A DNA stretch of 64,000 bases, taken from the NCBI GenBank assembly GCA_015179045.1, contig WHUZ01000028.1:186001-250000 (forward strand). The letters run 5' to 3'. Made by a program: the position numbers and the translations under genes. Positions 1 through 64,000 of the stretch are shown here, one piece after another. Numbering within the stretch: the first letter of the stretch is position 1; each line of letters begins with the position of its first letter. The notes under the pieces are model-generated. The model ran no database searches, was not told where the DNA came from, and saw nothing but the letters and a program-made list of their open reading frames with translations. Source of the DNA: Kalaharituber pfeilii (taxonomy: Eukaryota > Ascomycota > Pezizomycetes > Pezizales > Pezizaceae).

Positions 1-1587
1 CAGTAGTGGCTGCAATTCATGTGCGAGTATTATGAAACTTTAGGATGATGTTTTTAACATATCCTGAAATATATTCTGTGCCTCAGATTGCATCTATCGG
101 AGGACAGCATAGTGTACTATACTGAGATATACCTAATTAGGCAATAAGGCACTTCTGTTTATAAAATTAGACACAGACCAACTAGAGTGTTGATATGCTT
201 AATTACACATCAGCATATGCTCATAATAATATATACCAAGTTTGGTACTGATATGAGTTTTGTAGCAGAAGTGCTAACTGAAAATATTCAACAATAGTAG
301 CAATTTAGTAGTAATAGAAGCAGGCAGGCTAATGGGAAATACAATAGGCTTAAATATGAGTGGAAAGAGTTCTTACAGCTAAAGCATATAAGAAAGATTT
401 ATTTTTGGTAGTCCTAGCTCCCTATATAATGATTGGAAGTACATGAAATAAGATATTAGTATCTATATTTAGTAAGATATAATATAGTATATAGTTTAAT
501 ATAGTAGATATATGAGATATTATAATAAAGTAAATTAATTATAATATATCTAAGATTATAGATAATAAGTTTGGTACTAATATAAACTTTATAAAAGAAG
601 TAGTAGCTAAAAATATTTAGAAAGAGTAGTAGTTTAAGAGTAATAAAAGTAAGTAAGCTTAATAGAAGTAGAATAGATTTAAATATAAGTAAAAACTCTT
701 CTTATAATTAAAATATATAGCAAAAATTTATTTTTAGTACTTATAAGACTCTATATTATAATTTAGAGTATAGAGAATACTATACTACTATATTTTATTA
801 AATTTTATATTATATTAGATATAATATAGTATATATTTTATTATATAAGATATATAAGAACCTATAATATACTTATATATATTATATATTTATTTATAAT
901 ATGTAAAAAATATTAAAACTTTTTAAAAATAAGAAAAAGTAAAAAAATTCTTAAAATATAGAATAAAATAGAGATATTATAAATATCTTTAAAAGATATA
1001 AGAACTAGTATCTGTATATGGCTTGAAAAATAAAAGTATAGGAGGTATAAGTAATTTAATCTATTATATATTCTTATATACTAAGTATATTCACTTTATA
1101 CTATAATATATCTTATAAAATATGAATTATAGTATACTATTCCTTACAACTTCAATTATTATATAGAGTTCTAGGACTATTAAAAATAAATCTTTCCCAT
1201 ATGCTTTAGCTGTAAGAACTCTTTTTACTTATATTTAAGCCTATTGTATCTTCTATTAGCCTACCTACTTTTATAACTACCGAATTACTACTATTTCTAA
1301 ATATTTTCAGTTAGTACTTCTGCTACAATACTCATATCAGTACCAAACTTAGTATATATAATCATGGGCATATGCTGATGTGTAATTAAGCATATCAACA
1401 CTCTAGCTGGTCTGTGTCTAATTTTATAAACAGAAGTGCCCTATTGCCTAATTAGGTATATCTCAGTATAGTACACTATGCTGTCCTCCGATAGATGCAA
1501 TCTGAGGCACAGAATATATTTTAGGATATGTTAAAAACATCATCCTAAAGTTTCATAATACTCGCACATGAATTGCAGCCACTACTG
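1..1587. mobile_element. Long-TIR DNA element, RIP-decayed
   Basis: The first ~450 bases are repeated in inverted orientation at about 1140-1587: the window begins CAGTAGTGGCTGCAATTCAT and the matching right end is ATGAATTGCAGCCACTACTG. The centre is extremely AT-rich and carries no long open frame. Differences between the arms are mostly C-to-T and G-to-A, as expected of repeat-induced point mutation. The CAGTA start recalls pogo-type elements (inference only). The left target duplication lies outside the window and no TA follows the right end, so the superfamily stays open. Confidence 0.75.
551..750 (+). repeat. Decayed internal direct copy of the TIR arm
   Basis: This segment repeats bases ~236-435 of the left arm in the same orientation (shared words such as AAGTTTGGTACT and AAGATTTATTTTT-like text), but nearly every G or C that differs has become A or T. 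The element therefore has a nested structure, with a second, more strongly mutated arm inside the outer one. Confidence 0.6.
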
Positions 1588-2476
1588 CAAAAATTCGCAT
1601 GTTCCGAAAGTGCGCAATATCCCGGTTGTGCGCAATATCCCGGTAGAACACAGTAGAGATGATCAATTAGTCCCTACTAGTAGGTATTTGACTACTTAGT
1701 GTAAAAAAATAATGCATGGATATTGCAAGCCTCATCCGTGCGTAGCAAGCCTCTACCAACTACATCAGTGCGCAAAAAATCTTTCTGCCCTATGCGTTGC
1801 CTACTGGCTGGCAGATCAAGTGAAAGCACTCTCAGACAAGCGGAGGCTACCGGTATCTTGGGGCAATTCTATGGCCAGCTCGGACTCAAACTGAGGCCTA
1901 GGCTGAGACCAGGCGATCATAAGTGGGAAAAGCGGCCAGTGTGCGTACAGGCAGAAAGTGCCTGTTCCGAGAGGTTTTGGTAGATGCAGATGTTTATTCT
2001 TTTGATTGTGATGAAAATTTTCAAATTATTGGCATCTCTGCTATTGATTCTGATGCTGGGTTTGTACATATATTGCCAGTGACAAGAGCAAGGCCATTGA
2101 CAGCAGATGAGATTGAGACGGAATTGATACCTGTTGCACCCATTACATTAAGTAGTAGTACAATGTGGTGGCGAAATGAACGCCTAACAAATTTGCTTTA
2201 ATTAGATAGAAAAGATCATGTATTTGCTTAATAATATATCTTTTATTTTCTTCTCTTTATTCTTGCTATAGGTTGGTTATCAAGTTTTTTACTATGTATG
2301 TAGCAAAAATAGTTAAAATCTATTATAATCATTTAACCTAAAAGCGGTGTTATCACGAGATTTTCACAATTAACGGGTGTAAATATATTAACTGCTCTGG
2401 TGTCCTTGGTGTTACCGGATTTACAGCTGTAGTTCTGTACTAAACTCTACGAAGCTAAATTTAACACAATTTGGAA
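1588..2476. other. No gene seen; short repeats and relic ends
   Basis: A 16-bp word, TGCGCAATATCCCGGT, occurs at 1611-1626 and again at 1629-1644. Around 1938-1982 there is text resembling the terminal repeat of the Mutator-like element found at 18734-20025 (GGCAGAAAGTGCCTGTTCCGAGAGGTT-like, interrupted). The open frame at about 1923-2201 (92 codons) has no motif I recognise and lies partly on this relic, so I do not call it a gene. Confidence 0.4.
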
Positions 2477-3083
2477 TTATTTATTGTATGAACACGGAAC
2501 CAATACGGTGACCCAAAATGGGGGTTTTTTCGTACTGTTTGTTTGCATATGGCTGTGTGATACCGGACCACGTCGGTGTGTTCTGAACAAGATATGTTTT
2601 GGTACACTCGGAAAATGTGCATGTGCTACCTCTGTTCCGATTCCTGGCACGATGGCTTCCTCCAGATGACGAAACAAGCTATTCATCAGCCGTTCCTTAC
2701 ATCTCAAGGTACTTTCCTTGTATCCGAAATCTCTCAGTCTCAAATCTCTAGCTTCATCTTGAAGTTCTCTGATCCTTTATCCAGAGAGATATTTCGTAAC
2801 TTCTCTAGTCTTCTTCTTCGCTTGTTTATTTTGTAAAGTGCCCAGCTAATTCCGTCGTTGGTAGCCAGGTTTTTACCCTCTCCCAGATCCTCATTCTAAA
2901 GCTTCTTATTTCGGCATCAGCAGCCAGGTTTTCTTCTTGCACGTATCGAGCCGGACCTTCTTCCTGCATGTAATATATCTTTCTTTCCCTTGCAGTACCC
3001 CGGGGTTCTCTCAGATCACAGTGTGAGCACCAAATCTGTCGGTGTATTTTCGTACTGAGAGTGGGGTGATGTGCTAAGTACAA
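2477..3083 (-). other. Two minus-strand open frames, unidentified
   Basis: Frames at 2826-3083 (85 codons) and 2477-2743 (88 codons) lie on the same strand and are separated by stops. The first is charged and contains a Cys-X2-Cys pair near its middle; the second is basic. They could be remnants of one decayed coding sequence, possibly transposon-derived, but no family is recognisable and chance is a fair alternative. Confidence 0.2.
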
Positions 3084-4257
3084 GAGGTCTCCTCCTACCC
3101 CCCCTCCTTCACTCCACAGTACTTCCTATAGCTTCCACCACGGCCCCACCGCCAAGAACCTAAACCATCTTTACTACCCACAACACGCAACCAATTTTGA
3201 CAAGCTGGAACTACGTCTTGAAGCTTTGCAATAACCAATCAAATATTTCGGTCAGGATTCTGTATCTGACTACTGCAAATGCGCGGCAGAAGATTCGGAT
3301 ACAAATAAAGAAAGCTAAGATCCGCGGGCTTAAGTCACGGTGCTACTAGTCTAGAGTGCTTACCATGCATGCGAGACATGGTAATACAGAAAATTTTGAC
3401 TGGTGATCGGTTGTATGTACCTTGAAAATTATTGCCGTTTTGCTCATCCCTACCGGGATTATATCACCAACATGGCCTTGATTTGGTCGGAGTGTGGAAA
3501 TATAAGATCAGCAGCTTTTCTGCTTGCCCCCCGTTCCAGCGTTCCTAACTTTGTTTCTCTTTAACTTTGATCTCGCAGATTTCGCTTTGATTTGTTCAAC
3601 GTTTCGCGGGTTTTAATCGCTTTGGCACGAAATATCCGACAGCACTATTTCAACTATTCCCAATGCTCAGTCCAGCGTTGGCTTCATCGTCGCAATCGGG
3701 GGCACCAAACCGACGTCCGGTCTGTAATCAACCAAGGATTGCCGCTAATCGCTTCCCATTCAACTAACATCCTTAGACTCATAACCCAAAATCCAACCTT
3801 GCCGGTATCACATTTGAAACGTCGCATGGTCGTTTTGTGTGTCTCTTTTGGCAGAGTACAACCGGTAGCTCACTTTTTCCTTGTCACCCTGAACCAGGGC
3901 TTATGATCCAATAGGAGATATTTGGCAGTCAAGATTCCTTGTTGTCGCTCGTTCTAGCAAGTGGGAGTTGTGGTCTACCGTGCTGGTTGCGAGAGGCGCG
4001 AAGCAAGAAACCCCCTTAGCAGCTGTTACATGGGCAAATGGATTGAAGGTATACGAAAATGGCCCTTCTTTTGTACATTTCTGTTTGGATCAGTGCATGA
4101 TGTGATGCTCGCTCACATTAGCTGATAATGATTATACTGCGTAGCAATCGGTTTTTTTCCTTGACGATTCAAACATCATTCACGAGGTATTTTGACATGG
4201 AAGTAACTCCAAAGTTGATAAAGTGCAATGTGCTGATGTAGCCACACATGAGCCCAG

Positions 4258-5045
4258 CGTCTCTCCACTGACAGTGGCCAAACTTGGGAAGATGGCAGTC
4301 TCAATAACATGACGATTGGTGTTGGCAGCAAATCTAAGCTCGCCGCAGCTGCAGATTCCCCATTGCAAGATAACATCACCCTAAAAGTTGTACTCTACTA
4401 TCAGGATAGGTGGGATGAAATTCGTCAACTACGATACCTACATGATCCACTTTGTATGGTTACAGGAGCGGAGAATTTTCGGGACAGGTGGACGCCCGGT
4501 TCAAGGTGTTCTGCCTCACCAATAAAAGGCTCATCCATCGCTGCAGGACTGGACTACAAAGTGCACAAAGCTTCCTGGATTTACTATGTTCTGCCCTCAG
4601 GAGCAGGTGGGCAGGCCAATTGGCCGACCGGTATGGCAGCTTGTGACTCCTACTTCTCCGGTGCAGGAACAGGACTGATGGGGTTTTAGACATTACAAAG
4701 ACCTTGGATCAGCTGAATTATTATGGGCCACCACTACAGGCAGAGGCTGGCCGCCCTCTGACATTGTCTTTGACTCTAGATGCATTTGGCCGCCAGGCCT
4801 GTACAATATTTTCCAAAGGGGGGGAGCACGAAATGGTTTCTCAGGTCCGATTTATAGTTCCAGGCGGCTGGGGACCTGTAAGCCCACTCCGTGACAGTGA
4901 GACCGTGGGCATGCAGTTTATTGCATTGGAATGGGAAATGGATGGCTGCGCTATTGTGAACTTACTCTGGCTTCAGTCCCCCGGGGGAATGAAAATATAT
5001 GACGTGTCGCTAGGGAGGATTGAGGCTCCTGTTCAGCTCATTTAG
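4258..5045 (+). pseudogene. Fucose-specific lectin-like gene fragment, copy 1
   Basis: Two open blocks, 4258-4689 and 4704-5045, follow a plausible acceptor (CCCAG at 4253-4257). The first reads like blades of the fungal fucose-lectin beta-propeller (AAL-type): W-x-D-G, then VGSKSKLAA, a VLYYQD strand, IRQLRY, and a second blade with IKGSSIAA and IYYVLPSG. AAL-family lectins have six such blades (~310 residues); only about two are clear here. The second block (about 113 codons) is Trp/Gly-rich but not assignable. A 27-bp stretch with stops separates the blocks in this copy and is absent from copy 2. No convincing N-terminal exon was found upstream. It is probably a gene remnant; a multi-intron gene cannot be excluded. 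Confidence 0.45.
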
Positions 5046-5166
5046 TTCAACGAAAAACAGAAAACGTAGAAGAGATCTTACAATCCTACTATGCCCAGCT
5101 CAAATTTTCCGGAATCAGGAGGAAGGTGTGGGAAGTTCTTGCGTATGCGCGCTGTGTCATTGCTGA

Positions 5167-5223
5167 TTTTTTTTTTTTTTTTTATTTCATTACTCGCGTG
5201 CCGCCCTGTGGGCTATGGCGAGG
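5167..5223 (-). mobile_element. Family A mini-retroposon (57 bp)
   Basis: Poly(T), then the family A hairpin, is flanked by a perfect 14-bp duplication TGTGTCATTGCTGA (5153-5166 and 5224-5237). Copy 2 of the duplicated segment has a single uninterrupted target near 17130. The insert is only the ~40-nt 3' terminal unit plus the A-tail. Confidence 0.92.
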
Positions 5224-5285
5224 TGTGTCATTGCTGATGTGACGACATTTGGTAGTTGACTGACATTGTTTATGTACGAGTTCAT

Positions 5286-5347
5286 CAAATTTTTTTTTTT
5301 TTTTTTAATCACGTAACCCCGCTTGCAGCGCCAAGCCATGGCAGGGT
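5286..5347 (-). mobile_element. Family B mini-retroposon (62 bp)
   Basis: Poly(T), then the family B unit (sense ACCCTGCCATGGC...GCGGGGTTACGTGA), is flanked by GAGTTCAT at 5278-5285 and 5348-5355. The empty site is present in copy 2 at about 17184. Confidence 0.9.
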
Positions 5348-5673
5348 GAGTTCATACTAGACGCCCTTGGGAGAACGTCTCTGTATTTCCTTTAGTTTCA
5401 GTTTCATAATACTATTAACACACTGGGCTTTCATCATGATGACACGGTTGGGCCACTGGCGCCCCTTATCTCCGTTCCAATCCGCCTCTACCTTCCAAAC
5501 AGCCATAAGATTCCTCTACATGACCTATCTTCACCTCCTTTACCCATTGCTATCCAATCCATGTCTTTCTGTTGCCCCAACCTGTCCTTATGTAACTCCT
5601 GCGCACTTGAGTGCTGGGTAGGTGGTGATTTGTACCCCTTCTCTGCACTATCCAACATTCCACTGATTCCTTT

Positions 5674-5779
5674 TGGAGAACGGAAGGGGAGCGGAGGAAG
5701 CAGAGAGTCATGTAACTAAATATCGCCATAGCCCACAGTGCGGCAAGCGATCAATGATATAAAAAAAAAAAAAAAAAAA
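5674..5779 (+). mobile_element. Family A retroposon, 106 bp
   Basis: A short 3'UTR-like stretch is followed by the family A hairpin (stem ATCGC at 5722-5726 with GCGAT at 5747-5751) and about 20 A. It is flanked by CTGATTCCTTT (5663-5673) and CTCATTCCTTT (5780-5790). Copy 2 has one uninterrupted CTCATTCCTTT near 17500. Confidence 0.88.
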
Positions 5780-5812
5780 CTCATTCCTTTGTACCTATCA
5801 TGTGTGAACAAT

Positions 5813-6866
5813 CTAGAGCCAATTACATACAAAACAAAAGGGGATTGTATTATCTGAGCTATCACAGCGGGACTCAAATGCTTTAAATTTCCACTTTCCT
5901 CGAACATCCCTTGTCCCGTTCAAATTTGTCATTGCCATTACCAAATTAGGCGTAAAGGGTAACCAGCCTTGTGGCGTATTGGATTTGTTATCCAGTTGCA
6001 GTGGTCTCCCCTGCAGCGTCATAACTCTCTGGAGCACATACTTATAGAACCTTGCACCAACTACTCTTGTTGGGGTGACATCAACTACTATAAATTGATG
6101 ACCGGACGTTTTTTCAAAATTGAACAATTTTCTGGACGCTGGCTAGATATGTCAGGGTGACCGAACAAAGTATCAATGATAAGCGATGAGAGATGACGCA
6201 TGATAATCACGCCATTCATAGTTATGATGGTGAAGAGAGAGAAGCTTGTTAGTTAGCACTCAATGTTAAATAGAATAATGCAAATAACCGACACGCTGGA
6301 CGCCTATATATAGAGGCCTCCACGGCCTCTATACAAAGGTCAAGTTCCAAGCGTTGTCCTAAGTTACACCTACACTTCGCTGCAATCGCAGACACCGTAA
6401 CAAGATAGCTTCACTTCCGCCTGCGCCGCATCCAGCCCTGCAGCGGCCAGCATCCCAAGGTATGGTACATCTCCTATACAGTCTCCCAATGTCAATTTGT
6501 GGTGAGTAATCAAATTGCGGGCGCAATCCACCTTCCAACTGAGCCTCTTGTATCGAGAGATCTGAATACTCTATAATAAGCTGTGCCCAGCTTAGGAACC
6601 AATAGAGGAATCCTTGAACAGTTACTAGCCTTGCTTCAGGTATGGTTCTTGCTCAAAATGAAATCTCAAAGTGACCTACAGTCATAGATAGAGACATCAG
6701 GATCCCCCGCCATGCCAGGTGTTAATTCAGTACGCCTGTCTAGAGATGACCGGAGACAGTGTTGACATAAGCATGCTGATTTGAGTTTCTGTATTGCCAT
6801 ACAGGGTACAGTAGTCAAAGAACCCCAGGAAGTGCTGCTATCATATCGGCATCTAGCCATCACCAA
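5813..6866 (-). other. Minus-strand open frames in duplicated segment, unidentified
   Basis: Frames at 6666-6866, about 6420-6590 and 5813-6127 are on one strand, and all have counterparts in copy 2 (for example 17984-18193 and 17759-17950). A solo LTR interrupts the series in copy 1. Composition (for example QFIVVDVTPTRV and GRLYRRC) looks protein-like and a short GT-AG gap could join the first two, but I recognise no family. Copy 2 has lost the candidate donor GT. If this was a gene it is decayed in both copies. Confidence 0.25.
6150..6402 (+). mobile_element. Solo LTR, 253 bp
   Basis: Begins TGTCAGGG, ends CCGTAACA, and is flanked by the 5-bp duplication AGATA (6145-6149 and 6403-6407). 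Copy 2 has a single AGATA at the site (near 17990). A TATA-like CCTATATATAG lies at ~6303-6313, so the LTR points to the plus strand. Its ends match, in opposite orientation, the solo LTR at 20141-20601, so both belong to one LTR family. There is no internal coding region. Confidence 0.9.
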
Positions 6867-7376
6867 GAAATCTAAGACACCTACAATGCTTACGGGATCA
6901 AAGGCACCTCATAAAAACAAAGTGCCATTAGAAAAAGGAGTAAGAGCTGGCTGGTGCAAAATTGCCCATACTTCTCGCAGTTTTGAGCAAGAGTACATCG
7001 CGCGCCACAGCATGGTGACACACCCATTCCTTAGAAAAATTACCAAAACGGGAAATAATAGGAAGTTGAGAGTACCATCTAATTAATTGCGCCGAAACTT
7101 AATAACTCATCCAAAAATGAACAGTAAGGACATGCAATAAGTACTTCTGTCGATACACCTGTAACCAAGGTTTGTTTATCCACTCTGCGTCGCATACAAT
7201 AGCAACCGAAAATTATCCTTCGCGATCACTCAAACGAGCGTAGTATGCAAAAGACAGCTTCCCTCATTATTCAAAGCACAATATAAACTCAAGGTATTGT
7301 TTGTACGCTATAGCTAGTTACAGCCAACAGTGTCTTCCTCCGCGCTGCTTTTGAGTTCCCATAAATCCATACTACT

Positions 7377-8221
7377 AGTGGTGGTCATCAATTATCTACG
7401 GTAAGGTAAGTAGAACATTCGTACATTTTCCGTGTCTTGGCAACAACGCTCGTTGGCTATGTTCCGCCCTGAAATGTAAGGCAAGGTACATTATCACCGT
7501 ACATTTCTGAAAAATCTACGGCACGAAATAGTCCCGTACTTTTTGGAAAACCACGTACCTTACCGTAGATTTGCCTCAAACCGCCCCCACTCAACGGTAC
7601 CCCACACCGCACTGCAACTGCACCGCACCGCACCGCACCGTAGACATCACAAATCCATACCAGAATCCTGCAAATAAGTCACCCTATCTTACTCCTTTAT
7701 TCTGCCATGGCATGTCAGTGTAATCCCCTTAAACCCTGGACGAAGGAGGAATTTGAGCGACTAGTCGCTTGGATGGAGGATAACCAAGAGGTATTGAGAG
7801 GCAAGCAAGCGGCCTAGCACAAGGATGTTAAAGACCAAGAGTTTGCTGCAGATGATCATATTATGGTCAAAAAGATAGGAGATAAAACGACTAATGTAAA
7901 GAGGTCATGGAGGGAGTGTAAGGCTCTACAAGAGAGATCTGGATGGGGTCTAACTGCGGAAGATAATGAAGAGTCTATCAATGCTATTTTCTTCTGTATT
8001 GATGATTTTTGGCTTACACGAGGAGTTACGAATTTGTAGTTGTGTTTTGTGTTGATATGCGGGGTAGGGGTGAATGGACTACAATTACAGAGTGCAAGCC
8101 TTAGCTTTTTTGCATTTTGGACCGGTCATCAATTGCCGGCCGCAAATGGCTAGACGTACAGGGATATGAAATGTACGAATGTTCCACCTTACCTTACCGT
8201 AGATAATTGATGACCACCGCT
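7377..8221. mobile_element. TIR DNA element with SANT-like relic, Harbinger-like
   Basis: Terminal inverted repeats of ~50 bp begin AGTGGTGGTCATCAATTATC and end with the reverse complement; ACT (or TACT) is duplicated at both ends. Copy 2 reads straight through (CATACTACTGTATCC near 20715). A 3-bp duplication and a Myb/SANT-like reading frame fit PIF/Harbinger-type elements, whose second gene is often such a DNA-binding protein; that assignment is inference. No transposase is present, so the copy is non-autonomous. Confidence 0.8.
7707..8039 (+). pseudogene. Myb/SANT-like DNA-binding protein, one stop
   Basis: From ATG 7707 the frame runs 111 codons with a single internal TAG at about codon 37. 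The sequence has the Trp pattern of a SANT/Myb-like fold (PWTKEEFERLVAWMEDN, later RSWRECKALQERSGWG). The stop falls where Trp (TGG) is likely, so TGG-to-TAG is a G-to-A change consistent with RIP. It lies entirely inside the TIR element and is presumably its accessory DNA-binding gene. Too short and too damaged to be functional. Confidence 0.6.
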
Positions 8222-8338
8222 ACTGTATCCTATGTCGATATCTTCATTTTATTTGTTAAATATCTAAAAGCAAAAATATAGCTGCTTGAGAGCGCGAAGA
8301 GTTATAATAATTGAAGACAGTGATATACTGGTTGGTTC

Positions 8339-8404
8339 TTTTTTTTTTTTTTTATATATCATTACTCGCTTGCCGCCCCTGTGGGCTATGGCGAGAGTAG
8401 TTAC
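8339..8404 (-). mobile_element. Family A retroposon tail, shared with copy 2
   Basis: Poly(T), the hairpin unit and AGAGTAGTTACATAGGGAA are identical in position to 20833-20906, so this insertion predates the duplication (or was copied with it). Beyond 8404 the two copies diverge completely. Text here (to about 8600) looks like LINE 3' sequence, whereas copy 2 continues into a 295-bp element with a right target duplication. Confidence 0.7.
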
Positions 8405-8603
8405 ATAGGGAACAATCAACAAACATAATTAACAACAACAAAGCATAAACATTCTCCCAATCCTCTCCACATAACCTGCCCGACTCGTCTTCCTTCTCTC
8501 CCTCCAATATCTCCAGCTCCCACACCTCCCCTTAATTCCTTGTTCCATACCTCCCCTTAATCCCTTGTTCCATACCTCCCCTGCCTCCTATATCCCTTCT
8601 TGG

Positions 8604-8842
8604 TGTTAGTATTTTTTCGTATCTCTTATCATCCTGATAAGGCAATTTCTTACATATTTTGTATGTAGCTAATACTGTCTCTCATCATATCCTTTTGTAA
8701 TAGTCTTCTCATACTATAACAGTTTTAGTATGGATCTCTTATCCCTTGATAAGGCAATTTTTTCTCACCGTAGTGGCTAGCTTCCTGCTCTCACCGTGGT
8801 GGCCGGCTATTCTCATACTATAACAGTTTTAGTATGGGTCTC
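8604..8842. repeat. Copia 3' noncoding region with hairpin repeats
   Basis: A ~105-bp unit occurs twice (from ~8710 and ~8813), each holding CATACTATAACAGTTTTAGTATG-type inverted repeats and a CTTATCC-TTGATAAGGCAAT motif; a third, shorter GATAAGGCAAT motif lies at ~8636. It sits just beyond the pol stop. A left LTR matching the right one was not found, so the element's 3' end is deleted or unrecognised. Confidence 0.45.
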
Positions 8843-10252
8843 TTATCCCTTGATAAGGCAATTTTTCTCACCGTAGTGGCCAGCTTCTCTCAGATGGTTG
8901 AACAGCATATTTCTGCTTTTAAAATTCAAATCGCATCTGGTACATGATATCTTGCTTGCTTTGACATCTAATCCCATACTAACAACATGTCGATGGTGGA
9001 TTTCTCTTGAGAGGCCTTTTGTCATGATATCAGCTATCATATCCCTTGTTGGTATGTATGCCACTTTGCACATCCCATTCTCGATACAGGATGCAATAAA
9101 TCTTTCCCGAACGTGTATGTGTTTCGTCCTTGCATGGTATGAGTTTATCTTAGCCAATGCTAGGGCACCCTGGTTATCTCCGTAAAGTATAGATGGGTTA
9201 TTGCTAGGACGGCCAATTGCTTCCAAGAAATTCCTAATCCAACATAGTTCTTTTGCAGCCTCTGTTGCACCAATGAATTCGGCCTCCGTAGTTGATAGGG
9301 CAACTAATGATTGTTTCTTGGACCTCCAAGAAATCAAACTACCATTGAAAAAGAATAGATATCCACAAGTGCTTCTTCTATCTTTCTTATTATCCATGTT
9401 GGAAGAATCTGTATATCCATATATCCCTTTTTGCAATGACTGCTGCCCTAAGCATAGTGTTGCTGCAACTGTACCTTTCACGTATTTGAGCAGGCGGATC
9501 AATGCCAATTTATGTACCTCACCAGGGTTGGCGCAAGCTTGGGCAAGACGATTTACCACAAAGGCGATATCCGGTCGTGAGCCCAACATGAGGTATAGGA
9601 GCTTGCCTATAGCTTTTTGATACCATTTCTTTTGCCCCTCATTCAGTATCGTGGTTTCTGCATCTAGATCAAGCTTAAGCAACATGGGGGTATCCACAGG
9701 GTGTTCACGCTGCATGCCTAAGTCTTCTATCATTTCCAATGTATAGTGCAGTTGATCAATATATATCAGTTTCTTGTGTCGGTCGCGAATTATTCTCATA
9801 CCCGTGAACATCAAGAATGGAATGTCCTTGAGTCCCACACTCTTTGACATACATGTTTTAATTTGATCAATATGTTCCCGTACTCCTATAAATATCATAT
9901 CATCAACATGCACCAGTATCCAGTTCGAGTCGCGTTCTGATATATAGATCCATATCGCCGCATCTACTGGAATCTTCTTCATACCGAATGAAGTGAGGAT
10001 CTCATTTAGCTTCTCGTACCATGCTTTGGCAGCCTGCCGTAGTCCATATAGAGCTTTCCTCAACTGTACTACTTTCCCATGTTCAGTATACCCTTGAGGA
10101 AGTTCCATATAGACCACTTCTGTTAAGGTTCCATTTGTGAAAGCATTCATAACATCTCCTTGATCTATTTCTAGATCCAGTTCAGCAGCAATAGTCAATT
10201 CCAAATTGTAGGTCACCACGAGCAACCAATCTAGCCTTTTCTCGAAATGCAC
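8843..10252 (-). pseudogene. Ty1/copia Pol, RT-RNase H part
   Basis: Reverse transcriptase and RNase H of a Ty1/copia polyprotein. Visible motifs: DVMNAF, YGLRQAAKAWYE, the catalytic VHVDD (usually YVDD), then RNase H residues in YTDSSN, TTEAEFIG and YGDNQGAL. Uniquely, the last ~45 residues carry CTRC...H-X5-H, a C2H2 zinc-finger pattern (C-X2-C-X12-H-X5-H). The frame joins the upstream pol block only through a shift at ~10,200, where roughly 30 residues of RT expected between VARGD and AAELDLE are missing. The element is therefore not functional. Confidence 0.9.
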
Positions 10253-12512
10253 CTGTAGATGTTGATGTATCCTTTATTGTAAATACCCATTTACATGGCA
10301 AAACCTTTGCTGCTGGTCGATCGATTACTTCCCAAGTTTCATTCTTCAATAGTGCTGCAATCTCTCTATCCATTGCTGCCTTCCATAATATATGATCATC
10401 TCGTTGTATTGCATCTCGATAGCTTCTTGGAGGGGTATCAGTGTAGGTGTCGGTGTGGGTTTCGGTGTGGGTGCCAGGATCTTTATGCATGCCGTAGTCT
10501 GTTTTCATGGCTATCCTGGAAGTTGTCTTTACCGATAACAAATATTGGAATACTACCGGTACAATTTGTACAGACTGGGTAAATGATAACTGGTCTGCTT
10601 CCAAGTGTTGTTGAACTTCCTTTGTAAGCATAGCTTTTATCTCCTCTGTATCTTCCTCATCAATTTCCTGTATATCTCGTCCCAACAAGTCCTTGCCAGC
10701 TGGAATTGCATTATTCGTGAGAGACGAGTGACCCAGTATTGCTTCGTTGAAGATCACATCTCTTCGCTTAATGAGAGCATACTTTCCTATATCATATATC
10801 ATGTATAGGTTCTCTGAGTCCCAGTACCCAACCAAGATTCCAGGACTAGTATGGGATTCCAACTTGTCCCTATCATGACCTGGTACATGTGTGTACGCTC
10901 TGCAACCCCATATCCGCAAATGCCCAACATATGGTTTTGTTCCAAACCATTTCTCATATGGAGTTTTGTCGATTTTTCTGTGAGGAGATCGGTTATATAG
11001 GTAGGCCGCACTTTTTATCGCTTCTCCCCAAAATCCATATCCCAATTGTGCATGACACATCATCGCAGCAGCATGCTCCATTAGTGTTCGATTAATGCGT
11101 TCTGCAATTCCGTTTTGTTCTGGAGAATATGGTTGCGTACCATGGTGGTGTACCCCCTGTGCCTGCAATAAATTAACCATATCATTTGAGAAATATTCTC
11201 CTCCATTGTCACAGTGCAATGTTTTGATATTCTTCCCAGTTTGCTTTTCAGCAAAAGCCTGAAAATGCTTAAACGTGACAAACACATCTGACTTCCGTAA
11301 CATGGGGTATACCGTTACATATCTCGAAAATTCATCTGTATACGTGACAAAGTAGATATATCCAAAGAAATCCGCTGGGACTGGTCCACACACATCCGAG
11401 TGAATGACTTCCAATAGATCAGTAGCTCTAGACATTGGAATGTATGATACTTGTCTGTGTTGCTTTGCAGTAATGCAATCAAGGCAATCCACCGTTGATA
11501 CCTTAGGGTTTCCAATCATCATTCCCTCTGCCATTGAACACAGCTTCGTTATTGCCCTCCTATTTAGGTGTCCAAGTCTTTTGTGCCACGTCTCTACTGA
11601 GGCAGTTTCAACCGGTCGTACAGCTACTGTGAAGGCTGTTGCTGGCGAGGTACTGATATCGAAATAATAATGTCTACCTAGCTTCAGTAGTGTTGCCCAC
11701 AATAGGTCATCCTTAATAATAGTGCACATGGTTTTCGTCGGAAAGATTTCATATCCCTCATCGATCAGTTGGCCCATATACACTAAATTGCAGTCCCCTT
11801 CCAGGTCAGGAGTCCAGATAACATTAGTCACTAAGACATCACCAGTTTTCAATGATAGCAGCACATCTCCTATAGCCTTCCCATAGATCAATCCTTTTCC
11901 AGTCATGACTGGATAATCTGGAATTAACTTGTACTTCTTGTATAGTGATTTGTCTTTGGTATAATGGTTAGAGCATCCACTATTCAACATCCATCTCCAC
12001 TTGTCATACCCCTCCCAGTCCGGTTTATTCACCATCATGAAGTTGAAAGATGTCTTTTCTAGTGGCTTGCATGGAATTTCTTGGGGATCATGTTGAGATA
12101 GTAGTATCATGGCTCTTCCACCTCTCCCAGTACTAGGTTCTATCTTCAGTTGATTTTCCCTCTCTTTTTCTCTTTTCTCCCATAGTCTTCTTGGTAATAG
12201 ATTGGGATTCTTTGTCCAACAAGTATCATCGGTGTGTCCCATTTTATTGCAAGTGTCACATTTGAGGGTTTGACGTTTTGGCTTGCTTTCTATCTCTTCT
12301 TCGAGTCTATTCCGCTTCTGATTATTGATAATGTATGCTGTCGCTGGATTCGCCGGAGTCGCCGAGTTTGCCAAATTCGCTGGATTTGCCACTGGAATTG
12401 GGTTTGCTGTAAATTCTTTCATCATTCTCTCTTCCCGAAGAATGGCAGAGGTGACTTCAGGAATAGTTAAAGGGCTTGCCAACGGTCCCCTATTAACTAA
12501 TGTAGTCCTCAA
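10182..12512 (-). pseudogene. Ty1/copia Pol: zinc knuckle, protease, integrase, RT start
   Basis: Order along the 776 codons: CCHC knuckle (CDTCNKMGHTDDTC), protease motif LNSG in place of the usual DSG, integrase HHCC (HKRLGHLN...CLDC), catalytic core (HSDVCGP, CDNGGEY, NGIAER), then the start of RT (WKAAMDREIAAL, CKWVF). The Asp-to-Asn change in the protease would be inactivating and is a GAT-to-AAT transition compatible with RIP. The frame ends prematurely at ~10,182 through the deletion and frameshift described for the next block. Confidence 0.9.
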
Positions 12513-13228
12513 AGCAGCATACTGCTGTTATCCATAGTCATACCTACTTGTCGAATCTCTTGAGCCTTTGAAGTGATGCTGTTAAAGTACTGTTGTAAGG
12601 ATTGACCTTGCTCCTTCTTCATCTGTGCAAACTCTTCCATGAGATGCATCCTGTTCATATTGTCTCTTGATTGGTATGTCTCTTTTAGCATCTTCCAAGC
12701 TTCAGCAGCTGACGAGCATAGACCTATCATATCTTGGTGCTCAATATTTGCTCTAAGAAGCATTTCTGAGAGGGCAAACTCATCCATCCTTTTCCAATAA
12801 TCTGTATAGTATTGAGGTTTTGGGTCTAATATAGCAGTCCATACTCCCATACGGATTAATATTACCCTCATATTCCTTTTCCATGACAGGTAGTTTGTTG
12901 CATTCAGTACGGGGATAGCTGTGGGTTCTCGAGTTATTCTGAATAGTTGATAGTAGTGTTCGTAGTTCGGGTAATAGTAGTTGTTGTAGTGGGTTGGACC
13001 TTCTTCCGGATTTTCCTGGTATTCGTAATCCTCTTGAATAGGCTGTCGGGCGAATCCTGGTACTCCTGATCCTCTAGTTTGTGATCCTTGTTGAGACGTC
13101 CATTCTTGTGCTTGTCCATTTGCCTCCTGATTCCCGTACTGTTGAAGATTGTAGGAGCTGGAATGTGGAGGCTGTGGAGCGTCATCCTGAGGATCATCCT
13201 CACTCTGGTATACTGGGATGGCCAACAT
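12509..13228 (-). pseudogene. Ty1/copia Gag
   Basis: 239 codons. The N-terminal third is Gln/Tyr-rich (Asn-Tyr runs near residues 80-90). It is followed by the copia Gag core (NYLSWKRNMRVIL, then AAEAWKMLKETYQSR and the EFAQMKKEQGQSLQQYF pattern of UBN2-type Gag). The next block starts 4 bp before this one ends and is in another frame; the expected continuation implies a single-base loss near 12,525 rather than separate genes, since copia normally uses one polyprotein. Confidence 0.85.
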
Positions 13229-13326
13229 ATCAAAAGATTAAAGGTGTGTAAATGTGTAAAGGAGTATAAAGGTGTATAGTAGAGGTGGTAGAGAAACTGT
13301 GTAAATGGTGGTGTATCTGCACCCCC

Positions 13327-13338
13327 GGGCTCATAACC
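13327..13338 (-). promoter_or_regulatory. Primer-binding site, half-tRNA-iMet type
   Basis: On the plus strand GGGCTCATAACC equals the anticodon stem-loop of initiator tRNA-Met (anticodon CAT). It lies directly against the LTR edge TGTTAG at 13339. Drosophila copia is known to prime from a tRNA-iMet 5' half at the equivalent position. Confidence 0.7.
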
Positions 13339-13600
13339 TGTTAGAGTGTATATTCCTCCTTGTCCCTTCTCCTTCAGCTTCTCTACCTCTCGACCCTCAT
13401 TTTATAGAGTTTTGGTCCGCGCTAATTTAATGCCCTGCTTCCTAAAACAGCATTTCCTCATTCGAGTTGCCACACCTGTCCTGCTTCCTTAAGCAGCAAT
13501 TCCAGTTCCTACAATATACAGAAAGTTACTATCCACTAGGTCAAACAGACACTTGACTAGCAATACTTATATAGCACTTATTTATGTAACTATGACACCA
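13339..13600 (-). mobile_element. Copia 5' LTR (outer edge unresolved)
   Basis: The inner edge starts TGTTAGAGTG beside the primer-binding site. In element sense the LTR contains CTCTATAAAATGAGGG at ~13400, a TATA box ~55 bp from the primer site side, as expected for an LTR promoter. The outer boundary is uncertain because the second LTR was not found for comparison; the end given is approximate. Confidence 0.5.
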
Positions 13601-13629
13601 TTCCAGCTTGTCGTATATTGCTTGTCACA

Positions 13630-14345
13630 TATACATATTTTATACTACTCACCTCTGGATTATAATCAAAACTTTCAGAAATGATATTTTCTATTATGAG
13701 AAACTAATTCCGGATGCCAGCTATATTATATTCTACTCTAATTTGATTCTCAGTGCTATTATCATGTATTCCGATACTATTATACTTATTAGTAAGGCCA
13801 TTACTAAGTAGTTATATAGAACTACTTAGCTCCGGAGTATAGTAAAAATTTCAAAAATAGTATTCTTCATCATAAGGAACTCATTCCGGACGCCAGCTAC
13901 ACTCCGCATTATTTTGACTCTCAGTGGAAAGTAGTACTGCTATACTCCACTGCCACTAGTATACCACTAGGCGAAGCCATTGTCAGATAGCTGTATAGAA
14001 CTACTCAGCTCCGGAGTATGATAAAACCCTCGGAAATGGTATTCCTCATTATAAGGAACTCATTCCGGATGCCAGCTACACTCCGCATTATTTTGACTCT
14101 CAGTGGAAAGTAGTACTGCTATACTCCACTGCCACTAGTATACCACTAGGCGAAGCCATTGTCAGATAGCTGTATAGAACTACTCAGCTCCAGAGTATGA
14201 TAAAACTCTTGGAAATAATATGCTTCACCATGAGAAACTGATTCCGGATACCACCCACACTCCGCATTAGTTTGATTCTCAATGTATACCTTATTGACCA
14301 TGTATAAATACTACCCACATTGGCTAATAGAATTACAATGCGTGG
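13630..14345. repeat. 179-bp tandem repeat array, four units
   Basis: Units begin at about 13630, 13809, 13988 and 14167 with exactly 179-bp spacing (for example TAGAACTACT-CAGCTCC and the GGAACTCATTCCGGATGCCAG blocks). Units 2 and 3 are nearly identical. Unit 1 is strongly AT-shifted and unit 4 is divergent and truncated, as if RIP or age acted from the outside inward. No open frame. Confidence 0.85.
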
Positions 14346-14465
14346 TACCGGAATTGAAAAAAGACTACACTAACATATTCGGGCAAGTCAATGGTAGATA
14401 GGGCGAGAGTATTTGCAGGGGTTGGTTCGACTTTGCAGGGTTCGATAATTTTGGAGGGAAGTACT

Positions 14466-15089
14466 CCAGGCGTTTGTGAATTTAAATGACAACGTTTTAT
14501 TATCTCTTGGGCGGGCAAAACTTTCGCTCAATTCGATGCACTAGTTTCACTACTTTTGGTCCTTGTCATGCCAATCAATCATATCAAATTTGCTACGACA
14601 CATTTACTTGTAGGATTGCACTCGCCTACTACGAGGCTGATGAGACTGTATAAGCCCATATTATATTGACTGCTAGGACTAACTACATGATCTAATAGTT
14701 ATGCTGTTGTCATTCTGTGGAAATAGTAAAAACAATACTGGTTCTGACAAAGCGGTACACGACATATTGCACAAATTCATAATAGTATTTAATATCTCGC
14801 TACAAGTGCTTTGACCTTCCTTTCAAGTACTGTAATAAATAACTTCGAGAACGTTCTAGTAGATATAAAGACATTGAATAGATATGCGCTGTTCCCGTGC
14901 CTAAGATATATGTACTGGCCATTGCTTGAGGTCAGGAATTTGATAGTACACATACCTTCTTGGCTGGACGCCACACAGTGAAACTAGTGCATTGAATTTA
15001 GCGAAGTTTTGCCCGCCCAAGAGATATTTACAGTTCTTGGCACTCACGTGATCACCCGATTAGCTACTCAGGCTTCTACAAACGCCTGG
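14466..15089. mobile_element. Foldback/TIR element, ~624 bp
   Basis: CCAGGCGTTTGT at 14466 is matched by its complement ending at 15089. A longer inner block (ATCTCTTGGGCGGGCAAAAC ... ATGCACTAGTTTCACT, ~14500-14553) is repeated inverted at ~14976-15030. The arms differ by indels near the outer ends. No target duplication or transposase is visible. The right end lies 18 bp from the start of duplication copy 2. Confidence 0.6.
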
Positions 15090-16249
15090 GGACGAGGCTA
15101 TGATACCTCCACAGTACTTCCTATAGCTTCCACACCGCCAAGAACCTAAACCATCTTTTACTACCCACAACACAGCACGCAACGCAACCAATTTAGACAA
15201 GCAGGAACTAAGTCTTGAGACTTTGCAATACCCAATCAAATATTTCGGTCAGGATTGTGTATTTGCCTACTGCAAATGCGCGGCAGAAGATTCGGATGCA
15301 AATAAAGAAAGCCAAGATCCGCGGGCTTAAGTGCTACTACATAGTCTAGAGTGCTTACCATGCATGCGAGACATGGTAATACAGAAAATTTTGACTGGTG
15401 ATTGGTTGTATGTACTTTGAAAATTATTGCCGTTTTGCTCATCCCTACCGGGATTATATCACCAACATGGCCTTGATTTGGTCGGAATCTGGAGATATAA
15501 GATTAGCAGCTTTCCTGCTTGCCCCCCGTTCCAGCGTTCCTAACTTTGTTTCTCTCTAACTTTGATCTCGCAGATTTCGCTTTGATTTGTTCAACATTTC
15601 CCGGGTTTTAATTGCTTTGACACGAAATATCCTCCAGCACTATTTCAACTAATCCCAATGCCCAGTCCAGTGTTGGCTTCATCGTCGCAATCGGGGGCAC
15701 CAAACCGACGTCCGGTCTGTAATCAACCAAGGATTGCCGCTAATCGCTTCCCATTCAACTAACATCCTTAGACTCATAACCCAAAATCCAACCTTGCCGG
15801 TATCACATTTGAAACGTCGCATGGTCGTTTTGTTTGTCTCTTTTGGCAGAGTACAACCGGTAGCTCACTTTTTCCTTGTCACCCTGAACCAGGGCTTATG
15901 ATCCAATAGGAGATATTTGGCAGTCAAGATTCCTTGTCGCTCGTTCTTGCAAGTGGGAGTTGTGGTCTACCGTGCTGGTTGCGGGAGGCGCGAAGCAAGA
16001 AACCCCCTTAGCAGCTGTTACATGGGCAAATGGATTGAAGGTATACGAAAGTGGCCCTTCTTTTGTACATTTGTGTTTGGATCAGTGCATGATGTGATGC
16101 TCGCTCACATTAGCTGATAATGATTATACTGCGTAGCAATCGGTTTTTTTCCTTGACGATTCAAACATCATTCACGAGGTATTTTGACATGGAAGTAACT
16201 CCAAAGTTGATAAAGTGCAATGTGCTGATGTAGCCACACATGAGCCCAG

Positions 16250-17012
16250 CGTCTCTCCACTGACAGTGGCCAAACTTGGGAAGATGGCAGTCTCAATAAC
16301 ATGACGATTGGTGTTGGCAGCAAATCTAAGCTCGCGGCGGCTGCAGATTCCCCATTGCAAGATAACATCACCCTAAAAGTTGCACTCTACTATCAGGATA
16401 GGTGGGGTGAAATTCGTCAACTACGATACCTACATGATCCACTTTGTATGGTTACAGGAGCGGAGAATTTTCGGGACAGGTGGACGCCAGGTTCAAGGTG
16501 TCCTGCCTCACCAATAAAAGGCTCATCCATCACTGCAGGACTGGACTACAAAGCGCACAAATCCTCCTGGATTTACTATGTTCTGCCCTCAGGAGCAGTT
16601 GAGCAGGCCAATTGGCCGACCGGTATGGCAGCTTGTGACTCCTACTTCTCCGGTGCAGGAACAGGACCTTGGATAAGGTGAATTTTTGCAATGGGCCACT
16701 ACTACGGGCAGAGGCTGGCCGCCCTCTGACATTGTATTTGTCCCTAGATGCATTTAGCCGCCTGGCCTGTACAATATTTTCCAAAGGGGGGGAGCACGAA
16801 ATGGTTTCTCAGGTCCGATGGATAGTTGCAGAGGGCTGGGGACCTGTAAGCCCACTCCGTGACAGTGAGGCCGTGGGCTTGCAGTTTATTGCATTGGAGT
16901 GGGAAATGGATGGCTGCGCTATTGTGAACTTACTCTGGCTTCAGTCCCCCGGGGAATGAAAATATATGACGTGTCGCTAGGGAGGATTGAGGTTCCTGTT
17001 CAGCTCATTTAG
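16250..17012 (+). pseudogene. Fucose-specific lectin-like gene fragment, copy 2
   Basis: Same two blocks as copy 1 (VGSKSKLAA, YYQD, IKGSSI, YYVLPSGA). It lacks the 27-bp stretch present in copy 1 at ~4675-4701, yet the two blocks remain out of frame. It has one G fewer in the CCCCGGGGAATGA run (~16950), so the second block ends ~17 codons earlier than in copy 1. Decay is independent in the two copies, which argues that neither is under strong selection. Confidence 0.45.
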
Positions 17013-17682
17013 TTCAACGAATGAAGGGGTTAATGCAATAGAAAACGTAGAAGAGCTCTTACAATCCTACTATGCCCAGCTCAAATTTTCCGGAATCAGG
17101 AGGAAGGTGTGGAAGTTCTTGCGTATGCACGCTGTGTCATTGCTGACGTAACGCCATTTGGTAGTTGACTGACATTGTTCATGTACGAGTTCATACTGGA
17201 CGCCCTTGGGAAAACGTCTCCGTATTAACTTTCGTTTCAGTTTCATAATACTATTAACGCACTGGGCTTTCATCATGATGACACGGTTGGGCCACTGGCG
17301 CTCCTTATCGCCGTTCCTATCCGCCTCTACCTTCCAAACAGCCATAAGATTCCTCTACATTATCTATCTTCCCCTCCTTTACCCATTGCTATCCAATCCA
17401 TGTCTTTCTGTTGCCCCAACCTGTCCCTATGTAACTCCTACGCATTCGAGTGCCGGGTAGATGGTGATTTGTACCCCTTCTCTGCACTATCCAACATTCC
17501 ACTCATTCCTTTTTACCTATCCATGTGTGAACAATCTAGAGCCAATTACATACAAAACAAAAGGGGATTGTATTATCTGAGCTATCACGGTGAGACTTAA
17601 ATGCTTTAAATTTCCACTTTCCTCGAACATCCCTTGTCCCGTTCAAATTTGTCATTGCCATTACCAAATTAGGCGGAAAGGG

Positions 17683-17780
17683 GTTTTTTTTTTTTTTTTT
17701 TTGTCACCTGATCCCGCATGCAGCTGTTCGCCATGGCACGGCCCCTGGGTCTAGACCCTCAAAGCCCGGAGGCTGGCTTG
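17683..17780 (-). mobile_element. Family B retroposon, 98 bp
   Basis: Flanked by AGGCGGAAAGGG at 17671-17682 and 17781-17792. Copy 1 has a single AGGCGTAAAGGG at ~5948. This copy extends 5' of the mini-unit into CCGGGCTTTGAGGGTCTAGACC, matching the longer LINE fragment ending at ~25541, and so ties family B to a LINE 3' end. Confidence 0.9.
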
Positions 17781-18733
17781 AGGCGGAAAGGGTAACCAGC
17801 TTTGTGGCGTATTGGATTTGTTATTGATATATCCAGCTGTAGAGGTCTCCACTGCAGCGTTATAACTCTCTGGAGTACATACTTATAGAACCTTGCACCA
17901 AGGACTCTTGTTGGGGTGACATCAACTACTATAAATTGATGACCGGACATTATTTCAAAATCAAATAATGTTCTGGATGTTAACTAGATAGCTTCACTTC
18001 CGCCTGCGCCGCATCCAGCGCTGCAGCGGCCAGCATCCCAAGGTATGGTACATCTCCTATACAGCCTCCCAATGTCAATTTGTGGTGAGTAATCAAATTG
18101 CGGGCGCAACCCACCTTCCAACTGAGCCTCTTGTATCGAGAGATCTGAATACTGTATAATAAGCTGTGCCCAGCTCAGGAACCAATAGAGCAATCCTTGA
18201 AAAGTTACCAGCCTTGCTTCAGGTATGGTTCTTGCTCAAAATGAAATTTCAAAGTGATACAGTCATAGATAGAGACATCAGGATCCTCCGCCATGCCAGG
18301 TGTTAATTCAGTACGCCTGTCTAGAGATGCCCAGAGACAGTGTTGACATAAGCATGCTGATTTGAGTTGCTGTGTTGCCATACAGGGTAGTCAAAGAACT
18401 CCTGCAAGTGCTGCTATTCTAGCCATCACCAAGTGATCTAAGACACCTAGAATGCTTACGGGATCAAAGACACCTCATAAAAAGAAAGTGCCATTAGAAT
18501 AAGGAGTAAGAGCTGGCTGGTACAAATTGCCCATACTTCTCTAAGTTCTGAGCAAGAGTACATCGCGCGCCACAGCATGGTGACACACTCCCGTCCCTTA
18601 GAAAAATTACCAAAGCGGGAAATAATAGGAAGTGGAGATTACCATCTAATTAATTCCGCCGAAACTAACAATAACTCATCCAATAACTGCGAAAATGAAC
18701 AGTAAGGACATGCAATAAGTACTTCTGTCGATA

Positions 18734-20025
18734 CGGAACCTCTCCGGACAGGCAGATTCTGCCTGCCGCTCCCGGACCTCATCAGACGATAAACTTTACG
18801 CCATGACATTGTGACACAGGTACCAACATTGTGGGGTAGGTAGATCAAATGTTGGCCAGCATTTAGTGATGCAAAATGGAGGCTGGGCATAGTCCGTGCG
18901 AGAAGTCAGTGACCGGGTGTGGCAGCAGGGTATCCGTTCTCTTGAGAGGACAGTTTTGTAGGGAAAACAGCTGCGTTTCTCTTGGGGGCCTGGGTCAATA
19001 GCAATGTAGCCACAGCCTCTCAACCAAGGCATGCTATTACAGCACTAAATGCTGGTAACGAGTAGTATTGCTTACTGTACCAATACAAGCTTCCATGTCA
19101 CAAGAAGCTTGGACCATTGTTTGAATTGCAGGCCCCAATTCCAATCATTTTAATTCATCCTAGATGGCTATTAACTACATCAACCGAACCTACGGTACAG
19201 CGTCAATGTCTCAAGCTGCCGGATCGTGATCATTGCAAACGGGTAGATTAGTGACCCATGGCCAAACGGCGCCAGCTGGATAATCAACCTTCACATATTC
19301 TAGTGATTTTTTTTGGTCGCCGCCATAGGCTTGTAGCTTGTATACGGGGTTATGTGAACAAAATTATTTGAACAGAGCAATATCATGCGAATCTTTCTAG
19401 TGAAGAAGCAGAGCGCTTTGCTTACTTTCAAGCCTGTAAAGCGGCGCAACTCATCCAGCAGTTTCGAAATTGTCAGGCTTTGCAGGATATCCTGAAGCTT
19501 TTACTACCTACACCTGCACTTCAATTGCACACCCTGAAAATGCTCCGCATTGGAAATGAATAAGCTCTTGTGCATCTGGAGTGGTGTACTCAAAATGTAA
19601 CATCCTAAGAGCAAGAGACACCGCAAGACGAAGCCTACTAGCAGTGTGACAGGAACTGATAAGGGAGTAATATCACAGAGTGAGGTACTATAGGAAACCC
19701 AAGATTTCATTTTTGTTTCTTCATCTGCTCATTAATTGAGGTCTATTTTTCCATTATTTTTCCATTTTCATTTTTTACTTAATTGAGTAATCATGCATTC
19801 AAACTAGTAGATCACAGCATGGGCCGACTTTTGGCAAGCCAGTGGGCCGGTACGCACTTATGCCACTAGTCAAATTGCAACTTGTCTTGCAATATACCTG
19901 TACCAACAATTGATCATACCTACCCCACAATGTTGGTACCTGTGTAACAGTGTCATGGCATAAAGTTTATCGTCTGATGAGGTCCGGGAGCGGCAGGCAG
20001 AATCTGCCTGTCCGGAGAGGTTCCG
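18734..20025. mobile_element. Mutator-like (MULE-type) non-autonomous element, 1292 bp
   Basis: Inverted repeats of at least 105 bp start CGGAACCTCTCCGGACAGGC. A 9-bp duplication CTGTCGATA flanks it (18725-18733 and 20026-20034), and copy 1 has the empty site at ~7149. Long TIRs with a 9-bp duplication are the Mutator hallmark. No transposase is visible; the interior holds only short frames and, at ~19308-19360, a degenerate family B-like tail. Confidence 0.88.
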
Positions 20026-20140
20026 CTGTCGATACACCTGTACCTAAGGTTTGTTTATCCACTCTGCATGGCGTACAATAGCAACCGAAAATTATCCTTC
20101 GCAATCACTCAAACGAGCATAGTATCCAAAAGACAGTTTC

Positions 20141-20601
20141 TGTTACGGTTTCTACGATGATGTAGTAAATATGAGGGTGTAACTTAGGACAACGCTTGGT
20201 GCTTGACCTTTCGACAGGGCAGCTCTAGCTGGCCCTTCTTATAGTCAATCTGGTGTGCCTTCCATCTATTGTTTATCTATGCTATGATATCACGATGTTC
20301 TATCTATGGGCATCCCTCAGCCACTGCCTCGCCTCATCTAGAGGTCCATCCGGTGGCTCTGCTCCTGGAGGTCCATTCAGTGGCTCTGCTCCTGGAGGTC
20401 CATTCGGTGGCTTTGCTTCTAGAGATCCGTCCGGTGGCTGTCGCTACGCTCTGACTATATCGGCGTTCCTTGTGATACACATCCGTGCCCAACCCATGTT
20501 TCACTGCCAGACTGTAGCTATCGGTTGATCAGACCGAATTGTCACTTGCAGCTTTACAGGCCAATGCGGGTGGATATCCCCTTCGCGGGTAGACCCTGAC
20601 A
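20141..20601 (-). mobile_element. Solo LTR, 461 bp, with 27-bp internal repeats
   Basis: Begins TGTTACGG, ends CCCTGACA, and is flanked by GTTTC at 20136-20140 and 20602-20606; copy 1 has GCTTC once. The ends match the solo LTR at 6150-6402 in reverse. The interior carries three to four copies of a ~27-bp unit (GGAGGTCCATTC-GTGGCTCTGCTCC, ~20340-20440) absent from the shorter relative, so the two LTRs differ by internal expansion or deletion. Confidence 0.88.
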
Positions 20602-20832
20602 GTTTCCCTCATTACTCAAAGCACAATATAAACTCAAGGTATTGTTTGTACGCTATAGCTAGTTACAGCCAACAATGTCTTCCTCCGCGCTGCTTTTGAA
20701 TTCCCGTAAATCCATACTACTGTATCCTATGTCGATATCTTCATTTCATTTGTTAAATATCTAAAAGCAAAAATATAGCTGCTTGAGAGCGCGAAGAGTT
20801 ATAATAATTGAAGACAGTGATATACTGGTTGG

Positions 20833-21127
20833 TTCCCTTTTTTTTTTTTTTTATATCATTACTCGCTTGCCGCCCCTGTGGGCTATGGCGAGAGTAGTTA
20901 CATAGGGAAGAAAAAAGGAAATCATTAAACTACCGGCTCTGTCTGACCTCTCCTAAGAAATAAAGGATGAAATAACGGACCCTCCTAGAATAGGAAATAC
21001 GAGATAACGTTAGAGTTGCCTGGTAGGTATGCGCCCAGTTGAGCATGCCCACTAACCTGTCCTCCCCCATCTTCTCCTTCGATGCCTTCGCCCCCTCTTC
21101 TCCTTCCGGCCACCTCCGTTTCCAGTA
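20833..21127 (-). mobile_element. Family A retroposon, 295 bp
   Basis: Poly(T), hairpin unit and ~230 bp of upstream LINE-like sequence, flanked by TACTGGTTGG at 20823-20832 and 21128-21137. 5'-truncated copy. Confidence 0.85.
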
Positions 21128-21246
21128 CTGGTTGGCTGTGTGGGCAGTCTGCTCTGCGATATTTATATGGTTCCATAGAAAAAGGGTATATGTAGGGTTA
21201 CTTATCAACTACTATCCTAAAGTGAGCTATTTTCCTGCTGTACATC

Positions 21247-21760
21247 ATGCTAACATGCCTAATGCAGAGGACATTATGGACCGACAAGCCCTCCCCCAAG
21301 AAGACAGACAAGGCCCCCGCCCCTCCACCGAGCCCCGACGCCACCACCTCGAAGCACGGCGTCGTAGTACACGGAATCGCCCTCAGAAAAGACCTGGGGA
21401 AAGTCCAGCGATGGTTGGAGACTGGGAACACGGGCCTGGGAAAGACAGTTGGGATAAGGTGGTTAAGGAAGAAGACCGTGTTGCTGGAAGAGGGGAAGAA
21501 GGCCAGTTCGGTCGTAGTGTACTTGGAAGACAAGGCTGACGTAGAAAGGGTAAGGCTGGGCGGGAAATGGTTGAGGGTCAGCCCATACGAGCCAGACAGG
21601 AGACGGAAGTGAAGGGCGTTGTATGGATACCCGCATCATGTATGAGCACCGCGGGCAACACATGTATCTAGTGGTCGTAGTTTTTCTTCTTTAAATAAAC
21701 CCTCGCCATAGCCCTCAGGGCGGTATGCGAGTAATGATATAAAATAAAAAAAAAAAAAAA
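21247..21760 (+). mobile_element. ORF1-only family A retroposon
   Basis: A 121-codon frame (21247-21612) contains the LINE ORF1 core: HGVVVHGIALRKDLGK, RWLETGN, GIRWLRKK, SSVVVYLED, VRLGGKWL, then a stop after RRRK. About 100 bp of 3'UTR follows, then the family A hairpin (CTCGCC...GCGAGTAATGATAT) and poly(A) ending at 21760. No zinc knuckle, endonuclease or RT lies between ORF1 and the tail. The 5' end and target duplication were not located. Confidence 0.75.
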
Positions 21761-21848
21761 CTCTTGAATAGTGTAAAAAGAGGAGGAGTGCCGAGCGCGG
21801 GCAGTAGCTTGGCGCTTGGAAAGATTCCAAAAAAAGTACAAAAAAATT

Positions 21849-21929
21849 CTCTCTGGCGGGGAATTGAACCCCGGTCGCCCGCGCACCGGTAATGACAGGC
21901 GGGAATACTAACCACTATACTACCAGAGA
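21849..21929 (-). tRNA. tRNA-Asp (GTC) with 9-nt intron
   Basis: Acceptor stem TCTCTGG/CCAGAGA with discriminator G; D arm AGTATAGTGGTTAGTAT; anticodon stem CCCGC/GCGGG with loop CTGTCAC after removal of TTACCGGTG immediately 3' of the base following the anticodon, the canonical intron position; T arm GGGTTCAATTCCC. Total 81 nt (72 + 9). A T-run follows on the minus strand (below 21847), fitting RNA polymerase III termination. Apparently intact. Confidence 0.93.
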
Positions 21930-22014
21930 CGATTTTGGTGGTTGAACTATTCTTACAACCCCTGATAACTACATACGCGCACATGAGATCCAACAGCAGC
22001 ACAGTCGCGCCAAA

Positions 22015-22320
22015 CTAGCACACAACAGAGCAGGCAGAGTACTTCGATGTCCCTTCTATGGCGTAGGGAGCGCGATGGTAATACTCGTTATCCTCTAGTG
22101 GTTTTCTCTGATGCCAAGGCCTCCTAGCTGGCGCAGCAATCCGACAGAGTGATCCATGCATAATCCATGGCACACTCAATTCTTGGTATTCTGGACGGAC
22201 CAAGATTGCGGCATTCCCACTCGCTTTAATTGAAGCAACAAGTACGTTGCAATTGGTGCGACTCCGACCGTAAACAACTACCGGTTCTGCAGCTGCAAGT
22301 GTTCCTGGTTTAGAAATCAT
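22015..22320 (-). CDS. Hypothetical small protein (101 codons)
   Basis: An ATG-initiated frame about 85 bp upstream of the tRNA on the same strand. No signal peptide, membrane segment or motif is recognisable. It may be a chance frame; there is no intron or repeat evidence for or against. Confidence 0.2.
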   Translation of the reverse strand: MISKPGTLAAAEPVVVYGRSRTNCNVLVASIKASGNAAILVRPEYQELSVPWIMHGSLCRIAAPARRPWHQRKPLEDNEYYHRAPYAIEGTSKYSACSVVC

Positions 22321-22324
22321 GTAA

Positions 22325-22400
22325 TCCTTAAGACTACAGTCCTATTACGGTCACCGCAGCTGTCTTTCCTATGTCAGGCAAGGCATGGATGTGAAACCGC

Positions 22401-22431
<31 letters not shown>

Positions 22432-23130
22432 AAAAAAAGAAACGAAAAAAAACGTCCCTAAAAGGCAATAGTAACAAAACTTGGACCCGACAGTTGGGCT
22501 ATCTAAATGCGCCAGTCCTCCCTCCAAGCTATACTGTATGCATGTCAGCCTTGCGAGCTGCTGGTACTAAGATAATAGGGTTACACACCACTTTTTAGAG
22601 TATTCAGCTCGGCCTTGCGGCACCCAGATTTGGAAAGCTGTAATCGCTCCTTCGACCACACCACCCCACTACGAACATGTATCATTACGACCCTAGATTT
22701 TTGTATAGGAAGTATACAGTATATGTTGGCTTAATATTCCGCTCAGCACGTTTAATAGTCACAAAGGGTTTGATTATTTTGTTCGGCATAGGCGTCTACA
22801 AACCAATGAACTGGGTTCTGGATAGGTTATTTTGCAAGTTTCCAGAAATGCTTTGCCTGGTTACTGCGAGACTACGGGTTGAGTCGTCGCTTGGCGAGGG
22901 TTGGGGGGGTAACAAGTCGCCAAGATAGCGGGTTACCTAACGATCCGACAGGAATATGATACCGCCTGTTGATTTTTTATACTTTTTTGCTTTTCTATTT
23001 TTTGCTCTATGGTAGGGAAGCGTTGACGGGTGTCTGGACCCTGCAGCCCCGCCAAGGGTGGCGGTGCGCGAAGTCTGGATGTCGCTTGAGGTCTGCACTA
23101 GAATGCCGTTTGGAGTCCACCGGTTCCGGC
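22325..23130. other. No gene seen; poly(A)-like tract
   Basis: A purine run at 22400-22455 (A-rich with GAAAA interruptions) looks like an aged retroposon tail but lacks a recognisable hairpin unit upstream. The frame at 22677-22928 has no motif. Nothing else supportable. Confidence 0.3.
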
Positions 23131-23137
23131 TCCTGTT

Positions 23138-23572
23138 TTTTTTTTTTTTTTTTTTTTTTTAAATATCAGTACTCGCATGCCGCCCTAAGGGCTATGGCGA
23201 GGGTTTAGATACATAAAAAATAAAGGAGAAATATCAAAGATAATTACATATGATGCCCGCGGCGCTCATTGATGATGCGGGTGGGTCGAGCCTGGGGTCA
23301 GCATGTGCCGGGACCTTCCTATTTCCTTCCTCTGTCCCGCTCGTACACGCTCGTCCGCAACCACTTTCCTCCGAGTCTCACTTTCCCGACTTCCGTCTGT
23401 GTCTCCAAATATACCACCGCAGAACAAGTCTGCTTGCCTTCCTCCACTAGTGATTGATTTCCTCCGCAGCCATCTTACCCCTACAATCTTTCCTATGTCG
23501 TTGTTGGAGGCCTCCAACCATCTTCTGACCTTCCCCAAGTCTTGGCTTAGGGCTATGCCGTGGATGACAACG
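23138..23572 (-). mobile_element. ORF1-only family A retroposon, decayed
   Basis: Poly(T) from 23137, hairpin unit CTCGCC...GCGAGTACTGATAT in reverse, then 3'UTR and an ORF1 fragment on the minus strand (VVIHGIA, DLGKVRRWLEASN, GVRWLRRK). It breaks frame after GGRQADLF. Possible short duplication CCTGTT on both sides. 5'-truncated within the ORF1 core. Confidence 0.7.
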
Positions 23573-23579
23573 CCTGTTG

Positions 23580-25540
23580 AGTATGGATGTTACTAGACTG
23601 AACTGTTGAAGCTTGTTGGTTCATATCCAGCTAGAATTCGCTCAATGGTTGATCTTTGAGCCCGCATTTCATTTTCAAGAGTATCTAGCCATGATGGTGT
23701 GTTGTACGAAACCCGACCCGGGTATATGGGTCTCCGCCATAGGCTGGGAGCCTGTATGCGGGGTTACGTGACTCAAAAAAAAAAAAGAAGAAGAAAAAAG
23801 GTGTACTGTAGAGGTTGTATCTGAATAAGGAGATGGACTGGCAACTGTAACTAGAGCTCGTAGACTTTCATTGACAGCTTTCGCAGTTTCACCGAATGAC
23901 TATCATTTTTTTTTGAGTCCTTTCGCATATCCGTAATAGCAAGTACAATTCACCAGCAGAGTTTTTTCGCCGCTTTCCTACACCTCCGGAGCTTGAGGCC
24001 ATACCACCGGTGCTGGAAGACTCATCATCTGATGAATCTAAGTTGACAGGTTGTATATTTTTTTCACTTTTGAGATCTGGTAAGTAGGAGGTTATTACGC
24101 TGTTGATTTGCTACTTCTTTAACAGGCTCAAGCTCCTCCTTTACCTTTTATTTTGTCTGCTGTATCTTGGACCCCCCCCCCCCAGCTCCCCCTCACCGCT
24201 CCCTCCTCACTGTTACCCCCCGCCTCCCCACTCCCTCCCCGGCTCAATGTTCTCACATGCTGACCCTGCTGCACATATCCTTCCGCGCACACTGCCAGAA
24301 CTGCAATTCTTTAATGGAATCAACTTGTGTGAGACTAAAATCGTCATCTTCGATTCGCACATCTTGACAGAGGCCGCCACGGTATACTACGCTATAGTAT
24401 ATGTTCACATTCGAAGGAATTCAAGATAAGGAATCCGCTCCTGCTTGAACCTATTCCTCCACTTCGAGAGCCCCAGTAGTGAGCTTCCCACCTTATTTAT
24501 ATATCTCCTTCAATAGTGTCGTACCTGAGCTTTCATTTTTTTCTCCATTTGGATCCTTATCTACGATTCTAAGGCTTTAGACTATTGCAGCAGCAGCGCT
24601 ATTCCCACTCTTCAAGTACCGATCTTTCGTCTTGTATACAAAAGCAGTATCGAGACTACCAGCTCATTTGATAATATCATTTTTCTGTGTCTGATGCTCT
24701 CTCTTGGTCTTTAGGGTCACGACCTCATAGTCTCTTTTCTAATTCAGCTTTTATTAGCTCCTGCTCCAAATCAAGAAGATATCAATAACATAGCAGCTAG
24801 GCAAGGTGTTGAATGCTCAAGTGATGGACGTGCCCACTGAAGGCGAGACTCGAACCCCGGTGCTAACTCATAGCCTGAGAAGTACAATCATTATATTTCG
24901 GAAGTCTTTGTATTTGTAGAATTGATCACTCGTTGACGCAAACCTTCCTCACAATATCGCCATATACTCTCTTGAGAGTCATTCTTTAACACCGTTGTAC
25001 ATCTTCTTTAGTCAGTCCTGCCCGCTTTTTCTTCCTTCTGACCAATGTCGAAACCTGTAGCCCATTTTTACTCTTGCTCAATGTACGTACCGAACCGTGC
25101 AATGCTGGCTTGCGAGCTTTCTCGAACCCTTCTTTGGGCTATGAGTTCGACTTGGAGTCTGTTTTGGATTCGGATCATTGTCCTTGATAATTGCTCATAC
25201 GAGGTCGGAGGAGTTTCTTCGAACTGGCACCCTGCAAATGATCATAAGCCTCACGTACATTGGAATCGATTCCAGTATTGGAATGGGACTCGGGTCGCCA
25301 AAACAAGCCCAATCCACAGAAAATGGAGGTTACGTCCGAATTCAGGAAGCGACGCAGGTCGCGTCAGGTCAGGGGTCGTGCAAGCTGAGCTATGCTGTCG
25401 AACCCCCTCATCTGTGCTTGGCGTATCATGTGTATTGCAAACTTACTAATATTATCCTGCTATGGTAGGCGGCACTGAAACGTACGCTATGCAGGCTGTG
25501 CAGTTGACCTATGCCAAAATGAGTCTAACCCAGATTTGAC
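23580..25540. other. No gene seen; one tail relic, C-rich tract
   Basis: At ~23728-23800 a B-like unit (CCGCCATAGG...TGTATGCGGGGTTACGTGAC) ends in poly(A), so a third variant of the tail exists. 24170-24245 is a run of C-rich DNA. Frames at 24103-24429 and 25045-25468 show no domain. A tRNA-like fragment at ~24842-24890 is discussed among rejected items. Confidence 0.3.
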
Positions 25541-26020
25541 TCACTTTTTCTTTTTTCTTTTTTAAATCACATAACCCCGCGCTTGCAGCACGAAGCTATG
25601 GCAGGGTCCCTGGGCAAGCCCTCATAGCCCGGAGACAGGCTGAAAACGAAACTTCTAACTACATAAACTTCTCACCGGCCTCTTCCCCTCCCCTCTACCA
25701 CCTAATTCTGGAAAAGAACCTCTCTAGCTCTTCCCACTCCTCCCCATTCTCTGCCGTCCGCTTCCAGTTCTTCTCCATATCCCCCCATTCTTTGAAGCCT
25801 CCTGGGCGATTCTCTTGTTTGCTGCACCGGAAAGCTAAGTGCTCCCCAGTCTGGATTTCGCCACACCCACACCTCTCTGATTCTACTACTCCCAGCTTCT
25901 TTAACCACGCCTTGCATCTTCCCCTCTCCAGGCGCATGGCTGTAAAGTTGGACACCGCCATCCTGTTCCACTCCATCACCTTTCCCCCCCCCATACCTCT
26001 CCGCCTCTCTTCTTACCTTT
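25541..26020 (-). mobile_element. LINE 3' fragment, source of family B tail
   Basis: Reading on the minus strand: coding text ending FFSRIRW and stop, with a CGCGEIQTGEHLAFRC zinc-binding motif (C-x-C...H...C) typical of the ORF2 C-terminus of LINEs. A ~90-bp 3'UTR with CTCCGGGCTATGAGGGCTTG follows, then CCCTGCCATAGC...GCGCGGGGTTATGTGATTT and an A-rich tail. This joins a LINE ORF2 end to the family B terminal unit. Frames are interrupted upstream of ~26000. Confidence 0.7.
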
Positions 26021-26029
26021 GACTCAAGA

Positions 26030-28470
26030 TTTGAACCGAAAAGTGACTTTTTCGAATTTCTTTTCATTTCCGCTTCAGTTCCTGGGAAATATTTTCGATC
26101 CTAAAACAGTGGCATCGGAAAATGTGAAGAAAAGAACTTCCGAATACCCTTTTTCTGTATACACCAACTGATCCGAATGCGCTTCATGCTATAGCGGACA
26201 GGTTATCAGGGCGTGCATTCCAGACGTAACGGCAAGGGATGTGGTTTGTTCTAGTGACATTGCCGGTGTCAATTCTCTTCCCTCTTAATCGCCAATTCTT
26301 TTAGGTTTCCAGCCTCGGCATCTGCAACTTTAATTCCTCCTCTCGCTGCTTCCTGGCTCTGGCCGTCCTAAAATGATCCGGTTGCGGTCTATCCTATACT
26401 TCCTTCGCTGCTGCATTCTCTCGCGTTGCCTGTTCACCCCTCGCCTTCTTCCGAGTCGCCTTCTCTTCCTCTGACTGTCTTGCCTTTTTGCCGCCTTCAG
26501 CGGACAAGACTGCGACTACTACATGATCTTTAGACATGATGATGATGTCTATTCTTCGGAAAACAGGAGAGCCCTTTCCATATATCTTCTCAGCTTTAAC
26601 TTCTTAACAACCCTCTATACACTCTGTATGCGGGGTTAGTGACCCAAAAAAAAAGAAAAGAAAAAAAAAAGAAAACCTTCCAGGCAATATATCCATTCAG
26701 GCAAGTTTGGTGACCATCATAGAACGCGACCATGACTAAGCTAAGCGTTAGCTCTGTTAGCTACTGCCACTCCTTCCTCATCTCAACATATTTATCCCAA
26801 CTCTACATTAACTTCCTCATCGTGACCGCCATTGCAACTGTGGCAATCCATGAGGCCTTCATGGCAACATCAACGATGCCGGTTGCACCCCGATCCTGAA
26901 GAGCACTTGATGCTGCGACCGCATCATCGATTCATCATCCGCCTTGGCTTTTGCATATGCCGGGCTGCGATAGCGGTTAGCACATATATGTCTTCTGCGG
27001 GAGGAAAGTAGGAGGTAACTTGCATTGCGAGGAGGAGGGGAAGTACGGCGACTGCCAAACTCCGCTTAGTTGGCTGTCAGGGTGGTTGTCACCTGCTATA
27101 GACGCCCAGTGGTGCCTTCAAGAGACCGAACACGTTCAAGTATTCAACCGACTGCAACGTGCAACGCTGCTGACGCACCTTTTGGGGCAACTGAGAGTCG
27201 ATCGGTTGGTTGCTATCCGTAACAATGGCCATTTCGTTTACATATAGAACTGTCAGACAATCGTTAAGAGTGGAGTAGCTCTACATGCGGGGCGGGTTGT
27301 TGGGGGGTCTTGCGTAGCAAGGAAACCGGAGCGGGAGAGAAAGAGAAATCAGAAAGTGCCGAACGGTGAAGTAACCGAAAGTCGGGGCGAAGGCAGGAGA
27401 GCTGGGTGCGGAGCTGGAGGACGGTCGCATGCCAAGACCCTAAGGAGCAGACAAAGCGTAGAGAAGAGATCAAGGAGGAGCCGTCGAACCCAATTTCCGC
27501 CAGAGGTACTTCCGGCGAGGTCCTGTACCTCGAGTGCGGTGACGCACGTGACAAGCATAGGGCTGGGCAACGAGGTCACAGACGTAAAGGGTCCTGAAAG
27601 TGAGCAAGGTATCTGTATCGCAATTGCCCTGGACACGCGAACTCAATGAAGAGCTCCGCCAAGGGCCTCATGGTTACTCTCGTGACCAGAAGCTAAGTGT
27701 CGCATACATTCGACTCTCAAGACTAGCATGTCCGACATAAGAATGTTAGCCCCACCCCCCAGAAGCCGCGCATACAAAATAACAAAATATTTGATAAAAG
27801 GAATATTTAAGTTTCTGCATACTGCGCATATATATTCTTATATTGAGAAGGCTTAATGCAAGGAACTGCTCAACATATGTAGTAATTCAGTTCTTGCACT
27901 AGGCCTATAAAAGCAAGCTTATCGAATAAGAAAAACCTATTTTCAGAAGCATTTGCATCGAAGGTGCTCAATAGCTAAAGAGAAGGCAAAAAAATAGACA
28001 AAAGCAAGAAACCAGTTTCAAGTCATCCTCTTAGCACTTCCGAACCTTATTCTTGAACATTTCTCTGTTTCCCGTACTTGCTTGAATTTTTTTTACAACT
28101 ATTTTATATTCCGCGCCTTTCTTGTGTGTCTTAGAGCCTTTCCTGTACATCTCTAGTCACTCTAGTGTTAATCAGTATATACTACCCCCAGCCCGATGAT
28201 TTTTACATTCTTATATCGAGAGTGTACATAATACGTACTGCGATCTAACTGGCTTGCGATCTCATCTGCTGCGCTCCCAAGCATAACATCGTCCCCACAT
28301 GCCGATATGTGCCACGGCATCTCCATGGATGACTCGCTCCAATCCAGATATCTCGTGAGGGCCGCCGAGAGTTCTTTGCAGCATATTGAAATAGAGCTGC
28401 TTCTGTCATCTCGGCCTCTGGTACGGCAGCACCTCCTGTCTGCCTGTATCCTCCAGGGCCAGCTGTTCTG
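26030..28470. other. No confident gene; scattered relics
   Basis: 26,610-26,680 is a degenerate family B tail (TATGCGGGGTTAGTGACCC + A-run). A charged minus-strand frame near 26,400-26,537 and frames at 27,020-27,247, 27,356-27,649 and 28,168-28,476 lack recognisable domains. At ~28,205 TATATCGAGAGTGTAC resembles a pogo-type terminal repeat, without a partner end. Confidence 0.25.
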
Positions 28471-28480
28471 ATCCACCCGC

Positions 28481-30051
28481 CACCCCTCTCGCCAGTCTTA
28501 TTCCTGGTAGGCATAAGCCCGACAGTGAAAGAGGCAAACAAGAGGACCATCATACGGACATACGTTGACGACCTACACTGCGTGCTATCCAACAGATCGA
28601 TAACGGCCCTGAAGAGAGATATCCAGACCCACCGGAGGGTGCTGGGGGTGGAAGCTGACAGACAGGGCTACACACTATGGGAGCTCAAGTTCCACGAACA
28701 CCACAAAAAGAGACTTAACCTGGGAAAAGCCGCATGGACGGTGGCCTCAAGACTCACGAAACTCCCGCCAGGAGAAAGACGACAACTGTACACATCCATA
28801 GCAAGACCCATAGCAACATAGGGCAGCTGGGCATGGCAAAATACAAACACGGCAGATACAATGCGAAGGGAGCTGGAGAGGTGGCAATATACAAGTGGCG
28901 AGAATCATAACCGGAGCATCATGGGGCACCAGGAGAGACGTGGTAGAGGGCCTGGCAAACCTGGAATCCATACACACCTTTGTTGAAGGGGAACAGGCAA
29001 GAGTGGAAGCAAAGACCCTTAGATTCGACGATGAGCCGATTCAGAGCCCAGAAGAGGGACACCATTACCTCAGAGGATCTTTACAGCATAAAGACCCCCT
29101 CCTCCTAGCGATATTACCTACCCTCCCAGCAGATGCCGAGAAGGAAGAATGGGAACGGCATATTGCGGAGAATGAAGACGAAGGGTGGTCAAGCATTTAC
29201 ACCGATAGCAGCAGAATGAACGGGAAAGCGGGAGCGGGCACATTCACACGAGCCAACACAACATCCACCTACCTAGGGACCAGAGCCACGCGGAACTACT
29301 AGCAATCGCCGAAGCCCTCGAATCGAGCGAAACGGAGGTCTTAGTCGTAACAGACTCTAAGGTAGCGATACGGAAAATACAGAAGATCGCACAGGGGTGC
29401 CCGACACCGGACGGCGCAACACACGCACTTAGAAGGGCGTGGGAGAACAGGGTGTCAAGGGGTGACATGGATGTAGCAGTTATGTGGGTCAAAGGACACA
29501 AGGGGCTACCGGGCAATGTGGAAGCGGACAGGGCGGCAAAGATAGGCACATATCTCGAATACCAAGACGAAGTCACCACGGAACCAGGGATCAGACAAGC
29601 AGCAAAAGCCCTAAGTGCGGAGGAGAGAGACTGATTGGGACTAACATACAAGCCACTACAGCGACTGGGACCCCATGTAGGCACGATGGCGGGACTGCTA
29701 GGAGGGAAAGGTCTACGATCCTGGAAACCACGGATAGGAAAATGCGACAGCCCGGAGTGTCGGTGGTGCGGGGATCAGGAAGAGACCACCACACACCTAC
29801 TGAACGAGTGCCGAGTATGGAAGAGAAGGATATAGCCCGGTGGGTTGGAGGACATACGCAAACCACCGGAGGAGAAGGGCGGGGACCCCTTATTGAATCT
29901 GATGAGCCAGATGGAGGAATGTTAATTCCCTTTGGTCTTTCATAGTTTACAGTTGACTCTCTTGATTTCTTCTTATTTCCCTTACTTTCATATCGGTATT
30001 TCGCATGTACATAACCTCGCCATAGCCCTCCGGGCGGCATGCGAGTACTGA

Positions 30052-30084
<33 letters not shown>
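28481..30084 (+). mobile_element. Tad1-like LINE (family A), 5'-truncated
   Basis: Flanked by ATCCACCCGC at 28471-28480 and 30085-30094. Content in order: end of reverse transcriptase (YVDD-like TYVDDLHCVL at ~28560), thumb region, RNase H (YTDSSR ~29200; AELLAIAEAL; VVTDSK; GNVEADRAAK ~29530), then a C-terminal CRWCGDQEETTTHLLNEC zinc-binding motif (~29770), 3'UTR, the CTCGCC...GCGAG hairpin (~30017-30055) and ~30 A. Frames are broken by a shift near 29280, an early stop in the RT end (~28820) and TGA at 29632 where Trp is plausible. Reference copy for the family A tail. Confidence 0.9.
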
Positions 30085-30088
<4 letters not shown>

Positions 30089-30332
30089 ACCCGCGAATTA
30101 CAGTATAGAGAGCCTTTTTTTTTCACCTCGCTAAGTTGGAGGTAAATGGTGTGAAGTTTTCTTGAGTGGAGAGAAGTGAAGATCCGAAAGCTTCTCTATA
30201 CCGGATACACAATACAGCACTAACCACAATAGCCTCAATGCGTCAACTCCCATCTCGTTATCCGAACTACTACTACCTATCCGAAAAACAACAGACAGGG
30301 AAAGATGTTAGAAACCATGAGCCGAACACACG

Positions 30333-30373
30333 CGAAACAGTCCGAGCGAAACAGTCCGAGCGAAACAGTCCGA
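30333..30373. repeat. 14-bp tandem repeat
   Basis: CGAAACAGTCCGAG occurs about three times in a row just before the larger minisatellite. Confidence 0.7.
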
Positions 30374-30387
30374 GTGTGTAAAACATC

Positions 30388-30549
30388 CGAACATCCGCGA
30401 TGGCCTAAGCACTCCGAACATCCGCGATGGCCTAAGCACTCCGAACATCCGCGATGGCCTAAGCACTCCGAACATCCGCGATGGCCTAAGCACTCCGAAC
30501 ATCCGCGATGGCCTAAGCACTCCGAACATCCGCGATGGCCCAAACACTC
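30388..30549. repeat. 27-bp minisatellite, six units
   Basis: Six almost perfect 27-bp units starting at 30388, 30415, 30442, 30469, 30496 and 30523 (core CATCCGCGATGGCCTAAGC). Because 27 is divisible by three, both strands stay open through it, which explains the long repetitive frames here; there is no other sign of coding. Confidence 0.92.
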
Positions 30550-31009
30550 CGGACTGAGTATTCCATATTAGGCAGTCCAAATACTTAGCTGTTCTGTTCA
30601 CTGGTTTTGTATGCAACTTCGTGTTATAGAGTTTTTGTATATATATGGGCTCTGGAAGCCCCGTTCTTCATTGATCATTAGAATCGAATACACACATCTC
30701 TGAGCCTATTCCTCTGTACTCCTTTTCACAAAAGAAGGGTTTCCTACAGGTGGGTACTGTTGAGTGATACGAGCTGATGCAATATGTGAGGTGAATTGTC
30801 TTCATGCTCAGTTGACGCATGTCCTGGCTCAGCTACTATAATTTCTCTAGTTCCCTTGTAAATATACCATCTCTTGATTGTGTTATTCAGTATCAATCAC
30901 TTCATTATATTATTTACAACAAGTACTTATACGCCCGTGGAGCCCTATTCTGCACAAGCCCCATCGTGCAGAATTGAGATGTTCCAGACCACTTGTTACA
31001 GTATTATAT

Positions 31010-31622
31010 TGGGCGCAGATTCACAGATTCACAGGCTTATCAGTGCTCGATCGCCCAGAAAAATTTTCAAACCCCCGTCCAGATTTCCAGATTCACAGAA
31101 ATTTTTCACAGACGAACAAAAGGGGTTAGGCAACGTAGAACTAAAACTGCATACCTTTTAATTTGCATATCTAACCTCAATACAAGGCCGAAAATAGTTC
31201 TGGGCACGAGAACACAAAATCAAATATGTCACCCCCCTTAAATCTACGCCCAAATACAAGTCTACGGCAAAATATCTCCGCTCAACAGATGAATGAGTTG
31301 GAAGAAGCTCTTTTATTAATTATTTGCTTAAGTCTTTTGGGTCTTCAAATTATGCGACAATGATGAAAGCAATTTTATTTCTGAAGCAGCATTATGAAGT
31401 GCTAAAAAGTGGTAGTTGGGTGAGCGATACTATAGGTGTAGATAATTTTGCATGCAATAATGGGTGCATAAAGTACTTGCCTTTGTAATAGCGCTGGCGC
31501 GTGGTTGTGCTGACAAATTTGAGAATCTGGGAAATCTGGGAATTTTATTTTGTGGTTGCCACGGGAATCGGGGTCTGGTACAGAATTTGGTCTAGGAATC
31601 TGGGTCTGTGAATCTGCGCCCA
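31010..31622. mobile_element. TIR element, ~613 bp
   Basis: TGGGCGCAGATTCACAGA at 31010 is matched inverted at 31605-31622. Subterminal CAGATT(C/T) motifs recur several times in both arms. No target duplication is evident. An interior frame from ATG ~31224 (SPPLNLRPN...) is short and ends in stops; it is probably non-autonomous. Confidence 0.65.
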
Positions 31623-31639
31623 CGGGAAGTCATCCCAAT

Positions 31640-32225
31640 ATGTTCTGTAACACTGGTCAGCAATAGTTGGGCAGTTCCTAGAAGTTGATCTTCCTCCATG
31701 TTGCACGACTTACAGTAAGCTGATCATCGTCATGCATGGTTAGGCCAGGCCTGCTGCAGGGTTGCTAACTTCAGCCGCAGCATTCCCAATGCGTTAGCTG
31801 CCGCGCATTGTGATGGCTGGAACACTTGGTGCAACAATTCGCCGCAATCGCTAGCCGGTGGGAATGATTATGAAAACAATGCAACTTTTCGTGTAACAGC
31901 AACTGACTACATGTGTTGCACCGGGCACCAAGCAATCCAAATTATGCGCCTGAATACCTTAGATGTATACTGTGATTCAGCAGTTTATACCGCATCTGTT
32001 GAGCAAATTGAAAGTTAGAATCAAGTAAGAGACTGTCGAGGAGATAATCTTGTATGGTAGTTAGTTTCATAAAATATTGCACCAAGATGGCATGATGAAC
32101 TTAGAATTCTATAATTAGGTGATTCGGTGTACTGCTAAAAAAAAAAATCTTGGGCCTATGACAAACACCTCACTGCGTGGTTCGTACTAGGAAAACACCC
32201 ACCTCAGTGGTTGATACAAACGCCA
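31640..32225. other. No gene seen
   Basis: Mixed-composition sequence without a recognisable frame, RNA or repeat. Confidence 0.3.
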
Positions 32226-32229
32226 AGCA

Positions 32230-32950
32230 TTAAGTGCTCACAGACATTTCTTCCCCATTTTTTTTTTTTTTTATCACGTGACCCCGCTTGTAGCTCCTCG
32301 CCATGGCAGGGCATTTCTTCCCCAGTGATGGTATACTCATGGGACCACTAAGATCGGTGTGGATCATATCGAAGAGCTGGATCGATCGGTCACTAACTGG
32401 CAGTGGTGTATAACACTTCATGTTAAACTGGGTGCATTTTTCACACAAAAACACAGAGGGAGCTTTTGGTAATACTGCTAATGTAATATTCAAAATACTG
32501 ATTTATGTCATGCTTCTGAGCTGAAATTATTTATGCTCGTAATCTGCTGGTGGACCCTAGATGAAGATCAACCTGGTCTCGAACGTGTGGCCTTGCAGTG
32601 GAGAATAAACAAACTTGAAGATTTCGATTTTGCTATCCTGAACTGGACGCATTGTATTGAAACGTCCACTAGCAGAAGAACATTATGAATCATTGTGAGA
32701 AAGACTGTTCTCGTCTCATCCTGCAATTCACCGAGCGCGTGGTTTGAAATGAACTCAGCAGGTATTACCATGCTAGGTCTGCTGAAGAAGATGCTTCATT
32801 ATGTCCATGGTGCAGCATTTGAGTAATAGACTTCAAAAAAAATAACAATGGTCGATGAGGCTTGGCATTGCAGCAGGCTTTCATGCTTACTAACCTATCC
32901 ATGCCAAGCAAATCAAACGCATATAGTTCTAGTCTCACCAAGGCGATCAA
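32230..32950 (-). pseudogene. Ty1/copia integrase relic
   Basis: The minus strand at 32230-32493 reads CEKCTQFNMK (second half of the integrase zinc finger) followed by IHTDLSGPM, the first catalytic Asp region of copia integrase. Further upstream (to ~32950) frames are broken and only loosely copia-like. A family B mini-retroposon interrupts it at 32258-32311. It is different in sequence from the copia element at 8.8-13.3 kb. Confidence 0.6.
32258..32311 (-). mobile_element. Family B mini-retroposon (54 bp)
   Basis: CATTTCTTCCCCA is duplicated at 32245-32257 and 32312-32324. Sense unit CCCTGCCATGGC...GCGGGGTCACGTGAT + A-tail. Inserted into the copia relic, so younger than it. Confidence 0.92.
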
Positions 32951-33052
32951 CGCATTTCCGCGAAATTTGTTGAACGTGATTGTGCAGCTGCCCGATCCCT
33001 CTCCTCCTACTGTGCCTAAATCTTGTCATCATTTACATTGAGGACCCCCGAA

Positions 33053-35822
33053 ATGAACACTGTCAGTTTACAAGACCTCCAAACACAGATCTTCGAGATG
33101 GGTAAAGTGTGGGGCGGAGTGGCCAAGCAACATGATGTAAAGCCACATCACAGCAGATACATCATCCCTAGATCACCCCTCTCTGCTGAGCTCAACCAAA
33201 CACTGAAGCTCCTTCTGCAGTGTCGCTCCTCTCTTTAGGTGCCGTTAGAGCAGCTATCGAATCCGACCCACAGGAATTGGATGGAGTGTGGAGCCGGGTG
33301 ATAGCCTCGGCGATCTTTGGTCAGTTCCCAAATTTTTTTTTTCTGGCAACAAGATAAATATCATGACGAGGGTTTACGACAACTAACAATCCATTTTGAT
33401 AGGGGGTATGTCAAGGGCTTTGAGCCTTGCTCAGAATGAGGAAGGAACGTTTAGTGATGAGGAAGCACATCCCGACGAGGCTGAGGATGAGGATGATGAA
33501 CCCTCATGCCTCGTGGTGCGCTACCCGAAGAAATTAGCTGGTTATTTTAATGCAGCTGTGACAGTTACGCGCAGTGCCCTTCTGCTTCGCCGTAAGCTCA
33601 GTAAACGACAGGTGTCAATTCGGCTCATCGGTGTGCCACCAACTGCTGGTTGCGCTTCTGTGGATCCCGGAAATTTGGAAGTGAATGGGTCTTTTGAAGA
33701 ATTTCGAGCGGCTAATTTGAAATCGGGGCTACTGAATTCAAAATGTATGATTACCTTAGTGCGACCTTCACCAAGGTGCGTAAGTTGCGCGTGTACGTCC
33801 ATGCCGAAATAAAGCTCGCCCTATACTACTGCACTCATCCGGATGTTGCTCCTCATGGCGGACTGCTGGGGATTAGTAACAATTGTTGTTGGACCTGCAA
33901 TACATTCCTGAAGTGAGTACAAGTGTCCGTCTTCTTTATAGGTATTCCCTGGTATTGCATATTGACTTTAGAAGGTGCTTACAAAAATCCCATCCTGAGA
34001 ATTGTTCGCGATTACCCAACGCAACTGGGGATCCGATATCCTATTTTGTCAAAGGAACTCATGGGCGGGTGTATATCAACTGGCTGCTCCCAATTCCACA
34101 GCTGGAGGACGGAGATCAGCAGTCACGGACAACAACCACCTCAGGACGAGCATTTGGAAGCGACTCCATAACCACAACGTCCTCCCCAGTGAAACCTGCA
34201 TAGATCGAAAGCTTTCAGCGAGCTGAGTCTTTTGATCAAATTTTCAATCCCAAATATCCGACACTGCAAACCTCCCCCGAGGGGTGAAATTTCGAGGAAT
34301 CTTCAGCTCACCACCACCGTTGCCACCACACCCCCGCCGGGCCAAGCCCCAATAGGAAGACCCGGATAACTACTGAACAGCCAATAGGATGCCGCCGAAA
34401 GGCAAGAAGAAACAGCGGACCGCCCCCCCTCCGCCGCGGGTCCCTTCCCCCCGCCCCCGCCTCCATCCGCCATGAGGGCCCCCTCCCCTCCGCCGCAACC
34501 TCCACCCGCCACGAGGACCCCTCCCCTCCGCCGGCACCGCCGACACCGGTGGACATCCACTTACCCCCTTTGACTGGTTACACTCCTGCGAGAGACCCTT
34601 GGGATGAACGGAGAAAAGCCTATTGACGGGTCAATCCTGGCGATCCGCTTCAATGAGGATGCAACAATCCAGACCTTCACAGGGGACTCCGACGACCCCC
34701 GACCGGACTGGCTGAACCCTCCTGGCACCGCCACTCCACTACCGCTGCCGACGATGGGATTCAGCCCCATCATCACCACCCACACAGAACCGGTGGAAGA
34801 ACCCCCGGCTCCCACGTCACCACCGTCACCATCCCCACCCGCGCCCACCCCACCACCGGCCCCCGCTGCGTCCAAGAAACGCAAGGGCAAGACAGCGGCA
34901 CCACGAGACAAGTACGCCATCAAACGTCGTCTAGATGACAGAGAGGCGGAAAAGATCGCCGCATCCAGTGCAGAAACACCTACACCCCCCCGACAGCTGA
35001 AAACCCCGCGGCGCCCAGTGCCAGCACCACCTCGACGCCCATTTCCACCACTCCCACCACCCGCCCGGCGAAAACCCCGACCGGCACCACTAGGACGAAA
35101 AACGGCCTGGTAGTACACGGAATAGCCTCCGGAAGGACCTGAACAAGGTCCGGAAATGGTTGGAGGCATCGAATAAAGACTTAGGAAAGATTGCGGGGAT
35201 TCGGTGGCTGAGAAAGAAGATGATTCTGACCGGGGAAGGCAAGACCACCAGCTCGGTTGTGGTATACCGGGAAGATCAGGTAGGGCTGGATAAGGTGAGA
35301 CTTGGGGAAAATGGTTGAAGGCCAGCCAATACGAGTGGGACCGGGGACGAAAGTAGGCTGGGACGGAGACCTTTTTTCCTGACGATAATGACATTCTCAC
35401 CTCCCCTTCACGCAAGAGGTTCCGGGGATTTCTACTTTTATTATTATTATTGTTATTGACACTTCTTCCCCATCACGCATGGATTTCCGGGGATTTAACT
35501 TTCCTTTTATTTTGTATTTAACTAATATCGCCTAGCCCTTAGGGCGGGACGCGATTCATGATATACAAAAAAAAAAAAAAAAAAACAGCTGGAGGAATCA
35601 AACCTGACAAGGGAACAGCACGACCAATTTACTAGACGACTTACTCTAGCTGCTCAAGATACTTTACAATCCATGCGACTTGAGACGGAAGATCTTCTCA
35701 ACACTTACTGCCAGTTTGCCGATGCAGCGAGTGAATCGTCTGGGCACACGGAGGAGCTGGACAAGGATGTACTGAGAGAAGGACTAGAAACGTACATGGC
35801 ACGTATAGACTCTTGTGCTTGA
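33053..35822 (+). pseudogene. OTT_1508-like deaminase gene, split by retroposon
   Basis: Proposed exons 33053-33101, 33191-33319, 33403-33912 and 33972-34109 plus 35597-35822, with introns GTAAAG...GAG, GTCAGT...TAG (CTAAC branch) and GTGAGT...TAG. The core carries HAE (zinc ligand and catalytic Glu), then NCCWTC (paired Cys ligands), then THGRVYINWLLP, the signature order of the fungal OTT_1508-like branch of the nucleic-acid deaminase superfamily. The coding frame resumes exactly after the insertion with EESNLTREQHDQF and ends at TGA 35820. Besides the 1476-bp insert there is a one-base shift at the A-run 33740-33743, which could be real or an assembly error. Substrate unknown. The N-terminus may extend further upstream. 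Confidence 0.65.
34110..35585 (+). mobile_element. ORF1-only family A retroposon inside a gene, 1476 bp
   Basis: Flanked by CAGCTGGAGGA at 34099-34109 and 35586-35596. The longest ORF1-type copy here: MPPKGKKKQR start at ~34388, Pro-rich linkers, KPIDGSILAIRFNEDATIQ (34604 on), a basic Pro/Ala region, then the ORF1 core (~35105-35355: VHGIA, RKWLEASN, GIRWLRKK, SSVVVY) and stop at ~35355. The 3'UTR, hairpin with ATCGC/GCGAT stem (35527-35555) and poly(A) follow. Several frameshifts; no ORF2. Confidence 0.85.
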
Positions 35823-35829
35823 AAAGCTG

Positions 35830-36800
35830 TCGGCGGCCATAGCAAAAGCGAACCACTTCATCTCAGCAGCTTGTGAATAGATGGCGGGTTGAGGGCAAGG
35901 CTAGTTAAACGGTGGCATGACGGGGTTCCGGATACAGGCTAAACGGCAGGATTGTGGGTTCAGCGGTATATTCATGTAATAGTGCAAGGTTAAGGTGATG
36001 AGTAAGTAGTTTTGAAAGTGGAGAGCAGTTGGTGGTGTACTTGCTTTAGACTGGGAAACTTTCTTTTCATATTGCCTATTGTAATAAAATATGTGGAGGG
36101 AGGATCCGGGGGAATGGTACAGATTACTTTACAGCAGTTGATGAAAGTGGGGAATGTGGGGCCTACCAAGTTGACCGAACGTACTCGTTCGAATCCCTTC
36201 ACACAAGCGCACAGAATATAGTTGCCATTCTTACTCATCATGGCTCAGCTCATATAGTACTCAGTTATGCGTCCGTGGCGCCTTTCCGGCTGTCGCATGT
36301 CACTTGATACTGAAAATGATCCATTCTTTATGTATGTAAATAGCCCATTTCTGACGTATTTAATATGCGGAAAATGACCTATTTTCTACATGTGCAATGA
36401 GGGCATTTTGGATGTATCTACCACTGGCTTTAGCGTGAGGGTACATTAATATATTAAAAACAGGTTGGAACTCTGTTGCATATACCAAGATATCACTATG
36501 CTGTAGGAAGGAAGCATCAAACTATGCTATAGAATTTTATGGAACCCAGTTGCATATGCCGAGATATAGGAATGCGATTGCTGCCACATAAGTGATTGTT
36601 GACAGGGATGTATTTTTTTTTTTTTTTCTTGTTGATGTGTGCGGTGCTTTCGCTTTTTCCGCTTTCGCTTTTTCCATTGTAGGTAACAAAGACATGGACA
36701 TGGATGTTAATTGGCTGTCAACTATAGTACGTCCTTCAATAGATATCTTATCTTGCAGCATGCAATAATTCAGGGGGATTCCGAGTACTCTCCTACGGAT
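35830..36800. other. No gene seen
   Basis: Downstream of the broken deaminase. Contains an A+T-leaning stretch with a poly(T) at 36611-36628; flanking TTTCGCTTTTTCCGCTTTCGC is a simple pyrimidine repeat. No supported feature. Confidence 0.3.
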
Positions 36801-36807
36801 TTATACT

Positions 36808-37685
36808 ACTGTCTTTCACCGCAACGCGACGTGCACCACGTCCGACGCACGCCCTGCCATGGCGGACAGCTGCAAGCGGGGTTAAGTGACAAAAAAAAAA
36901 AAAAAAAAAAAAAACGTCCGACGCACGTTTTACCAAAAAACTGACCACGCGCGACAACAGATATCTCAACCACGAGAATAGAATTCTCTATGCAACTTGT
37001 AGACTGGTTGAATTAAGGACACTTCTTCATGAAATTCGCACCATAAACTGGCATATCCTTGGCATATATTTTTCACTGTGATAACACTAATATTGAATTC
37101 CACTTATCACACCTGAATTAAGTTTGATAAAAATAGTAGGACCCTTGAATAACAATATTTCATCTTATTCAAAGATGTGAGAAGCACATCAAGAAAATTT
37201 TCAAAGAAGTGGTAGAATAATTCATATTCTCATTGAAATTGTATGCAATAATTGTATAGGAAAACTACCAGAAATGGCAATTTGATGTATGAACTAGGCA
37301 CTAAACAACCAAATGAGGCACTAGTTATGAAGAGGCCTATCATATTTGCGATATTGTCTAGCCACAATTCTATAGCCATTATGGTGAGCGTTGATGGGAA
37401 GTAGTGCATCCTACCCTCCAGTGCACTTTGTATAGGAATTCCATATAAATGCATGCCAAGACATCAATGAAAAACTCATGGTACCATTAACTGACCACAA
37501 TGTCCTTTCAGAACGAATAGAGGTATGAAAAGTGAAGAATAACCCTTTATTTATTTTCCCGGAAAAGGGTATACAAAACTCTATTCTGGTGGTTGAGATA
37601 TATGTTTGTCGCGCGTGGTCAGTTTTGGTGTATAACGTGCGTCGGGACGTGGTGTACGTCGCGTTCTGGTGAATTATAGTATAAC
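36808..37685. mobile_element. Long-TIR element, ~0.88 kb
   Basis: About 100 bp at 36815-36985 (excluding a later insert) reappears inverted at ~37590-37680: GAACGCGACGT/ACGTCGCGTT, CCGACGCACG/CGTGCGTCGG, AACTGACCACGCGCGACA/TGTCGCGCGTGGTCAGTT. Outer ends approximate (TATACTA / TAGTATA). Interior AT-rich with no clear transposase. A family B mini-retroposon sits in the left arm. Confidence 0.65.
36852..36914 (+). mobile_element. Family B mini-retroposon (63 bp)
   Basis: CGTCCGACGCACG is duplicated at 36839-36851 and 36915-36927. CCCTGCCATGGC...GCGGGGTTAAGTGAC + ~24 A. It is inserted in the left arm of the TIR element; the right arm gives the empty-site sequence. Confidence 0.92.
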
Positions 37686-37759
37686 TACATGGCGTACATG
37701 AACGTTTAATTTTATGTTGGATATTACTCTCGTGTCGGCTCCATGACCATGACGACATT

Positions 37760-38345
37760 GTATCTTAAAAAAAAATATAAAATATCATATAATACCCAGC
37801 ATGCAACTGTTCGCCGCCGCAGTGCATGGCGACACAGAAAGAAGTTTAACTCTCCCGTCGTCTAGCAATGTGTTACCCAACTGAACAACTCCAATCAACG
37901 CATCCTGATCCCCCTCTCTCCTACTGAGGAAGCCTCTCACATCCCGGTACCCATCCTGGCCACCTCCTTCTCCAGGCTTGGCACCAATTCAACTGGTGGC
38001 GGGACTTCACCTCGTCGTCTCGGCACTATCTGCATTCCCGGCCGTTTGCCTCTAATCTAAATCGTCATACTCTCGGTTCCTTGTCCTCCAATATTTCCTC
38101 CGAACTCGCCCTAACTTCCCCAACCTCTGCAGCAGGCTGTATGACAGGCCTAGTCTATTCCTCTCCGCGCCCCTCCGTTTCATACCTTCCGGCCTCGTCC
38201 TCGTTCCAGGTACAATGCTACGTAAGATCGCCAATGATGTCCGGAAAGTTGCAGATTCAATAGTGTTGGCATTGGAATGCCTCTTCCCACAATCCGACAA
38301 ATGCACTTCTGGCTTGGGTCCTGTCTGACGGAAGGTCTTCAAGAT
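37760..38345 (-). mobile_element. LINE 3' fragment with family B-type tail, decayed
   Basis: An A/T-rich tail (37765-37790) is followed on the minus strand by GCATGC-type B unit text (GGCGAACAGTTGCATGCTGGG) and broken coding text containing LEKEVARMGTGM, similar to the ORF2 C-terminal region of the LINE at 48824-49907. Boundaries uncertain. Confidence 0.45.
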
Positions 38346-38676
38346 CCATGAGCATAATGGCTACGCATATATATGCAGAAACGTTAGTACAGATACCAAA
38401 GGAACATCAAGGATCTTAGCGCAGCCCAAACTAGAAAGTTTCCGGAGGTACAAATTAAGGCAGTTCACACCGTTGGACAGTACATGTATGGGTATATCGA
38501 GTCGTACTACATGGACTCATGGAGTCCACCTTTGGGCCAGTAGATGACTCTCTGAGAATGTAAAGTGAGTTGCAGTTCTACCTCCCTCCTACGCTACTGC
38601 ATGCAACTGGCTGCTGTATACTATTACGCTAGCTACCACCTCCAGAAAGGTCATAACGACGATGGCGAGAAGAGGA

Positions 38677-38900
38677 TTATTTTATTTTTTTTTCCTTTTA
38701 TTATTACTCGCATGCCGCCCTATGGGCTATGGCGAGATTAATTACAAAGGAAAACAAGGAAATAATTATACCAAGACACACCGTGGGGACCCACACATCC
38801 CACTAGTGGTGCAGGTGGAGACAAAAACAGATAAACGAAGCAAACACAAACCGAAGACAAAAGTGATGCCTATGGTTCTCTCACGTTACAGGCCAACGAG
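38677..38900 (-). mobile_element. Family A retroposon, 224 bp
   Basis: GGCGAGAAGAGGA is duplicated at 38664-38676 and 38901-38913. Poly(T)-rich start, hairpin CTCGCC...GCGAGTAATAA in reverse, then ~150 bp of LINE 3' sequence. Confidence 0.85.
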
Positions 38901-38913
38901 GGCGAGAAGAGGA

Positions 38914-39590
38914 GCAACGCAAGGCACTTGAGACTCCACCATCAGCGCCGAAGCTATCACATGCTCAAGTAGCGTCATAAGGCATCCCACCACCCTCAAT
39001 TATCAAAGCTACCACTCTCATAATCAACCATCAAGAATGGGAATAACAATGCATCAACCGCTATCAAATCCACAAGGGAGCTTGAAGCGTCGTCTCAGAA
39101 AGTTGAGCCCAAAGGAGAAAAAACAGGCAAACCTCTAGAACGAATCACGAAAACCATCACTGCCAGAATCTGAACGAGGCAGGGAGAGAAGGAAAGCGGA
39201 CCTGCTCAGTAGGACACTCGAGAAGACGAAAGTTGGATGGGCAGCGAGATCTCTCAACTCGTCCCTGACGGAGAAAGGTGGATGGAAACGACTGGCAGAC
39301 GACGGGCAACGTCCGGTGGCAACAGATGCATTTGGGTGATTGACTCCGGTTTCTATAGAAGATTTTTTTTTTTAATAATATCACGCAACCCCGCTTAAAG
39401 GGTATTCGCAGAAGTGCTCAATGCGTGCAGGCAAGCATCCACCCAAAATAGAGTGGATTAGCTGCTCAAGAATGTCCACCTCTTCGCTGTTCTTCTCCAC
39501 ATTGATCCACTGTCCGCCCAGCAGATCCTCCCACCACTCCTGCCCATTCGGGTACTCTACCCTTTCATGCCCGAAGGTTCTAAAGCAAAA
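38914..39590. other. No gene seen; degenerate tail
   Basis: A truncated B-like tail lies at ~39362-39400 (poly(T), ATATCACGCAACCCCGCTT). Otherwise nothing supportable. Confidence 0.3.
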
Positions 39591-39593
39591 GCG

Positions 39594-39944
39594 TTAGGTT
39601 TTGGCTTTTGTTACGTACAGGTGTTCTAGTATATGGGGAGGAACGGCAAGCTTGATATGCATGCAGCTAAAAGGGTGTGGATCTTTTTTTTTTTTTTTTT
39701 TTTTTTTCACGTGACCCCGCTTGTAGCTGTTCGCCATGGCAGGGCAAGGGTGTGGATCGCCATGTTTCCTTTTGCGGTGACTCAATGCGAAATCCGACAG
39801 AACCAATGGATAGGTAAATGTTGGCAAAATTCCGTAGCAACGAACCTTGTGGAAGCAATCGAAGTCCACGTGTAACGTTTCACACCAACGAAACGTAGAC
39901 TTGAAGATGACAAAATGACAGCCAATAGATACATTTCCTGCCAT
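39594..39944 (-). CDS. Open frame extended by an in-frame mini-retroposon
   Basis: 116 codons from ATG 39944: MAGNVSIGCHFVIFKSTF at the start, DPHP just before the insert and again just after, ending YVTKAKT. The 62-bp family B insert plus its 13-bp duplication adds exactly 75 bp, so the frame stays open and would gain ~25 residues including PAMANSYKRGHV and a Lys run from the A-tail. Related, broken sequence lies divergently upstream of the other two DUF4360 copies (53.57-53.72 and 58.53-58.69 kb). No known domain; it could be a conserved non-coding repeat rather than a gene. Confidence 0.35.
   Translation of the reverse strand: MAGNVSIGCHFVIFKSTFRWCETLHVDFDCFHKVRCYGILPTFTYPLVLSDFALSHRKRKHGDPHPCPAMANSYKRGHVKKKKKKKKDPHPFSCMHIKLAVPPHILEHLYVTKAKT
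39684..39745 (-). mobile_element. Family B mini-retroposon (62 bp), in-frame
   Basis: AAGGGTGTGGATC is duplicated at 39671-39683 and 39746-39758; sense unit GCCCTGCCATGGCGAAC...GCGGGGTCACGTGA + ~24 A. Confidence 0.93.
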
Positions 39945-40886
39945 TGTGACACAACCGTGTACACGTTGTTATGGAACACACAACCTGAACCTTCGGCGTA
40001 GATAGCCCTTGGTGGATGCAGAGGTCCATGTTCTTTTTATGGAAACGTTGACTAAGCACTCTAATGTAACCTTTTGCTGAAAGTTCTCAGTTCCACTTCT
40101 GGCTCTATAGTAACCGTACCCCGTGGTAATTCATAGACTTTGCAGTACTCCCGGCTACAGGATAATCTACCAGCTTTTGTAAAAATGAGTATGACGGTCC
40201 AGCTTCTTCTAATAATAGGATACGTAGAATCCCATATTTACTGCTGCATCATCAAACTCTGGCAGGTTGCATTAGCCAAGTTCGCGGGTCGCGCACCCTG
40301 AACCTCTCTTAAGCGAACAGCCCTACTTTAGCTAACTGCTAATGGACCTTTTACGAGGGCTGTATTGTTTGGCCAATATGTTTACTTCAGCTCCAATGTC
40401 CTAAATTCGGAGATCCATGGATGGCCAGGCCTTGCTCACAGGTATCGTGTGGCCTGTGCTAATTCGACATTTTCGTCTAGGCTGGTGACTTCGACAGAGT
40501 GTCATTTCATTAAACGGATTCTGTTGGCATGGGGGCTAAAATGTTCAAAAGATAACAATACCCTACTACTTCTAGGCAGCGGCATTTAATGGTATTGGCA
40601 GAACTTCAAGATACTTCGCGCCCAGCAAAGTATGAAGCTCGAGAATGCCTCCCTGATCATGTAGCAAGACGCTGGAATCTCACACGGATGATGGCGCTAG
40701 GTAAGTACTAGACTTGATGGAGGTGGCATGCCAAATTTTTCGGGGCCTACCTCTTGGGGGCAAAACCCACTATTTCCGGTATAGTGCTTTATCTGTCAAT
40801 GCATGCTACAGAGAATGTGGTGATCGCTTGAGCCTTGTGCGTACTACATCCAGAACTTGAAGAAATGCAGATCCCTTGGCGCGACA

Positions 40887-40896
40887 TTATATATTT
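40887..40896 (+). promoter_or_regulatory. TATA box of DUF4360 gene 1
   Basis: TTATATATTT lies ~165 bp before ATG 41056. The second intact copy has the equivalent TATATA at 52567-52576, also ~160 bp upstream of its ATG, so the spacing is conserved. Confidence 0.6.
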
Positions 40897-41055
40897 CTCT
40901 AGCACCTCCCACTTTACGAGCGCTCCCTTCACTGCTCAACAGTCTCCTTCCCTCTCAGTTCCCGCTTCTCCTCTTCGATTCTGAACCCTCCGTCCTACTC
41001 ATCTTTCAGCTTGATTATCTCTCAGACCACGTTATCCATTTTGGCATCAAACACA

Positions 41056-41694
41056 ATGCACTCCCTTCCAAAGACCATCATTGCACTTGTACTTCTCTTC
41101 AGTGCTGTCCTTGGATATGCGCTCCCCTTGAGCGACATCGTCGAACGACAGGACCCACCCTGGCCGGCTGTCAATATAGAAGCGATTGGCTATGCTGGGT
41201 CTGGATGCCCTGCGAACTCAGTTAACATCGTACCTCAAAATAATTTCCAGGAGGTTAAGCTCGAATTCATTTCCTATGTCGCTATGATAGGACCACATAT
41301 CCCTCAATCAGAGAACCGCAAGAATTGCGCCATCACATTGCTCATTTCCCATCCCCCAGGCTGGTCAATCGCCGTTTATCAAGCCGATTACAAAGGAAGA
41401 CTCCAACTTGACGATGGGGTTGATGCCACACAGAGAAGCGAGTACTGGTGGGATGGCGACACCGCTGAGCTGGAATCAAACTGGTTTGGACCACAACCAT
41501 GGCAGGATTACTCCTTCACCGATATCCTCAACAAGGAAGTCTGGAGCTCATGCAAGGGCAACAGCCTTCTAAAGGCCAACACCCAGATCAGATTGGACAA
41601 CTCGAAGAATCCAGATGGATCTGGATTTATAACAACTGACAGCATCACCAACAAGGTGACTCATATTTGCTACCTTAAATGGAAGAAATGTTAG
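41056..41694 (+). CDS. Secreted DUF4360 protein, gene 1
   Basis: 212 residues, no intron in the coding part. ATG 41056 gives a clean signal peptide (MHSLPKTIIALVLLFSAVLG), whereas the frame upstream has no ATG. Mature part follows the DUF4360 pattern: IGYAGSGCPANS, a KLEF strand, RKNCAITLLISHPPGWSIAVY, the Tyr/Trp-rich YWWDGDT, IRLDN, DSITNKVTHICYLKW and a C-terminal Cys. DUF4360 proteins are short secreted fungal and bacterial proteins of unknown function. Conserved Cys suggest disulfides in the secreted protein (inference). A TATA box lies ~165 bp upstream and an apparent 3'UTR intron follows the stop. Appears intact. Confidence 0.85.
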   Translation: MHSLPKTIIALVLLFSAVLGYALPLSDIVERQDPPWPAVNIEAIGYAGSGCPANSVNIVPQNNFQEVKLEFISYVAMIGPHIPQSENRKNCAITLLISHPPGWSIAVYQADYKGRLQLDDGVDATQRSEYWWDGDTAELESNWFGPQPWQDYSFTDILNKEVWSSCKGNSLLKANTQIRLDNSKNPDGSGFITTDSITNKVTHICYLKWKKC

Positions 41695-41712
41695 AAGACT
41701 AGCAGCTTACAG

Positions 41713-41769
41713 GTAAGTCTCCACTCCCATGAAAACACGCAGACCTTGTCCTGACGATTATTCTTACAG
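41713..41769 (+). other. Likely 3'UTR intron of DUF4360 gene 1
   Basis: ACAG|GTAAGT at 41713 and TTCTTACAG ending at 41769, with a CTGAC branch-like motif, 18 bp after the stop. The same position in the other two copies reads CAGGCAAGT, a GC donor, with downstream CAG retained. Confidence 0.55.
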
Positions 41770-42469
41770 GTGCAGTTCTCTGCTGGTTTTGGTGCCTTTC
41801 ACTTTTCAAGTACTGGTATTCAGTCCTGCTAGTCATGTCCAGGCACGGCAAGTGCAAGAGTCACGAAGGGAGATCTTTAAATTTGATACTTGGTTTTATT
41901 TTTCTTTATTTTCAGTCATTACTTATATTTTCCAGTCCTTGCTTCGATCTTTTGGCTTCTGCTTGTGCTTTTACTCTCCTTAACTGTTAACTTCGACGTG
42001 GAGATGGAACAGTGTTCGGTTATGGTAGTGTGTTCGGTTATGGTAGTGTTGGCAGGATTATGGCAGTGGAATGGACACGAGGTTTGTAACTGAACTTGGC
42101 CTATTTAGTGAAGAATTGTCACTGCCTTGGCAGGTACAATCTAGAAAGCGCTGTGGGAGATTGAACAGGGCATGCAGATCCCTGGATGTAAGAGATCGTT
42201 GGCTTATCCGAAAGCTTCACGAGAGCTGGATAGGGTAGCAACGCTGAGCATTGAAGACATGGCCATGTAGGGATTGAAATGGAATTTTCTTGTTTTCTGT
42301 GCACATGACCTATGACTCACAGGTGGTCGGAAGACATGCAGCTGCTGTAGTGTATTGCCTTTCTGTTCGTTCAAATTGGATAAGAATTAATATCACGAAA
42401 GGTCCTGCAAGTAATCTACCTAGGAAGAACCAGACCCGTGACATACTGCCGTGACATACTGCAGCACAA

Positions 42470-42528
42470 CTCGCCATAGCCTTACAGGCGGCATGCGAGT
42501 AATGATATATAAAAAAAAAAATAAAAAT
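42470..42528 (+). mobile_element. Family A mini-retroposon (59 bp)
   Basis: TGCAGCACAA is duplicated at 42460-42469 and 42529-42538. Starts exactly at CTCGCC; stem CTCGC/GCGAG, then TAATGATATAT and an A-rich tail. Confidence 0.92.
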
Positions 42529-42539
42529 TGCAGCACAAA

Positions 42540-43190
42540 CTTGAAGCAGACAGTGAAAATGAACCACTAATTTTCGTAAATTGCTTAATATGTTGCCATT
42601 GGATTGGGACTTCAGTATAAGGAGGTTTTTACACACTGGTTAGCGTGGTTTCGCTACAGCTGCATAATTCTTATCTCTTTTCTATATTCACATGTTTCCA
42701 CGTGTCTTCAGCTAAAGCTAATCTATGCTCATATGCTACTAAATGTTTTCAGCTCATTATTTCAGCTCATTATGCTCTGTATCTTGGAAGACATGCTAGG
42801 AATTCAAGCAAAAAGAGCATATATAACACCCTGGGGGGGGCATTCAAAGGCCAGAACTCCATCGTTGTCTTAAATTAAGGTCATCTTTAGGTATTGTATT
42901 GTACGCAACACAATAACGATTGATCCGTGAGTCCGTGACTAGGACCCAAACCTCATGGTATACGTGTACCCTAGTGACAAGAGGAATGATAAAGAAGAGG
43001 CCCAGTATACGCCGGGATAGAGTGTTCCAATCTACCAGTAAGCATTACTGGTTCGCAAATGGTCTAGTCTGCTCTCAACTAGAGTAATTCCCAGGTAGAC
43101 TGGTGTATTCGAGAAGAGTCTAGTCGGGATCACGGCTTCCGTACAAGTGCCGCTAGGATCTGTTGGGTTGATATGCTCTCATCATAACCC
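42540..43190. other. No gene seen
   Basis: Intervening sequence between two family A copies; short frames (42604-42873) without motifs. Confidence 0.3.
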
Positions 43191-43197
43191 ATAGGGC

Positions 43198-43256
43198 ACC
43201 TCGCCATAGCCCATAGGGCGGCATGCGAGTAATGATATAAAAAAAAAAAAAAAAAA
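43198..43256 (+). mobile_element. Family A mini-retroposon (59 bp)
   Basis: ATAACCCATAGGGC is duplicated at 43184-43197 and 43257-43270. Sense ACCTCGCC...GCGAGTAATGATAT + ~18 A. The target word itself resembles part of the hairpin (CCCATAGGGC), and a hairpin-like GGGCGGCATACCAG continues after the right duplication, so it may have landed in an older family A relic. Confidence 0.9.
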
Positions 43257-43392
43257 ATAACCCATAGGGCGGCATACCAGATACAATATAAAAAAAGAAT
43301 AAAGATTGATAAGCCAGTTACTGCTCACTCGCAAATGCCCTCTTCGTTTCAAACCGCTCATAGAATACTATTGCTGTTTTGTTGCTACTATC

Positions 43393-44072
43393 TTATTTTT
43401 TTTTTTTTTTTTAATATCATTTATCGCAGGCCGCCCTAAGGGCTATGGCGATGTTATGCTAAGTAAATAAAAAGAAGGTTAAAAACAACGACAGAAACCT
43501 TCCCGCCTAAAAGCACCAATCCTAACCCCAACCTAAATACATGTATTATTGCCCGCAGTCTCCTCCGTGATGCGGGTGGCGTCCGGTACTTCCTACTTCC
43601 TCCCCCTCTCCGGCTCATACCGGACGGATCTGAACCAGCGCCCACCTAGCCTCACCTTCTCGACCTCCGTCTCCTTGCCGACGTAAACAACCACCGAGCT
43701 CGTCTTCTTCCCCTCCTCCTCGAGCAATGTCTTCCTCCTCAGCCAGCGAATCCCTTCTATTTTCCCCAACTCCCTGTTCGCTGTTTCCAGCCAATGTCTG
43801 ATCTTCCCCAAGTCCCTTCGCAGGGGAATCCCGTGTATGACGACGCCGTGCTTCCCTTTGTTAGTGGAGGCGTCGGTTTTGACTGGTGGAGGTTTGACGG
43901 TGGGACCCTTTCCCTTCCGCTTATGTCGCTGGAAAGTCTCCTCCTGGCTAGGAAGAGACTCTCTCTTTGTGTTGGGTTTGGGTGGTGGTGGTGACGTGGG
44001 CTTCGGTGGTGAAGGCGTAGCCTCCTGCGATGGCCCTGGTGTTGGCGGTGATGGCGGTGATGGCGGTGGTGG
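43393..44072 (-). mobile_element. ORF1-only family A retroposon, intact frame, 680 bp
   Basis: GTTGCTACTATC is duplicated at 43381-43392 and 44073-44084. On the minus strand an uninterrupted ORF1 C-terminal half runs to a stop at 43593: Pro/Ser linker, KRKGKGP, KHGVVIHGIPLRRDLGKIRH, GIRWLRRK, SSVVVYV, VRLGGRW, RGRK. A ~110-bp 3'UTR follows, then the hairpin (TCGC/GCGA) and poly(A). There is no zinc knuckle or ORF2. Best-preserved ORF1-only copy in the window. Confidence 0.88.
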
Positions 44073-44224
44073 GTTGCTACTATCGGCAAGCACCCTGCTG
44101 ACCACTCGCAAGTCGTTACCATTACCACATTTACTTATATATAAGATAGAATAACGTAATCGATCTAACTGTGGTGCTTTTTAGATACCTTCATGTTAAT
44201 AATAAAGATTTGTGATCATTCTAT

Positions 44225-44529
44225 TAGTGAGCGGCACGAGCCGAGCCAGCTCGCGCGAGCTAGCTCGAGCTCAAACGAGCCAAGATCATGCTTGTGTTTT
44301 TCTTGACAGCTCGCTAAAATGCTTAGCCAGTGCAAGGTTTCATAAACTGTAAATACCTAATATAGTAAAAATTAGAGACTTGGAGCTCATTCTGACCTAC
44401 CAACAACTTCGAAATGCACAATTTAGCTGATAGTAGTGAGAAAGATGAAAATTTAGCTTAGTTTAGTTTAGTTTGTCAATATTATGTATATAATCAATCC
44501 AGGCTCGAGCTAGCTCGTGCCGCTCACTA
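44225..44529. mobile_element. hAT-type MITE, 305 bp
   Basis: Ends TAGTGAGCGGCACGAG / CTCGTGCCGCTCACTA; perfect 8-bp duplication CATTCTAT at 44217-44224 and 44530-44537. GAGCTAGCTCG-rich subterminal repeats. Inverted relative to its relative at 60226-60582. Confidence 0.9.
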
Positions 44530-44539
44530 CATTCTATAT

Positions 44540-45426
44540 TATTATTAATAGAGGGGTTTCTGGAAAATTAGATGTTTAGGTATTTCTATTGCAGCTCAAT
44601 TCCAGAATATTATCTCCACAGACAGAGATATCCGGAATTCTCCGTCATCTCTGGTGTCTTCTAATTCCTGTTTTGGAAGTGATAGGAAATGCAAGCACCC
44701 TCATCCCGGTTCGTTTATCATATTACCTGCAAATGCTAAGCTCCAATTTTAGCAAGTCGTACCTCTAAAAGCTCATTCCATGGTGATGTCACAGACAAAA
44801 AACAAACAAGAGAGAAAACAGAAAGTATAATGGACGAACAAAAGAGCTCTTTTATCAGTATGCCCCGTCCATTGCACACACCCACACCCATTCTGTAGGA
44901 TAATTTTTTTTTATCATTACGCATATACCGCACTATGGGCTATAGCGGAATGAAGGACAAAGGAGAAAATAATAAAAGGAAAAGAACAACCACAAATGCA
45001 TGAAGTACAAGCGTAACAGTCACCTTTACACCCATTTCATCAATTCTGCCGCGGTGTCCGGTTCTTCCTCCCGTTCGCTGTGAGTTTTCATATACAGTAC
45101 ACTCTCGATATAAAAATATCGTCGGGCGGCAGGCCAATATTCTTATATCGAATATATTCTTAAATCAAGTAGAGTAAAGATTCGGCCATATAATATACAC
45201 GACGCTATATCAAAACCAAATGCCTACATAAACTCGCATATGCCATACACTAAATTTTACTCAATTGCTAGTACTCTTGCTGCTGCGATACAGGCAATCA
45301 GTATCTGTTCTTTGACTAGGAGTGTAGGTATATGTATAAGAAAGAAAGCATTATGTCTTATCTGGATACCCTTGCTTGTACCACTGTTTGATTGCCCGCT
45401 AGCCACAGTTTGAATTTGTGCTGCAT
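44540..45426. other. No gene; family A relic and pogo-like end
   Basis: A decayed family A tail lies at ~44900-44950 (poly(T), TACGCATATACCGC, GGGCTATAGCGG). At ~45097 CAGTACACTCTCGATATAA resembles a pogo-type terminal repeat without a partner. Confidence 0.35.
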
Positions 45427-45514
45427 ATTTCTTTTTTTTTTTTTTTTTTTTTAATATCAGTACTCGCATACCGCCCTGGGGGCTATGGCGAGGTTAATAT
45501 GAACCTCTTGTGAA
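45427..45514 (-). mobile_element. Family A retroposon, 88 bp
   Basis: GCTGCAT at 45420-45426 and 45515-45521; poly(T), hairpin CTCGCC...CCCAGGGC...GCGAGTACTGATAT in reverse. Confidence 0.75.
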
Positions 45515-46488
45515 GCTGCATTGGTGTTTCGACGATAGCACTTCCGACCTGATTCGTAACACTTTGGCTGTAAACCCCTTCTACTTTTTAACATCCTTAG
45601 CCCGCTTGTAATGCCTGGAGACAAATGGATATATTGTTTCGTCTTGTTGCCAATTGGATCCAAGTGATCAATCCTCAGCGTCCTGACATATTCCGATGCC
45701 ATTCTCTGTTTCAGTTCCACTTTATAATACTCCTGCTCCATCAGGCATGAAGGATAAGCTCTAAAGGGGTTCCAGGTGATGTCGGTGGTGTTGTTTGTCT
45801 TTCTGCGTTGAACACTAGGACCTTTCTCCGGTTGTCACAGTCCTTTTGGAACAATTCGCATAATGCACCAAAGTAGTCTAGTTAGCAAAAGCAAACGTGA
45901 CTCGAGAGATGATCCGAACTGAGCTGCAAATTAAGCTCGAGCCGAATGGGGATCAGAAATGGAGTGGTATGCTCAAGCTCGAGGTGGAGGGCGGTGGAAC
46001 GCGACAGTCCGTGTGTGCATTCTTGTTTCTTGGCGACATGTTGAGAAGTCAACTATCTGATTCTTGGCGCGAATAACCCCAATTTAGATGAATCATTTTG
46101 CGATTATCGACTGAATTTTAACACGGGGCCTCAGAATTCAAGCGCCCCAATTTTAATTTCCTATTTGAGCGATAATGAAAATCTTCTGAGCGTAGACTTC
46201 AATTAAATACGCTTAATGAATTTCGCACGCTCAATACACTGCAATAGCAATATTGTTGGACCTGTGGCGGGATAAGGTACCTGGCCGCAATTTTGGTGAA
46301 AGTCCGTGAGTACGTAATACATGCATGCATATGGATGTCTAATGTGTTACTTACGCCATGTGACTTTCTTTCGCAGAGCCGCAACCCCGCTCGGCTCGAT
46401 ACGTATTAATATCTCAACCTCCACGAAACGTCTCCAGAATCCGATACCCTTACGTCAATTCACTTCCACTAATTTCTGGATTTGGCAA

Positions 46489-47949
46489 ATGGATCCCTTC
46501 TCCATTTCAACCGGAATTTCAGGTTGCCTTCCTTTAGCACTTGAGCTTGTGAAGATCTTGAAGGATTTCACGAGCCAAGTGGAGTCTGCCCCGAAGGAAG
46601 CTCATGATTTACTCATGGAGATTACTGCACTGAGTCGTGCCCTCGAAAAGCTGATTGTTTTCCTGAGAAAGGAACATATCAAAGGGATTATTCAGGAAAC
46701 CTCTACTCTTTGTGTTGTAATTGCGATCTGTAAAAGCATGATTGAAAGTCTTCACCCAATTTTAGTCAGGTTTCAGGTGTCTGGCGAAAAAATGTTAATA
46801 CGCTTGAGCGGTCACTTGCGATGGCCTCTCAAGAAGCAAAATTGCATTGAGGTGGTGGAGATATTACATCGCTGCACTGAAACGATCGAATTTTCGCTCA
46901 CCATTGCGAACTGGTATTTTCCAATACTCTTCTATTTTCATTTCTAATTGCTTATCAAGTCATCACAGTGAATTTCTTTTCAAGACTTCCCGCGAGGTTA
47001 TGCTTGGTTTATCACAGCAAAAGCAGCAAACAGAGTCCCTGATGGCGATCTTTCCAGTTATCCCAGCTGAGATATCCAAAATGAGCACCACGCTCGGCAA
47101 GATCTTGAGTTTTTGTATCGACAATTGATCAATTATCTATTGATCTAGCTCAAATGAAGCTTGGTTTGCAAAGCCTGCAACTGGATACGGACGGTATATC
47201 CTTGAGACAATTTTCTTTTGATGTCTGTGATACTTGAGCTTATACTTACTGCCATATTAGCTGATAATAAGGGAACCCTCGGCGTGCGCTTGCCTCTTGA
47301 GGGGGCTAATGTCAACATGGAGGCAAGAGATAAACATGGCAGGACTCTACTCTCGCACGCTGCTGGGGAAGGCCATGCCTCTACGGTACGCATACTCCTC
47401 GAGCGACCTGATGTCGACGCAGAAGCAAGGGATAAACATGGAAGGACTCCAGTTTCATACGCCGCAGGTCAAGGCCATTGCTCTGTGGTACGCGTGCTTC
47501 TTGCGCGAGCGGATGTCAAGATAGATTCTAGGGACAAACATGGCAGGACTCCATTTTCATATGCTGCGGTGGAAGGCCGTGATGCTATGGTGTCCTTGCT
47601 GCTTGAGAGAGCGGATGTCGACAAAGAATCTAGGGATAAACATGGCAGGACTCCACTGTCATACGCTGCTGGGGCCGGCCGTGTTGCTGTGGTGAGCTTG
47701 CTTATTGAGCGAGCTGATGTCGATATAGAAGCAAGGGATAAACATGGCAGGACTCCACTTTCATACGCTGCTGGGGAAGGCCATGATGCTGTGGTACGCC
47801 TACTCCTTCAACGACCTGATGTCAACATAGATTCTGAAGATAAACATGGGAGAAATCCACTTTCATACGCTGCTGCGGGAGGCCGTGATGCTGTGATGCG
47901 CTTGCTTCTTGGGCGACCTCATGTGGGCGTAAAGTCACAAGGTGAATAG
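46489..47949 (+). CDS. Helo-like N-terminal domain + ankyrin repeat protein
   Basis: ATG 46489 opens MDPFSISTGISGCLPLALEL, the typical start of the fungal STAND/NLR N-terminal (Helo-like) domain, a helical module with conserved hydrophobics to ~residue 140. Introns 46914-46968 (GTATTT...CACAG, CTAAT branch) and 47194-47260 (GTATAT...TTAG) keep phase. Exon 3 ends in a coiled LAQMKLGLQSLQLD segment, then six 34-residue ankyrin repeats (47323-47934) and a short tail. Full NLRs have a NACHT or NB-ARC ATPase between these parts; none is present. Between exon 2 and LAQMK the frame needs a +1 shift at the T-run 47111-47115: either an assembly error or a disabling mutation. A role in non-self recognition or regulated cell death is known for the family and only inferred here. 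Confidence 0.65.
47323..47934 (+). repeat. Six 102-bp ankyrin-coding repeats
   Basis: Spacing is exactly 102 bp (for example GCA-AGA-GAT at 47323 and GCA-AGG-GAT at 47425). GATAAACATGGCAGGACTCC recurs nearly unchanged. DNA identity between units is unusually high for ankyrin repeats; variation clusters at the ends of each unit (RPDVD, RADVK, RPHVG). Confidence 0.9.
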
Positions 47950-47954
47950 AGCAG

Positions 47955-48820
47955 AATGGTGCAGCCATATGCGGTGGGCCAGAGGGACAACAGTGGGCTA
48001 TAATGCACTTGCTCAACCATCGACTATGTATCTAGGGATGGACATCAACGGACATATATGCACTAGGATGGTATGGAAAACCTGTACCGAAATAATCTAT
48101 TCCTATCGAGGAGCGCATAAGGCTTCCGTTTGCAGAAATCGGGATTGATGTCATGTTTCTTTATTTGTGTGTGTTCTATGGACTGTGCTGGCAAAGTTTG
48201 ATTGCTGATCATTTTTCTTCTACATTCCTTTGTTTCGTCGTTATATATTTTCTTCAGTATAGCAATAGTTATGTCAGTAGTATTCTCTATCGCAATCATC
48301 AAGAAAGTGTGCTCTACATCGAAAACAACACATTCTTTGATCTGTTACATGACGATAGTCCTGCTAATTATGACGAAAACACTTTTATTACGCCCAAAGC
48401 GGTTAGCTAGAAATATTCCTTGCGAACCTTACCGCAGGACTTTCAAAGCTTGTAGGGCGGTAACGTAGCCGGAGTGCATCTACTAGCACACAATCAGGTG
48501 AGGAATATATATGAGAATACAAGCATGACCATGTCTCACATGTTTCTTATCAATAAGGAATAGTTGAGACAAAGAGTGACTCCGATGGTGTATTAGACAA
48601 GCAGCTGATGCGTAAACCATCTTCCCTAGCCATCATCAAGAAATACAATATTTGGAGATTAACAAGTGCAAGCTGATTGTGTTAAATAAATATTTTCAAA
48701 TTCATACCTTTCCTTGAGAATATGTATTGCTGTTACACTAAAGTTGTAAGCTGGATATCATATCACAATGCTATGCCGCAGGGAGGTTGCTGAGGTTCAT
48801 GCGAGGCTGATATACGTATA
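47955..48820. other. No gene seen
   Basis: Downstream of the ankyrin gene; frames at 48153-48468 are hydrophobic but lack a start context or motif. Confidence 0.3.
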
Positions 48821-48823
48821 GGT

Positions 48824-49907
48824 CATTTTTTTTATTTATTTTAATATCACTACTCGTGTGCCTCCCTGAGGACTATGACGAGATTAGGTACACAGGAAAA
48901 AAAAGGAAAAGTTAAAAGCAAAACTCGCGGCGTGCAGTAAATAACTAAATGCGACATGATTATTAGCGTCCCGCCCACTCCAGCAGTCCCACTATTGGGT
49001 CCTTTCGATCATTTTCGCTGTTTGCTGTGGGCCTCTTCATTAGCTCCAGGCCCCCTGGCCCCCTGGCCACTTCCTTCTCCAGTCCTCGCACCTGGACCAG
49101 ATGTGTGCAGAGGTCTCCTCTTCCCTGCCAACGATATTCGTCAATCACCTTATTTTGGTCACCAAGCACCACTGTTGTGGCAGTTGTCTTCCTGTTACAT
49201 AGCAGGTATACTGCAGGACATTTTTCAATGGCAGTGGTGCCTCAGTATCAGTGACTGTGACTGTACGAAGTCTCTAGAGATCTCAAGGGCATGATGAAAA
49301 ATCTTCATACAAACAGTCAAGACAGTTGATTTGCCATGATTATTGAATGCTTGGCAACCTGTGCCAACAGCCCTCATCTGTAAAAGGCAATACCATCTAT
49401 CATATACTAGTATGGTCCGGACAAGTGTGTTACTGCAATAGCAGATAATCATTGAGACAGGCCGTGCGACATTCCAACAATCGATCTACGTAGACTTAAT
49501 CTTGCAACCATAGCATCAAAGTTTATGGCCTGATGCGGTGCGAGAGCCGCAGGTAGAATGTGCCTGCCCGGAGAGGTTCTGGGCGTCGTTCACCGTGGCC
49601 CTGGTCCTAGGTAGTGTGACTTGGGCCTCCCTTGCCACAGTCCCGCTCCTGTTCTCCCCGCCGTCCTGCTCCCGTCTGTGTATACCGCTATCCACCATTC
49701 GTCTGTCTCTCTTTCTATCTGCCCCTCCAACTCCTCTCTCCTTGTGTCTCTGCATAGCGTGCTGAGCACCGCTAGGTGGAGAGGCTCCTTCCAGCGCAGG
49801 TCTCCCCTTAGTTACGTCGTGTCCTCTTCGCCTTTCAGGAGGGTCTCGCCCCGGAACCTTAGGGACCTCGCCTCTATTCGGGCCCTCTCGGCTTCTACGA
49901 ACGTCTG
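48824..49907 (-). mobile_element. LINE (family A-like), 5'-truncated, with nested insert
   Basis: ATACGTATAGGT is duplicated at 48812-48823 and 49908-49919. The minus strand starts with the RT-RNase H linker (TFVEAERARIEARSLRF, homologous to 28980-29030) and the RNase H start (VYTDGSR), down to ~49585. A foreign stretch (~49190-49581) follows, then the ORF2 C-terminal zinc region with its Cys lost (YRWQG, THLV, LEKEVARG), 3'UTR, the hairpin (CTCGT/ACGAG) and poly(A). Confidence 0.8.
49508..49581. mobile_element. Mutator-like terminal repeat relic
   Basis: Matches the right terminal repeat of the element at 18734-20025 (AAAGTTTATGGCCTGATG, then GCCGCAGGTAGAATGTGCC, CCGGAGAGGTTCTG). It sits at the edge of the foreign stretch inside the LINE; the opposite end was not found. 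Confidence 0.6.
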
Positions 49908-50024
49908 ATACGTATAGGTACTTTGATAGAATAACCGATTCAATATATATTTATACAAACTCTCGCCCTCAAAATCCATCATAACTTAGTTTCCTCTCTC
50001 TCCTCGATTTTACCACTTTATCCT

Positions 50025-50078
50025 GCCCTGCCATTGCCAACAGCTGCAAGCGGGGTTACGTGAATTATAAAAAACAAA
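50025..50078 (+). mobile_element. Family B mini-retroposon (54 bp), first of a pair
   Basis: CACTTTATCCT at 50014-50024 and 50079-50089; GCCCTGCCATTGCC...GCGGGGTTACGTGAA + A-rich tail. Confidence 0.9.
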
Positions 50079-50089
50079 CACTTTATCCT

Positions 50090-50162
50090 TTTTTTTTTTT
50101 TTTTTTAAAAAAAATTATATGGCATAATCCCAATTGCAGCTGTTTGTCATGGCAGGGGAAAC
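50090..50162 (-). mobile_element. Family B mini-retroposon (73 bp), second of a pair
   Basis: CACTTTATCCT again at 50163-50173; poly(T) and a diverged B unit in reverse (ATTGCAGCTGTTTGTCATGG). Two insertions, tail to tail, used the same target, giving three copies of the 11-bp word. Confidence 0.88.
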
Positions 50163-50179
50163 CACTTTATCCTGATACT

Positions 50180-51450
50180 GACTTCACACTGACTTGGGCC
50201 CAATGAACCAAATTGGAAACCGAATATAGTATGGATACCAGAGCTTAGCAGAAATTGATGGTTAGCGACCATATTGTTTCCTATGGAGGCGAGTGATGGC
50301 AGCTGAGGCCGAATAACAAGTGCCTGCCAGACCAAAAGAACAGTGTCTCCACAGGCCGGAAAAACGACTATTCGACGGGCTCAAAGTCGGCTTCCCAAGA
50401 GGCTGAATGTGAAAACAGCATCGCGATGGGCAGGGATACCAGCTTCAACCCCAAGGCGATGAGCCTGGAATTTGCGTCTTAAGTACGGGTCTGAAACGAA
50501 AGTCTGGAATAAAGGTCTTTAACCATGCCCGTGAGCTTGAACACTAAGTCTGAGCATACCGGAGGCCAACGTCCTGGCCAGCGCTGAAGGAAGGAGAGGA
50601 GTCGGGCAACAGGGAGGCCTCAGTTCTGCAATAACCGAGGAATGGAGTATAAAACGATAAAAGGGGGAGGCAATTGTAGGGCCGTGAACCAACCGCCAGG
50701 ACCAGTCTTCAGGGTGCGTGAATAGGCACGTCAGCTAATCAGTCCCTCGAGGTGCCCGCTCATGGTCAGTAACAAGTCACTGGAGATTAGGTGGGGGGTT
50801 GTGATTGAGACGCAGCAGGAATTGAGGTGCTGTAGAGGGAGGAGAGAGGCGACGTCGGAATAGTCTGGTTGTCGCGGGGGCACTTGCAGAGAGTACCGAG
50901 GCAGGCCGAGTCAGGGAGGTATAAACAGAGACTGGATAGAGTGTAGGACGTAGATGGAACTGACATTGGAGAAGATGAACGGAGAACAATGGGCAAGAAA
51001 AGTGAGGCTGATGAGGCTTTAAGAGGAGTGGAGTAGATGGAGCTTGAGTAGGAGTGCACCGTATGGTCCAGAACTACTTGTTCGGTAACGAATGCGATCA
51101 CTGCAAGCTAGTGTGCTGCGGCTACGCACGGGAACACCGCTGCCAAGGCTCTGTTCTGGGTGTATCTGAGCTCCGCCGACAGCATAACCCTGCATTTCCA
51201 GGGAAACCTTGCCCTACAGTGATTGCATTCCATCAGCTCCACTTTATTTGCCCACTTGAGTAAGCTAGGTTGCGGTTACAAGAAAGAATGTACTGTAATT
51301 TCAGGTCAGGTTCTTGTGGAACTACTTCAGTACCCCCATGTCACATCCAATCTCAGCGCTTTTCTACCCTAAGCCCTGTTCCAGCTGCCGCGACCCTTGT
51401 TGAGTTGCATCTGCGCCCTACTCTCATAATTCCTTCAAAGCTACTATTGA
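50180..51450. other. No confident gene
   Basis: Frames at 50787-51101 (minus) and 51054-51263 (plus, with a CDHC-like Cys/His cluster) have no recognisable family; they overlap each other and look like chance frames. Confidence 0.25.
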
Positions 51451-51765
51451 CTCTAACCCGATTCACCTCCATCGAAGGGTAGTAAGAGGAGTAAATACAC
51501 ACGGTAACCCAGAATATCGATGCCACAGTTGGGAAAAATGAGTGACGACAGAAAGTAGAGAAGTGAAAACCCCATAACACATTTAAACACCTTCCTTCGT
51601 AACTCCTGCACCTGCTGTAAGCCCGCCCATCTGGTACGAGTACTGTAGCCCCCTGCCAAAAAAAAAAAAGAGAGAGAATCCGCTCCTTGCTCCTGATTGT
51701 CAAACAGTCAGTTTTATTCATGTCCCCATGGGAGATCCACGACTTGCCTGTAAGCTGCTAGCCCT

Positions 51766-52410
51766 CTAACACTCCTTCCATTTGAGGAAACAAATGTGAG
51801 TTACCTTGTTGGTGATGCTGTCGGTTGTTATATACCCCTCCCCATTTGGATTCTTCGAGTTGTCCAACTTGATCTGGGTATTGATTTTGAGGAGGCTGTT
51901 ACCGTTGGGTGGGCTCCAGACTTGCTTCGGTACAGTGTCTATGAAATCGTAGGTCTGCTCGGGTTTAATTTCGCCTTCCCAGTATGATGCCAAGGTGGCA
52001 GTGTCACCATCCCACCAGTAGTCGCTCTGCTGTGTAGCTTTGATACCCGAATCAAGTTGAAGTCGTCCATGGTAATAGCCTTGATAAACAGTGACACACC
52101 ATCCAGGGGTATGGGATATGAGTATGGTGATGGCGCAATTCTTGCGGTGTTCCGTTACGGGTACATTTGGTCCTATAGTGGCTATATAGGCATCGAAATC
52201 GAGCTTAACCTCTTCGAAATTATTCTGAGGTGTGATTTTAACAGTGTTAGCAGGGCATCCGGTACCAGCATAGCCAATTGCTTCTATATTGGCAGCTGGC
52301 CAGTTTGGTTGTGGAGCTCGTTCAACTAGCTCGTCCAAGGGGAGTGCATATGCGAGGACAGCGCCGAAGAGAAGTACAAGCACGATGATGCTCTTTGTTA
52401 GGGAGTACAT
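51766..52410 (-). CDS. Secreted DUF4360 protein, gene 2
   Basis: 214 residues from ATG 52410, chosen because it starts a signal peptide (MYSLTKSIIVLVLLFGAVLA) and aligns with gene 1; the frame continues open upstream but without conserved sequence. Mature part: IGYAGTGCPANT, KLDFDAYIATIG, RKNCAITILISHTPGW, YYHGRLQLD, YWWDGDT, DSITNKVTHICFLKW, final Cys. Same length and Cys pattern as gene 1. TATA-like sequence at 52567-52576. Downstream, CAGGCAAGT marks the position of gene 1's 3'UTR intron. Appears intact. Confidence 0.87.
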   Translation of the reverse strand: MYSLTKSIIVLVLLFGAVLAYALPLDELVERAPQPNWPAANIEAIGYAGTGCPANTVKITPQNNFEEVKLDFDAYIATIGPNVPVTEHRKNCAITILISHTPGWCVTVYQGYYHGRLQLDSGIKATQQSDYWWDGDTATLASYWEGEIKPEQTYDFIDTVPKQVWSPPNGNSLLKINTQIKLDNSKNPNGEGYITTDSITNKVTHICFLKWKEC

Positions 52411-52769
52411 TGTTGTTGAGGCAAAATGCACGACTGGGTCTGAGAAGTAATTAAGCTGAGAGATGGGTGAGTATGGAGATTTCAGGCTCGAGGAGAAGCG
52501 GGAGCTGGAAGGTGACGTGGTTGAGGAGTGAAGGGAGAGATGGTAAGGAGGGATGGTGCTCGTAGACTTATATATTACGGTAGACGGGCTGTGCAAAAGG
52601 CTCAAGCGACCTCCTCATTGTCTTTTGGATGCATGCTTATGGAAAGCACTGTGGCGGAAATGATGGGATGTGCCATAAAGAACTGTGAGACAAAATGGAG
52701 TTTAGGCACGCCCACTTTCGACGAATTTAGCAGTCACCCACCCTCAGCGTCAGATTCCCCATAGGAGGA

Positions 52770-53560
52770 TTAGGGACTTTTGGTACCTTGCTGGGCGTGT
52801 ATGGCTAAGGGTATTTAATTTCTGCCCATGGTACAAAACTACTCATGCGGTGTTCGAGCGCCTTATTCCCAGATTAATGCGCCAATAGAGAGATTTAGGA
52901 CCTCAAGCTGAGGGCAACATACTGGGATGCGATAAAGAGACCACCGACGCCCCAGTAGGACGAGCTGGTGGAGTTGGTGGCCTGGGTGGATAGATGGGAC
53001 TGCGTTACACTAGCTATGATATTGTGGGCTTTCTGTGTGGTTGATTATCCTTTCTTGCTCTTTCTATGTAATGCAGTCGTATCCTACGTGGCGGCATACA
53101 AGTAATGATACTAACAAGACAAACAAAGCAAAAAAGATGAAAACGACCGTGAACACGTAGCAAATTAATGCCGCATGGTTAATGCAACCTGTAGAGGTTT
53201 CATGGTGCAGCCATGTGTTGTGAGTGGATATGGATTCTCTGTATCATGTTATTAGAAATATCCAGAACGATAACACATTTGTATAAATCCTTGTAGACAG
53301 ACTTCGATATTAGAGAGTTTTGATAAACATCGCAGAGTATTGCCGCACGATAGACAACCTTGATGAATTCTGTAATCATAATTTTTCTTTTTCTTAAAAA
53401 AAAAACCAATGGTTGCTTGCCGCCCTGAGGGCTATGGAGATTTAGTTACATATGAGATAAGCATAATGATCTCTGCCGGGTGGTGGCTGCAGGAACATAT
53501 CACGCAGAAGCTCCGTTAGAGTTGTTTAGTAAAAGAAGCCCATAGGCCTCAAGGTGCAGC
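52770..53560. other. No gene; family A relics
   Basis: Decayed hairpin units at ~53070-53110 and ~53394-53450 (GCCGCCCTGAGGGC in reverse). Homology to 58.06-58.18 kb at 53150-53300. Confidence 0.35.
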
Positions 53561-53830
53561 CATGGCTATCTGCATGAGCGGGGAAATTTCAGGTTGTGCT
53601 ACCAACCACATTTGTATCACAAATGAATGCTTTTATCGATTGTCTCTCATTTGTGATCTTCAAGAGAAACGTTACATCTGCACTTCAATGACAAGCAAAA
53701 GTTGTGTAACAACAGAACTTTGGCCGGGGTTTACTAGTCCATTTGTTCAGCCTTGCGCCTTCGTTAGGAGGTATCTCAATGGTTCCTTTCCTTACACACT
53801 TTAAGGCGCTGTTACTTTTTTTCTCTCTTT

Positions 53831-53867
<37 letters not shown>

Positions 53868-54008
53868 ACCGAACATGCAAGATACCAGCCTATGGTACAT
53901 TTTTTAGAACCCACTCTGTTCACTGACTTGTCCTGCCAGCCTGAATTTGAAGAATGTTGATAATCACAATGCGCATCAAACTCACACTACAGACAACTCA
54001 ACCAAGTG

Positions 54009-54060
54009 TCAGTGTCTCTGCACAGCCCATAGGACGGCATGCCAATAATGATTTTAAAAT
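54009..54060 (+). mobile_element. Family A mini-retroposon (52 bp), decayed
   Basis: AACCAAGTG at 54000-54008 and 54061-54069; GCACAGCCCATAGGACGGCAT...CCAATAATGATTTTAAAAT, outer stem lost and A-tail short. Confidence 0.7.
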
Positions 54061-54274
54061 AACCAAGTGCCAGCGAATCGGCTCCACGGACTTAAATATC
54101 TCCTCCTGCCTCGTCCTGTTTGGAAGCAGCTGGATATTTTCCTCATGACGTCTGCAACGTGACACGCTGGTCCACTCTCCGCAATTGTCTGCAGACTGGA
54201 TGCTGCAGCATAATTGTAGTTGGCAATTCAGTTGCGTCTTTACGGCGTTCCTTTTTCTTGTTGCGGCTGGTGAT

Positions 54275-54340
54275 TGTTCCTTTTTTTTTTTTTTTTTTGT
54301 TATCTCGCATGTCTTCCTAAGGGCTACGACCAGAGAGTGT
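54275..54340 (-). mobile_element. Family A tail relic
   Basis: Poly(T) at 54281-54298 followed by TATCTCGCATGTCTTCCTAAGGGCTACGACCAGAG, a mutated reverse hairpin unit. Confidence 0.5.
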
Positions 54341-54596
54341 TCTATTTATATCCAAAATCTCAAGAGTTATCTGAGTTCATATGTCATGCATTTGTATCAG
54401 ATCATGTGATCATGACACTCTCAAGAAAACATTCACGATATGGCAACGATGCTGGTGAAGGAGGTTAAAGCATAGCAGTACGTCCTGATGCTGACATATG
54501 TACTGGTTAGTGTATCCTAGTATTGGGGAATTGGCAATTTTTTTGATTCTTGATGCTGTGGCCTCCCTACGAACATTGCTTGTCCGCTAACAGGCC

Positions 54597-54616
54597 GGCC
54601 TATTCGCGAATAGGCC
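54597..54616. repeat. 20-bp perfect palindrome
   Basis: GGCCTATTCGCGAATAGGCC is identical to its reverse complement. A near repeat, CCGATTCGCGAATGGGC, follows at ~54638-54654. Confidence 0.8.
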
Positions 54617-54779
54617 AATTCTTCAGTAGGCTGACCGATTCGCGAATGGGCTGGCCCAGCCGGGAATACGGTCTTCGCTCAAGTACCACTAGGTAGCTAC
54701 TGGTGGCACCAGTTATGAGTATAGGCCAACGTGCTACTACTATTGGTATAATTTATATGCTAGTTCCTGCCTGCTAGCA

Positions 54780-55690
54780 CATCCCCCCCTTAGTGTTAAA
54801 CCGCCACTAGAACATAATCGCTACTGGAATATGCAACTCACTACTAATTGCTAGTAGTTAGTAAGGAATTTATTAAGTTCTATATTATATTACATACTTT
54901 ATATAATAAATCTAACTTATTATAACTAGTTTTAATAGAGTTAGGAGTAGTACTAGTCGAATATACGAATATTCTAATAAAAATAGAAGATTACAAACTC
55001 TCTAAGTTTATTAAAATAGATAAGTCTTAATTAGATAATAATATATTATAGAAAAGAAACTTCTATCTAAGCTCGATACAGTAATTTATATAGCTAAAAA
55101 TAAAGAAATAATTAAACTATCTAAATATATTAACTTTGAAAGATTTATATAATATCTAGACTTCTAAGTAGAACCTATAAAATATATATTACTAAAAAAA
55201 AATTCCTATATATATAGTATATAGAAAAAAAAATAAGAAATATATTATAATATAACTTTATTATATATATCATATTGTACTCAGTTGTTTATAGATTGCT
55301 TTGAGAAATACTACTATACTATTACATATAGAAGTATACTAATCTATTGCTTAGGTACTAGACTATACTAGATACAGACTAATACTTTAATAGTATAATA
55401 TATAGAACAACTACTACTCAGAGTACTATTTTTATAATTTTAGTATTCCAGATTCATGTATTCTATTACAGTTTGTAGTAGGTGGGTATAAAACTAGTAT
55501 AATTCTAGATATTATAATACTTAGAACACTTGCCTCAAATGACTGCTCTATTAATATATTATATATTTCTATAATCAAGCGATCTGTAAGATATTACTCT
55601 ACGAGTAGCATGATGTATTGATTATATCATCAGATATCCTTATATATGCTTTACCTCCAAATCATGCGTTTATAAGATTTACATATGTAT
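54780..55690. repeat. AT-rich, CpG-poor block, likely RIP-destroyed repeat
   Basis: Runs of TATA/TAA with almost no CG or GC dinucleotides and stops in all frames, bounded sharply by ordinary sequence. Matches what RIP leaves of a transposon; identity unrecoverable by eye. Confidence 0.65.
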
Positions 55691-55699
55691 TTCCAAAAA

Positions 55700-56490
55700 C
55701 GCCCTAGGGTTCATCACTGAGGGTGGGCGGTCGATGGATGCGCGCATATGCGAAAACATGCGGTATGTGACGGCCCGGGTAAAGGTGTCGCAGTCGTGAA
55801 ATGAGTGTTACATGGGATACGCAGAGGACTAGCGAGTATCGCTAGGTAAAGAGTCTATGTGACCTGGCGGACGGTAATTCTCTGCGTTTACAACATCCGT
55901 TACAGCAACTAACTGAAGATATCTGTTGACTGAGCTACGTCGGCTTTATTGTTCGGTATGTTATGGGTCTGCTTCCCTGGATGCAGGCTACTTACAAGAT
56001 ATTTCGTGATATTAGTTCTCAGACATCCAACATGAAGCAATAGAAGTACAATATACTACATCACCACCATGATTTCCGACCACTTGAAGGTAATAGGTCA
56101 TGTGTGCACAGGACGTAAGAACATTCCATTTCAGTATCTTCTGGACCTACTTTCGTACTCCCATGGCTATGTTACTCCACTGCTCAAGCGTTTCTCCCCT
56201 ATCCAACTTACCCTAAGGTTCCGGACAAGCCAGCAATCTCTGCAATCTAGCGGTCTGCGTGCTCTATTCAATCTCATGCAAGTCTTTCATTTCTGGATTG
56301 AAACTGCCGAGGAAGTTATAGTTCTTCGCTCACTCGGTCCAGCTGAGTTACAAACTTCGCTTCCTTTTCCACTGCTATAATCCTTTCATTAACACTGCCA
56401 CAGCCGAAAATCATTCCACCTGCATGCCCAGACAAAGCATTAAGGTGAGTAACAGTACAAGCATAAGCCAGAATATCGAAGCAATAACCG
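55700..56490. other. No confident gene
   Basis: A 103-codon frame (56069-56380) starts with ATG but lacks a recognisable domain or conserved neighbour. Confidence 0.25.
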
Positions 56491-56497
56491 GAAAGAA

Positions 56498-56566
56498 TTT
56501 TCCCTTTTTATTCCCTATGTACCTAATCTCGTCGTAGCCCTCAGGGCGGCAAACGAGTAATGATAG

Positions 56567-56595
<29 letters not shown>
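56498..56595 (+). mobile_element. Family A retroposon, 98 bp
   Basis: GGAAAGAA at 56490-56497 and 56596-56603; hairpin with stem CTCGT (56528-56532) / ACGAG (56553-56557), then TAATGATAG and ~27 A. Confidence 0.8.
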
Positions 56596-56598
<3 letters not shown>

Positions 56599-56834
56599 AA
56601 GAACAAGTAATAAGGAAAAAGAGAAAAAAAACCAAATATGTCAGATTCAAATATCTCTCCTCATGAGCCCTGAACTTCGTGTGTCTCGTTATGGCTAGCA
56701 GAGCTGAATATCAGTAGTTGAAAAATGTCAAAAGGAAATAGTGGACACAGAAACCACTCCTGTCAGACGAACAGTCAAGATAATGTCTGCGTGCTTGGAA
56801 GGGACTCAAGACTTGCCTGTAAGCTGCTAGCCTT

Positions 56835-57520
56835 CTAACACGTCTTCCATTTAAGATACAAAATGTGGGTCACCTTGTTGGTGATACTGTCGCTGGTTAT
56901 ATGCCCCCACCCATCTGGATCTGCGAGTTGTCCAATCTGATTTGGGTATGCACCTTCAGGATGCCATTACCTTTGGATGGGCTCCAGATTTCCTTCGTGA
57001 AATCTTCGAACACGTAAGATTGCCATGGCATTGGGCCAACCCAGGTTGATTCTAATGTTGCAGTGTCGCCATCCCACCAGTAGTCGCTCATCTGTGTGGC
57101 TTTGACGCCCCAATCAAGGTGAAGTTGGCCTTTGTATTGGGCTTGATAAACAGCCACACATAGCTCTGTGGGATGGATTTTTTTTTTTTTTTTTTATATC
57201 ACATGACCCCGCTTGTAGCTGTTCGCCATGGCAGGGCCTGTGGGATGGATTATGAGCATGGTGATGGCACAATTCTTGCGGTGTTCAGGTTTGGGGACTC
57301 CTGGTCCTATAGAGGCAACATAGGCATCAAATTCAATCTTAACCGCTTGAAAATTATTCTGCAGCGCAATGTTAACCGTGTTAGCAGGGCACCCAGACCC
57401 AGCGTAGCCAAGCGTCTCGATATTTCGTTTAATGATCTCGCCTGAGGGGAGCGCATATGCGTGGACAGCACTTAAGAGGAGTGTAAGGACGATGATACTC
57501 TGTGGAAGTGCATATATCAT
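56835..57520 (-). pseudogene. DUF4360 gene 3, broken by insertion and frameshift
   Basis: Starts with ATG 57520 (signal peptide IVLTLLLSAVHAYALP), continues LGYAGSGCPANT, KIEFDAYVASIG, RKNCAITMLIIHPTG, then a family B mini-retroposon (57180-57237). The frame resumes with AVYQAQYKGQLHLD, YWWDGDT, IRLDN. A one-base deletion near 56930 relative to genes 1 and 2 shifts the C-terminal ITSDSITNKVTHI...LKWK part; the ancestral stop is at 56835-56837. Upstream sequence matches the other two copies. Non-functional. Confidence 0.88.
57180..57237 (-). mobile_element. Family B mini-retroposon (58 bp) in DUF4360 gene 3
   Basis: CTGTGGGATGGATT is duplicated at 57166-57179 and 57238-57251; sense unit GCCCTGCCATGGCGAAC...GCGGGGTCATGTGATAT + 16 A. 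Confidence 0.95.
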
Positions 57521-58529
57521 CATCAAGGCCAAATAGATAGCCAGTCTGAGGGGTAATTAAGTTAAAATATAGATCGTACAGAAGGTTTAGGATTGAAAAT
57601 GAGAATTGGGAGCTAGGAGAGAAGGAGAGAATGTTGAGGGGTGGATAGAGTGGTGCTCTACAGCTTTATGCTCCGCTGGATGCGTGTTCCCAAAGCATCC
57701 TTACCTTTCTGCCAATACTATTAAAATGTCTGTGTCCAGTGGTAGTAGACTATCGTCGTCTTTGGAGTATTTTAGCCCAGGGTGATGTACCAACAGAGCC
57801 TACGGATGAAAATACAGTCTGTAACCACGGTACCAGCATGTACAAATATGTCCAACTAGCACAGGCTATAGAGAGTATGTGCCATGAAGGGTTGGTCATC
57901 TAAGGAACCTCCAAATTCAAGGTGTCGAGCTCCAGGCAATATTGACCAAACAATAGAGCCTTCGCCAAAGGCCCCATGGCGCAAGGCACAATAGCTGTGA
58001 GCTAATGTAAGTCTCCTGCACTTCACAGAGGTTGATGGTGCCCGACCCGCGAACATGTAGGTACTTGGCTAATTGCAGCCTGCAAGGGTGTCATGATGCA
58101 GAAGTGAATATGGGATTCTACGTGTCCTATTATTAGAAATACCTGGAAGGTTATACTGCATCTGTACAGATCCTGGTCGATTAACTTGTACTTGGGGGCG
58201 CAGCAAAGTCTGTGGAATTATAGCTGAACCCCCCATATTGGGCCCTGTAAAATTGGATAACCTGTCTTATGAGATCAACTTTACCGACTTGAGCCAATTA
58301 GGCCGGCAAGTATTATTGTACATTTGTCTTAGTGGATAAAGCCGCCGGGCCCTCCCTTATCCAATATAACAGGTTAGACTGTATGCAGCACCGAGGGACT
58401 CACGTAGCCTCGCATAGTCCTGCAATTGTCATGGGGTCGTGTTCAGCACTTCCAGCCAGCAGTTACATAAGTCAATGTTACCACAGACATACACCTCTCT
58501 ATCCAACCATGGGCTCTGCACTAGGAACA

Positions 58530-58690
58530 TCAGAATGTGTTACCACCAACGATTCCACAGTTGTGTCACAATGAACGGATATATATCTATAGGCTCTCAT
58601 TTGTGATCTTCAAGCCTGCACTGATTGGTGTGAAACGTCACACCTGTACTTCACTTGCTTCCACAAGTCTCAAGCTTTCTGCCTCTCGTT
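58530..58690 (+). repeat. Conserved divergent element upstream of DUF4360 gene 3
   Basis: CTCATTTGTGATCTTCAAG...GTGTGAAACGTCACACCTG...CTTGCTTCCACAAG matches 53570-53720 (plus) and the reverse of 39830-39960. It lies divergently ~1.0-1.2 kb upstream of each DUF4360 gene. May be a decayed divergent gene (see 39594-39944) or conserved non-coding DNA. Confidence 0.5.
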
Positions 58691-58929
58691 TGCTACCACA
58701 CCTAGATGTAAGAAAAGCCAAAGTGCACACTATCAATTCTAGAACCTTCAGATTCGAAATGGTAAAGTAGCGAATGGGTGGGAGAGGTGGGGGGATTCTG
58801 GAGAACGGAAAGTGGAAGGATGTTGAGAAGAACAGCGAAGTTGTGCAACTTTGAGCAGCTAGTGCACTCAATCGAGGCATCAAGCCGGTGAAAAAAGCGT
58901 AGAGTAAAGGACAGGAGGCACGGGGAGCA

Positions 58930-59210
58930 TCCATGTAGTATTTTAGTGTGTTCTGCATACATATGCTTACCTCCAAGCATTGAGAGCTGGATGTTTCCAA
59001 GTCCCACGAAGGATGAGTTGAATGGTCTCCCTGACCATCTATCCTTCGTATTCTCCAGTGTTTGTCCACCTGATTCCACTGCTTCCTGTATAAAGATTAC
59101 TACCGAGTTTGTCCGCTTTCCTTCTCTCCTTTCCTTATTCCACGGATTTGCTGTCTCCTTCAAATCCCCTACTTTGCCTAGTATTTGCCTTGTTACTATG
59201 TCATATACCT
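58930..59210 (-). mobile_element. LINE ORF1 relic
   Basis: The minus strand reads RQILGKVGDLKETANPW then GKRTNSVVIFIQEAVE, aligning with the ORF1 core (RRDLGKIRHWLETANREL and GKKTSSVVVYV of the copy at 43393-44072). Heavily decayed; no tail identified nearby. Confidence 0.5.
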
Positions 59211-59214
59211 AAGC

Positions 59215-59700
59215 CAGAAGTGCATTTATGGGGGGAGGCATTTACAGCTTGACACTCTTGAATTTACCTACTCATAGCATTCTACCTAGCACTGTAGTGC
59301 TATCTGAGACGGGGATGAGAGTGCAAGGTGTCAAATGGAGGGGTGCGGGGAAGAGTAGACTAGGCCCGTCTACGTCTACATACTGCTGTAGAGGTTGAGG
59401 AGTTTATTGGAGGATGAGGGATGGATTGCATGGCGATTGAGATTGAAGGCAGTAGAACAGCTCGGAATGCAGATGGTGCCAAGAGGAAGCAGTGACCTCT
59501 CACCGCCAGTTACGTGGTTGAAAGTTCTGAGGAAGGAGGTGACCAGGAGGGAAATTTGTTTCAAGTGGGGTACGTAGAATTTAATATCAGTGATATTGCA
59601 GCGAAATGTATATCAAGACTTGATGTGATAATTTGCAGAGGCATAATTTCTCTAAAACAGTGGTTCTAGAGGATCAAAGATGCTAGATGCAGATAATAGC
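59215..59700. other. No gene seen
   Basis: Short overlapping frames only (59376-59577, both strands). Confidence 0.3.
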
Positions 59701-59704
59701 CCTC

Positions 59705-59764
59705 TTTTTTTTTTTTTTTTTTTATATCACATGACCCCGCTTGTAGCTGTTCGCCATGGCAGGG
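59705..59764 (-). mobile_element. Family B mini-retroposon (60 bp)
   Basis: CAGATAATAGCCCTC is duplicated at 59690-59704 and 59765-59779. Confidence 0.93.
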
Positions 59765-59802
59765 CAGATAATAGCCCTCGATTTAGGCTATTTAAATGGG
59801 AC

Positions 59803-59872
59803 TTTTTTTTTTTTTCTTTTTTTTTTTTTTAAAATCACATAACCCCGCTTGTAGCACTTGGCCATGGCAGGG
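59803..59872 (-). mobile_element. Family B mini-retroposon (70 bp)
   Basis: TATTTAAATGGGAC is duplicated at 59789-59802 and 59873-59886. Unit with CACTTGG in place of the usual TGTTCG loop; only 24 bp after the previous insertion. Confidence 0.93.
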
Positions 59873-59894
59873 TATTTAAATGGGACATAACAAA

Positions 59895-59943
59895 CCTTTT
59901 TTTTTTTTTTTTTTTTTATGTCATTAATCGCTGGCCGCCAACC
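59895..59943 (-). mobile_element. Family A tail, truncated inside the hairpin
   Basis: Poly(T), ATGTCATTAATCGCTGGCCGCC, then unrelated sequence: only the 3' half of the hairpin unit is present, so truncation inside the stem also occurs. Confidence 0.6.
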
Positions 59944-60225
59944 CTGCTTTGGTCCTTGAAGTCTATTCTCTTCTGCATGGACAGTTTTAATATAAAACGT
60001 GTGTCGTCTCGTGGCGTGCTCCGCATTGTGTTGAAATACAGTAAACCTTTATAGCCACTGTAGCACGGCGTAAGTGTTGCGAAACTTACCTGACCGCAGA
60101 TCCACGCTGTTCTGGATTGTTGAGGCAATTCCATCTTTGCTGAAATCACTCGCTATTATGTATGCCTTTTTGCTCTGTTTGGCTATGAGCATCTGTTGCG
60201 GGCCACTCAGTTGCCGCCCACTCGA

Positions 60226-60582
60226 TAGTGAGCGGCACGAGCTAGCTCGAGCCGAGCTGGAGGGTGAGCTCGAGCCAGCTCGTGAGTAAGTGAGCTCGGC
60301 TCGAGCTGGCTCGAGCTGGCGTGGCATGAGCTCGAGCCTGGATCATAATATTGACAAACTAAACTAAACTAAGCTAAATTTTCATCTTTCTCACTACTAT
60401 CAGCTAAATTGTGCATTTCGAAGTTGTGGGTAGGTCAGAATGAGCTCCAAGTCTCTAATTATTACTATTTACAGTTTATGAAACCTTGCACTGGCTAAGC
60501 ATTTTAGCGAGCTGTCAAGAAAAACACAAGCATGATCTTGGCTCGTTTGAGCTCGAGCTGGCTCGGCTCGTGCCGCTCACTA
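60226..60582. mobile_element. hAT-type MITE, 357 bp
   Basis: Same TAGTGAGCGGCACGAG / CTCGTGCCGCTCACTA ends as 44225-44529, interior inverted and extended by ~50 bp of GAGCTCGAGC-type repeats near the left end. CTCGATAG occurs at both edges (60221-60228, overlapping the element start, and 60583-60590). Confidence 0.85.
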
Positions 60583-60599
60583 CTCGATAGCGCTTTACC

Positions 60600-61780
60600 C
60601 AAAAAACAAAATATTTTATTGCCACGGTACAGTCGTACGAGTCACGGCCCTTGGTAAGGATGAAAGGTCATTCATGAGATTACGCCACTTTTTTTTTTTT
60701 TTTTTTGTATCACGCCACGTTCTGCAACACCTGCTCTTTGGATTATAAGCCCCGCTACTGGAGTATACGTTATAGGGAGGGTGCACTAGACAGCGCTACT
60801 GATAATGGAACTGTTTTTTTTTTTAAGTACATTTCACTTTCGATGTTTCAATTGTCCTCTTTTGTCTTCCGTCGGGCTCTGCCAGGCAATGACGACAGAA
60901 TTATGGGATGTGGTGGTGACAGTGGGATGCATGATAATATATATACATGAGTACTATTCCTCGTGAAGTTTCCTGTGCTTGCGCGCCCCAAGGTATTCCC
61001 CATCCTGGAGTGGTAGTCAATGCTAGTTTTCCTACCTGAGAGCATTAGCTTCAGAAGACCTAGCTCAGTTACAGCCTTCGTTTCCGCTCCAAATGTCCAT
61101 TCGAGCAATGCGGGTAATGCGAACCACATGTTACTGTACTATTTATGAAACGCAAGAACTGACATCACAGCCTCTCCCAAGTATAATGCGCCTATGCCCT
61201 ACATTCTGCATGCCTCACCTCGTCCACCCACTACACCTTTTCCCCCTTGTCTACCTTGATTCAGCCCTGACGCCTCCAACAGTCTATGCTGGAGTCCACG
61301 TACAAGTGACCACTTGTGACCGAAATTATGGACTTAAACTTGACACACTACTTCATCCCCCTACCACATCTGATTTAAAAATAAACAATGTAGATATGTA
61401 CTATTTCACCTGCTCTACAACACTTCATTTTCCAAATTCAAAAATGATAAGGTGGTATTGAGTAGTAGGGCATTGAAATTCTGGACTTTATATGCAGCAC
61501 CGGACCTTGGAAAAGTAACATGCCAAGTTTGCCAAGTTTGCAGAATTTGTACTAGTGTGAGAACAAAACTTACTATATAGGAACGATCCACCTAATTCTT
61601 CTATGGCTTTTATATACACGTTCTGGAAACTCCTTTGTACCATATGTACAACCATTCCTATATGCCTCCATAGTCCATAAACTTCCTAAAAAAAAGCCCT
61701 TGAATAGTAATATCAGAAAAAGAATTAAGAGCTTCAGGAATTGTTGTTCATAAAGCATTCAGATTATACTCACAATGATT
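60600..61780. other. No confident gene
   Basis: Poly(T) tracts at 60688-60706 and 60813-60824 may be decayed tails. The 122-codon frame 61093-61461 has no recognised domain. Confidence 0.25.
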
Positions 61781-61785
61781 GCTTG

Positions 61786-61874
61786 ATACATTTCTCGCCA
61801 TAGCCCATAGGGCAGCATGCGCGTACTGATATTCTCAAAAAAAAAAAAAAAAGAAGAAAAAAAAAAAAAAAAAA
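61786..61874 (+). mobile_element. Family A mini-retroposon (89 bp incl. tail)
   Basis: GATTGCTTG at 61777-61785 and 61875-61883; ATACATTTCTCGCC...GCGCGTACTGATATT, then a ~45-nt A-rich tail. Confidence 0.88.
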
Positions 61875-61889
61875 GATTGCTTGCACACG

Positions 61890-62860
61890 ATTCTTCACTT
61901 TCACTATATACAAATGGTTCGGAAATGCCTTTTTCGGCCGCAGCGAGCTCGATCCAGTTCCATAGCTACTCTTCTTCTCGCTCCTCTAGCAGCAGCGGCA
62001 GGCAACATAGCCTTTCTGTTCTTTTCCTTAGGTGTGTTTATACCTATTACTAGGTCGTTAGTTCATTCCTTCCCTGAAAAGAAGCTATACAGCAGGGCAG
62101 GCTTACACACCTTTGGAGACGTAACTCAAGTTTTCCGATACCGAATATCCATTTCGGTGTCAAAATGAGGTGCGGAATCCCCTGAGAAGAGTGTAGAAAA
62201 GAGGCTACCATCTAATTTGTATATTAGTCAGCAATCTGGTGAATGTAACCCATAGGTGGGTTCTACCATATAGCTAACCTGTCCTTCTCCCCATTCCAAT
62301 CTCAACTGAAGCAAGTTCGTAGGCCATCCACGCATCTCTTCACACAAGCTACAAAGTTCGGCAATTTCCTGCCTGCCGACGCAATTAATCTGCGCTAGTG
62401 GAGGGGTAAGTGAGATTATACGTGAGCGGTGAGATGGAAAATGGCAATATTGGCTTGAAGGGGGTTATTGTCACTGCCACCATGGACTCGCTACTTGTAT
62501 GCAGGGTTATGTGACTTCAGAAAAGAAAAGAAGTAGAAATGATTGAGTCTGTAAAAGCTCCATTGTCAGTTTAGAAAACCTTTCATCTACATGTACGAGC
62601 ACGAAAGGTTTTATTCATGAAAGGACCGGTCCCTCGTGAACGGCGCGGTCCTCTCGAGAAGATTTGCGAGCGATCCAGAACACATGTTGCACGTGAGATT
62701 AGCTGTATGAGATGTTTCAAAATGGCCCTACAGTAGAGATTCCGGATATTGACGTACACACAGCATCTGCAATATAATTCCTGTCAGAAGCCTGCCCGTG
62801 CTCGGGTCACTGAACGACTTGTCGGCTAATTTCACGCGCGTCCTGAAGAAGGCAAGGTTT
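61890..62860. other. No gene seen; variant B tail
   Basis: At ~62478-62530 a B-like unit (CACCATGGACTCGC...TATGCAGGGTTATGTGACTTC) ends in GAAAAGAAAAG. Nothing else supportable. Confidence 0.3.
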
Positions 62861-62899
62861 GAAGAGCCATTAAATGTTATAAAGACGTTGGATGAGAGT

Positions 62900-63109
62900 G
62901 GACCAGTATGAATGGGACAGGGGACGGAAGTAGGATGGATAGACTGGCCCTCTGAGGAAGGTTTCGATCAGCACCACGTAGGCTCACCGCGGGATCCACA
63001 TGTAATTAGTTGAGGTTCCTTCTTTCTTTCGTTAGTTAACTTTAACATCGCCATAGCCCATTGGGCGGCACGCGATTAATGATATTAAAAAAAAAAAAAA
63101 AAAAAAAAA
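62900..63109 (+). mobile_element. ORF1-type family A retroposon, 3' end
   Basis: The ORF1 C-terminus QYEWDRGRK and stop (TAG 62931) are followed by ~115 bp of 3'UTR, the hairpin with ATCGC/GCGAT stem (~63050-63075) and ~23 A. Homologous to the end of the copy at 34110-35585. The 5' end is not resolved. Confidence 0.75.
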
Positions 63110-63774
63110 GATCCCGAATGTGAATAGGAGCATGTATGGTATCTTTATGATTCCAACAGTTATTGCTCTGTTGATAAATGTAGTGGACAGCTGTGGCCCC
63201 CTCGTGATGAAATTTGCAGACAGCATCGATGTCTAAGATATAAATCTCACTGTACAAGTGCAAGGTCTTCGTCCATTATCGCCATAGACCAACGCGACAT
63301 ATCCTCACAAGTAGAGACAATGATAAAACACAATTCGAACTGAGGGTTGGACAAATGCGCTAAGAGTAGCAGGGCATGTGCGAATGTGAGTTACACGTCC
63401 ATCGGGAGCAAATGGTTGAAATTTTGTTATTTCCATTTCTATTTTTATAATCACCTACCACAAAGTACAGTAACTCCCTCTTGCACCCTACGCAGAGTAC
63501 CATATGAAATCTCATATCTACTCGGCCAACTTCATGCGTCGCTGCGTATTATCGTTTGCCACGCTACGAAAGGGATTCGCTTTGGTAGAAATCCGCCTTG
63601 TTGCTTTGTGCAACAGCCTTGCAGGTTACACCAACCGCACACTGCAAACTTGCGTACACTGTATGGGAGCACAGCAGCAGTATTCTCTTATTCGCGAGCT
63701 AGGAAGCGATAATTAATGCCTTATATTCCCCTTGTGTTTGGTGCACAAATCGGTGCGACGTGAGATTGTTGTTT

Positions 63775-63835
63775 GCCCTGCCATGGCGAATAGCTGCAAG
63801 CGGGGTTACGTGAAATTAAAAAAAAAAAAAAAAAA
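63775..63835 (+). mobile_element. Family B mini-retroposon (61 bp)
   Basis: GAGATTGTTGTTT is duplicated at 63762-63774 and 63836-63848; GCCCTGCCATGGCGAATAGC...GCGGGGTTACGTGAAAT + ~18 A. Confidence 0.95.
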
Positions 63836-64000
63836 GAGATTGTTGTTTTAGTAAACATTCTACTACCGTATGCACAGAGAGGGCAGGACTCAACGAAATC
63901 AACCTCCGATAACAAAAATCACTCTGGAGCTTCAAATGGATATTTAAAATTTCAACATCTACGAACCATCAAAAGCTATGGAAATTATTTTCTAGGAATT

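Follow-up and report, generated by a model that had tools for sequence, protein, structure and literature searches.

Insertions made of a ~40-nt 3' terminal unit and an A tail recur in the genome of Kalaharituber pfeilii, and we consider it probable (roughly 0.85) that the short copies of one of their families, family B, are LINE-derived and delimited by RNA structure, without a separate SINE gene. Truncation in family B is not random, and its 5' end is discrete. As we discuss below, several kinds of evidence bear on this conclusion: the distribution of 5' ends, the match between short units and the tails of individual LINE lineages, and the predicted fold of the LINE 3' end.

Short retroposons in the window and the genome

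The window, the whole 64,000-nt stretch of DNA analyzed here, lies within a 657,269-base contig of the 78-Mb genome (360 contigs) that we searched. All of the ten family B and five family A copies listed in the initial annotation are present, each comprising the unit and its A tail between target duplications (10/10 and 5/5 positions), and the family B duplications measure 8-16 bp. Counted from the beginning of the unit (CCCTGCC in family B), nine of the ten B copies start at offset -1 to +1. Six of these nine lie on the minus strand: 5286-5347 (a CTTGGCGC-type copy starting with A at -1, 8-bp duplication ATGAACTC), 59803-59872 (CCAAGTGC type, offset 0, 14-bp duplication), and four CA-type copies at 32258-32311 (offset 0, 13 bp), 39684-39745 (G at -1, 13 bp), 57180-57237 (G at -1, 14 bp), and 59705-59764 (offset +1, 16 bp). 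On the plus strand are 36852-36914 (offset 0, 14 bp), 50025-50078 (G at -1, 11 bp), and 63775-63835 (G at -1, 13 bp). The tenth copy, at 50090 (50089-50162, minus strand), is diverged, carries five extra 5' bases, and has an 11-bp duplication AGGATAAAGTG. A ~78-nt B copy with a three-hairpin 3' end is an addition to the earlier list (17704-17780, or 17684-17780 with its tail, minus strand; offset -39, 12-bp duplication CCCTTTCCGCCT).

The family A copies at 5167-5223 (minus strand, 15-bp duplication), 42470-42528 (plus strand, 10 bp), and 43198-43257 (plus strand, 14-bp duplication ATAACCCATAGGGC) start at -1, 0, and -2, respectively. The other two, both on the plus strand, start 3-8 bases upstream of the unit with non-unit bases between: 54009-54060, a diverged copy with a short tail, has a 9-bp exact duplication at -7 or a 13-bp duplication with one mismatch at -3, and 61786-61874 has eight extra 5' bases, a 9-bp duplication, and a long interrupted tail. 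A search of the window with the units gave 22 A and 14 B matches, and 17 of the A matches were absent from the earlier list. Four of these 17 have a small conserved frame just upstream and hence continue past the hairpin; another, at 43257, corresponds to the duplicated target of the 43198 copy. Searching the window against Rfam at the gathering score returned a tRNA (21849-21929) as the sole match and nothing over any A or B unit.

These units are abundant. Exact matches in the genome number 524 for CTGCAAGCGGGGTTACGTGA (TT 20-mer) and 597 for CTACAAGCGGGGTCAYGTGA (CA 20-mer), and a family A pattern has 2132 matches; the reversed patterns have none each in the same 78 Mb, so the occurrence of the units is not due to chance. 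Allowing up to two mismatches, the genome holds 1526 B cores, and the first 100 among the matches listed are all exact 33-mers. Extrapolating from the 20-mer counts and the fractions of short copies, we estimate about 700 short B copies genome-wide, and repeat finders probably miss hundreds of these ~60-bp insertions. The window has 34 A-runs of at least 12 bases, 29 of which we read as tails belonging to A or B units; two copies hold two runs each. A motif-free scan for A-runs of at least nine bases whose next bases recur within 110 bases upstream covered 357 kb of sequence, mostly seeded by A or B units and thus distinct from a genome census, with the window as an unseeded part. It yielded 73 insertions. 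Motifs assigned 68 of them to A or B, reading added a further four, and the last, with a 7-nt body, belongs to neither family; the reversed-sequence control gave four matches.

Sampled family B copies start mostly at two positions

Our family B sample comprised 144 distinct copies, 64 of them short, and 55 of the short copies had firm duplications with a median length of 13 bp. Among the 75 B copies of any length with firm duplications, 55 start at -6 to +2 of CCCTGCC (26 at -1 and 11 at -2), nine start at -36 to -40, seven lie further upstream, four lie inside the unit, and none starts between -7 and -35. The duplication caller yields fewer firm ends for long copies, so the longer classes are under-counted in this distribution, and the -36 to -40 class is over-weighted within it, as three of its nine members came from 12 loci picked for the hairpin H2b (one of these loci was merged as a duplicate by the script). 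L181, among the seven far-upstream starts, is a 78-nt form preceded by 16 consecutive T residues. Of 15 H2b-bearing CA copies that we read, seven are the 78-nt form and eight continue upstream through the 80 bases shown. Among the first 100 exact CA cores listed, 11 also appear in the listed exact H2b-linked places, a comparison that misses copies with mutated H2b.

Target sites look similar for short (51) and longer (13) copies, with Y/RA at the junction and duplications mostly of 12-14 bp; the lack of A at -1 in this comparison is partly an artefact of the caller. A tail and target duplications mark the short copies as truncated LINEs, as does the exact match of many of them to the 3' terminus of longer, coding elements in this genome. 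The scattered 5' ends typical of truncated LINE copies are not seen in family B, which is therefore a structured variant of truncation. Ordinary random 5' truncation, viewed in a small sample, would partly fit family A, in which 17 of 46 firm ends scatter from -82 to -327; for family B it is refuted by two sharp peaks separated by an empty interval, and as a general explanation it can be set aside almost entirely. The smooth distribution of 5' lengths that the initial annotation had named as evidence against its reading was likewise not found in these 75 copies. That annotation had proposed a genome-wide plot of 5' ends; drawn here on samples, the plot has a very sharp peak for family B and a moderate one for family A.

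Family A has a hairpin of its own, with a moderate peak at its foot. In a sample of 98 distinct copies, 46 had firm duplications. Nineteen of these start at -8 to +3, four at -9 to -60, and 17 beyond, a peak that is inflated because firm duplications are easier to call in short copies. The remaining six start inside the unit at +13 to +25; five of them, at +13 to +18, lie in or near the hairpin loop, and the start at +25 is misplaced, a longer reading moving it to -2. Even shorter are three A-type insertions of 10, 16, and 23 nt. Family A is thus a moderate peak on ordinary scatter, and the claim of a discrete 5' end, which holds for family B, was too strong for family A.

Short units match the tails of individual LINE lineages

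Lineages were sampled with seed patterns taken from the unit's 3' half and blind to the 5' end. Of 30 copies found with the CA seed, 27 were short; of 66 found with the TT seed, 18 were short, 39 had upstream hairpins, and nine fitted neither class. With those nine left out (-1 base G in one, A in five, T in two, and C in one), copies with G before CCCTGCC were short in 42 of 47 cases (TT 15/17; CA 27/30, all G) and copies with A at this position in three of 40. In CA-type copies the -1 base is G in 14/14 tail-bearing and 32/32 short copies, and in TTGG-type copies it is A in 13/13 tail-bearing and 5/5 short copies. In the TT type it is G in 16/19 short copies versus A in 26/29 LINE tails. We considered an untemplated or cap-derived G at -1 and dropped the idea, as tails with G at -1 and TT units exist linked to H2b (26 places when one mismatch is allowed, roughly half of them carrying a TT unit), so this G can be templated. 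Summed over lineages, 44 of 64 short units have an exact counterpart among the sampled LINE tails. The lineage-matched -1 bases and common unit variants argue against a single small-RNA founder.

These results bear directly on the proposal that the short copies are an independent, ultra-short SINE, in which one or more loci would make a 40-nt polyadenylated RNA that a LINE mobilizes in trans. A short form in 42 of 47 seed copies of one lineage would suit such an element, as would the identity of many cores (the 597 exact CA 20-mers and the exact 33-mers listed first). Under a single source, though, neither the -1 base nor the most frequent unit variants would track each LINE lineage, and TT tails with G at -1 are also H2b-linked. 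A second discrete class at 78 nt also speaks against it, and the 39-nt unit is a LINE tail without a tRNA, 5S, or 7SL head. Given also that tails stand behind LINE frames, we regard a self-standing SINE, as raised in the initial annotation, as improbable.

The parent elements are visible in the same genome. One B1 tail follows a frame with an RNase H domain (L004), and, among the 100 H2b-linked places listed out of 121, at least 13 CA tails lie ~1.0-1.2 kb downstream of LINE-frame matches with 60-65% identity to a B1 enzyme fragment; upstream of one CA tail, the open frame with the LINE match is 1184 aa long (contig C301). The B tail is common to CA, B1, and B2 elements. Several B2 tails are directly preceded by a small conserved frame, as are the A units of some long copies. 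We take this frame to be ORF1-like, based on LINE anatomy; two of the small frames beside tails had no match in Pfam, and a protein search with window positions 21039-21539, a query other than the frame with the conserved stretch, returned no relative. Reading ~1.5 kb upstream in L043 and L044 revealed no reverse transcriptase frame, and elements with the small frame and tail look like non-autonomous, ORF1-only derivatives. Loci with RVT_1 matches (L009-L038) were rejected as the LINEs sought, because their frames read as LTR elements. These LINEs, in which an RNase H domain and within-genome matches were observed, may belong to the Tad1 clade.

The 5'-end peaks of family B coincide with predicted hairpin feet

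In one copy folded from each of three lineages, the LINE tail is predicted to form hairpins H3 and H2b, then H1 (the 40-nt unit), followed by poly(A). H3 is AAGCCTG/CGGGCTT, and H2b reads GGGU-CUAG-ACCC, GGG-CUUG-CCC, and GGAC-UUCG-GUCC in the three lineages. The 5' foot of H1, a single base into the predicted stem, is where short B copies begin; the 78-nt copies begin at the corresponding foot of H3. Standard pairs fill 93.7% of pair cells counted over 43 of 56 tails (the 13 dropped are mostly near-duplicates and include tails with deletions or without H3: L040, L060, L106, and L187), compared with 29-51% when the partners are slid. Shuffling the 3' letters gave a mean of 91.1% paired, and none of 500 shuffles reached 93.7%. 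Compensatory changes occur in H2b, where both partners differ at three pairs. Of five pairing measures, two did not exceed the shuffles (209 and 479 of 500 reach them), and H3 is incomplete in the B2 lineage; over the 43 tails, its two outermost pairs are broken in 24 and 23. A conserved 3' stem-loop is common to the CA, B1, and B2 partners, as in the tails of stringent-type LINEs.

Several other structural readings were rejected. First, a long alternative hairpin ending at -1, drawn by hand, gave way to H3 plus H2b in the predicted fold of the upstream 38 nt. Second, if the next hairpin halted the enzyme strongly, ends would fall at the 3' foot of H2b, near -6, and only five of the 55 short copies with firm duplications have their 5' end at -3 to -6. 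Third, deletions within the three-hairpin region (39 places) had been considered as enzyme jumps; on our reading, many can be explained by GGG or GGCTT repeats, and these deletions were left out of the argument. Finally, L054, whose junction at -1 occurs in one place, and the L041/L042 chimera each represent one event or copies of it.

Discussion

We slightly favor the following account as a whole. LINE machinery would insert pieces of LINE RNA by target-primed reverse transcription. H1 would be the handle by which the LINE reverse transcriptase grasps its RNA, in the manner of stringent LINEs; having copied that handle, the enzyme would lose hold of the template and usually release, leaving a 40-nt insertion. 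If it gets past H1, the next release would come at the foot of the second domain, giving 78 nt, and only a minority of reverse transcription would continue to longer copies. That release at the hairpin foot sets the 5' end is our tentative choice. Release after copying of the handle would account for both feet and for the family A peak. Against it, 26 of the 55 short copies with firm duplications start precisely at -1, and lineages with A at -1 have nearly the same fold and yet are rarely short (3/40), so fold alone is not the cause. Abortive copying, as suggested in the initial annotation, is possible; its wording of stopping at the hairpin calls for care, because each copy includes the complete hairpin and breaks off at the 5' foot rather than where a polymerase arriving from the 3' side first meets the stem.

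Alternatively, the template may be cut beforehand: LINE RNA would be trimmed or cleaved from its 5' side, the enzyme-held H1 or H3-H2b-H1 would survive, and the piece would be inserted whole by run-off. Enzymes running off the end of a template typically add extra purines to the cDNA. Among copies whose duplication stops at -2 or further upstream, 10 of 11 CA short copies have C or T at -2 instead of the parental G, as do 16 of 20 copies with an extra base across all lineages. Such a non-templated pyrimidine before G at -1 favors pre-cut RNA. In addition, many ends fall on exactly the same base, and microhomology is not clearly required; by our own arithmetic, 13 of 39 firm copies without extra bases overlap the duplication versus ~10 by chance, which indicates that joining does not depend on it. 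Peaks at 5' feet, as opposed to the 3' foot of the next hairpin, and the family A starts in or near the loop fit this reading as well. Trimming should, however, sometimes halt at the H2b foot or in the spacers, where none of the 75 ends falls, and the lineages with A at -1, which are rarely short, share the fold. We regard pre-cut RNA as less likely than release. It is likewise unlikely, though conceivable, that one LINE lineage makes discrete ~40- and 78-nt RNAs from its own 3' end, by processing or from a promoter in the tail, and that these are inserted in preference to the full RNA. If so, this would be the smallest retroposon known to us, and a LINE whose main product is a seed of its own tail.

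UnaL2, ZfL2-1, and ZfL2-2 insert by target priming with duplications, and Mg-SINE and other tail-sharing SINEs carry their own body ahead of the tail. Short B copies differ from Mg-SINE in being the tail alone, and from UnaL2 and the ZfL2 elements in that truncation, in most copies sampled from one lineage, falls at the foot of the hairpin itself, no more than 40 nt from the tail. The accessible text of one study reports that the ORF2 protein of stringent LINEs binds a stem-loop in the 3' tail, and describes LINE/SINE tail pairs in the Tad1 clade (PMC4176376). The likeness of UnaL2, ZfL2-1, and ZfL2-2 to the present elements is this needed, protein-bound stem-loop, and by analogy H1 may be bound here. 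In Magnaporthe, according to the portion available of PMC2104539, the MGL LINE has preferred template-switch sites with strong predicted hairpins just upstream; in that case the cDNA becomes linked to other RNAs, with an MGL portion of at least 230 nt, whereas here a 40-nt piece is inserted alone. Mobilization through a LINE-similar 3' end, as that text describes for SINEs of the Mg-SINE type, is a further likeness. Truncation points of snRNA pseudogenes cluster in short RNA segments and were compared with predicted structure, as far as the available part of PMC4476161 relates; those are 3' truncations of cellular RNAs by mammalian L1, and the ends described here are 5' ends of the LINE itself. 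Within the open-licence literature, taken largely as titles and the openings of abstracts, we recognized no published class of 40-nt LINE-tail insertions.

What causes 5' truncation of LINEs is an old question, and here truncation occurs at fixed positions that coincide with predicted RNA folds. Sister lineages differ so sharply in the frequency of the short form (42/47 versus 3/40) that the cause is directly testable.

ORF1-like frames beside LINE tails

A small conserved frame that we label ORF1-like lay directly upstream of the A unit, the ~40-nt terminal hairpin unit of LINE family A, at window positions 21358-21600 (+), 23331-23574 (-), 35133-35306 (+), and 43605-43847 (-), and a fifth match to this frame (59008-59208, -) had no adjoining A hit. 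The same kind of frame immediately preceded tails of B2, a lineage of LINE family B, at the sampled loci L043, L044, and L166. A Pfam search gave no match for two of the small frames adjoining tails. The arrangement of small frame and A unit or B2 tail resembles that of ORF1-only half-LINEs.

Irregular and very small copies

A-type insertions were as short as 10 nt plus tail (10-bp duplication; L156, locus position 2051) and 16 nt plus tail (13-bp duplication; L154, locus position 841). Because the A copies at 8356-8395 and 20853-20892 (-) share their downstream sequence, an A copy probably rode within a larger repeat. At L181, 16 T residues within the target duplication preceded a 78-nt B copy, of the class starting at the 5' foot of hairpin H3. 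Twin priming, in which the opposite strand served as template for an additional poly(A), may account for this T run. At L041 (1549-1587, locus numbering) and L042, a G links the B unit to a LINE tail that ends abruptly within H1, the 40-nt hairpin; this junction could reflect a template jump at -1, the base before CCCTGCC, where many short B copies also start.

Genomic surroundings

The window also contains a Copia-type LTR element (8843-13228, -) with three overlapping frames (gag, integrase, and RVT_2, the last interrupted by a frame break) and DUF4360 genes at 41011-41694 (+) and 51766-52605 (-), for which two further relatives were found. Along contig C1 of the assembly, a 2-Mb stretch (0.565-2.573 Mb) lacked any exact match to the A pattern, which was frequent ahead of this stretch and occurred again beyond it; the gap perhaps points to a two-compartment genome.
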